The position numbers and the translations under genes are program-made. A DNA stretch of 64,000 bases from Nyssa sinensis (Eukaryota > Streptophyta > Magnoliopsida > Cornales > Nyssaceae): assembly GCA_008638375.1 (NCBI GenBank), contig CM018047.1, forward strand, positions 50,352,679-50,416,678, in the 5' to 3' direction. The notes under the pieces were generated by a model. The model made no database searches. It had not been told where the DNA came from and saw nothing but the letters and a program-made list of their open reading frames with translations. Below, piece after piece: positions 1-64,000 of the stretch (its first letter is position 1; each line of letters begins with the position of its first letter).

Positions 1-591
1 AGGGATAGTGGTGCAGGACAATAGGGAGAAAATAAAGAAGAAAAGAATGAGAAAGATGAGAGAATTCAAGAGAGCGGAGAAATCTTGAAAGATAAACTTA
101 AGAGAGAAGAAACTAAAATTCTGATGAATCAATATCAATATGCCAAAGTCTAGAATTCCAATACGTTAAGCCTATATATATAAGCAAACCCTAAAATATC
201 AAAATGGTAAGAACGACCGAAATTACTAAAATAACCCCAAAAATAAGAAAATATAAAATAATCAAAAATAAATCTCAAACCCTAATTTACAATCCAAATA
301 TTCATCCAATGCATTTGTGTTCCCTATCAAATAGTAAGAATGTAGTCCTTATAGTATATGTTGATGACATAGTTGTGATTGGAAATGATATAGAAGAAGT
401 GAGCAGATTAAAGGCCTATTAGGCCAAGGAATTTGAGATTAAGGATTTAGGAATTGAGGTTGCTTGATCAAATAGAGGTATTTTCATCTTCTAGAGAAAA
501 TACATTCTAGACTTACTCAAAGAGACTAGCATGCTAGGTTGCAAACTGCTCACCCATTGAGCTAATCATCGTCTTAAGAGTGGGGATGGTG

Positions 592-1526
592 AGGTTTAGG
601 GTGGGGGGCGGAACCCGGGTTCGCTTCTGGGATGATCCATGGTGTGGGGATAGAACTCTTAAGTTGACTTTTCAGCACTTCTTTAGTCTGGCAGGGAATC
701 AGGGTGCTAAGGTGGCAGAGTATTTGGCAAGGAAAGGCTAGGAGCTGGTTTGGTCTCATGTGTTTCGCAAGCATTTTTTTGACAGGGAATTAGAAGAGGT
801 GAGTGGGCTCTTGAGTCTCCGTCACAAGCAAAAGTTGGCTCAAGGTAGGAACGACCAGATGTGATGGAGTTTGGATGCCCAAGGTACCTTCTCGGTAAAG
901 TCCTCCTACAGCAAGCTAGTGGGGGAGAAGAGGGAGTTATTCCCTTCGAAGGTTATTTGGTAGTCTAGTGCCCCCTCAAAGGTGGCCTTTTTTGCTTGGG
1001 TGGCTTCGTGGGGTTCTATTCTGACCTCTGAGAATCTCAATAAAAGGGGATTTCATCTTGCTAGTAGATGTTATATGTGCAAGTCTAAGCCTGAGACTAG
1101 CGATCATCTGCTCATCCACTGTGGGATAGCCATGGATATATGGCATCTCGATATGTCTTTATTCGGGCTTTCCTGGGTCATGCCTTGTAATGTTAAGGGG
1201 GTGTTACTTTGCTGTGGTGGCATTCAGATCAGGAAAGAGATTAGGGGTGTGGAGGATGGCGTGTTTGTGCTTACTCTGGAGCATTTGGAGGGAATGCAAC
1301 ATTAGGATTTTTAAAGGGATTGAACCCCCACCCCTTTTGTTTTAAAAGACATGTTCTTGCGCCTATTGTTTTTTTGGGCCATGAAGTTATTCCCTACCAA
1401 TGTAGGGTCTTTCGTTGATTTTTTGGGATCTCTAAGGCCTTAGCTGTATAGTCCTTTTGTAAAGGGTTCGCCCCCCACTAATGCTTTTTATATAGTTACT
1501 CTTTAACCTATCAAAAAAAAAAAAAA
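592..1526 (+). mobile_element. 5'-truncated LINE with poly(A) tail and target duplication
   Basis: The conceptual translation reads as the C-terminal part of a plant LINE ORF2: a W/F-x-DDPW box, then an RVT zinc-binding domain (SKVAFFAW followed by RCYMCKSKPETSDHLLIHC at about 975-1135). It contains stop codons. It ends in an A-run at 1513-1527. A 13-bp target duplication differing at one base flanks it (579-591 and 1527-1539), so it inserted into the copia pol by target-primed reverse transcription and was 5' truncated. Confidence 0.8.
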
Positions 1527-1660
1527 AGTGCGGATGGTGCTTAGGTTGACAAAGGGAGATATCATAGACTTGTGCGAAGACTGACATATCTAGCACATGA
1601 CCAGACATAGCCTATTCTAACTTCCTTATCAGAGAGGGGTCCTTTTGTAAACAATAAGAA

Positions 1661-1694
<34 letters not shown>

Positions 1695-1719
1695 GAAAAT
1701 ATATATATATATATATATA
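1661..1719. repeat. (AT)n microsatellite, two blocks
   Basis: Two AT dinucleotide runs separated by a short AAATAAAGAAA block. The block after the second run repeats the spacer, which suggests slippage or local duplication. Confidence 0.9.
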
Positions 1720-2517
1720 AATAAAGAAAATCAATTTTTTTTATCCAATTGTTCATTCATGCTTAATAGAGTTATGTCAGAATATAAAGAGGTATAGCTT
1801 TCCACTTCGAAAGAAGTTCTATACAGCTTTGAGCAAAGAAATTCATCTGTAATTCCAAAAAGTCAAGTCACCATTCTTCAGTGATGAGCTCTAGCAAACA
1901 AATCTTATGTGCTTTTCCCAAAGTAGTCAATCAGGTTATGCAAGATCCTTGTACTCCCCATGTAGATGCAGTTTATCAGATTTTGAGGTATTTGAAATCA
2001 TCTTGTGGTAAAGGAATTTTGTTTTCAAATCATGGTCATTTGGAATTTGAAGCCTTTACAAATGCAGATTGGGTAGCCTCTATTAAGGACAGATGATCTA
2101 CCTCATGATATTATACTCTCGTGGGTGGTAATCTGGTTACTTAGCAAAGTAAAAAACAGTCGGTGGTTGTGAGTGAGATCTAGTACTGCAGTTGAGTAAA
2201 AGAGCCATGGCACGCGGGGTATGTGAGCTTGTTTAGCTATGAACATTAATGAGGGATCTTAGGCTTGGTAATAGCAAGTCTATGAGATTATATTGTGATA
2301 ACAAGTCAGTTGTTAATATTACTCATAATCCAGTTCAACATGATTGGACGAACCAAATAGAGATTAACAAGCGAAGCTAAATAAAGGCTTAATCTTTACA
2401 CCTTTTTGTAAAATCGAAGGATCAGTTGGCTGATGTGTTTACCAAAGGGCTTAGTAGTTAAGTCTTTTATCTAGCTGTATGCAAGTTGGGCATGAGAGAG
2501 ATATATGCTCCAACTTG

Positions 2518-3400
2518 AGAAGCACAGATATGGACACAGGACACAGACATGCAGACACATTATTTTTAAAAAAAGTAGGACACGGACACATCAAGGACAC
2601 GTTGAATATGTATAAACTTTTGGAAAAAATACTAAAAAATTCCTAAAATAAATTTTTCAATCCAAAAAGTCCATAATATATTTTTTCTATCTAAAAGATC
2701 CAAAAAAGAAACTTTTAATACAAAAAAATTCAATTGTTAACTTCCATCTTAACACCTTTAAAAAATATTACTTACTAGAGTAAAATAACCTTCAAGATAC
2801 ATTTTAGAAAAAAAAATATTAAAAATATATATATAATAACTTCTTCAATCCAAATAAATCATTACATTTTATGAATTGAAAAAAAAAAATTTAGGCCATC
2901 TAGATAAATAAAAAAAGTTATGTTTTCTTTTGATTGAATAATTTATTTTATCAACTATTTAGTATTTTTAAAATATATAGTAAAGGTTATTTTAGTCTAA
3001 TCATGAATATTTTTTAACAGTGTTAAGATGGAAGTTAACAATTGGACTTTTTGGTATTAAAAGTTTCTTTTTTGGATCTTTTAGATAGAAAAAATGTATT
3101 TGGGACTTTCTGGATTAAAAAATTTATTTTAAGGACTTTTTTGTATTTTATATTTTTTATATGACCATATAATAAAAACCTAATGTTATTTCAATTAAAA
3201 TTGGCATAAAAACCACACAAATCACAAAAATATTATTAAGATATTAAAATAACAAAGTTATAAAATAAAAATTAAAGAACTTCTTCATTTAATCATCAAC
3301 ATCTATGATTCAAGTGTCCAACACGTGTCCAGAAAGTGTAAGAAAGTGTCGGTGTCTGACACGGACACATGAGCCAAAATAGAGTGTCCGTGCTTCATAG
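2518..3400. mobile_element. 'GACACG' TIR element, copy 1
   Basis: The left end GAAGCACAGATATGGACAC and the right end GTGTCCGTGCTTCAT are near-perfect inverted repeats. Both ends are rich in GACAC and GTGTC motifs. Related copies lie at about 32693-33081 and 35663-36173. This copy is longer because another palindromic element (2624-3149) is inserted in it. No coding capacity was seen. The class is uncertain; copy 3 has a possible 8-bp target duplication, which would suit a non-autonomous hAT-like element. Confidence 0.6.
2624..3149. mobile_element. Palindromic MITE with roughly 130-bp terminal inverted repeats, nested
   Basis: The left arm (about 2624-2760) is the reverse complement of the right arm (about 3018-3149) with a modest number of mismatches. 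Matching landmarks are TTAACTTCCATCTTAACA on the left and TGTTAAGATGGAAGTTAA on the right. The GACACG-element copy at 32.7 kb lacks this segment, so it is a nested insertion. Long arms suggest a Mutator-like MITE. I could not find a clear target duplication. Confidence 0.65.
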
Positions 3401-3768
3401 TTTACAACAATACATTTGCTTTATAACTCTCAAATTAAATTAATCTCAACAGTCAACACTCATTAAAGCCTGAATAAGAGAAGTAGAATTGTAAAAAAGG
3501 CGAAAATATCCCAACTATTTGACTGCTTTTGCATCTGCTACAGTTTTGTGCCACAACTCACTACAATAACTTGAAATACTTCCTATTTTTAGCTATAAAC
3601 TAAGAATAAATAATTGAAAAGTCACGTTGCCACCCCTAATCCTACTTTTGAGTCCTTAAGATAGCTTACATGAATACGATCTGTCTAGTTATGCTCTTGA
3701 CAACAACTGAAAGAAAATTTATAATGAACCACCCAAAAAATAAATGTGAATAAATAAAGAACAACCCA

Positions 3769-4084
3769 GTTAAAACAAATTGATATACATTGTTGGGCCC
3801 ATTCTCTAACAGCTTGAGCTTTTAGAGTAATTGGTGATTTAACATGGTATCAGAGCTCTGGTTCGAAGAGGACTTGGGTTCAAGTCTCACCCCGTACATT
3901 TCTCACCCTATTACGTTAGGGTTAACGATTTGCACTCTGTTCTATCAGTGTGCCTCTCCATAAATACTCCTTACTCTTCACATGTAAGATGGGGTTGCAC
4001 GTGAGGAAGGGTGTTAAAACAACTTGATATACATTGTTGGGCCCATTAACAACTTAAGCTTTTAGAGTAATTGGTGCTTTAACA
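3769..4084 (+). mobile_element. TRIM-like element, copy 1 (two LTRs)
   Basis: Two short direct LTRs (about 3769-3844 and 4012-4084) share CTTGATATACATTGTTGG and a GCTTTTAGAGTAATTGGTG core. They begin near TGTTAA and end in AACA. The left LTR is followed at once by TGGTATCAGAGC, complementary to the 3' end of initiator Met-tRNA (a primer-binding site). A GTGAGGAAGG purine tract precedes the right LTR. At 316 bp with no ORF it fits a terminal-repeat retrotransposon in miniature. The flanks AACCC/AACCT may be a degraded target duplication. Confidence 0.75.
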
Positions 4085-4512
4085 AACCTAAAATGAAGTT
4101 TTGAAAATAGGTCTTTCTAAAATGAATGTACATGGGTGGCTTATAGGGTAAAAACTTGTATTAAAATTAAGAGGTGATACAAAAGGAGATTTCCCCAATA
4201 AAGATAAGAGAAAAGGGAAAATGAAAAGAAAAACAAAAGAGATTATAGAAGAATTCTCTAATGTTTCAAAACATTATACAAAGATATAACCACCAAAACA
4301 AAGTTTAAGAAGATAAAAATATATTGGTTTTGTTCCTCTCGTAAATTTTGCAGAAATAGAATTTACAAAACAAGCAATCTTTCCTATGAATTCCTGATTA
4401 CAATGGGGAACTTTTTCCATGCCTACAACTGTCACAAACTAATTTGATCCACCTTAATTTTAAAGTATTTATGCTGATTCAGTAAACTAATAAAAGAAGA
4501 GTGAAGATCTAC

Positions 4513-4623
4513 CTTAGGTTGAATAAGATCGTAATTTATGAATGAGCACCTCTTCCCCATTTTGTCAAGCTTTTCTTTCATTATGCAACTGAAATCATTA
4601 GAACCACAGCAGAAGTCGACTAT
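4513..4623 (-). CDS. EDM2: EDM2-like coding exon 14 (SAM-fold motif), last one in the window
   Basis: Encodes IVDFCCGSNDFSCIMKEKLD and ends YDLIQPK before a GTAGAT donor. The glycine-containing VDFCCGSNDFS loop corresponds to motif I of SAM-dependent methyltransferases; activity has not been shown for this protein family as far as I know. Confidence 0.92.
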
Positions 4624-7600
4624 CTGTTCAAGAAAAAAGTTGCTTATGTATAATGTTGTTGATAACAAAAAACAAGACTAACAACAATAATTGTACAACA
4701 ACAATAAACAAGTTGCTATCAACAGCAAGACTTGGTTTCCAATTTAAAATTTTTCCAGCTTATAAATAAATATCAAAATTTTCTACATCCTTTTTGACAC
4801 TTTTTTTATTAAGGTTTTAGCATTTCTTTGAGCATAATCATATTTCAGGAGCTTCATGATCAATTTAATTCTAAGGATCTTTGTAATGCATGCTTCCCAC
4901 AAAGCAAGAAAAAAAAAAGATTATACTTTGGAGTTTGGAATATACACAGCCTCCAGTGATTTTTGGGTTGAAGTTAAAAATGCTGGAGGGCCCAGCCTGG
5001 AAAGCCTTAGGTATCAAAATCTGCTCCTGTTCAAAGCTACATGAAGTGGGCAAAATATCAGCTCCTCCAATTTCCCTGTTTAAGTTGGATGGGAGTCTAG
5101 GACCCCAATAGTAAACAATACAGGAGATAGGTATTGGCAAGCCAATGAATGGTTTGCAAACCATGAACAAAATTGCAATTCAAATGTGTTCCCAAATGAA
5201 ACCATTGCCATTGAGAACCAACTACCAACAGAGGGAATTTCCATGTACACGAGTTGGAATGGATGGAAGAAAGAACGTATATTTCCTGGGAACAGAAAGA
5301 AGGTTTCATAAACTGGAGTGTCAGCATCAGTCCCCAAAATCTGATTTTGGCTTCAATATCAACCAAGATTATCCTTATAACAGGAAAAACCAAGAACTTG
5401 GGGAAGCGCCACATATTTTCCTCAAGCTAAAGGTGAAAAGATAGCTGCGAAAGAGCCAAATTGTTGCCCTTAGCCATGAGAACATTCCAGATGAGGCACT
5501 GACACAGCAGTCCAACACGGACTGCCACTAATAGGGACCCCATGGAAGTTTACATCAGGGAAAAAAAAATCTGAAGCACCAGTAGCTATGTGAAAAAAAG
5601 AGCTGGTTTGAGCTATTGCCCCCTGATTAGCAAAATAAGCATGAGTCTGAGCCAACAACTCCCCAGTGGTAAAGTCTGTCTTCCGTATTAGGAGAATATC
5701 AAAGTGTTAACTTTAATCAAAGAATTAAGGAAAATATCTTAATGGAACTAATAGTCAAGTCTGGAAACTTACAATACATAGAAAAGAAAAGAACCTTTTA
5801 TAGTAGGGCTAAACAAAAGATACTAAAAAGACTATACTACCCTTAATGATAAGCTAATACACATAGACTAACATGCTAACTATTCTAACACCCCCCATCA
5901 AACTCATGATACGGCAGCGGAAAGCATCGAGAGTTGGTCAAGCAGAAAACGGAAGCGTAACACCGTGTGGGACTTCGTAAAGAAGTCAGCCAGCTGCAAT
6001 GTCGAAGGGAGAAAGAGAAAAGAAATAGTGTCTAGCTAAAGATGATGACACACAAAATGACAATAAATCTCAATGTGTTTGGTACGCTCATGGAAGACTG
6101 AGTTATGGGTTATTTGAATAGCACTCTTGTTATCACAATACATAGGCGTAGAAGTAGGCAGAGAGACACCTAGATCAGCCAATAACTAGTGAAGCCAAAC
6201 AACTTCAGCTGTAGTGGTAACCATGACATGATACACAGTCTCAGCAGAGGAACAAGAAACAACCGTTTGCTTTTTGCTTTTCTACAAAATAAGAGAGCTT
6301 CCCAAAAAAACACAAAAGCCAATAGGAGACTTGTGATCCATAGAATCACCAGTCCAATCAGAATCAAAATAAACACAAAGCTCCAAGGGAGAAGACGAAG
6401 ATAGGAGCAAACTTTGGTGTAAGGTGCTGCGAAGATAGCGTAAGATGCGAAAAATAGCAGCCCATTGAACAGTAGTAGGAGAAGAGACAAATTGGCTGAT
6501 AATATGAACTGCACAAGTGATATCAGGATGTGTAACAATAAGATAGACCAGACTACCAACAAGAGCTAGATATAAAGTGGGATCGGGATTTTCACAAGTC
6601 CAGTAATGTAGCTCCTCATATTCTTTCCCAACAAAAAGTTTCTCATTACATATGCCTAATAGGCATAATTATCTCCTGTCAACTTTACACTAATAACTTG
6701 AAAAGAATCTGAATTTCCACTTGCCATTTTCATAAATATGTGTATCACACAAGCCCAATGCACTAAATAGATCACAAAAGAGTGCAGCAAATAACACCCA
6801 ATGCAATGAGAAGACAACCACAAGTCAAAAACAACAAAACTTAGAGATTCGAACCAAAACCCAAGTTGTTTGTACCACCCAACACATAGTCAACACTTCA
6901 ATCTCACACAAACTTGACCAAAATCAAATCAAACAGTGATGGATGACTCGATCAAACCCATAACAGCCCACGGCGTACCATATAATTGCATAAACCAACA
7001 CAACCAAGGCTCCAATCACACAAATCTTGTCCAAAATCAAACCAAACAACAATGGGTAACTCAATCGAACCCCAAAACGCATCACTCAGAAGGGATTTGA
7101 TGCATCAAAACCAAGAAAATTGCTCAGAAGTCGCTGATCGCAAAAATCAGCCCATTTTTCCTAAAAATATTCAAAAAACATAGCAAACGATCTCAAAAAA
7201 TTACAAAAAATACCAAAATACTTCCCATGAAATTCCAATCCAAACCATGTAGGTCTCGCTCCGATATGATGATGTCATGTTAACATCAGCTGTACGGATG
7301 CTGACATCAGCACCACCCCTATGCTTCATTGAGTCTGACTAATATAGTGTTCTTAATCAACTATGGGTCTCAACCATGCTCTGATACCATGTTAACTTTA
7401 ATCAAAGAATTAGAAAGTAAAAGAGAGAAGAGGAAAATATCTTAATGGAAGTAATAGTCGAGTCTGGAAACTAACGATACATAGAAAAGAAAAGAGCCCT
7501 TTATAGTAGGACTAAACAAAAGATACTGAAAAGACTATACTACCCTTAATGATGAGCTAATACACATAGCTAACATGTTAACTATTTTAACACAAAGATC

Positions 7601-10600
7601 ATCCAATGTAGGAGTTTCTTGCCAAGGAACCGGGGAAACTACAGTCAGACCCATTTGCATTCTGAGACTTAAGAGCTCCAAAATTCACAAGCAGAAAGAA
7701 CTAAGCATTTTCCCTTTGGATCCACATTCCATAACACCTGGATTGGACCCTTTGCGAATCTGGAATTTCTAATTGAATTCAAGATTTGCAACTTCAATAT
7801 ATGGGAAGTACTGTTGCCGGACACAATACATGAGTACATATGGGATATGTGGTACCACATTCCTTCAGGAAGCTTCGGACTCATTTTGATACACAAAGAC
7901 AAGCAAGTGCTTATACATGCATCATGGGCATTGGGCACACAAGGACAAACATCATGTCCAAAAACATTACCCACAAAATCAAGGTCTCCACTCCAACACC
8001 ACCATTTAAGGGATGGTTTCTACCTTGCTCCACTACAATAATTTCCACAAAAAACATGGGATAGGAAAACCTCTCATCAAAAATAGTTTGTTTATAAATA
8101 ACATTTATCCATGGAACTGGCTATCTTGTCCAACATAAACTCAAACCAAGGATCCTATAAAGTGTGCTAGAAGGGCATTATTGTATTTTCACTGTTCTGG
8201 TAATATAAATAATTTTGTATAATATGTGGAATTATTATAATTAAGTACAATACTATAACATAATAGATATGTACTATATAACACATACATATTAGATAAT
8301 TTGAACTAGTAAAATAGATAAAATAACAATTTAAGTAAATTACATAACAAGTTAAGCCTATTATAATTAGTAACTATATATTAAAGTAAATTGTTCACTT
8401 GCTTTTTCATTTTTACTACTACTTTTTCTTTCTCTACTACTTTTAAAAAACAAATAGAGATATTTTCTTGTAATTTGAGTTTCTACTGTTTCGATATGAT
8501 TCGACGAATTTTGGTATGTTGCCAGGGAAACATGTAAATTTTGATGTTCCACTTGTGTTTTGTTTTGGTTCATTGGAAACGGAAATATCTCAGCTGTTTT
8601 GATGGAAAAGAAATGAAATTTTAATCATTGCCCTAAAGTCGCATAAATTTGATTTCAACTTGGTATCAGAACAATCAATTAATATATAGAGACACCCTAC
8701 TATTGAAAAGTTCATCAGAAGTATTCAAAGGAGGCTGACATCATTGTCAGAGACTTGTATGGTATGATTCATCTCCTCTTCGAGAGAATTATGGTGATTT
8801 TTGTGGATTTTCTTGAATAGAACTTTATCAATTTCGAAAAAAACTGGCTCAAGGGGTCAATTTTTTTCATTCTGCATTTTCAGGCGGATCTGATCAGTTT
8901 TGATGCTGAGCTGCAACACATAGGGTGTGTCTAGACCTTTTGTGGCTTCAATTGGTGTTTTGTTCCTGTTTTGGTTGATCGTTGAATCATTTTTTGCAAA
9001 AGGGGGTGGTCGGCTGTACAGTTTGAAGCTTTGGTCAGTCTCCTTGTTCACTGTTCGGCTTCATTCCAACCTTTTTCTTGCTGAGCTACTTGATCCTTCA
9101 ATGATTTCGTATTTTTAAGGCTCTTACATGGGCTGGTGAGTTATTTTTTAACATATTTATCAGTTTTTGTTATTTTTATTGCGAATAGTGCTTCATATAA
9201 TTACTGAGGCATATTGGTAGACATACAGAGCACAAGATAGCACAGAAGACAGACTGGTTGGAAAATTCATATACCTAAAAAGCATGTTAGAACTGTGCCG
9301 CAAAACCTGAAAAGTAAACAGAATGCAGATTGTTCTTACCATGTCACCATTTTGCACATACCAATGGAGCCTCTCAACTATCTGCACAAAGAAACTCAAT
9401 TTGTATGAACTTCAGCCAATGCTTGATCAAGTGAGCATCTGCAGCCAGATCTCAATAGACATACAGCACTAAACTATAACATAATTCTATACTGGATAAA
9501 TAAAATTTTAATGTAAACAACAAAAACAGCCCTCAAAATAAATAACAAGTCACAGCAATTGAAACCCTTCAAAAAAGGCCTTATCCATTTGCAACACATG
9601 AAAGGCAAAAGTAATTCAAATGCATTAAGCTTGTTGACAGAATAAGTAATTATAGTAAGGGTAATTTGGGAGTTCGAGTTAAGTGAGTGCTCTCGGGAGC
9701 ATTCATCAAGTGGGTTTAAACTTCTCTAATTGAAACATAGAAACTTTTTTATAAAAGAACTGAAATGGCATGCATCTCAGAAACTATGCAAAATTGTTGA
9801 GCCATAAGATTAAATCAGGACCCTTTTAGGTTGGGTCATGCAAAAACCCTTTCCATAACCTTTAGGCTGTAACATAAGTCAAAGATAGTTGATATGAGCA
9901 AGATTGCCAAGGAAATAAGGTAATTACAGAAAGGGCACTAGGTAATAATGTTATTTCACTAAAATATATATATTAAAGTCAGAAGCAATAAGTTTGTCAA
10001 GATGAGAGGTATATATTGGAGACGGTCATCAATCTTTTTCTGATATTTTTTCTTCATCATTGCTGACTTCTTCTTCACAGTATTTAACTTGTATATATTG
10101 CAAAAGTCAAAGGCCATAGTTTCTTAAGAGAATAGCTAAATAACTATACATAGGACAATGTTTCACTGGGTTATTCTTCTTCTTTAAACCTTAATTTCCT
10201 AATGTAACCAACTTAAACTTTGCCTTCTTAAACTAACTACACAGACCTGCCAATTAACCAACTTGGTCTCTGATCAGTCTAGCCATAGAAAGAAGCTGCC
10301 CGAGTGATCTTGAAAGAAGGCTATCTAAGATTGTTGTCTCAATCTTCTTCTTCTTCTTTTATTTTTTTAATCTTTGAGCCTTGCATCCGTACAATGGCCA
10401 ACAAGCCAACTTGGTATAAGACCAATCTAGTCATGAAAGAACATCGCACAATGTGAGAGGTTGATATAGATTGTTGGACCCATTCTCTTATAGATTAAGA
10501 TGTTGGAGTAACTGGTGATCTAAAATGGTACTCCCTCCGTCCAAGTTTAAGAGTCCCTTATTCCATTTTTTGGTGTCCCAAAATAAAAGTCCAGTTTAAA

Positions 10601-13600
10601 AAATCAATGCATAAAGTACCATGAAATTTCCAAATTACCCTTTTTTACCAATGTCAAAAGGCGCACAAGGGTCCAGATGTTTTTGACTTCGGGTGTTGGA
10701 TTGAGAATTCTTTTTGATTTTGACTTTGGGCGTTGAACATTTAATGTGCTGCAAAACAATTAAACTGCTCCACTGACTTTTTATTACCAGGAGCCCTATA
10801 TAAAGTTCTCACCAGAAGCCATGCTGCAGTGTAAAAAAGGATATCAAAAAATATATATATCTCTCTCTCAGCTCTGTAAAATCCTCTTCTCCCTGCCATT
10901 TATATGAGACTAATAAAGCTCTTGTATTGTGAAGTTTGTGGCTTACACTCATCTACATAGTGACTATGGTGAACTCCTACCACAAGATATTGGTGATTGT
11001 AGAAGGTATTAGAGTACATGAAACATCCTGTTGCTGCAGTTACCGTGTTTGAGGTAAGGCGGTAAGAAGGTAAACCTGTTTATATTTCCGCATGTACATG
11101 TACATTATTCTAACAATCGATTTGATGTGATAACTAATGTGAAAGGAGGTTAGTTTTGAAAAATTGTACTTTCCAGTCAACTGTGAAAGCATTCAATGCA
11201 TGTCCCCTTGAAAAGTTGGTTTTCCCAAGAGAGACAGAGGGAGTATCAATTATCTTACCTCCTTAAGCTTGTCCACTTTAGTAAAATGGCGACCAAAAGA
11301 TGTGTAGCGCATGCCATGGAGAAAGGGGGCAAGATAGACCTTGAGCTTCCCCTGCACAGTGTAAGCAAATCAATCAGTATGCTACGGAAGTTTTTAATCA
11401 AACAGCTACTTGGTAATCCTTAATGATTAATAGACAGTAGATAGGCAGTTTCATGACTTTTTTTTTGTCCAGACAAACAGGATCACACGGACATAGATGC
11501 TTTTGAGGCTGTGTCTTAAGCATACTGGCACATCAATCTTGCACTCCAAAACTGTCATACTATTTTTGTAACATACAAACACAGAAACTAAAATAACATA
11601 CGTGTTAAAAATAAATAATAGAAATGATTGTTTCAATGTAATTTCTTGTGGGTGATTGTTTCAATGTAAGTAAGATAGTTTACACAATGAGAATACAGAG
11701 AAACTCAATCCTTATGAGAACAGTCAATATTATTTGACAATTATTTTTGACCATAAAGAAACACTAAGGATTAAAAAAATGGAACATAAACTGTGTATGC
11801 TAAGTGCACCTCTTGTTCTTTGGGTTTAGAGGTGAAATGAATTCTAAAGTCAGGAGGACTGATTTCTTACCCAAGGGATTTTTAACACTTTGCTACCTTT
11901 TAGAGGTCAATTTTATCCTTGGAGAGCTAGTCCTTTAATGTTGTTTTGAATCATTGTGTATGGTTAAATACCAATGATATAAAAACCTAATGATAAATTA
12001 GTTTACCACTCCAAGTTCAATTAATAAGAATTAAGACACACAAATAAAAATAACTTTAATTAATAACCTAGGCTGAATTACTATCTAAGACACCCTCTTG
12101 TTGGGTTTCTAAGAGAATGAATTTATGTATATAAAGCCAATCACAATAAAGAAAGCAAAATAAAAATGAGAGAATGAGACAAAGTTTTAAAGTGGGAAAA
12201 CCCTATTAGTTCAAAAGAAACCAACTAATCAACAAAAAATAACAACATAAGTCCACAAAGACAATTCTTAAGAAATTAACCTACCACGATCCTATAAATT
12301 ACCGCTAGTATTCTTATAGAATTTCTTTTCAACCCATGTTGATTCCCTTGATTAATCCTGCACAGCCTTCAACGCTTCCACGATTCACAAACCCACCACT
12401 CCTGCAATGTGCAACTGACTGTGCAATGTATGCGCCTATCCTACTATATAACCCTAACAATGTACTTTCTTATACCTGGGTATATAAGCTTCTCACACAA
12501 AGTGCTCACTCTCAAGAAAAACTGACTATAAATGAAGCAAAATATTACTCAATATAATTCTAGGTTCAAGAGGCTTGAGATAGCTTGGTACCCTACATGA
12601 GACACATCAACGTCCTCATATATTATGAGACAAAAACCCTAGTCTACAATGGAAAAGTTGTCTCACAACCAATAAATAGAAGCATCAGAACAGGTCGCGT
12701 TTGGACTGTTGAGAGAACTTGATATACATTGTTGGTTCATTGACCATTCTCTAATAGCTTAAGGTTTTGGAGCAATTGGTTGCTTAACATGGTATCAAAG
12801 CCTTGGTTGTGGGAGGTCTTGGGTTCAAGTCTCTCCATTTTCATTTATTTCCCATTTGCATTTGCATTCTCTTCTGTTTGTGTTTCTTTGCCTCTCTATG
12901 TGCGAGTCCGGAGTCGCATATGAGGGGGAGTGTTGAGATAGCTTGATTTACATTGTTGGTCCATTGACCCATTCTCCAATAGCTTAAGCTTTTGGAGCAA
13001 TTAGTTGCTTAATATGGTATCAAAGCCTTGGTTGTGGGAGGTCTTGGGTTCAAGTCTCTCCATTTGCATTTATTACCCGTTTGCATTTGCATTCTCTTAT
13101 GTCTATGTTTCTTTGCCTCTCTACGTGCGAGTCTGGAGTTGCACGTGAGGGCGAGTGTTGAGAGAGCTTGATTTACATTGTTAGTCCATGCTCTAATAGC
13201 TTAAGCTTTTGGAGCAATTGGTCGCTTAACATGGACGACTAAAAGTCTCGTGTTTGAATGAGACTCTCGTAATTTTCCATAGTTCGAACAGGTCGCCATA
13301 TACCGCGCTTGAATAGGTTAAAACACCGGAAGATTTTACAACATTTAAAACACCATTATATTCAAACAAGATATATGACCGATCAAAAAAAATATTCAAA
13401 TTAGATATATGGCGTTCAAACGAGCCCTATTTTGATTTGTCTCTTTCGAACAAGAATAACTCGTATTCGAAGTAGAGAGGTTTTGTCCCTCTTGCTTGTA
13501 TGACACTTAATTAAAATTTAACTCCAGAATTTTATATAACAATTATCAAAGGTCAAATCTAACCTATAGTCCAAACTTCTACAATCCTAACGTAATGTAA

Positions 13601-16600
13601 CAACAAGCTCTAGCTTGACTAGTTTCTTCTCCACCTCCCCATATGGGAGGTTGAGAGTTCAAGTCCCCATAAGGGGCAAAGTGTGTGCATGTGTGAGTGA
13701 TTTACCTATATAAAAAGCTATATATATATATATATATATATATATCCTAAGGTCATGTGCCTAATATATAATGCATGATATGAATGGAAAGTTTACCTTT
13801 CAAATTGCACACTTTTTCAAACTTCTTATACTTGCAAGAGATTGTCTCAAGTCTTCAACTGTGATCAGTCCTAGAAGTAGAACTTTTGAAAAAGAATTGC
13901 CAACACAAAAATATAATTATTTTTCCTCATATATTGATTAGCTATGTGAGGGTGCTCTCTCCTTTCTCTTTCTGTCATTAAGGATGCATCTTCTAGTCTT
14001 CTTCTTTTGTGCTCTCTTTTCTTCTCAAAAAAATTGGTTCACATACACAAACAAATCAAAGTAAAAGGTTTGAAGATAGTGATAACTATTTGGCAAGGTT
14101 GAATCTCAATTAAAAGAAATGGATCATTTGAATCAGTTCTATGGCTTCTGCCTTTCGAGTCTCAATTTTTGGATATCTTTTGACAAGTAACATAAAATCT
14201 ACTCTAAATGAAGAAAAAGAAATTTACAAGAAAACAAAAAGGAACAAAATGCAAATATATCAAAGAAAATTCAAGGTTTTCTAGAATCACTTGTACTCTT
14301 GATTCATTTTTCAAAGACTTTGTTTGGTTTTACAATCAAGTCTGTAAACCCAAATAGCAATCAATGCAAACACAAGCTTAGAGGAGGTAGAATGGATATT
14401 TAAAATCAAACATTGTTGAGATTTAATTTTCCACATTGGTACCAAAAGGATTAAGGCTACAACTTGATGGGTTCCATTCAAAAGATTAAGCATGCCACAA
14501 GAACTTTTTTTTATTAGTTCATCGAATTCAAACCCTTCAGATGTGGAAAAGATTTAAAAATGTTCAAACGTCAACCCAATAGAAAAATGTGTGCAAAATA
14601 TATAGATAAAACTCGTGTAATAAAGATAAATTTTATATGCATCATTGTTTTACTACTGATCAAGGATTACAATTTTGTTTCGAAGTGTCATTTCAGTTTA
14701 CCAGAAATGGAAACATTTTAGAGATGCGACGGAAATGATTTTCCTAACACAAGAGGCCACCCTCTTACTCTTTTCCATTTGACTTGTCAAATTTCAACTT
14801 CAAGGGAGATTTAATAAGTGCCTGAGCCAAAAGGTAAGCTTTCAGTCTCTAAAACATGTTGCACGCTGAACCTCATAATGAGCCAAACGGATGCCTACCC
14901 AAGCTTGAACAGAGAACTCCAAGATGCATCAAAGAGGCTGTCCGAACCACTTAGAACTAAACGTTCTACAGAGTTACAGAATACAGTCCCCTACAGTATA
15001 AGAATGAACTTTACAATAGCAGGACAGACAAGAGTGGTCAAGCTTAACTGCTTACAATTATGAAGTATTTAACAGTGCAAGGAATAAATTTTTCATCTTT
15101 TGTTTTTATTTATTTATTTATATAATGTTTTTGACAAATAACCACGAAAACAAACCTAGTGAAATGTGTGTGCGCGCGCGTATTCTTGATAAAATAGAGC
15201 ATCAATATATAAAAAGTAGGGAGTGTGCATATCATTACTAAAAGCCTAGTAATTGGATTGGTGTTAGAATGAGTTTATGTCACACTGAATGAACCTTCCA
15301 TCTGCTAATCTGATTGATAATTTCTGGTTCACAAACAGCTTTTGCATCCTCAATGGTACACCCTTCTTTTAACTTCTTTAAAGCTGTTTGAACAGCCTGC
15401 AGATATATTTAAAAGCCAACAAAAAATAGAATAAAACTAAAAAGACAACTATCAATTTGAGATTTCCAGGGAATTGCGACAATCAATTACATGTACCTGC
15501 ACAGAACCCTCCACCTTTCCCATCGTGATAGTCTTGTTCGCTCCAAATTTCGAGGAGTATGCATAACCAGATAGCCTTTTCTGATTCTTTATGAATTCTT
15601 CCAATTTAAATGAAGAAGTTGAATTTTCCATTAATGCCAGAATTCTGTATAACAAAAGATGAGATTCAAACTTGACAAACAAGTACAACTAAAACAATCA
15701 TCAAACCGATAAAAAAAATTGTGGTAAGTCATAAAACCAAGATTTTTCTATCAAGAAAAATCAAGCAGCAACTATGAAAATTAGACAATGGCAAGTACAT
15801 CACCGCTTTTCCATTTCAGCATCTACCAAAGGTTGTGAACTGCTTGCTTTCTTCATCACTATTTCAGCTGCTATCGCGTTCTGAGTCTTACCACTATATA
15901 TACTTTGCTGCTTAGGCTTAAACTGATATGACCTCGTACTCAGCAGTGAGTTTGATTGTACGTTTCTCGAAAACAACTTCCTTTTGTCTGCCATGGAATT
16001 GGACACCTTCGCTGAGACAGATGTATTATTGTCCCTCAAGGACTTTACAGTTCCCTTGATTTTTGGTTCAAAATTTTTTCTGAAAAATCCTTTCTCAATT
16101 TTATTGGTTGAATCACCACCTTTAACAGAACTATATGCCTTCTCAACCTCTTTTTGAATCTTTACTGCAGTTCTTTCTGAAACATTTCCAGAAACCATAC
16201 ACCTCTTCTCTGTCACCACCTTGTCTTTGCTTGATAGCAACTCTAAAGTGTGTTGCTTCTTTCTTCCATCAGCGTCAGGAAATAAAATATGATTTCTTTC
16301 TGGAGTCCCAAGTTCTGGAATGATCTTGTGGTCCCTGGTCAAAACTCAAATTGGTAGTAATTCATACAGCATGCAATAAATGTAGTATTCGTCTAAAAGA
16401 ATAAAGTTAAATCAAATAGATACTTACATGCAATAAATCAAGATACGGTTTGGCAAAAGACCATCCCAAGCCCTTTGGTGTATATTTTTATCAAAACTAC
16501 ATTCAAAGACAATTTTTCTGAAAGAAGTAACGAAAGCATCAGAATAAAGATGCAAAGGTTCTACTTTTTCACTATTTGACACTAGATTCTTTATTGAGAA

Positions 16601-19600
16601 ATCATTGAAAAGAACAGATTAAAAATGAGAAACAATTAAAGAGTACCTGGGTAAGCATTTCCGGTGATATGACCTTGGACAGCGTCTACACATTGCAAAT
16701 TGCAGGTCAAAAACCTTCTTATTTTCTCCTTGCTTACAAACAAAACATTTATGGGCAGGACACGTGAATGACTCTCCTGAAGCAATTTTCTTCTGAAGTT
16801 CTTCTGCTTGAGTTTCATCTGATGGGTGGACCAGTTTTGCAACACATTTTGGATGATAGAAATGGCCACAAGTTGCAGAAACACAAGGGAAGACCTGGAA
16901 GGCATTAGGAAGGTAAAGTTTGAGGTTGCAGATCCACATACACTGATAAACATAACTACCATTAGATTCAAAGAATATGAAGCAATCATAGTGATCAAAT
17001 CCAGCCCAGCCATCAACTTGGTCAGAAGACCAGGTTCACGGGCAAGGATCAAAATATCGTTTCGATGTATAGTTTCGATCTGTCCGAAAACGGAAACGTT
17101 TCAGAAACGTTTCGGAAACATAATAGAAATGGAGAAAAAATTGGAAACATGTGGAAATATAACTTAAAATTTATTTATTTATACAAATAAGCCTATTTAT
17201 TGAATATTTGTGCATGTTTAAGGTATATACATCATATTCATGATAAATGATACTAATTCATGATAAATGACATGATAGATATATACTATGTAATATCCAC
17301 GAATTAGATAATTTGATACAAGTTGCATATAAAATAAAAATTAAAACAAATAGCAATTTAAACCTATTATAATTAGTAACTTAGTATTAAAATAGTTGTT
17401 TCTCTACAGTTTATTTTCCCTACTACTTTTCTATTATTTTAGGAAAAATAATAGAAATATATCTTCTTGAAATTTTGAGTCTTAATCTTTGAAAAATAAA
17501 TAGATATTATTTTTACTAATTTCTAGAATTATTGTTGATATAAAAGAAATGTTTCCTCAGATTCGGTATGTTTCCACTAGTTTCGGTATGTTTCTACGGA
17601 AACAATTTTGTTTCGATGGAAACATCTGAATTTCGATATTCTACTAGTGTTTCGTTTCGGTTCCCTGAGAAACGGAAACGTTTCGGCCGTTTCGATGGAA
17701 AAGAAACGAAACTTTGATCCTTGTTCACGGGTCACTGATCAAATGGTCAAATAGTGTGTAAGGGGTGCGACTAGGGATAACCAATCTTGTTTTTGATGAC
17801 CCGTGCGTGTTTGAAGTGTTTTTGTTGGAGTTTTGTGAAGCACGGCCGTCGGTTATTTGCTCTTTTGTGCTTGTGATGTCCAGGTGTTGATTTGAGGTGT
17901 GGCTGGTTGCCTTCATTCTTCTTTTATGCTGCTGTGACTTGTTTGAGGGGTGTTTGAATGGCTTGAGATGGAGTTTTGTGAAGTTCAAAGGTCCAGTCTA
18001 TTTTTTTGCATGTGACGTTCAAGTGGTGGTTGAGGTGTCTTTGGTTTGCTTGTTTGAAGTAGTTTGTTGGTGTTTCGTAATTTGAGTCAGCTGCAATACT
18101 TCATTTGTTGTGAATTGGAGCTACAAGTTCCTTGGTTATCCGAGTGTGTTTCTCTTGAACATCGTGTCAATTGTTTATCACGGTGGCCTTTCTAGATGAT
18201 GTAAAAAGTCTCTCGGTAGATGATCAACCGCGATCAGTTACTTCTGTGAAATTAAATGGTCATAACTATCACTTTTGGTCTCATACTTTAAAGTATTTCT
18301 AAGTGCGAAGAAGAAAATTAAGTACCTCATTGAGGACCACCCACTTCATATGATAAAAAATTAGAAGACTAGCAGAGTGAGAATTCCTTAATAATGACTT
18401 GGTTGTGGCTTAGCATAGAGCCATATGTAGTCTCAAATGTTTAGCTTCTTGATACGGTAAAGAAGATATGGGATGTATTCACGGGAGCATAATGTGTCTC
18501 AGGTTTTTCAGCCTTTTGAGCATATGTTCAACACTAAGCAGTTTGACAAGTTTCTTGTTGAACATTATTGTACTTTGAAGGGTAGGAAGAACTTATGTTT
18601 TATCAGCCATTGAATTCCGATTTGGAGGTTCAGTGTCATCAGCGTGAGTAGTTTTAAATTGTCTTATTTGTGCCTAGCCTTAATTCAAAGTATAGCGTAT
18701 TCAAAGATCAAATTTTGGCTACTAAAAAGGTCACTTCTCAGCTTAGCCAGCTCATCCAATAGTTGTCTTCGTTTTCTCCTCATTTGTCTACCTCTACTGC
18801 TACTTTAGTTAATACAGTAATTCTGGCTGAGTGGTTGGAAAGTCTTCTGCACTGTGCATTATTGATTCTGGAGTGAGTACTCACATGTTTGGTATTTCTT
18901 CTTTATTCTCTAATTTCCGTCCTTCAAAATCTCGCATTGTGTCAGTTGATGGTTCTTTTCGACAATGATCTACATTCCATTGAGTCTATATCTTTATCTT
19001 CTAGTTTATTTGCGCCCTTTTTTTCTCTTCAATTTGTTATCTATGAGTCAATTAACCAAGTCTTTATAGTGTTCAGTAACCTTTTCTCCTTCTTGTGTTT
19101 TTCAGGATTTTAGGACGAAAAAAGTGATTGGTTTGGGGCATGAGTGCAATGGTCCGTATTATTTGGATCTTAGAGATTCCTTTGCTACCATGTGTGCCAT
19201 AGTATCTCCTCTTCAGTGGCATTATCATTTGGGTCATCTCTCGTTGTAGAAGTTACATCAAGTTGTCCCTAGTTTGAGTCTGGTTTCTATTTTAGATTGT
19301 GAGGCTTGCAAATTAGTCAAACATCAAGCTCTTTTCCAAGTAGTTTAGAAAGTCACCAATCTAGTCCTTCTAATATTGTGCATTCAAACATTTGGGGTCC
19401 TGCAAGAATAAAAAGTTCTTTTGATTTTTAATATTTTGTGATTTTTATTGATGATTTTTCTCGCAAAACTTGGTTATTTCTTATGTAAGATTATTATGAA
19501 TTACCTACACTTTTTGTTACATTTTATAATGAAATCTTGGATCATTTTGATAAACGTGTCAAGATTTTACGTTTTGACAATGCTCTGGAATATACTCAGT

Positions 19601-22600
19601 CTTTTATGCATGATTTTTGTGTTGAACGTGGCATTATCCACCAGACTACATGCCCATATACATCTCAACAAAATAGCATTGCTGAATGCAATCATCGTCA
19701 TTTATTAGAAGTTGCTCGTACTTTATTGATTAATATGAGTGTGCCAAAATCGTATTAGGTCAATGTTGTCCTTAAGGCAATTTACCTTATTAATCACATG
19801 CCATCCTCTATCTTGGCCAATAAGTCTCCTTTTTCTCTCCTTTATCTAAATGTTCCACCTTTTAGTTTGACCCCTCGTGTTTTTGGTCGTATTGCCTTTG
19901 TTCATCTTCTTGGTCAATAATAAATTGTCTCCCCGTTCAATCAAATGTGTTTTCTTGGGATATACTCGCACTCGAAAGGATTATCGATGTTATGACCCCG
20001 TCTCTCATTGGTATTATATCAACGCAGACGCTACCTTTTTTGAGTCGTCTTCTTACTTTTCTGCAACCGAATGCAATATTGAGCCAAATTTAGTTCCTTC
20101 TCGTCAGGGGGAACTTCCTTTGCCGTCTAGATCCTCCTCCTTGTTAGTCAGATACAGCACCTTACATACAACGCCATAATTAGTCTCTCTAATTATGGCA
20201 TAATTAGATATTATTGCTGTAAATATTCTGTAAATAATAGGCTATTTGTAGTTGTCTTATTTAGTCTCCTAGATTGCTGTAATTACGGTTTCTTAGCCTT
20301 TTATCCCACATTGATGTTTTCTATATAATACAAGAACCCTCACAGAAAGAGGGATTCAATCCAATTGACATGGTATCAGAGCGTTATCTCAATTAGGGTT
20401 GTTCTCATTTTCTTTTCTGAGGGTAGCGGCAATTTCTATAGGGTTTCCTGTGGGTGATAATTCTCTTGGGTTTCCAGTGGGTGTTAAACTGCTATTCCGT
20501 AGTTTATGTTGCGTTGGGATTGAGCGGTTCTGGTTCTGTTTTTTTTTTTCTGGGTTGCTATTCGGAAGTTTCTGACAATTTCTGGGTTGCTGTTCGGCAG
20601 TTTCTGTTGGTGTTGTTCTAATGAAATTGCGCCCTGAATTTGAGGCTACTCACTCAAATTTAATGAACCGGGATCCTTCCCCATCTTTGGATGTTTGTTT
20701 TGGAGAATTACTTCGCGAAGAGCAGCGCCTTCTCACACAGGCTACGTTCCAGGAGGATGCCAATCCGAATCCCATTGCCTATGCAGCCTACGGGAAAGGG
20801 AAGGGTAAGGATGTGCGTAAGGTCCAGTGTTTTGGCTGCAAGGAGTATGGTCATATTGTAGTCCACTGTGCAAAGAAAGTGTGCAACTACTATAAGAAAC
20901 AAGGCCACTTTATTAGAAAATGTCCCACTCGGCCTCCAAATCGACACGCCACTGCTTATCAAGCTACAGTAAACACTTCTTCTGCTTCAGGGATGTCCTC
21001 AACTTCTTCGTCTGCAGCTAGATCCTCTAGCCTTACCCCTGAAATGGTCCAGCAGATGATTATGTCAGCATTTTCTGCCTTGGGACTTCAAGGTAATACT
21101 TTGCATAAGTCTTGGCTTATTGATTCTGCTGCATCCAACCATATGAGCAAATCATCTAATGTATTGTGCAATGTTCGTCCATATCATGGTTCATCCCAAA
21201 TTCAGGTAGCTAATGGGAGTCATTTAGCTATTAATGAAATTGGAGATATCAATTCGACTTTCAAAGATGTTTAGGTATCTCCTGGACTGTCCAATAATCT
21301 TCTTTCGGTTGGCCAATTAGTTGAGAAAAACTGTGATGTCCATTTTTCTCGTGATGGTTGTCTTGTGCAGGATCAGGTGTCGCAGAAGATACTCGCGAAG
21401 GGGCCTAAAGTTGGCAGACTCTTTCCACTGCAATTTTCTATTCCTAGTAGTTTATCTTTGCCTTGTATGACAGTTCATACACCATGTGAAGTCTGGCATA
21501 AACGTTTGGGCAATCCAAACTCTGTTATTTTGTCTCGCATGTTAAATGCTGGTTTGTTAGGCAATAAAGAATATGTTTCTAAACACTTGTCATTTGATTG
21601 TTCTGTATGCAAACTTGGTAAGAGTAAGACTCTTTCGTTTCCTTCTCATTGTAGTCGAGCTGTAACATGTTTTGATATTGTGCATAGTGATGTGTGGGGC
21701 ATTTCTCCTATAATTTCTCATGCTCGATATAAATATTTTGTGACATTCATAGATGATTTCAGTCGGTATACTTGGGTCTATTTTCTTCGGGCCAAATCTA
21801 AGGTTCTATCTGTTTTTCAAAACTTTGTCGCATATATTGAGAACCAATTTTCTACATGTATTAAGATGTTGAGGTCTGATTCTGGTGGAGAGTACATATC
21901 TCGCGAGTTTTATGATTTCTTACATCACAAAGGAATTGTCTCTCAGCGTTCTTGTCCTTATACTCCTCAACAAAATGGGGTGGCGGAACGAAAGAACCGA
22001 CACCTCTTGGATGTTGTTCGCACCTTATTGCTTCAATCATCTGTCCCATCCAAATTTTGGGTTGAGGCATTATCTACTGCAGTTTACTTAATTAATAGAC
22101 TACCCTTTCAGGTCTTGAATTTTGATTCTCCTTGCTATCGTTTGTACCATCAGCATCCTAGCTATCTTAATTTGTATACTTTTGGATGTGTTTGTTTTGT
22201 TCATTTACCTCATCATGAACGTCACAAACTCTCTGCTCAGTCTGTTAAATGTGCCTTTATGGGTTATAGTATTTCCCACAAAGGTTATGTTTGCTATGAT
22301 TCTTGTGCTAACAAATTTCGTATATCTCGTAATGTTGTTTTCTTTGAGAATCAATGTTTCTTTCCTACACATGTCGAGTCATTGCCTGAGATTAGCGTTC
22401 TACCTTGTTTTGATAAATTGTCATCTCTTCCTGACCGGTTCAAACCCGTCCTTGTGTATACTCGACGTCGACCAACTTTGCCTCTTCCTGCGACTAACCC
22501 TTCATCTGAACCTGTTCCACCGACTTCTCCTGAGATTGACATGACATCCGAGACAGGTCCGATCAGTTCTCCCATGCCTCCTCAGCCTGGTCCATGACGA

Positions 22601-25600
22601 TCTACCCGGGTATCACGTCCTCCTACTCGATATGGTGATTACAACACTTTTTTTCACACTACTTTGTCGTCAATTTCCATTCCTACATGTTTTTCAGAGG
22701 CTACTAAACATAACTGTTGGCGAAAAGCGATGGATGAGGAACTTCAAGCTCTCCAGGCCAATCATACTTGGGATATGGTTTCTTGCCCCTCTAATGTTAA
22801 AGCCATTGGTTGTAAATGGGTTTTCTCAATCAAGCTTCACTCTGAGGGGACTCTAGAGAGGTACAAGGCATGCTTAGTTGCTCTTGGGAATAGGCAAGAA
22901 TATGGGGTGGACTACGAGGAGACATTTGCTCCTGTGGCGAAAATGACTACAATGCGTATGATTCTTTCGATTGCCGCCTCCCAAGGTTGGTCACTCCACC
23001 ATATGGACGTCAATAATGCTTTTCTTCATGGTGATCTCAAAGAGGATATTTACATGAGTCCTCCTCCGGGTTTGCTTTCTTCTTCATCTTCCACAGTATG
23101 TAAGCTGAAGCGATCTCTTTATGGCTTAAAACAGGCTCCTCGAGCGTGGTTTGAAAAATTCAGGTCCACTTTGCTTCGCCTCTCCTTTGTTCAAAGCCAA
23201 TATGACTCTTCTTTGTTTCTATGCAAGACTCCGACTGGTCTCGTTCTCTTGTATATGTGGATGATATTGTCATTACTAGCACTGACTCCAGCTTGATTGA
23301 TCATCTCAAGCAAAATCTTTAGGCCTCTTTTCATATGAAAGATCTTGGCCCTCTTATGTATTTTTTGGGTTTGGAAGTGCACACGAACTCTTCAGGTATA
23401 TTCTTGAATCAACGCAAGTATACTCAAGATTTGATTGGGCTAGCTGGTCTTAAGGATTCGCCTTCGGTGGATACTCCGATGGAGGTCAATGTGAAATATC
23501 GAAGGGAGGAGGGTGATCTTCTTTCTAATCCCACTATGTTTCGACAGTTGGTAGGGAGCTTGAACTATTTGACAATTACTCAGCCTGATATTTCCTTTGC
23601 TGTCCAGCAGGTTAGTCAATTTATGCAAAATCCTCGCCACCTTCATTTAGCGGCAGTTCGCCGTATTATTCGATATCTTCAAGGGTCCCCTGGTCATGGG
23701 TTGTTCTTTCCACTTGGCTCTCCACTTCACCTTGTTGCTTATAGTGATGCAGATTGGGCGGGATGTCCTGATACTCAACGGTCTGTCACAGGTTGGTGCA
23801 TGTTTCTTGGTGATTCTTTGATCTCTTGGAAAAGTAAGAAACAAGCTCGTGTTTCTAAATCCTCTACTGAATCTGAATACCGGGCAATGTCTGCTGCGTG
23901 TTCTGAGATTGTTTGGCTTCGTGGGCTTCTGGCTGAGCTTGGTTTTTCTCAATCTGATTCTACTCCTCTTCATGCTGATAATACTAGTGCCATTCAAATA
24001 GTTGCTAATCTTGTTTACCATGAGCGTATGAAGCACATTGAAGTAGACTGTCATTCTATTCGAGAAGCCTTGGACAATCGGATTATATCTTTGCCTCATG
24101 TTTCTACTCACCTCTAGATCGCTGACGTCTTCACGAAGGCTATGACACGACAGCGCCATCAGTTCCTGGTGGGCAAATTGATGCTTCTTGATCGGCCAAC
24201 ATCAATTTGAGGGGGGATGTTAGTCAGATACAGCACCTTACATACAACACCGTAATTAGTCTCTCTAATTATGGCATAATTCGATATTATTGCTGTAAAT
24301 ATTCTGTAAATAATAGGCTATTTGTAGTTGTCTTATTTAGTCTCCTAGATTGCTGTAATTACGGTTTCTTAGCCTTGTATCCCACGTTGATGTTTTCTAT
24401 ATAATACAAGAACCCTCACATAAAGAGGGATTCAATCCAATTGACACTCCTCTCCTGTGGCTGATCTTCCTTTCCAAATTTATGACCGCTTCAAAGATCA
24501 ACAAGGTGTACCATGGGCTCCTGCTTCTTCACTAGCGCCTACTTCTACTAAGGTCCTACCTACACCCATTACACCTTCTTTGGTTCCATCTTCTCCCGAT
24601 TTTCCCATTGCATTGCGGAAAGGTACTCATAGTTGTAATCAACATTCTATTTCCAATTTTGTATCTCTTCATCGTCTTTCCTCCTCTTTTCGTTGTTTAT
24701 TTTTTCATTATCTTCAATCTATGTTTCTAGTTCATTTTCGGAGGCCCTAACATCTCCTGGATGGAAACTGGCTATGGAAGAGGAGATAGATGCTCTTCAT
24801 AATAACCAGACCTGGGATCTCACTCATCTTCCTTGTGGTAAGCAGTCTGTGGGTTGTCGTTGGGTCTATACTGTCAAGTACCATCCCGATGATTCTGTTG
24901 AGCACCTAAAGGCCCGACCGGTTGCCAAAGGTTATACTTTTATGGTGTGGATTACTGTGAGACATTCTTGGGCGACTGAATTCTATTAGAGTTCTTATTT
25001 CAATTACAGTGAATTGTGACTGGCCCTTATGTTAGCTCGATATAAAGAATGTGTTTTTCTATAGGGATTTACAGGAGGACGTTTATATGGCACAACCACC
25101 GGCGTATGTTCTTCTTGGAAATGAACAATTAGTATGTAGGCTGCGAAAGGCACTACATGGCCTAAAACAATCCCCGAGAGCATGGTTTGACAAGTTTAGT
25201 ACTGTTGTAATTGAGTATGGATTTCAACACTTTACTTCAAATCATTTTATGCGTACTCGTCATTCCTCTTCACAAATCATTGTGTTGATAGTTTATGTGG
25301 ATGACATTATTGTTAGTGGCAGTGATTTAGCAGGTAGAACCAGCTTAAAGCTTCATTTGAATAAGCAATTTCATACTAAAGATTTGAGTCTTCTTAGCTA
25401 TTTCCCTAGAATTGAGGTTGCCCAATCCAAGTGAGGTATCAGTTCGTGTTAGCAAAAGTATGTCTTGGACTTAATTTCTGAAACTGGTACTCTTAGTCCT
25501 CGTCCTGTTGATACTCCGATGAATTCCGCTATGAAATTAAATGCTGATAATGGAGAAGTTTTTGAGGACACAGGGTGATACAGGAGGTTGGTAGGTAAGT

Positions 25601-28600
25601 TGGTTTATCTCACTATGACACTCCTAGACATCACTTTTGTTGTTGGTGTCTTTAGTCAGTTTATGCATGTTTCTCGTAAGCCTCATTGGGAGGCTATCTA
25701 ACGTATTCTTCAGTACCTCAAGGGCGCACCAAGTATGGGACTGTTATGTAGGCCATCATCATCTTTATCTGTTACTGGATATTTGAATGTTGATTGGGCA
25801 GGCAACCATAGTGATCAAAGGTCTACTTCTAGTTATTGTACATTTGTTTGGTGATAATCTAGTTACTTAGTGCAGTAAAAAATAGAATATACTCGCACAC
25901 TCTAGCGTTGAGGCTGAGTACTGTTCCATGGCTCATTATTGGTCCGATCTGTACTTCGCGATATAGGTGTTGCTATGTTGATAATCAAGTAGCTATCTTC
26001 ATTGCCAATAATCCAGTGTGTCATGAATAAACCAAATAAATTGAGGTTGATTGCCACTTTAATAGGGATCTTATCATGTAGAAGCAGATTGTCACTTCGT
26101 ATATTCAATCTGGAGCTCAGCTAGGTGATATTTTACCAAGTCATTGCCTGAGGCCACCTTCAAGGTCTATGTTCCAAGTTGGGCATATCTGACCTATATG
26201 CTCCAGCTTGAGGGGGAGTGTTAAGAGTTCTTATTTTTAGAGCTTATATATTATTGTGTTATATTCTAGGATATTCCAGGATATTTGAATTAGGGGCAAT
26301 ATTGTAATATTTTATTTCTTTACATTTAATAATAGTTGGTGGTGTCTAGATGAGATAACACACAACCAATTCTTGTTAAGTTATTCTTCACTCGGTTCTT
26401 CCTTCTTTTTTCTTTTTCTCCTTATGCAAACCCTGAACACACTACAACTTATACCTTAATTCATTTACCTTGGACTTTGAGAGGCATGAGAAATGTATTT
26501 GTTATGTGTACTTTCAAGGGAAATGTTAAGAAAGAAAGATGTATAGCATGGTGGTGATGGAAAATTGCATGAACTATGTTTTCTGTAGAAAAACTCCTCA
26601 GAACAGTCCACTTTAGGGGACTGTATCTCCCCACCTCTGTGGAATTAGAAGGTGATCCTTGTGTAGAATTAAACCTCTCCCTCTTAGCTTTCAAATGACT
26701 CATGAATGACACTGATTGGGTCGAAAATGAGCTAGTTATGATCATTTTACCAAAACTGTACATATTCTGACCCTCAGTGACATTTTGGCTTATATCTTGA
26801 GCTACAGGCACTCTTTTTGAGTGATTCCAAAGTCCATGGGAACTAGACTCATAATAGAACATATCATAAAAATCTCACTCTGTCAGGTTTTGTGGATAAG
26901 GAGATAGGAGAGTCCAAACTGGACTGACCTGCACTGTGAACAGAGCAGGAATGAACCCGAGCTACTGCCCAATGCATTTTTCCCCGGCAGGCTGCAGCCA
27001 TTTCACGCTTATTCCCTGATCTTTTGTAGGTGTTTTATTCCCAAAATATTTAGGTGGTATTCCCACATACTTGAGAATATATTTAATCATGATAGTATGG
27101 AAGTTAAGTATCAAAGGATAATATAAATCAAGAAAACCTTGAAGGAAGTCAAGTCTTTCCTTGAGGAAGTCTGGCATGAAAGTTGATTAACTTGTACAAA
27201 AAAAATAAGATTGATTTTTTTAATGGACTATCATAACTAAGTTAATTTACAATCTAAGTTGTACTACCTATATCATACTAGTTAAGGGGGGTATTTGATG
27301 GACTTAAAGGGTGACTTGGCAAGGGCTCGGGATTATTATATTGGTCTTGGGAGATAAAGTAACCACTTGAGAAATATGACTTTTTCACTTGACTATTTCA
27401 CTCAAGATTAATTGGATACTTAAAAAGAGATTAATTAGAGTTCATGTGGAGTTGCATGCGACTCCGAATACTCATGTAATGAGTATTGCATTTACATGAA
27501 AAACAAAGAGGTAATGAACCAATGGACCTTAATCCAATAAAATATTAACCCCGTATGATTCAACTTGAAGTCTTAATTAATTAAAATACTCGGATTACTC
27601 GAATGAATCTTGGAACTCGGGTTCAACCTCGGGTCTATGAGGCAACCCCCCCCCCCCCCCTTTGGTGCGTACAAGCACCCCTAAGGGGCATCCACAAATG
27701 TTGGTTAAGAAGAACTAGGCCAACTTGTTTCGCTATTATTCTACTAGAAGAGAAAAATGTTAATAAAATCAAAAGGATCAAATGAAAGGCAACTAGCAAG
27801 ATAAAACTTGCTGCAATCAATGTATATATCAATTAACATGTAATACAGTTCATGCACGTATATTCAACATCATGCTTCTTTTCAAATTAAATGAATAACC
27901 AAATAAAAAGCTCCATGGATGGTTTAACACCATGATTGTGCAAAAGTTCTCAATGAATGGACTATCCTTGACCAATGATAATTGACCCAATAATAATAAT
28001 CAAATGAAATTACCAAGAAGGCAGAATCTATGCATTAAATTATAATTTGGCTTCGAATTCTCAGAAGAGTTAAACCTCTGCACCAGAAGATTTATTGGAA
28101 GAGCCCAACATGCCACAAACAAAGCACTGATGCAGCTGATATTGACAATTTTTGCACAGGAAATTTTGAATTGCCTGCATACAACCAAATAATGCTTAAA
28201 CAAAAAAGGAGCAAATCTTCAAAAGAAAATTAATCATATTTATGGCAAAAACAAGCTCATACTTCAACTTGAGTATCAATATAGCCAAGAGATTCGCAAA
28301 AAGAATCAGCTCCAGCATTTGCAGTTGCATGAAAGGATCTTATGCACCTTCCTTCACAACTGTATTGAATGGGAAAACAGAAGAAAACAAATAAACAAGA
28401 ACAAAAATCAGATAAAATTACTCAACAGGATAATGCCAAGTCAACAACAGGGCTAAACATAAACCTTCTTAAAATTGTAACCAAAAAAAAAATACTTTGA
28501 AGAAAGAAACAAGCTTTTCATTTATTGGAAGGAAGGAAGAGACACGGAAAGAGGTGGAAACCTTACGTAGAAAGAGAAGACAGAAAAGCACAAACATTAG

Positions 28601-31600
28601 AGGCAACAACCACAGTGCAGAAGAACAGAAGAAGAAGAAGAAGAAGAAGAAGAAGAAGAAGAACCACAAATTAAACCCAAATGCAACAATATAAGGGACA
28701 TGTACCAAACCACGTAGGATTCCATAAGTATTGGTGTCTTCCACAGTCAAAAGCTAATTCACTATTTGCTGTACCTGGAACTCATGATAGCATACAATGA
28801 AGAGAGCCAACAGACTACCCAAAAATGTGAAAAATATCTCCATAGTCCTTCCATTTGGCACCAAGTGAAACACTATCCAGGAGTCGCATCTGAAAAAACT
28901 CACTAAACCTCTAATTGGCTTCTATAAAGCCCCATCCCATCCATTGTCTTGGACATAATAAAAGGGATAATTTCACAAATTTTATTATGAGAAAGACGAT
29001 GCATTAGTGGAGAATAATAAGAACCAAATGAAGGAGAAGTCATTCAAGATATTAGAGAACAAAAAAAAAAATAGAGAGTGAGAGAGAGAAAGAAAGAAGG
29101 AAGGAAACAAAAGAGATACAGACCAATTCAGAAGTTATAAAAGTCCGCATAAACATGTCCAACACCTATGCATACTGGGTTTCTATATAGCAACCATCAC
29201 AACTTAATCTGAAGGAATTTGAAGAAGGTGAAATCATCAAGATGGAGGCAGACAACAAGACAGGTTGAAAGAAATGAGAAAAGGAAACCAGAAACACATG
29301 GTGACTTTGTTAGTTTTAAGTCTTTTCCACTGTCCACCTTGAAAATGGTGCCAGTTGTAATTCCTCCACAAAGTACTCCCCGAGTCATGAAGCTTGTTGT
29401 CAGAAACAGGGAAATCAACATCTACCATCAAACTATAAATCAAATCCACTAAATATATTCAAGAAGAATTTAATATTTTCTTAAGACGTTGACCTCCCTG
29501 AAGCAGATAAAGATCTTCATCAGATTGTTTTTCTTTCGCTCATGAGCCATCTAATGAGTTTGATCATTAGATGCTGTTGTCCCCCTAATTAATCCACCTA
29601 ACTCTACACTACTACATTGAACTTGCTTCTTTTCTACAAAAAAATCTCCTTAAAGTTGTTCTCTAAATAGATTTAGGAGTCCCACTGAATCTGACATTTG
29701 CTTGCTTCCGCCTTATCACAATGTCCTTAATCTCTTTCAAAAAATTAGCCTTCACCTCTCTCACACTTCTAAATATTCTTTGTTTAATCTCCGTCCTAAT
29801 AAATTTGAGCAATAAATAAAGAAAAAGGAAGAAGAAGAAGAGTAAAGGGAAGATGATTCTTATTAGTGTTGAATGTCACAGAAAAGACTTGTATTACATA
29901 AAAATAAAACAACCCTTTACAGAAGGGTCACACAAAAGAACAAAAAGACTAAACTACCCTTAATGCTAATAATGCTAAGTACTCTAACACTCCCCCGCAA
30001 ACCTATGATGCGGCAGCAAGAAACATCAAAAGTTTGTCAAGCAGAAAGCGGAAGCGCATAGTGTGAGATCTCGTAAAAAAGTCAGCCAACTGCAATGTAG
30101 AAGGAAGAAATTGTGCCCAGAAGATGATGGTGCACAAAATCGCAATCGATTTCAATGTGTTTGGTCTGCTCATGAAAGACTGAGTTGTGCGCTATTTAAA
30201 TGGCACTTTGATTATCACAATACATAGGAGTAGGCGTAGACAACAAAACGCCAAGATCAACAAGCGGCCACCGTAACTAAACCATCTCAATTGTACTAAC
30301 AACCATGGCATGATATTCAGCCTTGGCAGAATAACGAATAACAACAATCTATTTCTTGCTTTTCCAGGAAATAAGAGTCACCTAGAAAAACACAAAAACC
30401 AGTAGTGGACTTCCTATCCACTGGATCCCCAGTCCAGTCAGCATCAAAATAAGCTCGAAGCTCCAAAGAAGAAGATGAAGGAAAGAGCAAACTCTAATAC
30501 AAAGTTCCTCGAAGATAACGAAGGATGTGTTGAACAACAGCCCGAGGAAGAGTGGTAGAAAAAGACACAAATTGACCAACAATATGAACTACATAAGCAA
30601 TATCAAGTCGTGTAACAATGAGATAGAACAAGCTGCCAACAATAGCTCGATATAAAGTAGGATCAAACAATGGAACACCATTAGAAGAAGAATAATGAGC
30701 ATTGAGCTCCAAGGGGGTCTCAATTGTATGAGTATCTGTAAGTTGGGCTCGCTAAATAACATCAAACACATACTTGCACAAAGATGGAAGATAACCTTTA
30801 GGAGAAGAAGCAACCTCAATGCCCAAGAAATAATGAAGAGGACCAAGATCAATTAGGTGATATCTTCACCAAATCATTGGCTTTGTCTATGTTCAACCAT
30901 TCGTGTTTCAAGATGGGCATATTTGATATCTATGCTCTAACTTGAGGGGGAATGTTAGAGTTCTTATGTTTAATTCACCATTTTCTTTTATTTTTGTTTT
31001 ATTCTAGGATATACCAGAATATTTAGTGAGGGTAATATTGTAATTCTTTCATTAAATTTTAAATTGTATAAACAACTAGAAGACTGGAACTGAAACCAAT
31101 AAAATTATAATTATCTTATATCTTCTCCTTTTCTTCTCTCTCTCTAAAACCCTATATTTACACATACTGTACTTCTCAATTGATTCCCTAGTTTAGATAT
31201 TGCACAATACAGGGGTCTTCTTTGTTCGCTCATATTACAGTGCTTTGGTGGGAGGTAGTGGTGCGAGTTCCCATAGAAGATGATTTAGGATTCTAGAGGT
31301 TCCTACAAAGGCAATATTTTTTGGCTTGGACAGCCATGTGGGAAGCAATTCTAACCATGGATAATTTGCAAAGGAGGGATTTCATTTTGGCTAGTAGATG
31401 TTGTATGTATAAAAAGGAAACAGACATAGTCAACCATCTTCTACTCCACTGAAAGGTGGTGAGAGACGGGTGGAGTCTTCTTCTTTCTCTCTTTGGTTGT
31501 GTGTGCATTATGCCCGCCTTAGTGAAAGGTCTCCTTTCGAGTTGGGGAGGGAGGATGAGGAAGGACTTGAGAAGAGTTTGGTACTCCTTTGGTGCTTGTG

Positions 31601-34382
31601 GTGGGAGAGAAATAGGAGGATAATTGAGGGGGAAGAACTATCCCCTTCCTAGGTTTAAGGGTAGTTTTTTTTAAGATATTACACTTTTGGGTTGAAGAGG
31701 CTTATCCTATATTTTGAGAGCTAACAACTTAAGCTTTTGGAGCAACTGATTGTTAACATGGTATCAGAGTCATATTTATAAGAGGTCTTAGGTTCAAATC
31801 TCTCCATTTGCATTTATTCCCTTTTGGTTAATATGTGCAAAGTTGCACTCTTTTTTGCTCCACGTTTGTCGTTTTTTATGCCTCTCCACATGTGAGTTCG
31901 GGTCACACGTGAGGGGGAGTGTTGAGAGTTTGACAATCATTGTTGGCCCAATCTTTGACAGCTTGAGCTTTGGGAGCAAAAGGTTGCTTAACTTTATGTA
32001 TATAGTCTCTTTTGTTGATTTTTTTGGAGGTTCTTCGGCTGTAGTCTTTATGCCGAGTCCTCTTTGTATATGCGTTCACCCTCCTCAAGTGGCTTTAATA
32101 CAAATTATAATTTACTTATCAAAAAAGTATTTCCTGTAACAATTGCATGAAAATGATACATTTAGAACAGTAGACATTGAATGAATGGGCTGTTTTGATA
32201 GTTTTAGATTAATAAAATTACGAAGGAAAAAGATATGACATGGTAAATTGTGGAATTTACTTTGACACTTGAGTTACATTGTAGAACTTTAAAGCATCTG
32301 AGTAGTTCAAAACGAAGAGATTCAGAATCTGCAGAAGATACGTGCATACCAGAGAACTTCACCGCCATTGTCACAAAGTGCACAAACAGAATCATACATT
32401 TGATTCTCGTTTTCATTACATCCATCATCTTCATCGTCATCTGGATCAACTATAAACTTTGATTTCTTTATTGTTCGATTCTCCTGCCATACAAAGTAAG
32501 TAGACTTAACCAAAGATTGAAACTTCAACATCAAAGAAAGGGAAGGAACAAAGGCAATATACAAGCAAGAGGGTTAACTTTTCACACTGACCTCATCTAA
32601 AGCTTTCCTTTTCCCAGGCATCTCAAGAAGAAAACAAACCAGATACTGTTCAAGATAATACTTATCAAGATAGTAACGTGTATATATAAGATCTAAGAAA
32701 CACGGATACATACACGGGACATGAATTCAACATGACAAGACACAGACATGCAGACACGTTATTTCTCAAAAAAGAAGGACATTGACACGTTAGGGACACG
32801 TTGAATATATATATATATATATATCTGTATATATTTTATATGACCATATAATAAAAATCTAATATTATTTCAATTAAAATTAGAATAAAAATACATGAAT
32901 TTTAAAAATATTATTAAGATATTAAAATAACAAACCCATTGAATAAAAATTAAATAATTTCTTCACTTAATCATCAACATCCATGATTCAAGTGTCCGGA
33001 CACATGTCCAGGAAGTGTCCAAGAGTGTCAGTCTCCGACACGGACACGTGAGCCAAAACAGAGTGCCCATGCTTCATAGTATAAATAAATACACATAGAC
33101 ACATGCAAATATATGTATAGATCCTTGTTAACTAGATGCATAATTTATTTAACTTTTCTTTGCAACAGCATGCGGCAGAAATCAGTTAAAAAAATATTTT
33201 AATCAACAAAAGCGACTCTCTATCAAGGATTATGAATAAAAATTTCTGCAACAAAGACCGCCAAAGAATACCTTACAAGCTAATTAAATTTGTTTAAAAT
33301 AAGGCTTACTTTGACACATAGAATGGGTTAATTTTGTGCAAAATGAGAAGCAACTGACCAAACACACCCATGGGTCAGTTTTGTTCATTCCTTGCACACC
33401 TAGATGACTCTGGGATGCTTTCTAAATATAGAGGTCATCAAACATTTTTCATTTAAATTTTGTAGCTTAAAAGTGCTGTCAAGATGACAACCATTCTGTC
33501 TCTAAAACTCCCTTGAATAATAAAACAATGGACATTCCTATTTTTATCCCCCAACGTCATTGCAGACAATTTGTCCAGAATTTGTGTCTAACAATGAACC
33601 AAATGATTTGTTTTGGAACCACAAGCTTGCACACAGAAACTCTTTATATGTTGATAACTTGCTGCACAACAAGTGAATCAAATATATTATATACGCGATT
33701 TAGTTCTATATGACAATCTTTGCACATAAGGTGAATCGTAGAACGGCTTAATCATAGCGATAAATAATAGAAGCCTCATGAACCTTAGATTTTGCTATAT
33801 CTTTATCCCTTATTGCAGCTTCATTGATTAATGCCAAGTGATCCAACAGATCATTCTCAGAAGGCTTGACCTCATATGAGCTGCAAATATAAGCAGGCGA
33901 TTTAATTTTGCCAAAAACAATCAACATGATACAAAAGAGATCAATTGATGATACAACTACGCAAACCTGAAAGCTTTCAGCAAGTGTTTCCATAGGGCAT
34001 CTCCAGATGCATCTTGATTCTTTTTCACGAAGTGGAGGCAGTAAACTGTGATCAAAATTGTTTTAACAGTAACCTCAAAACTCTTCCTCGGCTTTTGGAG
34101 TTTCATCCAGGTTTTATCCTTGGAAAGCAAATAAATCTCAGGCAGCGCATATGAAAGTTCAAACTTCCATGCTATGACCTTCTTGTAGATTTGCTGAAGC
34201 CCGTCATCTGCACTTCCACGCAAGAATATCTGTGCACTGAAGCCTTCTGGGATCTCATCCCCACTCCACTGCCACTGAAGTGGCAAAGTGGAAAATGAGA
34301 TGGGTTCTCCCTTAAAATTAACAAAATGGTAATTTGTGATGCAATCTGGGATAATCTCACCCTCTTCATCAGAAGATGCCAT
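4513..34382 (-). CDS. EDM2: EDM2-like PHD-finger protein, 14 coding exons, 3' part off the window
   Basis: In Arabidopsis EDM2 is a nuclear PHD-finger protein that reads H3K9me2 and controls splicing and polyadenylation of genes with intronic heterochromatin, including the immune receptor RPP7. Coding exons (high to low): 34382-33967, 33880-33784, 32645-32592, 32483-32350, 28359-28263, 28174-28076, 16894-16647, 16517-16428, 16334-15804, 15644-15497, 15396-15295, 11351-11259, 9381-9340, 4623-4513. All 13 junctions are GT-AG and in phase, giving 754 residues without a stop. Residues about 1-171 are the conserved N-terminus, an acidic stretch is near 200-215, PHD-type Cys/His fingers span about 223-385, a basic Ser-rich linker is at about 412-589, and a methyltransferase-like region with VDFCCGSNDFS starts at 673. 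The start ATGGCATCTTCT matches the N-terminal register of the family. The next exon (DWMTV-type) was not found below 4513, so the gene continues leftwards or is truncated. Confidence 0.93.
5705..5890 (-). repeat. 3' LTR of the 5.7-7.6 kb copia element
   Basis: 186 bp, begins TGTTAACTTTAATC and ends TTCTAACA. It lacks an 18-bp purine-rich stretch present in the other LTR. Confidence 0.85.
7390..7592 (-). repeat. 5' LTR of the 5.7-7.6 kb copia element
   Basis: 203 bp, begins TGTTAACTTTAATC and ends TTTTAACA. It adjoins the Met-tRNA primer-binding site. Confidence 0.85.
8178..8628. mobile_element. Degraded hAT-type MITE, relative of the 17.0-kb element
   Basis: The right end GAAATGAAATTTTAATCATTG aligns with the GAAACGAAACTTTGATCCTTG end of the element at 17043-17723. 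Shared internal stretches include TACTACTTTT, a run of ATATTTTCTTG and CACTTGTGTTTTG-type sequence. The left end is unclear and no target duplication was found. Confidence 0.5.
8661..9120 (+). other. Possible copia leader remnant with primer-binding-site-like start
   Basis: TGGTATCAGAACAATC at 8661 resembles a Met-tRNA primer-binding site, followed by T/G-rich sequence in the style of copia leaders. No LTR or gag is recognisable. Confidence 0.25.
9340..9381 (-). CDS. EDM2: EDM2-like coding exon 13 (42 nt)
   Basis: A 14-codon exon reading IVERLHWYVQNGDM between GTGCAG and GTAAGA. Confidence 0.9.
10452..10530 (+). repeat. TRIM-like solo or truncated LTR, copy 2
   Basis: Matches the TRIM LTR (GAGAGGTTGATATAGATTGTTGG, CATTCTCTTATAG, TTGGAGTAACTGGTGATCTAAAATGGTA). 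It is cut off inside the primer-binding site, exactly at the TA where the Stowaway-like element starts. Confidence 0.65.
10531..11243. mobile_element. Stowaway/mariner-like element with TA duplication
   Basis: The left end CTCCCTCCGTCC and right end GGACAGAGGGAG-type sequence (reads CTCCCTCTGTCT on the other strand) are inverted repeats flanked by TA (10529-10530 and 11244-11245). CTCCCTCCGTCC is the classic plant Stowaway terminus. At 713 bp it is long for a MITE and has no transposase ORF. An internal CCCTATATAAAG box near 10795 looks like a TATA element. Confidence 0.65.
11259..11351 (-). CDS. EDM2: EDM2-like coding exon 12
   Basis: Encodes KLKVYLAPFLHGMRYTSFGR, highly conserved at the start of the methyltransferase-like domain. 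The donor GTAAGA lies 13 bp from a Stowaway-like insertion. Confidence 0.93.
12707..13231 (+). mobile_element. Tandem TRIM-like array: LTR-internal-LTR-internal-LTR
   Basis: Three LTRs (12707-12789, 12931-13014, 13156-13231) alternate with two internal regions. Each internal region starts with TGGTATCAAAGCC, a Met-tRNA primer-binding site, and ends with a GTGAGG/TGAGGGGGAG purine tract. The whole array is bounded by one perfect 5-bp duplication, TGGAC (12702-12706 and 13232-13236). One insertion followed by unequal recombination between LTRs explains this. No ORF is present. Confidence 0.85.
13600..13715 (+). repeat. Possible tRNA-derived SINE fragment
   Basis: Contains a B-box-like GAGAGTTCAAGTCCCC after CCTCCCCATATGGGAGG and ends at a TA microsatellite (13720-13745). 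An A box is not convincing. Confidence 0.35.
13720..13745. repeat. (TA)n microsatellite
   Basis: Simple TA run directly after the SINE-like sequence. Confidence 0.9.
13930..15294. other. EDM2 intron 11 sequence without recognisable gene
   Basis: Part of the intron between exons 11 and 12. The stretch 14815-15065 is open on the plus strand for 81 codons and less AT-rich, but it shows no domain and I do not call it a gene. Confidence 0.6.
15295..15396 (-). CDS. EDM2: EDM2-like coding exon 11
   Basis: Encodes AVQTALKKLKEGCTIEDAKA and VCEPEIINQISRWK. Acceptor CTGCAG, donor GTTCAT. Confidence 0.9.
15497..15644 (-). CDS. EDM2: EDM2-like coding exon 10
   Basis: Encodes ILALMENSTSSFKLEEFI and a segment ending VEGSVQ. 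Phase in is 2, phase out is 0. Confidence 0.9.
15804..16334 (-). CDS. EDM2: EDM2-like coding exon 9 (linker)
   Basis: The longest exon (531 nt). It starts DHKIIPELGTPERNHILFP and continues as a Lys/Ser-rich linker of low complexity. It is the least conserved part of the protein. Confidence 0.9.
16428..16517 (-). CDS. EDM2: EDM2-like coding exon 8
   Basis: Encodes the RAWDGLLPNRILIYC segment typical of EDM2 proteins. The sequence just before it (IVFECSFDKNIHQ) is more divergent. Donor is GTAAGT. Confidence 0.9.
16647..16894 (-). CDS. EDM2: EDM2-like coding exon 7 (PHD/ePHD fingers)
   Basis: Encodes VFPCVSATCGHFYHPKCVA, then FTCPAHKCFVCKQGENK and CRRCPRSYHRKCLPR, the zinc-ligand-rich core. 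The acceptor is TTCCAG and the donor is GTACTC. Confidence 0.93.
17043..17723. mobile_element. hAT-type MITE with perfect 8-bp target duplication
   Basis: Terminal inverted repeats start CAAGGATCAAAATATCGTTTC (left) and CAAGGATCAAAGTTTCGTTTC (right, other strand). TTCACGGG is duplicated exactly at 17035-17042 and 17724-17731. An 8-bp duplication and CA...TG ends define the hAT superfamily. The subterminal regions are full of GAAACGTTTC/CGAAACG motifs, typical transposase-binding repeats. No ORF. It inserted 148 bp from the acceptor of EDM2 exon 7. Confidence 0.85.
20142..20370 (+). repeat. 5' LTR of the nested copia
   Basis: 229 bp, TGTTAGTCAG...AATTGACA. It contains a TATATAATAC box near 20325 that may be the promoter TATA. 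Confidence 0.95.
20371..20382 (+). promoter_or_regulatory. Primer-binding site (initiator Met-tRNA type)
   Basis: TGGTATCAGAGC, immediately next to the 5' LTR, is complementary to the 3' end of plant initiator Met-tRNA. Confidence 0.9.
20621..21274 (+). pseudogene. gag C-terminal part and start of protease of the nested copia
   Basis: Open for 217 codons. It begins in the C-terminal half of copia Gag (RPEFEATHSNLMNRD), so the N-terminal gag domain is deleted. Two zinc knuckles follow: CFGCKEYGHIVVHC is intact and CNYYKKQGHFIRKC has lost its second Cys. The protease motif reads WLIDSAASNHM, with Ala in place of the usual Gly after DS. The frame stops at a TAG and the protease continues beyond it. 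Confidence 0.85.
21275..22597 (+). pseudogene. Protease end and integrase of the nested copia
   Basis: From LSVGQLVEKN the frame continues through the integrase. The zinc-binding motif is WHKRLGNPN...CSVCKLGK, where Asn replaces the second His of the HHCC motif. The catalytic triad is readable: D in IVHSDVWG, D in LRSDSGGEY and E in NGVAERKNRHLL. A proline-rich spacer (about 22440-22597) ends at a TGA. Confidence 0.85.
22598..24117 (+). pseudogene. Reverse transcriptase and RNase H of the nested copia
   Basis: RT motifs appear in order: AIGCKWVFSIK, YEETFAPVAKM, DVNNAFLHGDL, LYGLKQAPRAWF. The catalytic YVDDIVI box is present at about 23250 but in a different frame, so there is a frameshift just before it, and a TAG at about 23320 follows. 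RNase H follows at 23740-24110 (YSDADWAGCPDTQRSVTG, STESEYRAMS, HADNTSAIQI) and ends at a TAG shortly before the domain's usual end. Confidence 0.88.
24205..24217 (+). promoter_or_regulatory. Polypurine tract of the nested copia
   Basis: ATTTGAGGGGGGA directly before the 3' LTR, the usual primer for plus-strand DNA synthesis. Confidence 0.85.
24218..24446 (+). repeat. 3' LTR of the nested copia
   Basis: 229 bp, same length as the 5' LTR with six substitutions and no gaps. Confidence 0.95.
26220..26463 (+). repeat. 3' LTR of the older copia (right border uncertain)
   Basis: Starts TGTTAAGAGTTC after a GAGGGGGAG tract. Related to the copia LTR at about 30956 (shared TTCTAGGATAT and GGGCAATATTGTAAT-type blocks). 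The end near 26463 is a guess. Confidence 0.6.
26464..28062. other. EDM2 intron 6 remainder, unclassified repeats
   Basis: Minus-strand open stretches at 26461-26862 and 26962-27177 have no recognised domain and read like repeat-derived sequence. An AT-rich block at 27290-27600 and a C14-15 run (27646-27660) follow. No gene is supported. Confidence 0.4.
28076..28174 (-). CDS. EDM2: EDM2-like coding exon 6
   Basis: Encodes AIQNFLCKNCQYQLHQCFVC, completing the first finger and opening the second. It is in phase 0 at both ends. The following intron to exon 7 is 11.2 kb. Confidence 0.93.
28263..28359 (-). CDS. EDM2: EDM2-like coding exon 5 (PHD finger)
   Basis: Encodes CEGRCIRSFHATANAGADSF and ends DTQVE before a GTATGA donor. 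It supplies Cys and His ligands of the first finger. A 4-kb intron packed with copia and LINE debris separates it from exon 4. Confidence 0.93.
28621..28662 (+). repeat. (GAA)n trinucleotide repeat
   Basis: About 12 near-perfect GAA/AAG units in the intron between EDM2 exons 4 and 5. On the transcribed strand of EDM2 this is a (TTC)n pyrimidine tract. Confidence 0.95.
29865..30850 (-). mobile_element. Copia remnant (3' LTR and RNase H), minus strand
   Basis: Same family as the 5.7-7.6 kb element. An LTR end CTCTAACACTCCCCCGC lies at about 29985 with a purine tract on the minus strand. Minus frames hold RT/RNase H text (HYFLGIEVASSPKG at about 30830, VGSLFYLIVTRLDIAY, YFDADWTGDPVDRKSTTGF). 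The 5' half is missing and it abuts a plus-strand copia end at about 30850. Confidence 0.75.
30850..31200 (+). mobile_element. 3' end and LTR of another copia, plus strand
   Basis: QLGDIFTKSLALSMF marks the end of a copia RNase H frame, followed by ACTTGAGGGGGAA and an LTR starting TGTTAGAGTTC at about 30956. The LTR resembles the one at 26220. Fused head-on to the minus-strand remnant at about 30850. Confidence 0.65.
31230..32125 (+). mobile_element. LINE 3' fragment interrupted by a TRIM
   Basis: Decayed zinc-binding end of LINE ORF2 (RDFILASRCCMYKKE-type text at about 31375-31420, then LLWCLWWERNRRIIEG at about 31585-31630). The 3' tail continues at 31993-32125 after the TRIM. Ends near a short A-run at about 32120. 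Confidence 0.65.
31711..31992 (+). mobile_element. TRIM-like element, copy 4
   Basis: A shortened left LTR (31711-31758, ends GTTAACA) is followed by TGGTATCAGAGTC, an internal region with GTGAGGGGGAG, and a right LTR (31920-31992) ending GGTTGCTTAAC. It is inserted in the LINE tail. Confidence 0.7.
32350..32483 (-). CDS. EDM2: EDM2-like coding exon 4 (acidic stretch, first zinc ligands)
   Basis: Contains FIVDPDDDEDD and DSVCALCDNGGEVLC, the first Cys pair of the first PHD finger. The last codon is split with exon 5. Confidence 0.93.
32592..32645 (-). CDS. EDM2: EDM2-like coding exon 3 (54 nt)
   Basis: An 18-codon exon reading YLVCFLLEMPGKRKALDE between AACAG and GTCAGT. It is too short to show as an ORF but was found from family colinearity and matching phase. 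Confidence 0.85.
32693..33081. mobile_element. 'GACACG' TIR element, copy 2
   Basis: Left end CTAAGAAACACGGATAC, right end GTGCCCATGCTTCATAG. The interior ATATGACCATATAATAAAAATCTAATATTATTT matches copy 1 in several blocks of 20 bases or fewer. It lies in the intron between EDM2 exons 2 and 3. Confidence 0.6.
33784..33880 (-). CDS. EDM2: EDM2-like coding exon 2
   Basis: Encodes SYEVKPSENDLLDHLALI and the following helix. The acceptor is TTTGCAG and the donor is GTTCAT. Phase in is 2, phase out is 0. Confidence 0.93.
33967..34382 (-). CDS. EDM2: EDM2-like coding exon 1 (start codon)
   Basis: Residues 1-139 in part. It starts MASSDEEGE and contains EPISFSTLPLQW and ALWKHLLKAF. It ends in phase 2 before a GTTTGC donor. 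The first in-frame ATG is at 34382; the preceding TTG is not needed. Confidence 0.93.
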
Positions 34383-34402
34383 CAAGTAAATACGCCCAAA
34401 CT

Positions 34403-35662
34403 ACATTGGAAGAATTAGAAAATAGAACAGCACATAATAGGAGATTAGAAAATTTTTATCAAAATGAAATAACTATTAAAAGCCTAAAGTATTTGAAAAA
34501 AAACTTTTCTGCACCTAAATACTAGAAAACATATAGCTAGATAATCACAAGTACTTAATTATATATCTACATTTAAAAATCTCTGTAAGAGTTGAACAAC
34601 AACCTGCTTTGACAAGACCACAATCTAGTCTTTTTTCAGAACATCAAAATGCAAATGTGAGACATGGAAGGTATGAAACAAGAGGAGAAAAATCAACTAA
34701 ATATTACAAACATATAAACAAAGAGTGACAATAAGATTAGCAGAAGCCCAGGGAACCTAAGCATGGCCATGGTAGATTTGCTTTATTTTTAATTTTGTGG
34801 GGAAAATATCCCAAACGTCTTTGTCATGTATCACCTAATCAGTTAACTGACTTAGAAATGGTCAATCTCAAACTCAACTCAACAAGCCCTAATCCTACCT
34901 ACCAAAGTTCTGCAGCTATTAACTCAACTTAGAAATGGTCACACCCTAAACAATAATAAAATCATCACCCAAATGAAAACTAAACTTGAGCTCCCATTAA
35001 CATCAACCAGAATTTGCAAGATATGGACAATTTTGCCTCACTACTTTGATTTGGGTTTGAAATGTAGAAAAAGAAGAAACACTCGAGAGATGAAAGTGCC
35101 ACAGCACTCGAAAACTATTTTATCCTTTAGGGCCTCAAATAATTGAAAGTCGAGAAGAAAACAAAATATAATCCCGGACAGATAGAACAATCTTTAAGTT
35201 CAGGGGCATTTTAATTTATTTAATGAAACCGTAGAGAGCATTTCAGACCATGATTTGCAAATTCTCTATTGGCACCCAAAAGAGAAAAAAAAAAAAAAAT
35301 TGGATATGATTAGCCATTACAAGTAAATCACTCGATTGCACATAGGATATACAACATATTTTAATACTCTTTTGGATAATATCCGTTCTTATACATTCTT
35401 GAAAGTCCCGAGACAATAATTTTTTTTTTTAAACAAAACAATAAAAAAGTCCCCCTTAGAATTCCTCCAATTGCAACAGAAGACACAGAAGCATCAGTTT
35501 CTTAAAGCCCAAAATCACCGGGAGTTGATTCTTGAGAACCCCTTCCCATTATTATTTGTTTCAAAAGAAAAAAAAAAAGGAATTTCTTAACCTTCCAAAT
35601 GACTTCACAATAAAAAGTGCCACATCCTTCAAAATATACTACTTGTTTGGCATTCTCCTAGG
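34403..35662. other. No gene seen; probable 5' leader intron
   Basis: AT-rich sequence upstream of the EDM2 start codon with poly(A)/poly(T) runs. No domain-bearing ORF or repeat end was recognised. Confidence 0.5.
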
Positions 35663-36173
35663 CTAAGAAGCACCGACATGGATACGACATGACACAGATA
35701 CGCAGACACGACATTTCTCAAAAACATAGGACACATACGCAAGGGATAGGTTGAATATATATGTATTTTTATTTTTGATATGACCACATAATAAAAAAAA
35801 CTAACGTTATTTAATCCAAAGTGGTATAAAAAACACAAATTACAACAATATTATTAAGTTATCAAAATAAAATACAAATTTAGACACTTCGTCTTTAATC
35901 ATCAACATCAATAATCCAAGTTCCAAAATAATTTACTAACTACTACAAAGAACTTATATATGTATACATATAACCTAAAAAAGCACCAAAAAAAAGAGGA
36001 AATGGGAAAAATCTAAAAACAAAAACAAAAAATGTGTCCCAAACATGTCCAAAAAATTGTCCTAATGTGTCTGAAACGTGGCCGAAATTCAAAAAATTTG
36101 GGTACTCTTTTTTTCACTTGTCCGACACGTGTCCGACAAGAATACGAGAACCAAAATAGAGCGTCCATGCTTC
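35663..36173. mobile_element. 'GACACG' TIR element, copy 3, with possible 8-bp duplication
   Basis: Left end CTAAGAAGCACCGACATGG, right end CCATGCTTCATAA. Flanks CTCCTAGG (left) and CTCCTAAG (right) may be an 8-bp target duplication with one mismatch, which would point to the hAT superfamily. Confidence 0.55.
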
Positions 36174-36290
36174 ATAACTCCTAAGCACCATTGGCATTGC
36201 CCATGTTAAAACAAACAAAAGGAAATCAATAAAAATAACAAAACCAAAATGGCAATTGCAAAATCAATTGCTCCATAAGCTTAACCATTA

Positions 36291-36475
36291 ACCCCAAGGG
36301 GTTGGCCAAGTGGTAAAGACTTGAGGATTAAAATTCAAGGTCTCGAGTTCGGGTCTCCCTTGGGGCCACTGGAGTTTTGCCCGGTCGTTAACTTCAAGAC
36401 CCTGGGATTTGTCGAGGTGCGCGCAAGCTGGCCCAGACACCCAGTTATCAAAAAATTAAATAAATAAATAATGGA
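36291..36475 (+). mobile_element. tRNA-derived SINE
   Basis: An A-box-like TGGCCAAGTGG (about 36303-36313) and B-box-like GAGTTCGGGTCT (about 36345-36356) are spaced as in RNA polymerase III promoters. The body ends GGTGCGCGCAAGCTGGCCC and the 3' tail is A-rich (AAAAAATTAAATAAATAAATAA). Head and tail resemble the plant Au-SINE type; that family assignment is from memory. About 180 bp, no ORF. Confidence 0.75.
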
Positions 36476-36477
36476 AC

Positions 36478-36728
36478 AGCAATGTATATTGAGCTCTCAA
36501 CACTCCCTCTCACGTGTGACCTCAGATTCGAAAGTGGAAAAGCAAAGAAATCACTTGCAAACATGGAGCAAAAGAGTGCAATCTTGCACAAACAAACAAA
36601 CAAAAAATAAATGCAAATAGAGAAACTTGAACTCAAAATCTCTCATAACCAAGACTTTGTTACCATGTTAAACAACTAGCTGTTCTAAAAGCTTAAGATA
36701 GCCAACAATGTATGTCAAGCTCTCAACA
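36478..36728 (-). mobile_element. TRIM-like element, copy 5
   Basis: Minus orientation. A truncated 3' LTR (36478-36502) and a 5' LTR (36666-36728), which begins TGTTGAGAGCTTGACATAC on the minus strand. ACACTCCCTCTCACGTG is the reverse of the purine tract, and TACCATGTTA is the reverse of the LTR/primer-site junction. Confidence 0.7.
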
Positions 36729-36922
36729 ATAATAAAGCAACAAGTAAAGTGCCTTCATCATTGACCTTGCAAATAATGCACTAACCAGTGTCCAGATGTC
36801 AAAAGTCAGGATTTCGTCCAAAATTGTTGTCCACCCAAAAGAGAGCAACACAGAAGGAAAAAGATCAATTGAAAATGCAGCATTTCTGTCACCCACTGCA
36901 GTGAGTTATGTTAGAATTAAAT

Positions 36923-38215
36923 CAATCTTTTTTATCGGTAAAAGATAATCGTACTATATAAAAGGCACCCGAGTAGGGCAAGCCAAAATTACAAAAGGGG
37001 GGGACCGATTACAAAAATTAAAGCCTAAAATCACCCCCAAAAAATCTATAAGCTTACATAAATACGTTGGGAATTCTTCCTTAATCAAAAAACAAAAGAG
37101 TTCACAAAAAGTTATCCTTGAAACTCCAAGGGGTTAATTCAACCCCTTCAAAAAATTCTCCTATTTCTCTCCCACCAGAAGCACCACACAAGGCATAATG
37201 GAGCCATCCTCCATGCCATCCTCAACTCCATACACCTCCAACCCAAAAAATCTCCTTAATAGAGGCCAATATCACCCAAAAACAACCAAAAAGAGGAAGT
37301 AACAAATTCCAAGCGTCTTTCGCCATCTTGCAATGAACAAGGAATTGATCTACCGTCTCTTCATCCTCTTTACACATACAATAACGACTCAGAAAATAAA
37401 ATCCTCTCCTCTAAAGATTATCAGCCGTACGAATAACTCCTCAAGTTATCAACCAAGCAAAAAATGCATCTTTAATTGGGACTCTGGACTTCAAATTAAC
37501 CTACAAAGGAAAGACTTATCCTTACTGTTGAGAGCTCGATATGCATTGTTGGTCCATTCTCTAACAACTTAAGTTTTTGAAGTAATTAGTTGAATAACAT
37601 GGTGTCAGAGCCTTGGTTGTAGGAGGTCTTAGATTCAAGCCTCTCCATTAGCATTTATTCCCCGTTTAGTTTGTTTGTGAAAAATTGCACTTTGTTCTGT
37701 TTCGTGTTTGTTTGTGGTTTGTGTCTCCCCACATAAGAGTTTGGGGTCGCACGTGAGGGGAGTGTTGAGAGGTTGATATACATTGGTGACCCATTCTCTG
37801 ATAGCTTAAGCTTTTGGAGTAATTAGTTGCTTAACACTTCCCATTCACCAACCTCCTATAAAAAGATTGGACGGTGAACTAACTGTCATTGTTCACTGTC
37901 CATCGAATTGTATCCTCCCTCCCCTCACTCAACCCAACACTATTCAATAACGTCATCAACTCACCCACCTCCCCTAACTCCCAATCATAGAAGTTTCTCC
38001 TAAAACAAGGACTCCAAAATCCTTTGCCACCCCCCCCCCCCCTCCAGCACAACCATACAATCCGCCACCAATGCCTCTGTTCAAGGCTATATTGTAAAGA
38101 TTAGCAAATTTCACCTTCAAAGCACCATCACCATACCAAGGATCCACCCAAAACTTCACTCCAAGCTCTCCCCTGCCTCAAACTGAAAACACTAGACAAA
38201 CCTATCCCTTCCTTT
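36923..38215 (-). mobile_element. LINE 3' fragment interrupted by a TRIM
   Basis: Minus-strand text of LINE ORF2: VKFWVDPWYGDGALKVKFAN (about 38163-38100), then after the TRIM the zinc-binding tail and a noncoding 3' end. The T-run near 36930 is the poly(A) end on the minus strand. Many stops and shifts. Confidence 0.7.
37526..37836 (+). mobile_element. TRIM-like element, copy 6
   Basis: LTRs at 37526-37599 and 37763-37836 begin TGTTGAGAG and end AACA. Primer site TGGTGTCAGAGCC is one base off the family type. Flanks CTTAC/CTTCC look like a decayed 5-bp duplication. It splits a minus-strand LINE into two colinear parts. Confidence 0.8.
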
Positions 38216-38309
38216 TTGAAAAGTTCAAATTTAAATCAACAAGCACAGACCATGCCAAAATTATTTAATAATGATGTGGATGTAAAATAAAGAACTCCTT
38301 TTTATGAAG

Positions 38310-39800
38310 AATTAAGTATGGTGTGAATAAGAGTAATCATCCACAATAATAATAATCACACATATAGAAGGCAGAAAGATTTATAATAGGAAAAACCTTT
38401 CAAAACAGAATTTAAAAAAACCCGTTGTCGCCAATCCACTAGCAAGTAAATCCAAAACAAGCATACAAAGTGTTGGATTATGTAGGATTACTTGGAAGGG
38501 TAGTTTTGTATTTTTATCCTTTCAATAATATAACTACATGAAAGAGGGCAATGTTGTTTTTCGTTCTTGACTCTCTCTGGAATTTTTCTTCTCCTCTCTT
38601 CTCTTCTTTCTCCATTCTTTAACCCTTAAATCAAAATAATAAATCTTTCAACTCAAAGATTATGATCAAGGAAACTAACCTACCCAAATCGCATGAGCGG
38701 TACCACTAGCCCACTTACCAATCCATATGATCTTCACTTGATCAGTCCCAATTGGCTTCACTACTAGAAGCGACACAAACCACAACCATTATCATGGATT
38801 CACAAAGAACATATCAACTATGTGCAAGTCACATGCAATGATTGAGTGTCATGTGTTGTATCTCTAAACAAGAGCTTATCCAAGAGACCTCCCCAATCTC
38901 TTACTCTCAACTATATAGACTTGATTAGAAAACTCGCATAAAATTTTGTAGAGAAAAATATGACAATATTTTTTTATGCATAAAAAAAATTTATTAATAT
39001 TAACAAGGAGCCCAAGAAGGGTAACCCATATAAAAAAATAAAAATAAAAATAAATAAAAAAGGTGTTGGCTACAAAAATCAAAGCCTAACCACTTTCCCA
39101 ATACAAAATTTCATGCTTAACACACACAAGAAACATTGGGTTCTTTACATTAGCAACCTTGAAATCATAGGGTTACTTGAAATTCAGTACAAAATGCAAA
39201 AAATACAAGCTTCAAACGAATTCTTTGTGCATTTGGACAAATGAGCAAAAATTTATGTCAAAAGTATTATCGTCCTATTTGAACAAAGCTTCCATGCATT
39301 CGAATGAGCATGCCTCTAGACAAGGAATGTTCGAACGAGTAGCCTTTTGTGCTGCTAGTTGTTTTGCACAAAACTATTAAAACACAAACATGAGTTCAAG
39401 GCTTCAAATGTCAATATCCTAAGGTTATTTTAGCCTATAGTCAAAACTAAAATACTTAAGTTCATTGTATGAATTAAACTCATACCCTAAACAAAATTTA
39501 AGGTAAACCACTCACTAAAAAAATGCAATGCATGAGTGAAACTTACCTGACTGCACACAATTTTGAAGCACTGTTGATATTCAATTAGCAAATATATGCT
39601 TCAAAATTGCATTGTAGTCAATCAAGCTTTTCAAGTCTTCAATGGTGCTCTCAATACGCTTATGCAACCCGACTAAGCTTAACGAAAACAAACACTGTTT
39701 TGGACAGAATTGCCAGCACAAAAAATGAGCAAAACATTTTTCCTCACACTCACTAAATAATCAACTGAAGACCTGGCTGGGGAGGACCGAATCCTTGAGC
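38310..39800. repeat. Unclassified dispersed repeat, copy 2
   Basis: See 11965-13930 for the shared landmarks. A pyrimidine-rich block at 38468-38640 starting TGTTGGATTATG looks LTR-like but no partner or duplication was found. Confidence 0.3.
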
Positions 39801-40155
39801 ACTCCAAATTTAGTCTCCTCTCTAGTCTATCAATTAAGCTCCAGTTTATATAAAGCAGAATCCTAGTAAGTCCATTTTACCACCCTAAAGACATTTTTTT
39901 TCTGCTCTTTTTTTGCAGCTATAGCATGAAGATCAAACAATGAATTATGTGAAGGGACCTTGCCACACCAAAATTCCCAAAACCTAGCCTATCCATTGCC
40001 CTCCCAATTCTAATTGCCATTTGAAAATCTCCCCCTTTTTTTGGAATGTTTTTCTCAAATACAATAATGATCCCCATAGTTACAAATGTTTTTACCTTAA
40101 TTTGCAAACTCCATATTCAAAAAGTGGTGATCGTCCATATCTCCCTGATCATTCC

Positions 40156-40424
40156 AGTTAAGCAACACCAATTGCTCTAAAAACTCAAGTTGTTAGAGAA
40201 TGGACTAACAAGTCACTCCCCCTCACATGTAACCCCAAACTCGCACATGGAGAAGCAAAGAAACCACAGACAAATGCAAAGTAAAAAATAATGCAAATGC
40301 AAACGAATAATAAATTCAAATAGAGAGACTTGAATTCAAAACCTCTTATAACTAAGGTTTCGGTACCATGTTAAGCAATCAATTGCTAAAAAAGCTTAAG
40401 CTGTTAGAAAATGGGTAAACAATT
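40156..40424 (-). mobile_element. TRIM-like element, copy 7
   Basis: Minus orientation with two LTR-like ends (about 40156-40207 and 40370-40424), both sharing GTTAAGCAA...CAATTGCT and AAGC/CAAGTTGTTAGA. ACTCCCCCTCACATG is the reversed purine tract. Both LTRs are shortened. Confidence 0.65.
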
Positions 40425-42484
40425 CAAACCTCCACTGTTGCTTCTTAAGCAAATCCCCATTCATAAATATTTATAACTCAAGGCCCCTCATGTTGTTTGC
40501 CTCTAAAAAGATAATATTCTAGGCAACACAATGTGGTAAACACCCCATTCCTCCCCGTAAAAAGTCTCTTTAAGTCTCATTAGAATATTCACAACCAAAC
40601 ATGGAATTTGAAACGAGACTCAGATGCAAAAGCTAACAGATAAAGCTTTCACTTCTCAGTAATGCTATTGTATGTTTTTTTCTTTTCTTTTTTCCCTTTA
40701 TTTTTTTGGGATTTAGAACTGTTACATCTTCAGAATTAGATCATCAATACCACTACATCAAGAAAACTGTCTGTTCTCTAACTTGGCTTCTAATTGTGAA
40801 GAGCCACATTAATTATTATCTTGAAACACACAGCAACTGGTCCCTGCCACTTAAATAAACAGCCATGTGTCCATATCTGCTACCTAACTGCTCTATCTCA
40901 GTCTTTCACCATAACTACCCAATAAAATCCCTCCACAAACATTGCAACTCATGAAACAACTGGGACAAGAAAGCATATAAACTCACTTCTCCATCAATCT
41001 TATTTCAGCCTAATTCTTGGAAATTTTCCCCACTGCCCCTCTTTTCACAGCTATTCAAAAATCATTTTTGGGTTGCATTACCTATCATCAGTGGCAGATC
41101 AAAAAATTATAGCTAGGGGAAGAAATTAAGTATAAGAATTTAAGAGACTCTTATCAAAATTCAAAGAAAATAATAATAATTGGGGAGAGGGGAGGGACAA
41201 CTATTTTTTAAAGAATTCTAATGAAAATAGTAGCAAAAGAATAGATTTCTCAAATTTTTGTGGGGCCAAACCCCGGGGTTCTGTCAGTGCCTGTCATCAT
41301 AAACATGGTGTGTACCCCTTCTAGTATATTTATGAGCAAGGCTTGAGTAGGTGAATACTGTTACTTCTTTCTTTTTTGGGAGTTGGTGAATCCCTTTACT
41401 TTATTCAACTTTATATACATAAAAATGTGGCAGTTACTCCCTAGAGGAGCCTAACCAATGCTGGTTAAATGACAGAGAAAATTAATTTGAGCATCAAATC
41501 AGAGTTGGCGGAATTTTAGTTACTCATAGGGGTACTTTACTAACTTAGAACTTAGAAATGCCCGTTGAGAATAAGGAAGAAGCAATAATAAATACAAGAT
41601 TATAAATTTGATATAGCAATTTTCACTTCAACGAGGAAAAAAAAACTACGAATCATTCGAACCCACAATCAAAACTCAAACTCAATGTCAACACTGAAAA
41701 AGACAGCAATCTACTAGAAGGCCACCAACACTGGTATAGATTCTAGGCGAACACCCATGTGAGTCTGTTGGAATCCTTAATAACTAAAAAAAAAAAAAAA
41801 ACACAAATTAATGTGGCCTAATATTTACAAATACAAATTCAGACACACATATTGATTTGACAACATCTTCCACAACATTCACCTGACTAACACCTATGAG
41901 AAATTATAAGATTTTGATTATTAGAAAATCAGAATTTGACACATAACCCCAACTATCCCTCTAGATGGCATCAAATTAACCAATGTGCTACAACGGTTTT
42001 GGCCCCAACTTCTGCAAGACTGCAACATAACAACATGCAAATATACAGTGGCGGATCAAAATATGAAGATTCTGGGAGCCAATTACTAATTTAAGAAATA
42101 TATATCCATAGAAAATAGTACTAAGAAATCAAATTCTCAAAACTTTGGGGGCCATGCGCCGATGCCCCATGTGTATCATCCACCCCATACATATATAAAT
42201 ATACATGCACGTACAAGCAAGTCTATATTTGTCGTCTTTCTGTGTATGTGAGTTCAAGAAAGATATTCTTCGCTTTCTCCTAAGAAAAACCTGTGGAGAG
42301 AGAGAACCAGAGCACCCAAAACTAGTTGAGAACCAAATAAGTTAAAGAAAACAGAGTTTCCACTGGAATACAACGGGTCAACGAGAAAGATAAGAGAAGG
42401 CATCATCACTACATTTCCAACCTTCAAAACCGAAAATTCACATAAATAAGCTCACAAAAGCCGCAATAAAGATCAGAGATAAAA
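40425..42484. other. No gene seen
   Basis: AT-rich sequence with poly(A) runs and two short phrases of the GTGGCGGATCAAAA type (near 41093 and 42049) that may be ends of old repeats. Nothing supports a gene. Confidence 0.5.
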
Positions 42485-42489
42485 CATAC

Positions 42490-42700
42490 CAAAATTTCTT
42501 CCGAGTGTAGAGCTCAAAACGTAGAATCTGAACAAAAACCAAGAGTACACTGATAAAGATAATGCAAACCCTCGAAAGAGTTGAAACTTCGGGGGGAAGA
42601 GAAACTGGTTCTATCTACCACCCTCCCTATCTGAGAATGCCATTTGCCAAATATCAGGAAACACAAAGTTCGTGAGAGAAAATGTACGTGCTCTGTTTCT
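42490..42700 (-). promoter_or_regulatory. Candidate 5'-UTR exon and promoter side of the EDM2-like gene
   Basis: On the minus strand, a stretch more mixed in base use than its surroundings ends at TTTTG followed by a consensus GTATGT donor (42485-42489). Just upstream of the EDM2 start codon lies an AATGTAG acceptor (34401-34402) that leaves 18 nt of leader before the ATG. Joining the two would give a noncoding first exon and an 8.1-kb leader intron. The 5' boundary near 42700 is a guess. This is inference from splice signals and position only. Confidence 0.4.
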
Positions 42701-44205
42701 GACATTTATGGTAATGAAGTTGTTACTTTATTCATATTTTGATTCTGTGGAGAGGATGGGCTTTTGTTTTATTCCCATGATTGGGTTGGGCCTCCTGCCA
42801 GTTTGCTTTTGAATAAGCCCATTTAAGACGTCCCCCACCCCATCCATCTTCATCGAAGTTATATGGTTTCAAGTCTCTGCGCTCGCAAGTCCGCAATTTA
42901 ATTTGCACACGTCGAGTTTTAAAAATACCACTTAAAGAAGGGTGAAAATGGAATTTAAAATTAATTTTAATACAAGAGAGCCAAACTCTTAACTTTTGAA
43001 AAAATTTTAAATAAAAATTATATTTTGAAACTTTTGGGAGGGCCATTGCCTTCCTTAGCCCTCCTTGAAACAATCACTGGTTGATGGTCAATCTTTGCAT
43101 AATCATCAAATGGTATTCTCTTAAAAGTCATGTCTTAGGAGAGTTTCCTTGAAATTTAGCTTGTTACAATTCGAAATTCAACCTCTGTGAATTTTCAAAT
43201 AGAGATTGACATTGTCATCTAAATAAATCGTACAAAATCAAATGAATTGTATTTAATCAGTACAAATTTTTATTTTTAAACAAATATGAAAGTTAAACCT
43301 ATGCAATTCATTTGATAATAAATACGACTTCATCATCTATTATCAAGATACTCTCGGAGTATAGTTTTCATAATCTTGCAAGTCTGGCAACATTGTGTAA
43401 CACTATCATATTGTTCAACATAACACTAAGTTATAATATTATCTTGAAGTTGCACAAAGCAAAACATGTCACTAGTTCCTTTCTGTCACATTCACTACTT
43501 TCTTTACTTATTTGTATCACATGAAAAATTGTTTATAATTTTGTAGTAAACTAACTTAAACTCAATAAGTAAATTTTTAACTCTGTCATGGGCTAAGAAA
43601 TGTTATATGAACAAAGTGGCAATCACAAAATTTTTGAGTTTTAACTAAGGTAAACCATTAGTGCAGAGTTGCACAATTCCACACAAGGTTCTCAAATGCA
43701 AATATGATCGATAACAAAGTCAACAAATTATCAAATTAACAAATACAACCTTTAGTTGCCAAATTTAAATATAGGAAATCAATTAAAACACAAGGATGTG
43801 CACGAGGAACGAATGTCAATATTACGACAAAGTTAATCGACAACAAAAGATGTAGTTCAAATACTTAACTTTACAAATATCAACAAATAAGATAAAGAAT
43901 TGATCACAAATCGGTCATAAAAAATTATTCAGCTGAACCCATAAGAAAATTGAAACATAAGATACCATCAACACAAAGGGCCTGGCTACCTCTATACTAT
44001 GTGTATCTAGGTATATCGCTTCACATCATTAGATTGTCATGAATAGCATCAAGAGTTCTTAAATAGATATCACATATTGTCCTTATCAAGTACCAAAATG
44101 TCAAGTCTCATAACCTAACATAGGCCAAAAGGCCATTACCATCTAAAGATACATAGGGGCATTGTGTTTAACACAATCCCGATTACACACAAAAGGGTTC
44201 AGAAT
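42701..44205. other. No gene seen
   Basis: Begins with what would be the EDM2 promoter side if the 5'-UTR exon is right. No clear TATA box, domain-bearing ORF or element end was recognised. Confidence 0.45.
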
Positions 44206-44208
44206 AAA

Positions 44209-44380
44209 TAGATCATAGATATTCATAACATAGAAAATCACAATAGACCACAAAGATCCAACAATGAGTCACAATAGCTCATAGATATCTACATATAGGG
44301 AATCACAATAGATTATAAATATCAACAACACAGGGAATCACAATAAATTACAAATATCCACATCATAAAGAGTCACCATA
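44209..44380. repeat. Decayed minisatellite, unit about 31-35 bp, five copies
   Basis: Successive units each end in (A/G)TCAC(A/C)AT, and most begin AGATYATARATAT or a variant: starts near 44211, 44246, 44277, 44311 and 44346. Confidence 0.7.
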
Positions 44381-45640
44381 TATATAGGGTTGTGGATTTA
44401 AAGCAAATATTAGAAGCACATCTGAAAGAATAGATCATTGATAACTATAAAAAAAAAAAAAATGCTCATAATGACAGCATAAGAAATCTCACACTTTAGA
44501 GTTCAGGTTTACTTATCTTAGGTTCTTAGCATGTCATTTTCCATATTTGTTCCTATAGCAAGTATCCCTTTTAGTTATTATCCCCTTCTTGAACCTTTTG
44601 TGATCCTAAAATCATGAATGAAAATACATTTGATACTGAATCAACATATATCTTAACTCAAAAAAACATCTATTTAATGTTTTAATTTCTTTTTGAACTT
44701 AGTTTGATTAATTAAGAGGTCCTTAGATTTTTATATTTCCTGATGCTTTCCAAATTTATGTTATAGCATATGTAGCCATTTAAGGCATTGGTCATTTTAG
44801 CCTTTAATGACCCTTATTATTTGGCATTTGATTTGCCTAAACATTCTTCATTTTTTAGTTCAGAATGTCTTTAAACATTAGGGTAAGTCCCCATTTTACT
44901 TTCTGAGTTCATCTAGTTGCTTAATTAAGCTCTAGGAGTATTATGATAATTTTATTATTATTGTTCTGTATCTTTAGCTATCTAATTAACTTAAACATGG
45001 TTTATTTTTTTACTCAGAGACTTTTAGAAACATTGGTTTGAGTCCCTCTACATTTTTATACTCTTCTGATACCTTAATTGTTGCAAAGGATACATTTGAA
45101 ATTATTCTAATTCTGGTTCCATATTTTTGTGATCTAGTTTGATGAAACAAAACTCCTTGTTAAGTCTAAAGCATCGAGAATAGTCAAAATAGATTCTCTT
45201 TGAAATTAATTTGTCTTTAGCCATAACTAGAGGCATTATTGTAATTATATATTTAATGTATTTAATTTTTTGACTTGAAAATCTGTTGTACTTTTTCAAT
45301 ATAATAAATATTAAATTATATAATAAAACACAATACAATCTAAAATAAATTCTCAGAATGGGAGTTTATATAAAACAAGAATCTATGTAATTATAAAACT
45401 ATAAACGCACACATTATGTATATAAAATTATATGAAACAAAATATAATTGGATAAAGTTAGCCTATGAATCTGCGAGGCGTGTAATCGCTGTCTTAAAAC
45501 TATTGTGTCTTCCTGCATGAATATTCAACTGGTCATTAGTGACTCCAAGATCCAATCAATTGCTCACAGCCACATTTCCTCAATTTCCACGTCCACCGGG
45601 AGATTATGAACCCATTTTATCATGTTGTCCAAAAAATAAC
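44381..45640. other. No gene seen
   Basis: AT-rich. Minus-strand open stretches at 45102-45338 and 45564-45746 show no domain. Confidence 0.45.
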
Positions 45641-45647
45641 TAAAGTC

Positions 45648-46154
45648 GGATAAATTACACTGACTTTTTCTAGGGTTTTTGACAATTATACTGATCTTCC
45701 CAGAGGTTTCTGAAATTGTACTCGCCTCCCCTACTTTACTTGACAATATACAGATACTCTCCTCTAGTCAATTTTTTTCTTTAAAATAACAAAATCGCTA
45801 TTTTATTATTTATTTTTACATTTATTTAATTTTGACTTATTTTTCTAACTTTTTTTATTATTTTATATAAAAATAAATTTAAGGTAAATAACTTATTTTT
45901 ATTTTTGTATAAAAACAAATTTAAATTTTGTATCAATATTTATTTAGAAAATAAAAAAACGTTGGTCAAAATTTAAAAAATTAAAAAAAAAAACATGAAA
46001 TAGACAATTTTGTCATTTTGAAAAAAAAATTGATTGGAAAGATATATTTGTATATCGTCAGGTAAAATAAGGGAGATCAGTGTAATTTTATAAACCTAAA
46101 AAAAAGTCAGTATAATTATTAGAAATTTCAAGGAAAGTATGTGTAATTTATCCA
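45648..46154. mobile_element. MITE with about 150-bp terminal inverted repeats
   Basis: Starts GGATAAATTACACTGACTTT and ends GTGTAATTTATCC. The arms pair over about 150 bp (for example GACAATATACAGATA left and TATCGTCAGG right in reverse). The ACTGATC/GAGGTTTCTGAAATTGTAC text belongs to a repeat type common in plants. No convincing target duplication. Confidence 0.7.
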
Positions 46155-46444
46155 ATAAAATATGATTGAACAAAAGAAAGAAAAAAAAGAAAAAAGAAAA
46201 ATAAGTGAAAGATAAGAGGAAAATAGAGTTAGTTCACCACTTAGTTTCTGTGGTTTTTATAGACTTTTGTTCCAAAAAATCTTCCATGAAAATCTAAAAG
46301 AAGTTATAATTAACAGCTCATGATGACCAAGTCAAACTCACAAGATCTGTAAATAAATCTTGACACATATAAACATTACAGAAATTTTGGAACTTCCAAT
46401 AAAATATTATCAAAATATTTTAACAAATAGTGCATACTTAATTG

Positions 46445-46843
46445 ATATGTTTTCAGAATTTTAAAAATAGTCCGATTTATTTATTAGTATGCAAAGAATT
46501 AAAAATAATTTTTGTTTCAGGTATATTGATTTAAATAAATCAATTTATATAATGTTTGGTTTGAATTAAAATTTGATAGTTGCTCTTTAAAGTTAACCTT
46601 GGAATTCCGGGTGTAACATAAGTATAAATGAGTTTCCAAATAAATGATTTTTAAATCAATATACCTGAAACAAAAATTATTTCTAATTCTTTCGCATACT
46701 AATAAGTAAATCGGACTATTTTTAAAATTCTGAAAACATATATAATGTTTGGTTTGAATTAAAATTTGATAGTTGCTCTTTAAAGTTAACCTTGGAATTC
46801 CGGGTGTAACATTAGTATAAATGAGTTTTCAAATAAATGATTT
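46445..46843. repeat. Linked inverted and direct repeats
   Basis: Arm 1 (46445-46535) is the reverse complement of arm 2 (46650-46741). Unit A (46546-46650) lies between the arms, and a near-identical copy A' (46739-46843) lies directly after arm 2. So the order is arm, A, inverted arm, A'. No coding frame. Confidence 0.85.
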
Positions 46844-47336
46844 CTACTCTTTATTTTAATGCTTTTAAAATTTAAAGAATGCAAAAAGTAAGCTATAGGA
46901 ATAAAAATAAAGAAAAATGGAGAAGAAACCAAAGAGAAAAACATGAAAATCGAAATGGGTGTTCAAAAAATATTTATTAAATTTATTTTTATTATTTGGG
47001 ACTTAAAGTGTACAAAAAATGAAATTATAGGATCAAAAATGAAACAAATAGATATCCCTAGTTACAGGTTATTCGCACGATCATGGTCGATGAATATTTT
47101 TGATAATTTTAATGTCTTTTAATCTGCAAAACTTACCCTATAATATGTAGATACATGTTTTGAAATGTTATGGTTTAAACTAGGTGAAAAAGGTCAAAAA
47201 AAAAAAAGCAATCTTCCACAATAGCCAAAGTCATTACTTCGCCCTGGCGACACTGTCTAAAGAAGAAAGAAAGAAGGAAATAGAAAAAAGGTCACACGCA
47301 TGTGACAAAACCCTATGGCTTTGTCTCTAAGTATGT

Positions 47337-47339
47337 ATA

Positions 47340-47381
<42 letters not shown>

Positions 47382-47382
47382 G
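47337..47382. repeat. (GT)n(AT)n compound microsatellite
   Basis: About 8 GT units then about 13 AT units, bordered by TATG and AGTTTAAA. Confidence 0.95.
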
Positions 47383-47939
47383 TTTAAATATTTAATGTCT
47401 ACTAATAATAATAATAATAAATAAATTAATAAATAGCAAAATAATCTAGGCAACAAATGTCTATAGTCCCATCCCGGATTCAAATATAATGACCGTTTGA
47501 GTTAATTAAATTCCAAAAATTATAACACATTTATTTAAATTACAAAAATGTCCCTACATTTTTTCTAGCTATTAAATACGTTACTAAAATCTTGTAAAAA
47601 GCTAGTTTGATATTTCTAAAGGCTCTAGATTCAAATTTGTAGCGTATTTTTATGAAATTACTAAAATACCCTTTTACATTTAATGTATCTTAAATGTACC
47701 GATAAATTTTAAAGAATATTTATTCTTATATTTTTCGACGTTCAAGGTTTTATTTTATAGTCTGTTTAAGTTAAATAAATTATAAAAATTATGTTTTAAC
47801 ATCATAGTTGTAAGTTAATTACATAAATGACCTAGTAATAATTAGAAAACTCAATCTTAGAGTTTGTTTTCTTAAAAAAAATATTTAAATATAAAATAAA
47901 ATAAATAAAGGATTTTATAGACATTTTAATATTTATGAT

Positions 47940-48060
47940 TAAATTATTTATAGACAAACTCTCACACAGGAGATCAGTGTAATTTCTATAATCATAAGAG
48001 TATGTGTGTAGTATTGACAAATTTCAAAGAAGGTTAATATAATTTATCTAAATATATTTA
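47940..48060. repeat. Partial copy of the 45.6-kb MITE
   Basis: AGGAGATCAGTGTAATTT and a following TTAATATAATTTATC match the right end of the element at 45648-46154. The left part is missing. Confidence 0.5.
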
Positions 48061-49153
48061 AAGCAGTTCTTTTAGGTTTTTATTTTTATTTTCAAGAAAA
48101 AATACAATTTATTAAAATGACAATTTATTGCATTAGAACAAATATGGCCTTAGGCCATCTCCCGCAGTAATTTAAATTTACTCTCATATTTAAGTAAAAG
48201 TTTTATTTGAATTTGATACTTTTCAACAATTTAAAAATAATTTTTAATTATTATAAATTTAAATTTATAAATAATGTTTTAAAAATTTAAATTTAAATTT
48301 AAGTAAAAATAAATTTAATATAAATATGAGTGGTGAGTTAATTTTAATTTAAATTTAAATTTGAGAATCAGTTTAGTTGAGAAATATGAAATAAACTCCC
48401 GTTACTTTCCCTTCTCTTTCCTTTCTTTTCAATTCCTTCTATCCACACTGGCTTTTAAGGTCCTGTTTGGATAGCCACCGAAATCTGAAAACTGAGTATC
48501 AAGAATTGAAAAAACTGTTTGGTTTGGTTTTCAGTTTGGATGACTAAGGGAGTGGTTTCTCAATATTTTTAGAAATGAAACAGAAGCAACCCTCTGTACT
48601 AAATGGTATACGAATGACAGAGAGCAGCGCCAAGGGCCAACGCACTGCATCTCACCCTCCTCTCTCACTCTCTGCATCTCACAAATCTCTTTCTCACTCT
48701 CTGCAAATCTCACTCGATCACGATCTGCAACGCTTTCTCGATCTGGCTTCGCTCGGATCAAATCACTCAGTTCTCTTTGCATCTCATTCTCTGCCTCTCT
48801 CACTCTCTCCAAATCTCTCTCGATCTCATTTTTTCTCTCAGATCAAATCTACAACTGATCTGATCGCTGGCCTCTGACAGACGACTGTCTCACGCGGCAC
48901 ATTCGCTCACTCACGCAACGCCTTCTCTCACTATCTGCATCTTACTCTGCATATTTTTTCCTTTCTCTCTCTTTATGTAATTTCTGTCCTATAGATTTAA
49001 CAAATTTCAAAGCAAATCTGATACATTTCAATTCCATTGAAATGTATCAAACCAAATCTCTCACCTATCGCATCCATCTTTCCAACAAACAGTTTAGGGT
49101 TTCTGTTCTCTATTTAGAACATGTGAGAGCCTTTCATGTCTTCAACATAGCAT

Positions 49154-49260
49154 ATGCTTCTTAGAGGGCATAAGAGAAAACAAGCAGAAGTTGTTTCTGA
49201 AGACGATCACTCACACACGGACGAAAACGTTGTGCCAGTACCTCCCCCCCCTTCAAAAAA
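49154..49260 (+). CDS. Possible upstream exon within the Harbinger region
   Basis: Starts MLLRGHKRKQAEVV, contains a PVPPPPSKK run and ends at AAAAAA followed by GTATGC, a good donor. Joining directly to ORF1 at 51318 does not keep frame, so it may belong to another transcript or to nothing. No domain recognised. Confidence 0.25.
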
Positions 49261-51317
49261 GTATGCAATGATGAAAACGCTGCATCACTCTCCCATCTTT
49301 TTTAGGATTGTTGTGCTGTTCTTGATTGTTTATTCTTGTGTAGATTGTTGTATGTACAGTATAACACATTCTTGGCTAATAAAAATAACAGAGAATTTTG
49401 TTCTGAAATAAATGGTTACAGGAACTGTGAGGCAATACTAAGATTTATATATCTTTGGACTAAACCATTTTTGGGGCTGCTTGGGTGCAAGATTTATTTT
49501 TCTTTTCATCTTGTTTGTGAAAACTACAATCTGCTACTACATAAGCTCTGGACAATGTGCAGAGTTAGAAAGTATCATTGTGGAGTGAAATGTACCTGAT
49601 GGTGAAAATTACCATTTATTGCAGTTCAATACATATTAACTAAGAAATTAATCTTGATCAGAAAATGTATGTGAGATAAGACATTGTCTTCTTGGTTCAT
49701 CATCTGTAATTTTTGTCCATAAAGCTACGCCCTGAAGTTCCAAAGCTTTTATGCTTATTTCTTTGAACTGCCAAAGTTTTCATAAAAAGATTTGTTTAGC
49801 ATTCTAGTAATTGCTTGAAAAATTTAAAACCCTATGTAAAACACAATGGACTTGAAAAATTTTCATGGGATGTCCTATCAGCCCTTTAGTGTAAAATGTT
49901 TGTGCTACTCCTTATTCTACATTTCAGCTTAAATATAAAATATTTAGGGTTAAAATGTGATTCCTCAAAATTTAAGGTAACAAAATTTGTTGCCACTATA
50001 ACTTTTTTATGTTCTGTGGTTACTGGATTTCAGTGTTGCGTATTGAGGTCCCAGAGGCATCAATTAAAAGTAAAGGATATGATTGAAATGTGAAGAACAT
50101 TCCAGAATGATACAATGTCTATTGGTGCTCGTATTGCCTCATAGTTTAAACTTATGTTTCAGCACTAGTTTAAATCTGCATTCTTTTCCCCTTCTTCATC
50201 TGGAAGTTTGGTAGATGAATATTGCTAAGTTTCAAAATGATATTTTGAAGTTGTTGTAAGAGTTCCTTTAGTGATGTATGCAAGATACTCTTTCGAGTCA
50301 TGGTTCTCTTTTGGTTTTTGAATACCATGGATAGTAGAACTAAAGTAACCGAGACCTCATGATCTGAATTGAAAATTTTGTTGGTTCAGTTTAGGTGTTG
50401 GTTAGCTTGCATGTATTATTTTGTTCAAAACTGAGTTTGAACCGCTAGTAGAGTAACCATTATTGTTCGAAATGTCATGAGTTGATCGTATAGGTTAGTT
50501 TTTTTTGTTGCCATGCTTGTGTGCTGGTATTATTACAACCCCTTCCCCCCTTAAAAAAAGTGTAAAAAATAAGAAGAAATATGTTTGTAGAGATTGCGTA
50601 GAAAATTATTCGCCGTTATTTTAGTAGTGAGCCATGGAAGCAAGATTCTGGCATGCAACCTTTCCTTTTCCACTCTCAACTGATCTGTCGCATGGTCTTT
50701 ACTTTTATTATTTGCTCTTCCAATTCACTTTTCTGGTTGCTAAGAGAATTCACCTCCAGTTCCAGGTCCTTAACCTGCATTCTTAAACCTTCGAAGATAG
50801 TATTCTATTCGCCAAAATGGATCCATTCATTTTGATTATTTTCCTTTTTCTATGACACTCTATATCATTGGCATGTAAACATTTTAGTTTCCATACGTCA
50901 ATGCCTTTAAGTCTTTGCACTAACGAGACCAGGTAGGGGAATGTCTAGGAATAAATGACTTTCGCATCTATTTGCTTTTTTATTATTATTATTATTTTGA
51001 GCGAAAAAAGTTGTAACCAGTGTGTGCCTTCTGATTGAGAATTCTGTTAGTTAAACTCACCTTTTGTTTGACTCTGTATTCTTTAACTTTGTTCAACTGA
51101 TTTTTCCAATATGCTACCTGGTTTTTGTCATTTTTATTTCTAGTTGTCTATCTGAAACTACTACTTTATGGTCATTGGGTGGGTTATATTTTTAAGAGAA
51201 GAAATGATTAGGAAAAATCTTTAAATGCAATATTAGATAAACTTTTATGTTTTTATTTTTGTTTTTTCCCCTATATCTCTCTTCTTTGGTTGATCATAAA
51301 AACAATATTGGTAGTAG

Positions 51318-52297
51318 ATGTCTGAACAAAATGCAGAGTATGAAGATTATGTGCTTTGGCCGTCACGAATTGAAGAGACCTTTATAAGACTAATGGTTGA
51401 CGAAGTACAAAAAAATCCTCTACAAACAAATACATTTCATGCAAAAGTCTGGAAAAAAAAATTGAGGATGCACTATTTAACTATTGTGGAAGGCGTTATA
51501 CCCTTCAGCAATTGAGATCGAAGTACACAAGGTTACGAATGAAATATAGGGAATTTGCTGAAATGTTAGGGGATAAATGTTCTGGTTTCGGATAGGACCT
51601 GGAAACTAATACAGTTACTGCAATTGGGGATGTATGGGATGATTATCTTAGGGTAAATGACTCACAACTTCTCCCTACTTGCTATACTTACACAACCCTT
51701 GCAAAAAAAAAGATTCTAACGCCATATTCCTTTTCACAAATGTAGGCACACCCTAATGCGAGAATATTTTGTCGTAAGGGACTCGAGCATTACAAGTTGT
51801 TGGGAATTATTTTTAACACCACAACCGCCACAAGGTCATTAGCAAGATCATCTTCTCAGTTGCCTCCCACATCAGATGAGGAAAGAGTGTTAGAAGATAA
51901 TTTTTTCAGGACTGGTGTGCATGTGAATCCTGTAACACGTACACAAAATGTTCCATCACCAGTGAACCTCACCCCATCATCTTCTGGCAAACGTGCTTCA
52001 TCCGGGCCACAGTCACATAGACCCTCAAAATCTAGTAAAGTGTCAAGTATGGATGTCGCTTTGGATGCGTTTATAGATTATACCAAGGCTCGTACTAAGA
52101 AATTAGAACACCCAAGCCAAACTACAGAGGTTGTCTCTAACCTCAATGATTGTTACTCAATTGTAGCATGCATGGATACCTTAAATGCTTTGGCAAATGT
52201 CAACGATGTCCAATATGTAAAGGCTGCTAAGTCCTTTGTGGATGGCGAGTGGCACACAGTTTTCATGGAAATGCGAGGATCTTCTCAGATGGCTTGA
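51318..52297 (+). pseudogene. PIF/Harbinger ORF1, Myb/SANT-like DNA-binding protein
   Basis: ORF1 proteins help the transposase bind DNA and enter the nucleus. Exon 1 (51318-51652) starts MSEQNAEYEDYVLWPSR and carries the Myb/SANT-like domain, continuing as YTLQQLRSKYTRLRMKYREF. A one-base indel in an A9 run (51453-51461) shifts the frame, and a TAG at 51594-51596 replaces an expected Trp codon. A GTAAAT donor and a TGTAG acceptor then join to exon 2 (51746-52297), which continues AHPNARIFCRKGLEHYKLLG and ends in a Ser/Pro-rich tail. About 300 residues if repaired. Confidence 0.8.
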
Positions 52298-53627
52298 GTT
52301 CAGAGCCTGTAAGGGTTTTGTTGGTCCATGGATTTGGTGGTTCTTCTGTGTCTTATCCATTTGTGGTGGTTGTTCATTGTATGCTTTTATGTTTGTGAAA
52401 CTATGTCTTATGTTTGTGAACAATTTTCTCCCGTCTTATGCATGTGATCACTGACTAATGCAGCTAGGTGCTATCCATGTGTTTGTGAACAATTTTCGTT
52501 AATCTTACTATGTTATCTATATAATATACGTTGTTTTTTTTTTTTTTATTCTGAAATGCAAGTGTCTGATTTGGAGTTTTAGATGGATGTTGTGTGTTGT
52601 TAATTCATTTTGTTTCTATACTTTTGTATGATCTGGTTTTGGTATGAATTGCTTCCCCCTCTGTTTTCATTATCTATATTTTCATGACCAGCTACATCTC
52701 CATCAATTTGATTAGATTATGTGGTTTTCACATTGAAATCTTTTCAAAACCATTGCTAACCAGAACTATACTCTTATCATATCTTAGGATGTTTTGCATA
52801 AACACAACATAACCACTGGTTTTGTTTGATTTTACTTTTAGATAGACCATTAGAGGGAAGGTCAATCAATGATTGGATCAGGAGAAACTTTCCTTTGAAA
52901 AATAAATAATCATATGAATGAATAAACTAAATTGTATATATAAAATATCAGTTAAAAAACAAACATGTCATTGGAACAAACTGTTCCTACATGTTAAAAA
53001 GATGATATTTAGGGTGAGAAATGCGAGAAAGTAGATTAGATGACATTAAATAATAGATCAGGATCCTACTAGAAAGAAATCGTAGAGATGCAATGTAATA
53101 TTGTTCTACCTTATCTGTCTACTCTACAATGTTTGATATTATTTATCTTTTAGATTGAGTTCCAACTATGGAATGTGCAGAGCACTGGCTGGGAACTTTG
53201 CCTAACGCCTAAACTCACTTTCTTGTCTAGAATTTTTTTTATGAGTTTAGGGGACCAGTTGTGGTTCTCCAAATTTTTGACTTTCTCTCAGCCTTTTTTT
53301 TTTTTTGGCAAACAACCTGTTTTAAACATTAACAAAAATGAACAAAAATAAAGAAAATAATGTGGGGATACTTTTTTTTTTTTGCAGAAAGAATTTGGTT
53401 AGATTCTCCTAATTGCCTTTTTCCATAGATAAAAGGTTTCATTTTATATGTGAATAGTTACAACTTCAGTAATGCAGTCTCTTTAAATTATTGGCTTTAA
53501 GTTAACAATTACAGTAGTAGTTACTCTTAAATATGTATGATAATATGACCATGTTAGCCTGTTTTCATTGTCATATGGTCTGTTATAACTTTCCATTCAA
53601 TTAAAATGTGTTCGGTAATGCAGTAAC

Positions 53628-55027
53628 ATGTCGCATAGTACGTCAAATGACTCAGATTCAGAGGACGTTAACATGATGTTAGATGCGTTTATGTTAGCAC
53701 AAATTCATAATCACATGAGTAGTGATATTGGAAAACAACCTTATAGAACATCTGCCTTAACAGGTATTCAGTATATACAAGAATTATTAACTGGTAATCC
53801 GACGCGCATGTTTGACATGCTTCATATGGATGCGCCGACTGTTATGGCCTTGTGTAATACATTACGCAACGGTTTCCTTGATGAAACTCCACACCGACAT
53901 GTACCAATCGAAGAATCTGTAGCTATTTTCCTACTAACAGTTGGGCATAGTACTAGACAACGAGTGGTGGTAGAACGATTTTAGCATTCAACTGAAATAA
54001 TCGACCGCCATATTAAGGATGTGATGCGAGCTTTGGCTAAATTAGGCGTTCTACTAATTTGCCCAAAGCTGCCGTATCAAACTGCTCTAGAGATAATGAC
54101 AAATCCTAAATTTAACCCATACTTTTTGGTATGTATGATATGGAATTGGTGTACTTTGAATTGTATTCTCTAATTAATTGACTTTTTTTAATTTATAAAA
54201 TTTGATGGAATGAATCCCATAGGACTGTATCGGTGCAATTGATGGGACACACGTGTTTGCATGGGCACCTGCTTCAAAACAAATAGCATTTCGTGGTCGA
54301 AAAACCACTGTGACACAAAATGTTCTTACTGCTTGTTCATTTGACATGTTGTTTACATTCGTTTACACGGGTTGGGAGGGAAGTGCTAATGATTCTCGTG
54401 TATTTCTAAATGCAATAACAAAATCGGATGCTAAATTTCCTATGCCACCCATTGGTAAGATTCATATTACGTTTACTGACCTCAGTAGTTAACAAATTTT
54501 ATATTGTTTACGTTTTATATACTTATACTTGGGTTTGTTTTCTTCTAATGCTTCAATGGTTAGGTAAATATTATTTGGTTGATGCTTGTTTTACGAATGT
54601 TGGTGGCTTCTTATCTCCTTATCGTGGTGAGAATTACCACCTGTGGGATTTTCGAGGAAGGAGTCAAAGCTTTAGCGGGTATAGGGAACTATTTAATCAT
54701 AGGCATTCATGTTTGCGGAATGTAATAGAGAGATGTTTTGGGGTACTAAAGTCGCGATTTCCACTTCTCAAGAGTATGCTGAACAACAAACTATCTCGTC
54801 AAGGACCATTAGTCACTATTTGTTGTGTAATTCATAACTTTATTCGTTTACATTCTATGTCAGACAATATATTCAATGAATTTCAATCAGATGACGTAGA
54901 GTTATACGAAACAAGTCATCTGGTCGGGCCCCAAATTGAAGTTGACATGTCAGAAGAGCAAGTTAACCACATGACGCATTTACGCGACCAAATTGCATTT
55001 CAAATGTGGAATGATTATGTGCAATAA
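53628..55027 (+). pseudogene. PIF/Harbinger ORF2, DDE transposase (HARBI1-like), one stop
   Basis: Three exons: 53628-54128, 54223-54454, 54564-55027, with GT-AG junctions that keep frame; 398 residues in all. Catalytic residues are visible: Asp in CIGAIDGTHV, Asp in SANDSRVF, Glu in NVIERCFGVLK. The N-terminal helix-turn-helix part precedes them. The only break seen is a TAG at 53982-53984, where the family usually has Gln (RFQHS). All else reads through, so inactivation looks recent. Length is usual for the family. Confidence 0.88.
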
Positions 55028-55205
55028 GACTACTAGATGACTTGTAATATTTGTATTTGTTTTTGTAATGTAAGTATCGTTGAGTCTTTATTTACATATT
55101 GTGGTATATTTGCGTGTTTGTTAATTATCTCTTTATCCATGTGCTCTATTTATTATGTCTTAGCTTCCTTAGTTTGTTCGGATCTATATAATAATAGAAT
55201 ATTTA

Positions 55206-55479
55206 ATGGAGGCACCATACTGTACATGCGGAGGTGGACAAATGCGCATGTGGACAACACATACAAGAAAAAAACAATGGCCAATTATTTTACAGATGCC
55301 CAATAGGGGGCGATCACCATGGCTCATTTTATTGGGTTGATGAATATCATGGGCAATTTATACGAAACGGATCTTCTCACAACAATAGGGGCATGGGAAC
55401 ATGGGCTTGTTGTATCGTTTCGCATATCGTAATATGTTGTATTATATTGGTATTACTCATTTTGCTAAGCATCAGCTAG
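55206..55479 (+). pseudogene. GRF-type zinc-finger protein with C-terminal membrane segment, frameshifted
   Basis: The ORF starts MEAPYCTCGGGQMRMWTTHT; a shift in an A7 run at about 55267-55274 moves the frame, after which NNGQLFYRCPIGGDHHGSF and YWVDEYHG follow. Together these fit the GRF zinc-finger pattern (CxC, then R/K-NNGxxFYxC, then F-W-DE), though the last Cys is not obvious. The C-terminus is one strongly hydrophobic segment (IVICCIILVLLILLSIS). It lies 179 bp after the transposase stop on the same strand. Confidence 0.6.
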
Positions 55480-55499
55480 ATTCAAATAGTAGCGTGTTG

Positions 55500-56690
55500 G
55501 CGATTACCAACTTCATATTGTACTAAGTTGTTTATTATGATATTTTTAGTTTGACATGTGCTTCAACAAATTGTATAAGATTTATATGTGAATTAAGTTT
55601 TTATATACTTATGCATAATAACCTACCACTAAAATGGACAAACAGCTGAGGTGGAACATTCTCATGTGACAGAAAACAAGATGTTAAATCTATTATGGGT
55701 AACGATATAATATTGCAGCAACTATTGTAAAATGTATGTATTATTAAATTATATACAAGAAACTGATATGGTCAAATGCAGTAAAAACATAACCAAACAC
55801 ACTTTTTAAGAGTATAAAAAATTGTGAAAATGTAATTCAGATATAATTTGTTTCAAAATATTGTAACAAAATTTGTGATTAATTTTTTAAAAATTGTGAA
55901 AATGTATTTGGATATGATAATCTAAATTATAAAATAGTAAAAAAAATTTAAAATTAATAGTTTGTCAATCGCGTATCTCGTGTTTTAAAATTAAAAATTT
56001 GTTTTTTAAAATCTAAACAAATAAGGGGGACAATTTTTATTTTTAAAAAATATTATTAAAAAAATAGTAAAAAATATAAATTTTATATATTTAAAAAATA
56101 AATACTCACCCCAAGCGAATAAGACATTGATCTTAAATCCGTCAACGGTCTTATTCGTTGGAAAAACAGTTGATCTTCCTAAATAAAGATCATGCCTTTT
56201 ATTGAATGACCATTTCCTACAAAAAATAATAATAATTAAGGCTTACCAGTATATAACAATAATTTCAAAAAAAAAAAGAATTTGAATGGACTAAGCATGC
56301 AGTAGGAAACGACAAATATATTCGTTAGCTTGGCTTGTCAATGGATCAATGTTAGATATTTAACTGCTCTTTCATAGTAATTTAGATAAAATTTTTTGAA
56401 TAGTATTTTTAAAAATTTTGTAATTAATCTTTTAAAAATTATAAAAATTTATTTCGATATGATAATCTAAATTTAAAAAAAAAAAAAATAATTCAAAACA
56501 CATATCCTATCCTGTAATTTCAAATTAAAAATCTTATTTTAAAAACATAATCAAATATAATCAATTTTTTTTTTTAAATTAATCAATCCAAACAATATTT
56601 CAAATTCTAAAATATTACTTAAAAACACTTCTAAAAAAATTTCTTAAAACTCTACCTCTCAAAAACTATCCAAACATAACATAAATTTTT
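55500..56690. other. AT-rich intergenic sequence with two related repeat blocks
   Basis: Blocks at about 55840-55960 and 56400-56480 share ATTGTGAAAATGTATTTGGATATGATAATCTAAAT-type text (in pieces under 20 identical bases). The right edge AAAACTATCCAAACATAAC near 56655 resembles a transposon end. No gene. Confidence 0.5.
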
Positions 56691-56765
56691 ACTGATTCCA
56701 ATCCCCAGTTCAATCGTTGCGCCTTTTCCACACTGCTTAATCTAAAACCCTAACCCTAGAAAGAA

Positions 56766-56988
56766 ATGTTCACGCGCGTTAACGTCCATGCCCAACCCAT
56801 ATCAAAAAATCAAAACCCTAGACCCTGAATACACGATGTATCAGAAGCTCGACCCGAACGGAACCGAAGCCCTGGAAGACGACCTAACAATCCACGAACC
56901 ATGTCGAGGAGACAATCATGGACAATCGATCCCGACCTGGACGGTATTGACCTCGAACCCGAAGACTTCACATCATCACTCCCCCTAA
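56766..56988 (+). promoter_or_regulatory. Upstream ORFs before the ankyrin/BTB start
   Basis: Two ATGs precede the main start if the transcript begins upstream. The one at 56766 opens a 20-codon ORF ending at 56828. The one at 56788 opens a 66-codon ORF in another frame that runs past the main ATG (56901) and ends at 56988. They would be expected to lower translation of the main ORF. The transcription start is unknown. Confidence 0.4.
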
Positions 56989-59900
56989 AGAAAGTCCCAT
57001 TCGGCGATGTCTTCGAGGCGTCTCGAGCAGGAGACGTCGACCGTCTCCGGTACGTCCTCGAATCGGGCGTGAATGTTAACGCGCGCGACCAATGGGACTC
57101 CGTGGCTCTCTACTATGCTTGCTTGGCCGGCCACCTGGACGCTGCAAAGATGTTGTTGGAGAGCGGTGCGATATGTTCGGAGCACACGTTTGATGGGGAC
57201 CGGTGCCATTATGCGGCGTTGAATTTGAAGGTGAGGAAGCTGCTGAAAGCTTTTGAGGCTCGGCCGCCGCCATTGGGGCCATTGCAGGCAGCGTTGAGAG
57301 AGACGTTCTTGGGGTGCTGGGCTAACAGGGTGTATGTCGAGCAGCCAGATACCCAATCCCAAATTCCAGGTTTAGTTTCTACTGATATATACGGAATATG
57401 TGTGTATTTAGAAGTTATTTGATTGTTTTGATTCAATTTTGGCAAGAATGACAATGTATACAGCTGAAATGCAGGCACATAATTTGTTTAGTTTGAATAT
57501 TTGTTTGTTATATGTTGTGGGTGTGAGTGTAGAGTGAATCTGTGTCAGGCCGTGGATGTGTATGTGTGCTTTGTATTTGTAGCTCATTTTGATTAGGATG
57601 ATAACTCTACGTAGCTGAAAGTAAAGCTGAGGGTTCTTGCTTGGTTGTGTTGTGTTAGTGAGTCTCTCACACATGATATTTTATTTTTTAATCTTGAGGT
57701 CTATTATGTGTAAAGCTAAAATGGAGCCATGGAATCAAAAAAATTCTATCCTTTTAATTAAACAGTATTTCTGCCTTGGTTCTAGTCTACCAGTCCTTTC
57801 ATGATGGCTAATTACATGACATGGCACATGTGACTTATCTTTTAGTGTAGAACATGCACAATGATACTTGGTCACCACAATGCTAAATTTGTGCAGGATG
57901 TTAATATGCTTTTACTAGAAACTTTTAAAGTAGGCTAAAGGTGAAAAAATGTTGCCTCTAAAATTACTTTGTGGATTTTTGAAGTGTTTCAAATCCTGAA
58001 CTTTTTTTTTCAGTCCTAGCTCTATATGTTCTGGAATATGAATTCCAAAAATTTTGCCAAAGCTGTTATTACCGCAATGATAAAGTGTTTTATGACATTT
58101 AAAAAGGGTTCTGTTTTTGTCGCAGTCAATTAAAAACATGGAATAATTATATTCAGGAGAACTAAATTTGGTGATCCAGAATGTTTTTTCATTTTTTTAT
58201 CTTGGTTTTCATTTTGAATGAAGAATAAAAGGAAAGGAGGTATGGATATCAATAACTCAAAAGTAAATAGGATTCGCTTAGATCTTGCTTTATATGTGCA
58301 GTTCCAATATGTAACAAGTTCCAACTATGTCATCTAAAAGCCTATCCCTACTACATTGCAATTTGAGTGTGTAACATCCTACATTCCTGTATTGTTCCGT
58401 TACATAACCATATATCTTCTTGCTAACATTGGTTGGGACCATTGTTTTAAAAGTCGGTTGCTCTTGTGCCTTCAAGTGCCACTTAAGGGAGATAGTAACT
58501 CCATAGTGAGGTTTAAATCCCATGAGGTGAGGACACACTCGTGTCTGAGAAGTTTGTCACATATAGTAACCACATATGGTGGATTGGATTTCTACCTTGA
58601 GTAGAAAAATTAAGAATCACTTATCTTGTGTTATCATCTATGCTAACATTTGACTTAATATACTTAACCTTCTTTTAATTAAATTTTAAAATATTTACAA
58701 ACTATCGTCTGTCTTTTATTCTGCTTTCCAGGATGTGGTCAACCCATGCTGAAATAGTTGAGATTCTTCAATAAAATATTGTTTTAGTTTCAAAACCCTA
58801 ATGTATGGCTTTTGGTGCCCTATCTGTGTTGATCTTTGTCAACTCTTTTTGGTTGCATCTCTGACACGTGGTTATGTATCTGATATGTGCTTAATGTCTT
58901 TAAGGCTAGTATTTATATTGATCTCACATGATGTGGGATATTGAGTAGGAAATTCATCTAACGAGGGATCCAGTTCCAGCCACTTCCCTTCAGATGTTGT
59001 ATTTTATGTTCAAGGTAGACCTATTGAAGCTCACAGAATCATCTTGAGTGCTAGGTCACCATTCTTTAAGAGAAAATTTGAGACTGACTGGAAAGATCGC
59101 AAGGAAGTAAGATTTTCAAGGGAAAAGTTGTCTTATCCTGCTCTTTACAGTCTCATCCACTTCTTTTATTCTGATAGACTTGAGATTGTAGTAGATGATA
59201 TGGAAGATCTTGTGAGAATTTGCAAAGTTTGCAAGTGCGAATCTTTACAAAGGGTCCTTGAGAAAGAACTGATTCACCAAAAATATGCAGAGTATAAAGC
59301 TCTCAGAGATGTAGACAACTCTCAGAAACGGTTTATCCTACAGGGGCTTTCCCTTCAGGAGGAAGACCGTCTTCCTGCTACATTGCATCGGATTCTTCAA
59401 ATATCTCTTACCAATTCCATCACGGACCAGAACTTAGATAGTGATGTTAATGATTTGGTAAGTGTTGGTGCAATGCAGTTGAGTGAATTGGAGGATGATC
59501 TTGCCGATGTTTGTGTAAGAGTTGATAGAAAGATATTTCGTTGCCATCAAGTGGTCTTAGCATCAAGATCAGAGTACTTCAAAGCGAGATTATCCCGTAT
59601 GAAGGATTTCCTTGAAGGGAAAGATGGTTTACACAGCACACTTCCATGTCTTGAAGAACATGATCTGAGCGTTGAAGCCTTTGAGAAAATGATTGAGTAT
59701 ATGTAAGTTTGTTCTTTCTTAACAGAATGCCAAACATGAATTTATACTCATAGGAAAACACATGGCATTACTTTATACATCTTCCCCTGGTTGCAAAGCA
59801 TTTGGTCACACAAAGTTTCTTGATTGTTTTAGCAATCAGAGATGTGTGGCCTAATTGTTATTGTCCTCAACTCCTTATATCATACAACAAGATTGCCCTT

Positions 59901-61787
59901 ATATCATACTTTTTTTTTTATAGGTAAGACACACACCCATTTGTCCCAATCGGGACTTATATTATCCATTAAATAATCGTCTATGAGTTGACTTCTTGGC
60001 CTGCTTAATATAGTGGAGTCTGAAATTTTGAGCACCTTCAAACTATTTAATTTTAATGTCTACTTTCATGTGACTTTTTTGATTTGTTGGTTCAGGTATA
60101 CTGATAGTTTGAAGGATGTTGACCCAGACCAGGTATATTTTATATGTTTTTAATTGTTTGGAACACTCTTATTACCCCTGTGCAGTGCTCATTGTTTTTT
60201 TTTTTTTTTTAATTGAGCAGGCTGAAGAGATGTTTGATGCTGCTTCAAGATATTTGTTATTTCCTCTTAAGCGTGCTGTAGCCGATGTTCTGCTGCCACA
60301 ATTGGAAATGGTTCCACCTGCAGAACTGTGTCACTGGTTGATATTATCAGATATGTATGTTTTTTGGGCTCCCTTTATTTACATTGCTCCTCAATTTTTT
60401 GATAGATAGCTGTAGTTATGGAATTTTTTTTTGGTTATTTCTACTGGACATCACATTTTAAGTAATCTATGACTCGGGTATATGTCCTCATCATATATTT
60501 ATCTAGTAAGTGTCTCCATTTGATGCTTATATTAACAACAGTTAGCAAATTCTTTAAGGGGCATAAGTTTGAATTAATGCAGCCAAGTGCTACAGCTCCC
60601 TTGGTTATTTGTTTATGGTGTTTACTTATTGTTACAGCTTATTATCATTTCTTGGCATTCCATGATTCAGCTGTTGATTTTGAAGTCTAACATTCTCTTT
60701 TTATTCTGATATTCTGGATCAGAAGCAGTGAGTCAGCCTCGTACTATGATTCTGGATTCTTTTCGGAGTCCTGACTATATCACCCAAAGTCATACTTAGA
60801 TGTGAGATCTGTTTTTGATCAGAAACTTCTGTTGTCCTCTTTTTCATAGTTACCACTAAGCCATTTTCTGAATGTTAAAAATTTACAAGTATTTGGTGAA
60901 AAAGGCCATTACCTAGTGTTGGTTATACTTGGCTGGATAAACTGGAGACAGACCCAAGTCACCTAACTTTTGGCATTATCTTTGGACAAAGGGGCTGCTC
61001 TCAAACTTGAACACGTGTTCGCTTTCTTGACAACTTGAACATTTTATCATAGCGGTAAGCAATGGCCCTATGATAAATATTTGGTGTGGAGGAAATATTT
61101 TTCAAACATCTTGTGATGGTCATACTTCTTAGCATAGATCCTATGATTCCTATCACATTATTCTTTAGTATGGATCCTATCACATTATCCACCTTGGGGT
61201 CACAAGTTTAGGAGCCTTCCGAATGTAGATTAATCCTAATCCCTCTTTTTATCCAAATATGGGTTACCGGAGAACTACATGGCCTGGTAGGTTATTAGAA
61301 ATTAAATGGAGGCTGATGAGAAACATTTCAATGTTCAGCTGTATAGTGGATACTGAATTGATAGATCACGTAATTGTTAATAGCTTAATACCTTATTTAG
61401 GTACCCATTTTGGTTATAATGCTGAGATGATTTGTTTGCTTGTGTAGGTATGGTGTTCTAAAGATTCGGGAGTACTGTCTAGATGCAATAGCTTGCAACT
61501 TTGAGACATTTGCTGACACTCCTGAGTTCCGGGCTATGCTTTTAACGCTTCCACCACCATCTGGAGATTCCTCACTTCGAACAACGGTTCCAAGTGCTCC
61601 AGGTGCTGGGGTCAACACAGACCTAGGGAATCTTCTTGATGATCTGCGAGAGAAATGGCTTGAGGCTGAAGCGGCTGAACTTGACAAGAGAGATGAGAGT
61701 GCGTTACTTTTTGACAAGCGCCTTGAGATGCTTATGCTTGTTGCAGAACAAGAAAAATCTGGTGCTCTTAATGAAGATACCCCTTGA
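56901..61787 (+). CDS. Ankyrin-repeat BTB/POZ protein (At2g04740-like), complete, five exons
   Basis: Exons 56901-57369, 58949-59702, 60096-60132, 60221-60354 and 61448-61787, all GT-AG with matching phases, give 577 residues from [15 protein letters not shown] to GALNEDTP. Ankyrin repeats occupy about residues 35-110 ([40 protein letters not shown]). A first BTB domain begins [19 protein letters not shown] at about 168. A second begins [20 protein letters not shown] at about 335. A BACK-like region and a charged C-terminal helix follow. BTB proteins of this type usually serve as substrate adaptors of CUL3 ubiquitin ligases; the target is unknown. The acceptor of exon 2 (GAGTAG) has a weak pyrimidine tract but is the one that restores frame. 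GC content of exon 1 is much higher than its surroundings. Confidence 0.93.
57370..58948 (+). other. Intron 1 of the ankyrin/BTB gene
   Basis: 1,579 bp, AT-rich, GTTTAG donor. No element with clear ends was found. Open stretches on both strands show no domain. Confidence 0.7.
60355..61447 (+). other. Intron 4 of the ankyrin/BTB gene
   Basis: 1,093 bp between GTATGT and TGTAG. A duplicated ATGGATCCTATCACATTA-type phrase occurs near 61135 and 61165. No gene. Confidence 0.7.
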
Positions 61788-62301
61788 ATGCACTACCAAC
61801 AGTCTCCTCATACAAAAGAAATAATGTAAATGTTATTCATTTTTTTATACATACAAATGATTGGTACTTTATTACTGTAGCATTACATATTTGTAACTGG
61901 GTACGGATTCTTTTATTAGCCACACTAAGCTTTAGTTGGGTTTTTTGTGACAGTTTCCATGTATTTCATGGCTCTACTGTTATCATATTTGCAAAATTAA
62001 AGAGCTTTGAAGTTCCTAGATACATTGGAGAGAGCGCAATAATCCCCTCTGAAACATGAGAACGTTGCTACCTTGGCAAACCTGCCCCATCTTGGCTACT
62101 GACTCTATCCTGAACTTGCCGTTAGGGTCTCAGTTGGATAGGCTTGTGACACAAAATTCTGATGCTACTGTGAGTGACTCAGTCAGGGTGGTACGGCACT
62201 AAAGTCACTTGATACGGGGAAAATTGTATTACTATTTATTTACTGGAGATATTATCAAGAAATTGGATAAATGTATAATTATAACTATCTAATAATTTAG
62301 A

Positions 62302-63519
62302 CTAGGCCCGGCAAAATGGGCGGGTTAGACGAGTTGTAAACGGGTCGGGTTGTAAATGAGTTGAACTCATATTTGTCCTGAATTGATTGTGTTGAATACG
62401 GTTCGGATCATAAATGAGTTGGGTCAACATGAATTTGACCCGTTACTTAATTTTTTTTTAGAAACAAAATACTATCTAAAATTGTCATATCTCAATCAAG
62501 TATTAAATTATACTTCATGACTTTTATTTATTTTTTTTAGTTTTAAACTGAACTTGTTATAAAAACTAATTTTAAATTAAGTCCTTAAATGAAATAAATT
62601 GCCATCATTAATCCAAGAATCAAATTTGATGATGCAGTCATTGGACAAAAAGAATTGCTAGAAACAAAATTCTCCTTGGATACTAAAATGCATTCCTGAC
62701 AATATGATCAACATATAATTGTATCGTTAGCTTAACGGTAAAGCACAGCAAAACCTTAGGAGTTAGGTTGGCCTTACGTGCCTCTCATGCCCAAGTTCTT
62801 CATATTTTTTCCCTAAATTTATTACTTTAAAAATTAAAAATAAATTACTAAAAGAAGATGTCTCTGAAATCTTCTCCTAGGCTTTTAGTTTTCTAAGCCT
62901 CTACCTCAGTCAATGGCCTTCAAGTCTCTATCACTATTTCGCTCGCAATCTTTCACACACTAGTCCACATTAATTCTCTACCTAATTAGTTGCATCCCTA
63001 TATATGTGTGTGAGTTCAGTACCTCCATGTCTCGTCCGTACAATCACTACATTCAAGTTTTTCACAGAAAGAAATGGCAACCCAGAGCAAGATCTTCCCT
63101 GGCCTAACTCTTCTATTCATTGGCTTTTTGGGATCATTTCTATTCCTAGTAAAGACCAATTCAACTTATTTTGACTTACAAGGTTTTAATTTGTATTTTG
63201 TTTATATATATGGTGATGCTGAATTATATTTTTTAAATATTAATTTTGTTTTATACTCAATTGTATATGTTTAAGTATTTTGTTTTTTTTTTCAAATAGA
63301 GATATAAATATAAATATATAAATATATCTATTCTTATAGATATATATATTATTATACTATTTTGTTATTTTTTGTTCTCAATCCATTAAATACCAATATT
63401 CAACCCGTATTGACCCACTAAGTTGACGGGTTCCTTATTACCCAATCCGTCTATGACCCGCTAACTCAATGGACGAGTTGATAGTAGACGGATTGACAGA
63501 TTTAACATTTGCCACCTCT
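62302..63519. mobile_element. hAT-like element with 8-bp target duplication and foreign interior
   Basis: The left end CTAGGCCCGGCAAAATGGGC and right end (other strand) AGAGGTGGCAAATGTTAAAT are imperfect inverted repeats of the TAGGGGTGGCAAA type. AATTTAGA is duplicated exactly at 62294-62301 and 63520-63527. Subterminal GGGTTGACCCG/CGGGTC repeats lie at both ends (62320-62445 and 63400-63490). The interior encodes no transposase but holds gene-like sequence (62870-63180). Confidence 0.75.
62870..63180 (+). pseudogene. Possible captured promoter and first exon inside the hAT-like element
   Basis: A less AT-rich block with TATATATGTGTGTGAG near 63000, then an ATG at 63074 opening MATQSKIFPGLTLLFIGFLG, a hydrophobic N-terminus like a signal peptide or membrane anchor. 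A GTAAAG that could be a donor follows FLFL at about 63150, after which the sequence becomes AT-rich. I do not recognise the source gene. Confidence 0.4.
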
Positions 63520-63879
63520 AATTTAGACATTTGATTTTCTTATTTTTTATTTCACATTTTCATTAATTACATTTTACTTTCACTTTACCTTCACACCATA
63601 ATACTATTATTATATATGTAAATATTAAAAAATAACTATCCGTACATATTAAATTCTTGTCTCTTTATTTTCCATTTAAATGATTAAGTCATTTATCAAC
63701 TTGCGCAACAAAAAAAATTATTCATTACTTTTAACTTTTATAATTTTTTATATATTGTACTTTAACATTTTACTTGTCAATTATTTATTGATATAATAAT
63801 GTAAAATGAATTTTATATATTTAAAAAAAAAATATAAATTCTCTCCAATATATAATTTTAAAATAAAAAAGAACACGTT

Positions 63880-64000
63880 TACCAACAAGCTCGCTTTAGG
63901 ACCGGCCATGCGGGTCTTTATTGCATTCCTAGCGGTGCCCTTGATCTGCAAAATAATCGGCACACTTGCTGGTTTCTCCGGGAGCATATTGCAGCTTTGT
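63880..64000. other. Possible partial coding exon at the right edge
   Basis: Base composition changes abruptly from very AT-rich to mixed at about 63885. Both strands are open to the edge. The plus strand reads LALGPAMRVFIAFLAVPLIC and further hydrophobic residues after CAACAAG; the minus strand reads LPEKPASVPIILQIKGTARN followed by a GGTAAAC donor-like site. I cannot choose between strands or name a family. Confidence 0.35.

Follow-up and report, generated by a model that had tools for sequence, protein, structure and literature searches.

The stretch of Nyssa sinensis DNA analysed here (64,000 nucleotides, henceforth the window) carries on its minus strand the first 754 codons of an EDM2-like gene. 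The gene model was built by requiring GT..AG introns and agreement with the N. sinensis protein F0562_011217 (P0001), and comprises 14 exons between positions 34382 and 4513, totalling 2,262 nt. All 13 complete introns are GT..AG, the frame is free of stops and frameshifts over the 754 codons, and the translation is identical to residues 1-754 of P0001. The count and span of the original prediction, 2,262 coding nucleotides over 29.9 kb in an intact frame, were thus reproduced by an exact spliced model, with an in-window span of 29,870 bp. Introns sum to 27,608 bp (mean 2,124 bp), the long ones measuring, in order, 1,138, 3,990, 11,181, 3,943, 1,877 and 4,716 bp. P0001 has 1,147 residues, the final 393 of which are encoded to the left of window base 1, so the gene exceeds 34 kb; a complete gene in the window was rejected, as intron 14 passes out of the left end.

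Exon 1 (33967-34382, start codon at 34382) encodes an N-terminal DNMT1-RFD domain (PF12047, E 2.1e-9, 33.3 bits against a cut-off of 22), and is followed by exons 2 (33784-33880) and 3 (32592-32645). According to the spliced model and Pfam, exon 4 (32350-32483) holds the first part of PHD1 and exon 5 (28263-28359) the rest, PHD2 starts in exon 6 (28076-28174), and exon 7 (16647-16894) supplies PHD2 and a variant PHD. The NSD-type PHD module was recognized by PF22908 (PHD_NSD; 70.6 bits against 23.9, E 1.5e-16), with PF23004 (23.9 against 27) and PF23011 (23.6 against 27) falling under their cut-offs. Exon 8 (16428-16517) encodes KIVFECSFDKNIHQR, where the Arabidopsis thaliana EDM2 peptide differs (EISFEDIEDEDILTR); exon 9 (15804-16334) encodes a linker, and exons 10 (15497-15644), 11 (15295-15396), 12 (11259-11351) and 13 (9340-9381) lead to the final in-window exon 14 (4513-4623), which contains the DFCCG motif of the methyltransferase-like domain. 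The NPPFG motif of the same domain is also present in P0001, encoded outside the window.

In an alignment of 54 rows, P0001 retains all invariant and near-invariant PHD Cys/His columns, and the methyltransferase-like positions D720, C723, G724 and N783-F786 are invariant columns. Where the remaining 53 rows are 90% conserved, it differs at three positions, all conservatively. A decaying pseudogene or an assembly chimera might be suspected in a very large, transposon-filled gene of a transposon-rich genome; we consider either extremely improbable here, as the 754 codons are uninterrupted, the splice sites all canonical, the conserved residues nearly all kept, and P0001 is 82% identical to a Davidia protein over the full query length.

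For phylogenetic placement, FastTree was applied to 77 proteins picked from 220 fetched, and IQ-TREE to 31 of these 77. FastTree placed the gene in a clade of 35 rows with support 100, and IQ-TREE recovered the same clade A (13 rows, 100/100) next to a clade B (14 rows, 100/99). Clade A includes the Nyssa EDM2-like gene and proteins of Davidia, Cornus, Camellia, Actinidia, Vitis and others, and clade B those of Arabidopsis suecica, Camelina and Carica together with the Nyssa locus F0562_010029. AU tests, with groups named once the first tree had been seen, rejected Brassicaceae EDM2 inside clade A (p = 0.0011) and the Nyssa EDM2-like gene inside clade B (p = 0.0008). Proteins of A. suecica, Camelina and Eutrema stood in for Brassicaceae EDM2, that of A. 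thaliana (which we take to be AT5G55390) not having been retrieved by name. The Brassicaceae rows EISFEDIENEDIFTR, EISFEDIEDEDIFTR and EISFEDIEDDDILTR show 2, 1 and 1 differences, respectively, from the A. thaliana peptide EISFEDIEDEDILTR (PMC7529245), which resembles KIAFEDLEDEDIIQR of the Davidia clade B protein, unlike the Nyssa EDM2-like peptide encoded by exon 8. Trees and tests strongly support the Nyssa gene as a member of a core-eudicot sister clade of EDM2, and not as the orthologue of Arabidopsis EDM2. Of the original designation as an EDM2 homolog, membership in the EDM2 family holds; identity with EDM2 proper does not, the gene falling into clade A. This separates two EDM2 paralogues to which annotations give a single name.

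The duplication is dated to the base of the core eudicots or somewhat before, because Tetracentron and Nelumbo are placed differently between the trees; monocots are placed outside it. In the FastTree phylogeny, both paralogues occur in Nyssa, Davidia, Cornus, Actinidia, Malania, Bertholletia, Cephalotus, Liquidambar and others. In the literature searched, clade A was nowhere found described as an EDM2 paralogue of its own in core eudicots. In Nyssa, the EDM2-proper locus is annotated in two pieces with consecutive numbers, F0562_010029 (N-terminal) and F0562_010030 (C-terminal), and probably lies on the same chromosome as the EDM2-like gene. A partial further EDM2-proper copy, F0562_010034, is numbered close by.

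The two clades differ in their C-termini. The median number of residues after NPPFG is 193 in clade A (31 of 35 rows; four rows without exact NPPFG, three of them reading NPPFA or NPPFS, were left out), 480 in clade B (30 rows) and 489.5 in the outgroup (12 rows). Short models occur in clade B with 31 residues (Nyssa F0562_010029) and 67 residues (Salix), and P0001 itself has 360 residues after the motif, which ranks it with the longer proteins of clade A; it terminates in a remnant, NGWLMK. An FxPGP-like motif is found in 0 of 31 clade A and 24 of 30 clade B rows, a YxPxLD motif in 0 of 24 clade A, 14 of 18 clade B and 6 of 12 outgroup rows; among the clade B rows devoid of YxPxLD, those of A. 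suecica and Camelina retain the FAPGP...GWIND/GWIDD end. As judged from the alignment, the C-terminal extension is largely gone from clade A, whereas the RFD, PHD and methyltransferase-like core is retained. In passages of PMC2956552, the extension of Arabidopsis EDM2 is called an activation domain, from unpublished data, and a long C-terminal extension is said to be confined to eudicots. In our 54-row alignment, Magnolia, Aristolochia, Musa, Asparagus, Dioscorea and an orchid have long extensions too, and these share the FxPGP-type end. Arabidopsis EDM2 and the Nyssa gene share the RFD, the NSD-type PHD module and the methyltransferase-like domain; they differ in duplication clade and in the long extension, which the Nyssa clade largely lacks. 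Functions should not be copied from Arabidopsis EDM2, since clade A, though it has the reading core, lacks most of the tail reported to act in activation.

The structure prediction for P0001 is of low confidence (mean pLDDT 53) with weak fold matches. In Foldseek searches with this model, the best match was the DNMT1 RFTS (E 1.1e-4), and the adenine-specific methyltransferase M.BseCI was a weak match ranking after two RFTS matches (E 3.6e-4). These data bear on a reading in which the N6-adenine-methyltransferase-like domain would act on RNA, as in rice OsEDM2L, and the intron content would be irrelevant to function. The invariant motif residues and the M.BseCI match are compatible with it, as are osedm2l mutants, in which m6A is reduced and one transcript is spliced differently according to parts of PMC9990323 and PMC11332222. 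OsEDM2L belongs to the same family and has the methyltransferase-like domain (PMC9990323, in part), but it is a monocot protein that the trees place outside the duplication, and it lies outside clade A. Considering also the low confidence of the model, we find this reading possible but doubtful.

The long introns harbour several retrotransposons. About 75% of intron 6 (16895-28075, 11,181 bp) consists of elements as hand-drawn. A young copia of 4.3 kb (20142-24446, plus strand, antisense to the gene) was delimited by LTRs of 229 bp each (20142-20370 and 24218-24446; 6 differences, Jukes-Cantor distance 0.027), and the target-site duplication CTCCT. It carries an RVT_2 domain (Pfam E 3e-48), an E-value that, like those of the RFD and PHD_NSD matches, speaks against chance similarity; stops break its reading frames. 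It is nested inside an older copia remnant (17267-25434, plus strand, likewise antisense), whose integrase-like, SH3 and reverse-transcriptase pieces flank the young element on both sides. The SH3 and one RVT_2 piece of this remnant scored above the Pfam cut-off, rve and another RVT_2 piece below it, and its LTR-like end (17267-17723) resembles 8255-8630. The one open stretch outside annotated elements that was tried, 26464-26874, gave no Pfam match.

Intron 13 contains a short, internally deleted element in sense orientation (5705-7592, minus strand) with LTRs (distance 0.062) and the target-site duplication CAAAG. Its open stretch matched 0 Pfam families; we assign it to copia because it has LTRs and, on visual inspection, RT/RNaseH-like text, and because the DNA of 6056-6208 (minus strand) matches the young copia at 69%. 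A remnant of the same family lies in sense orientation in intron 4 (29887-30664, minus strand; 73% identical to 5767-6584), and the two of its open stretches given to Pfam returned 0 families. Introns 11 and 4 further contain TRIM-like sequences on the plus strand, namely an array with a 225-bp unit and a tRNA-Met-type primer site recognized by eye (12703-13234) and a further copy (31721-31993). The in-window part of intron 14 (1-4512) holds a LINE remnant with a zf-RVT match (964-1302, plus), a weak copia RT match below the Pfam cut-off (195-419, plus), a MITE-like inverted repeat with 185-bp arms (2626-3149) and a TRIM-like copy (3769-4084, plus). Window self-comparison and Pfam on chosen open stretches found no LINE or MITE copies within 4513-34382. 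Intronic copia and TRIM-like copies were confirmed as originally described, whereas the sole LINE and the sole clear MITE-like element found sit to the left of 4513.

Across the window, the TRIM-like family occupies six sites (3769-4084, 12703-13234, 31721-31993, 36470-36732, 37522-37836 and 40153-40426), and an unclassified repeat family three (2536-3414, which contains the MITE-like inverted repeat, 32734-33093 and 35686-35926). Searches of the whole window gave 0 Rfam matches at gathering score and 0 tRNAs (ARAGORN, bacterial setting). AATAAA is not depleted in the sense strand of the introns (30 observed against 25.5 +/- 4.9 expected), and a selective loss of canonical poly(A) signals from that strand was rejected on these counts; in antisense orientation, 43 were observed against 29.2 +/- 6.0 expected.

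By hand annotation, with the intron-4 remnant drawn to 31059, elements account for 13,014 of 27,608 intron bases (47%), a figure not strictly comparable with the repeat-library value of 66.4% reported for the Nyssa genome in PMC6877568. Relative to the means given in the same source, 7,728 bp of intron and 6.42 exons per transcript, the total intron length of the gene is about 3.6 times and its mean intron about 1.5 times as large. The self-repeat share is 19% for the introns, 14% for 34.4-51 kb, 26% for 1-4512 and 3% for 51-64 kb. The transposon load looks ordinary for the Nyssa genome, the annotated share not exceeding that of the genome. In rice, parts of PMC7145194 report 4,227 of 37,866 gene models with heterochromatic introns, and 980 of 1,967 transposon-containing introns without overlap to heterochromatic introns. 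Since about half of the rice transposon introns are not heterochromatic, intronic transposons alone do not imply dependence on EDM2. The rice genes, studied in connection with OsIBM2, are transcribed and resemble the Nyssa gene in their long, transposon-rich introns; their methylation was measured (PMC7145194, in part), whereas that of the Nyssa gene is read from a sequence footprint.

For this footprint, CAG and CTG (CHG sites free of CpG) were counted against dinucleotide-preserving shuffles in 17 segments. Depletion was found in intron 4 (observed/expected 0.64, z -5.0), the older copia (0.66, z -4.2), the rest of intron 6 (0.79, z -2.5), intron 11 (0.58, z -5.0), the intron-13 sense copia (0.74, z -2.5), the in-window part of intron 14 (0.73, z -3.3) and the intergenic segment 34.5-44 kb (0.65, z -6.2). 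Not clearly depleted were the exons (1.07), short introns (0.91), intron 2 (0.92), intron 12 (0.87, z -1.2), intron 13 as a whole (0.93), the young copia (123 observed, 134 expected; 0.92, z -1.3), and the Harbinger-like region (0.86, z -1.6) and BTB gene (0.93) described below; the intergenic segment 44-51 kb was not depleted (1.00). Pooled old elements had 141 CAG/CTG sites against 226 expected (0.62), with one exception among eight (32734-33093, 1.22), and unannotated intron 293 against 352 (0.83; stretches ranging from 0.44 to 1.52). The two intronic TRIM-like copies tested were strongly depleted, with 3 of 19.5 and 3 of 9.7 expected sites. Of the deamination products, CAA/TTG exceeds expectation in several of the depleted segments (z +2 to +3.4) and in the young copia too (z +3.2), TAG/CTA hardly at all.

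This pattern fits a history in which most older intronic elements were long CHG-methylated within the gene, with the proviso that the footprint is indirect and neither dates the methylation nor reports the state of living tissue. Intronic heterochromatin is plausible because the old elements show this deamination footprint. CAG/CTG depletion by element age thereby offers a cheap sequence test of whether intronic transposons have lived as heterochromatin.

In Arabidopsis, RPP7 and IBM1 have heterochromatic introns at which EDM2, together with IBM2 and AIPP1, suppresses early 3' ends, and a further 55 genes may be under the same control, according to parts of PMC7529245 and PMC10241880. Like RPP7 with its EDM2-regulated COPIA-R7 (PMC7529245, in part), the Nyssa gene has copia in its introns, and an H3K9me2-dependent choice of 3' ends is conceivable. 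Short RPP7 transcripts are described as ending in the 5' LTR of the element, which we take to be in sense orientation (PMC7529245, in part). By contrast, the large copias of the 11-kb Nyssa intron run antisense; copia elements in sense orientation are confined to introns 4 and 13. Antisense elements stay eligible: GER5 carries an ONSEN in antisense orientation within the 3' UTR and is likewise responsive to edm2 (PMC10241880, in part). Attention to 3' ends therefore belongs on introns 4 and 13, and not only on the 11-kb intron. A second parallel is the intron sensor of IBM1 (PMC11265718, in part), likewise a chromatin regulator, with an intron sequence variable across species; the Nyssa gene may similarly have heterochromatin in an intron of its own. 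The dependence of IBM1 on intron methylation has experimental support in that source, whereas the Nyssa gene, here as in the comparison with RPP7, is known from its sequence.

The original prediction went further and proposed that the protein encoded by the gene may be needed for transcription through its own heterochromatic introns, so that its loss would lower its own full-length mRNA. The retained PHD and methyltransferase-like core and the transposon-filled introns with a CHG footprint would be in keeping with such a loop, as would the EDM2 ChIP signal already reported at the Arabidopsis EDM2 locus (PMC7529245, in part). With that signal in print, self-binding of EDM2 is not a new idea; in the accessible parts of the literature examined, self-regulation of EDM2 via its own introns was found nowhere beyond PMC7529245. 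The line used for ChIP, however, bears an HA-EDM2 cDNA transgene under the native promoter, and exon and promoter reads could partly derive from it. Moreover, H3K9me2 at Arabidopsis EDM2 rises in edm2-2 and ibm1-4, the opposite of RPP7, as stated in the same source. The Nyssa gene also belongs to a clade other than that of Brassicaceae EDM2, one largely without the C-terminal extension, and EDM2-proper exists in the same genome. The gene's own product is not known to act like EDM2, because it is of the sister clade and most of the extension is missing. A truncated Nyssa EDM2-proper as a cause of self-dependence was rejected, its C-terminus being annotated as F0562_010030. We therefore hold the self-dependent loop to be very unlikely. 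The transposon-loaded introns and a footprint of long-term CHG methylation over most older elements stand, and the gene's own product was probably the wrong choice of protein.

Our preferred reading, to which we assign a probability of roughly 65%, is that of an intact clade A EDM2-like gene with long introns filled by retrotransposons as expected in a repeat-rich genome, and served by general machinery in trans. Retrotransposons would have accumulated in the long introns, the older ones having been, for the most part, long CHG-methylated heterochromatin. Transcription and splicing would nonetheless proceed through the roughly 28 kb of intron inside the window, as the published gene model suggests. 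At heterochromatic introns prone to premature transcript ends, the IBM2-AIPP1-EDM2 machinery would favour the full-length form; it would presumably be provided in trans, for the most part from the EDM2-proper locus F0562_010029/010030, and dependence on the gene's own protein need not be assumed. Against this reading stand introns 2 and 13, which as wholes carry no footprint, one old element that also lacks it, the scatter among unannotated stretches, the weakness of the TAG/CTA gain that deamination should bring, the CAA/TTG excess in the young copia, the undepleted intergenic segment 44-51 kb, and the larger than average size of the gene, with its 3.6-fold total intron length.

A more elaborate arrangement would be a circuit of two paralogues. 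EDM2-proper would recognize heterochromatin in the introns of the EDM2-like gene and determine how much full-length product this gene yields, and the EDM2-like protein, with its eroded tail, would compete with EDM2 or dampen its action at targets common to both. The co-occurrence of both paralogues in Nyssa, Davidia, Cornus, Actinidia and others and the retained core with an eroded extension, in Arabidopsis said to be an activation domain (unpublished data in PMC2956552, in part), speak for it; a conserved circuit is not implied, however, the intron insertions having been examined in Nyssa, and we rate the arrangement as rather unlikely. More speculative still, the EDM2-like paralogue could be a client of the EDM2 machinery, its intronic heterochromatin being read by EDM2-proper (perhaps by the paralogue too) and its full-length output reporting genome-wide H3K9me2. 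If true, the two paralogues would form a dosage loop comparable to the intron sensor of IBM1.

Outside the EDM2-like gene, a tRNA-like, SINE-like stretch was seen by eye at 36290-36450 (plus), where ARAGORN and Rfam returned nothing. A PIF/Harbinger-like region extends over 51746-55027 (plus); Pfam gave no match in its other open frames and identified a DDE_Tnp_4 transposase fragment at 54419-55027. Adjoining the EDM2-like gene, an ankyrin and BTB/POZ gene lies at 56829-59706 (plus), with BTB recognized by Pfam and the ankyrin part by eye.
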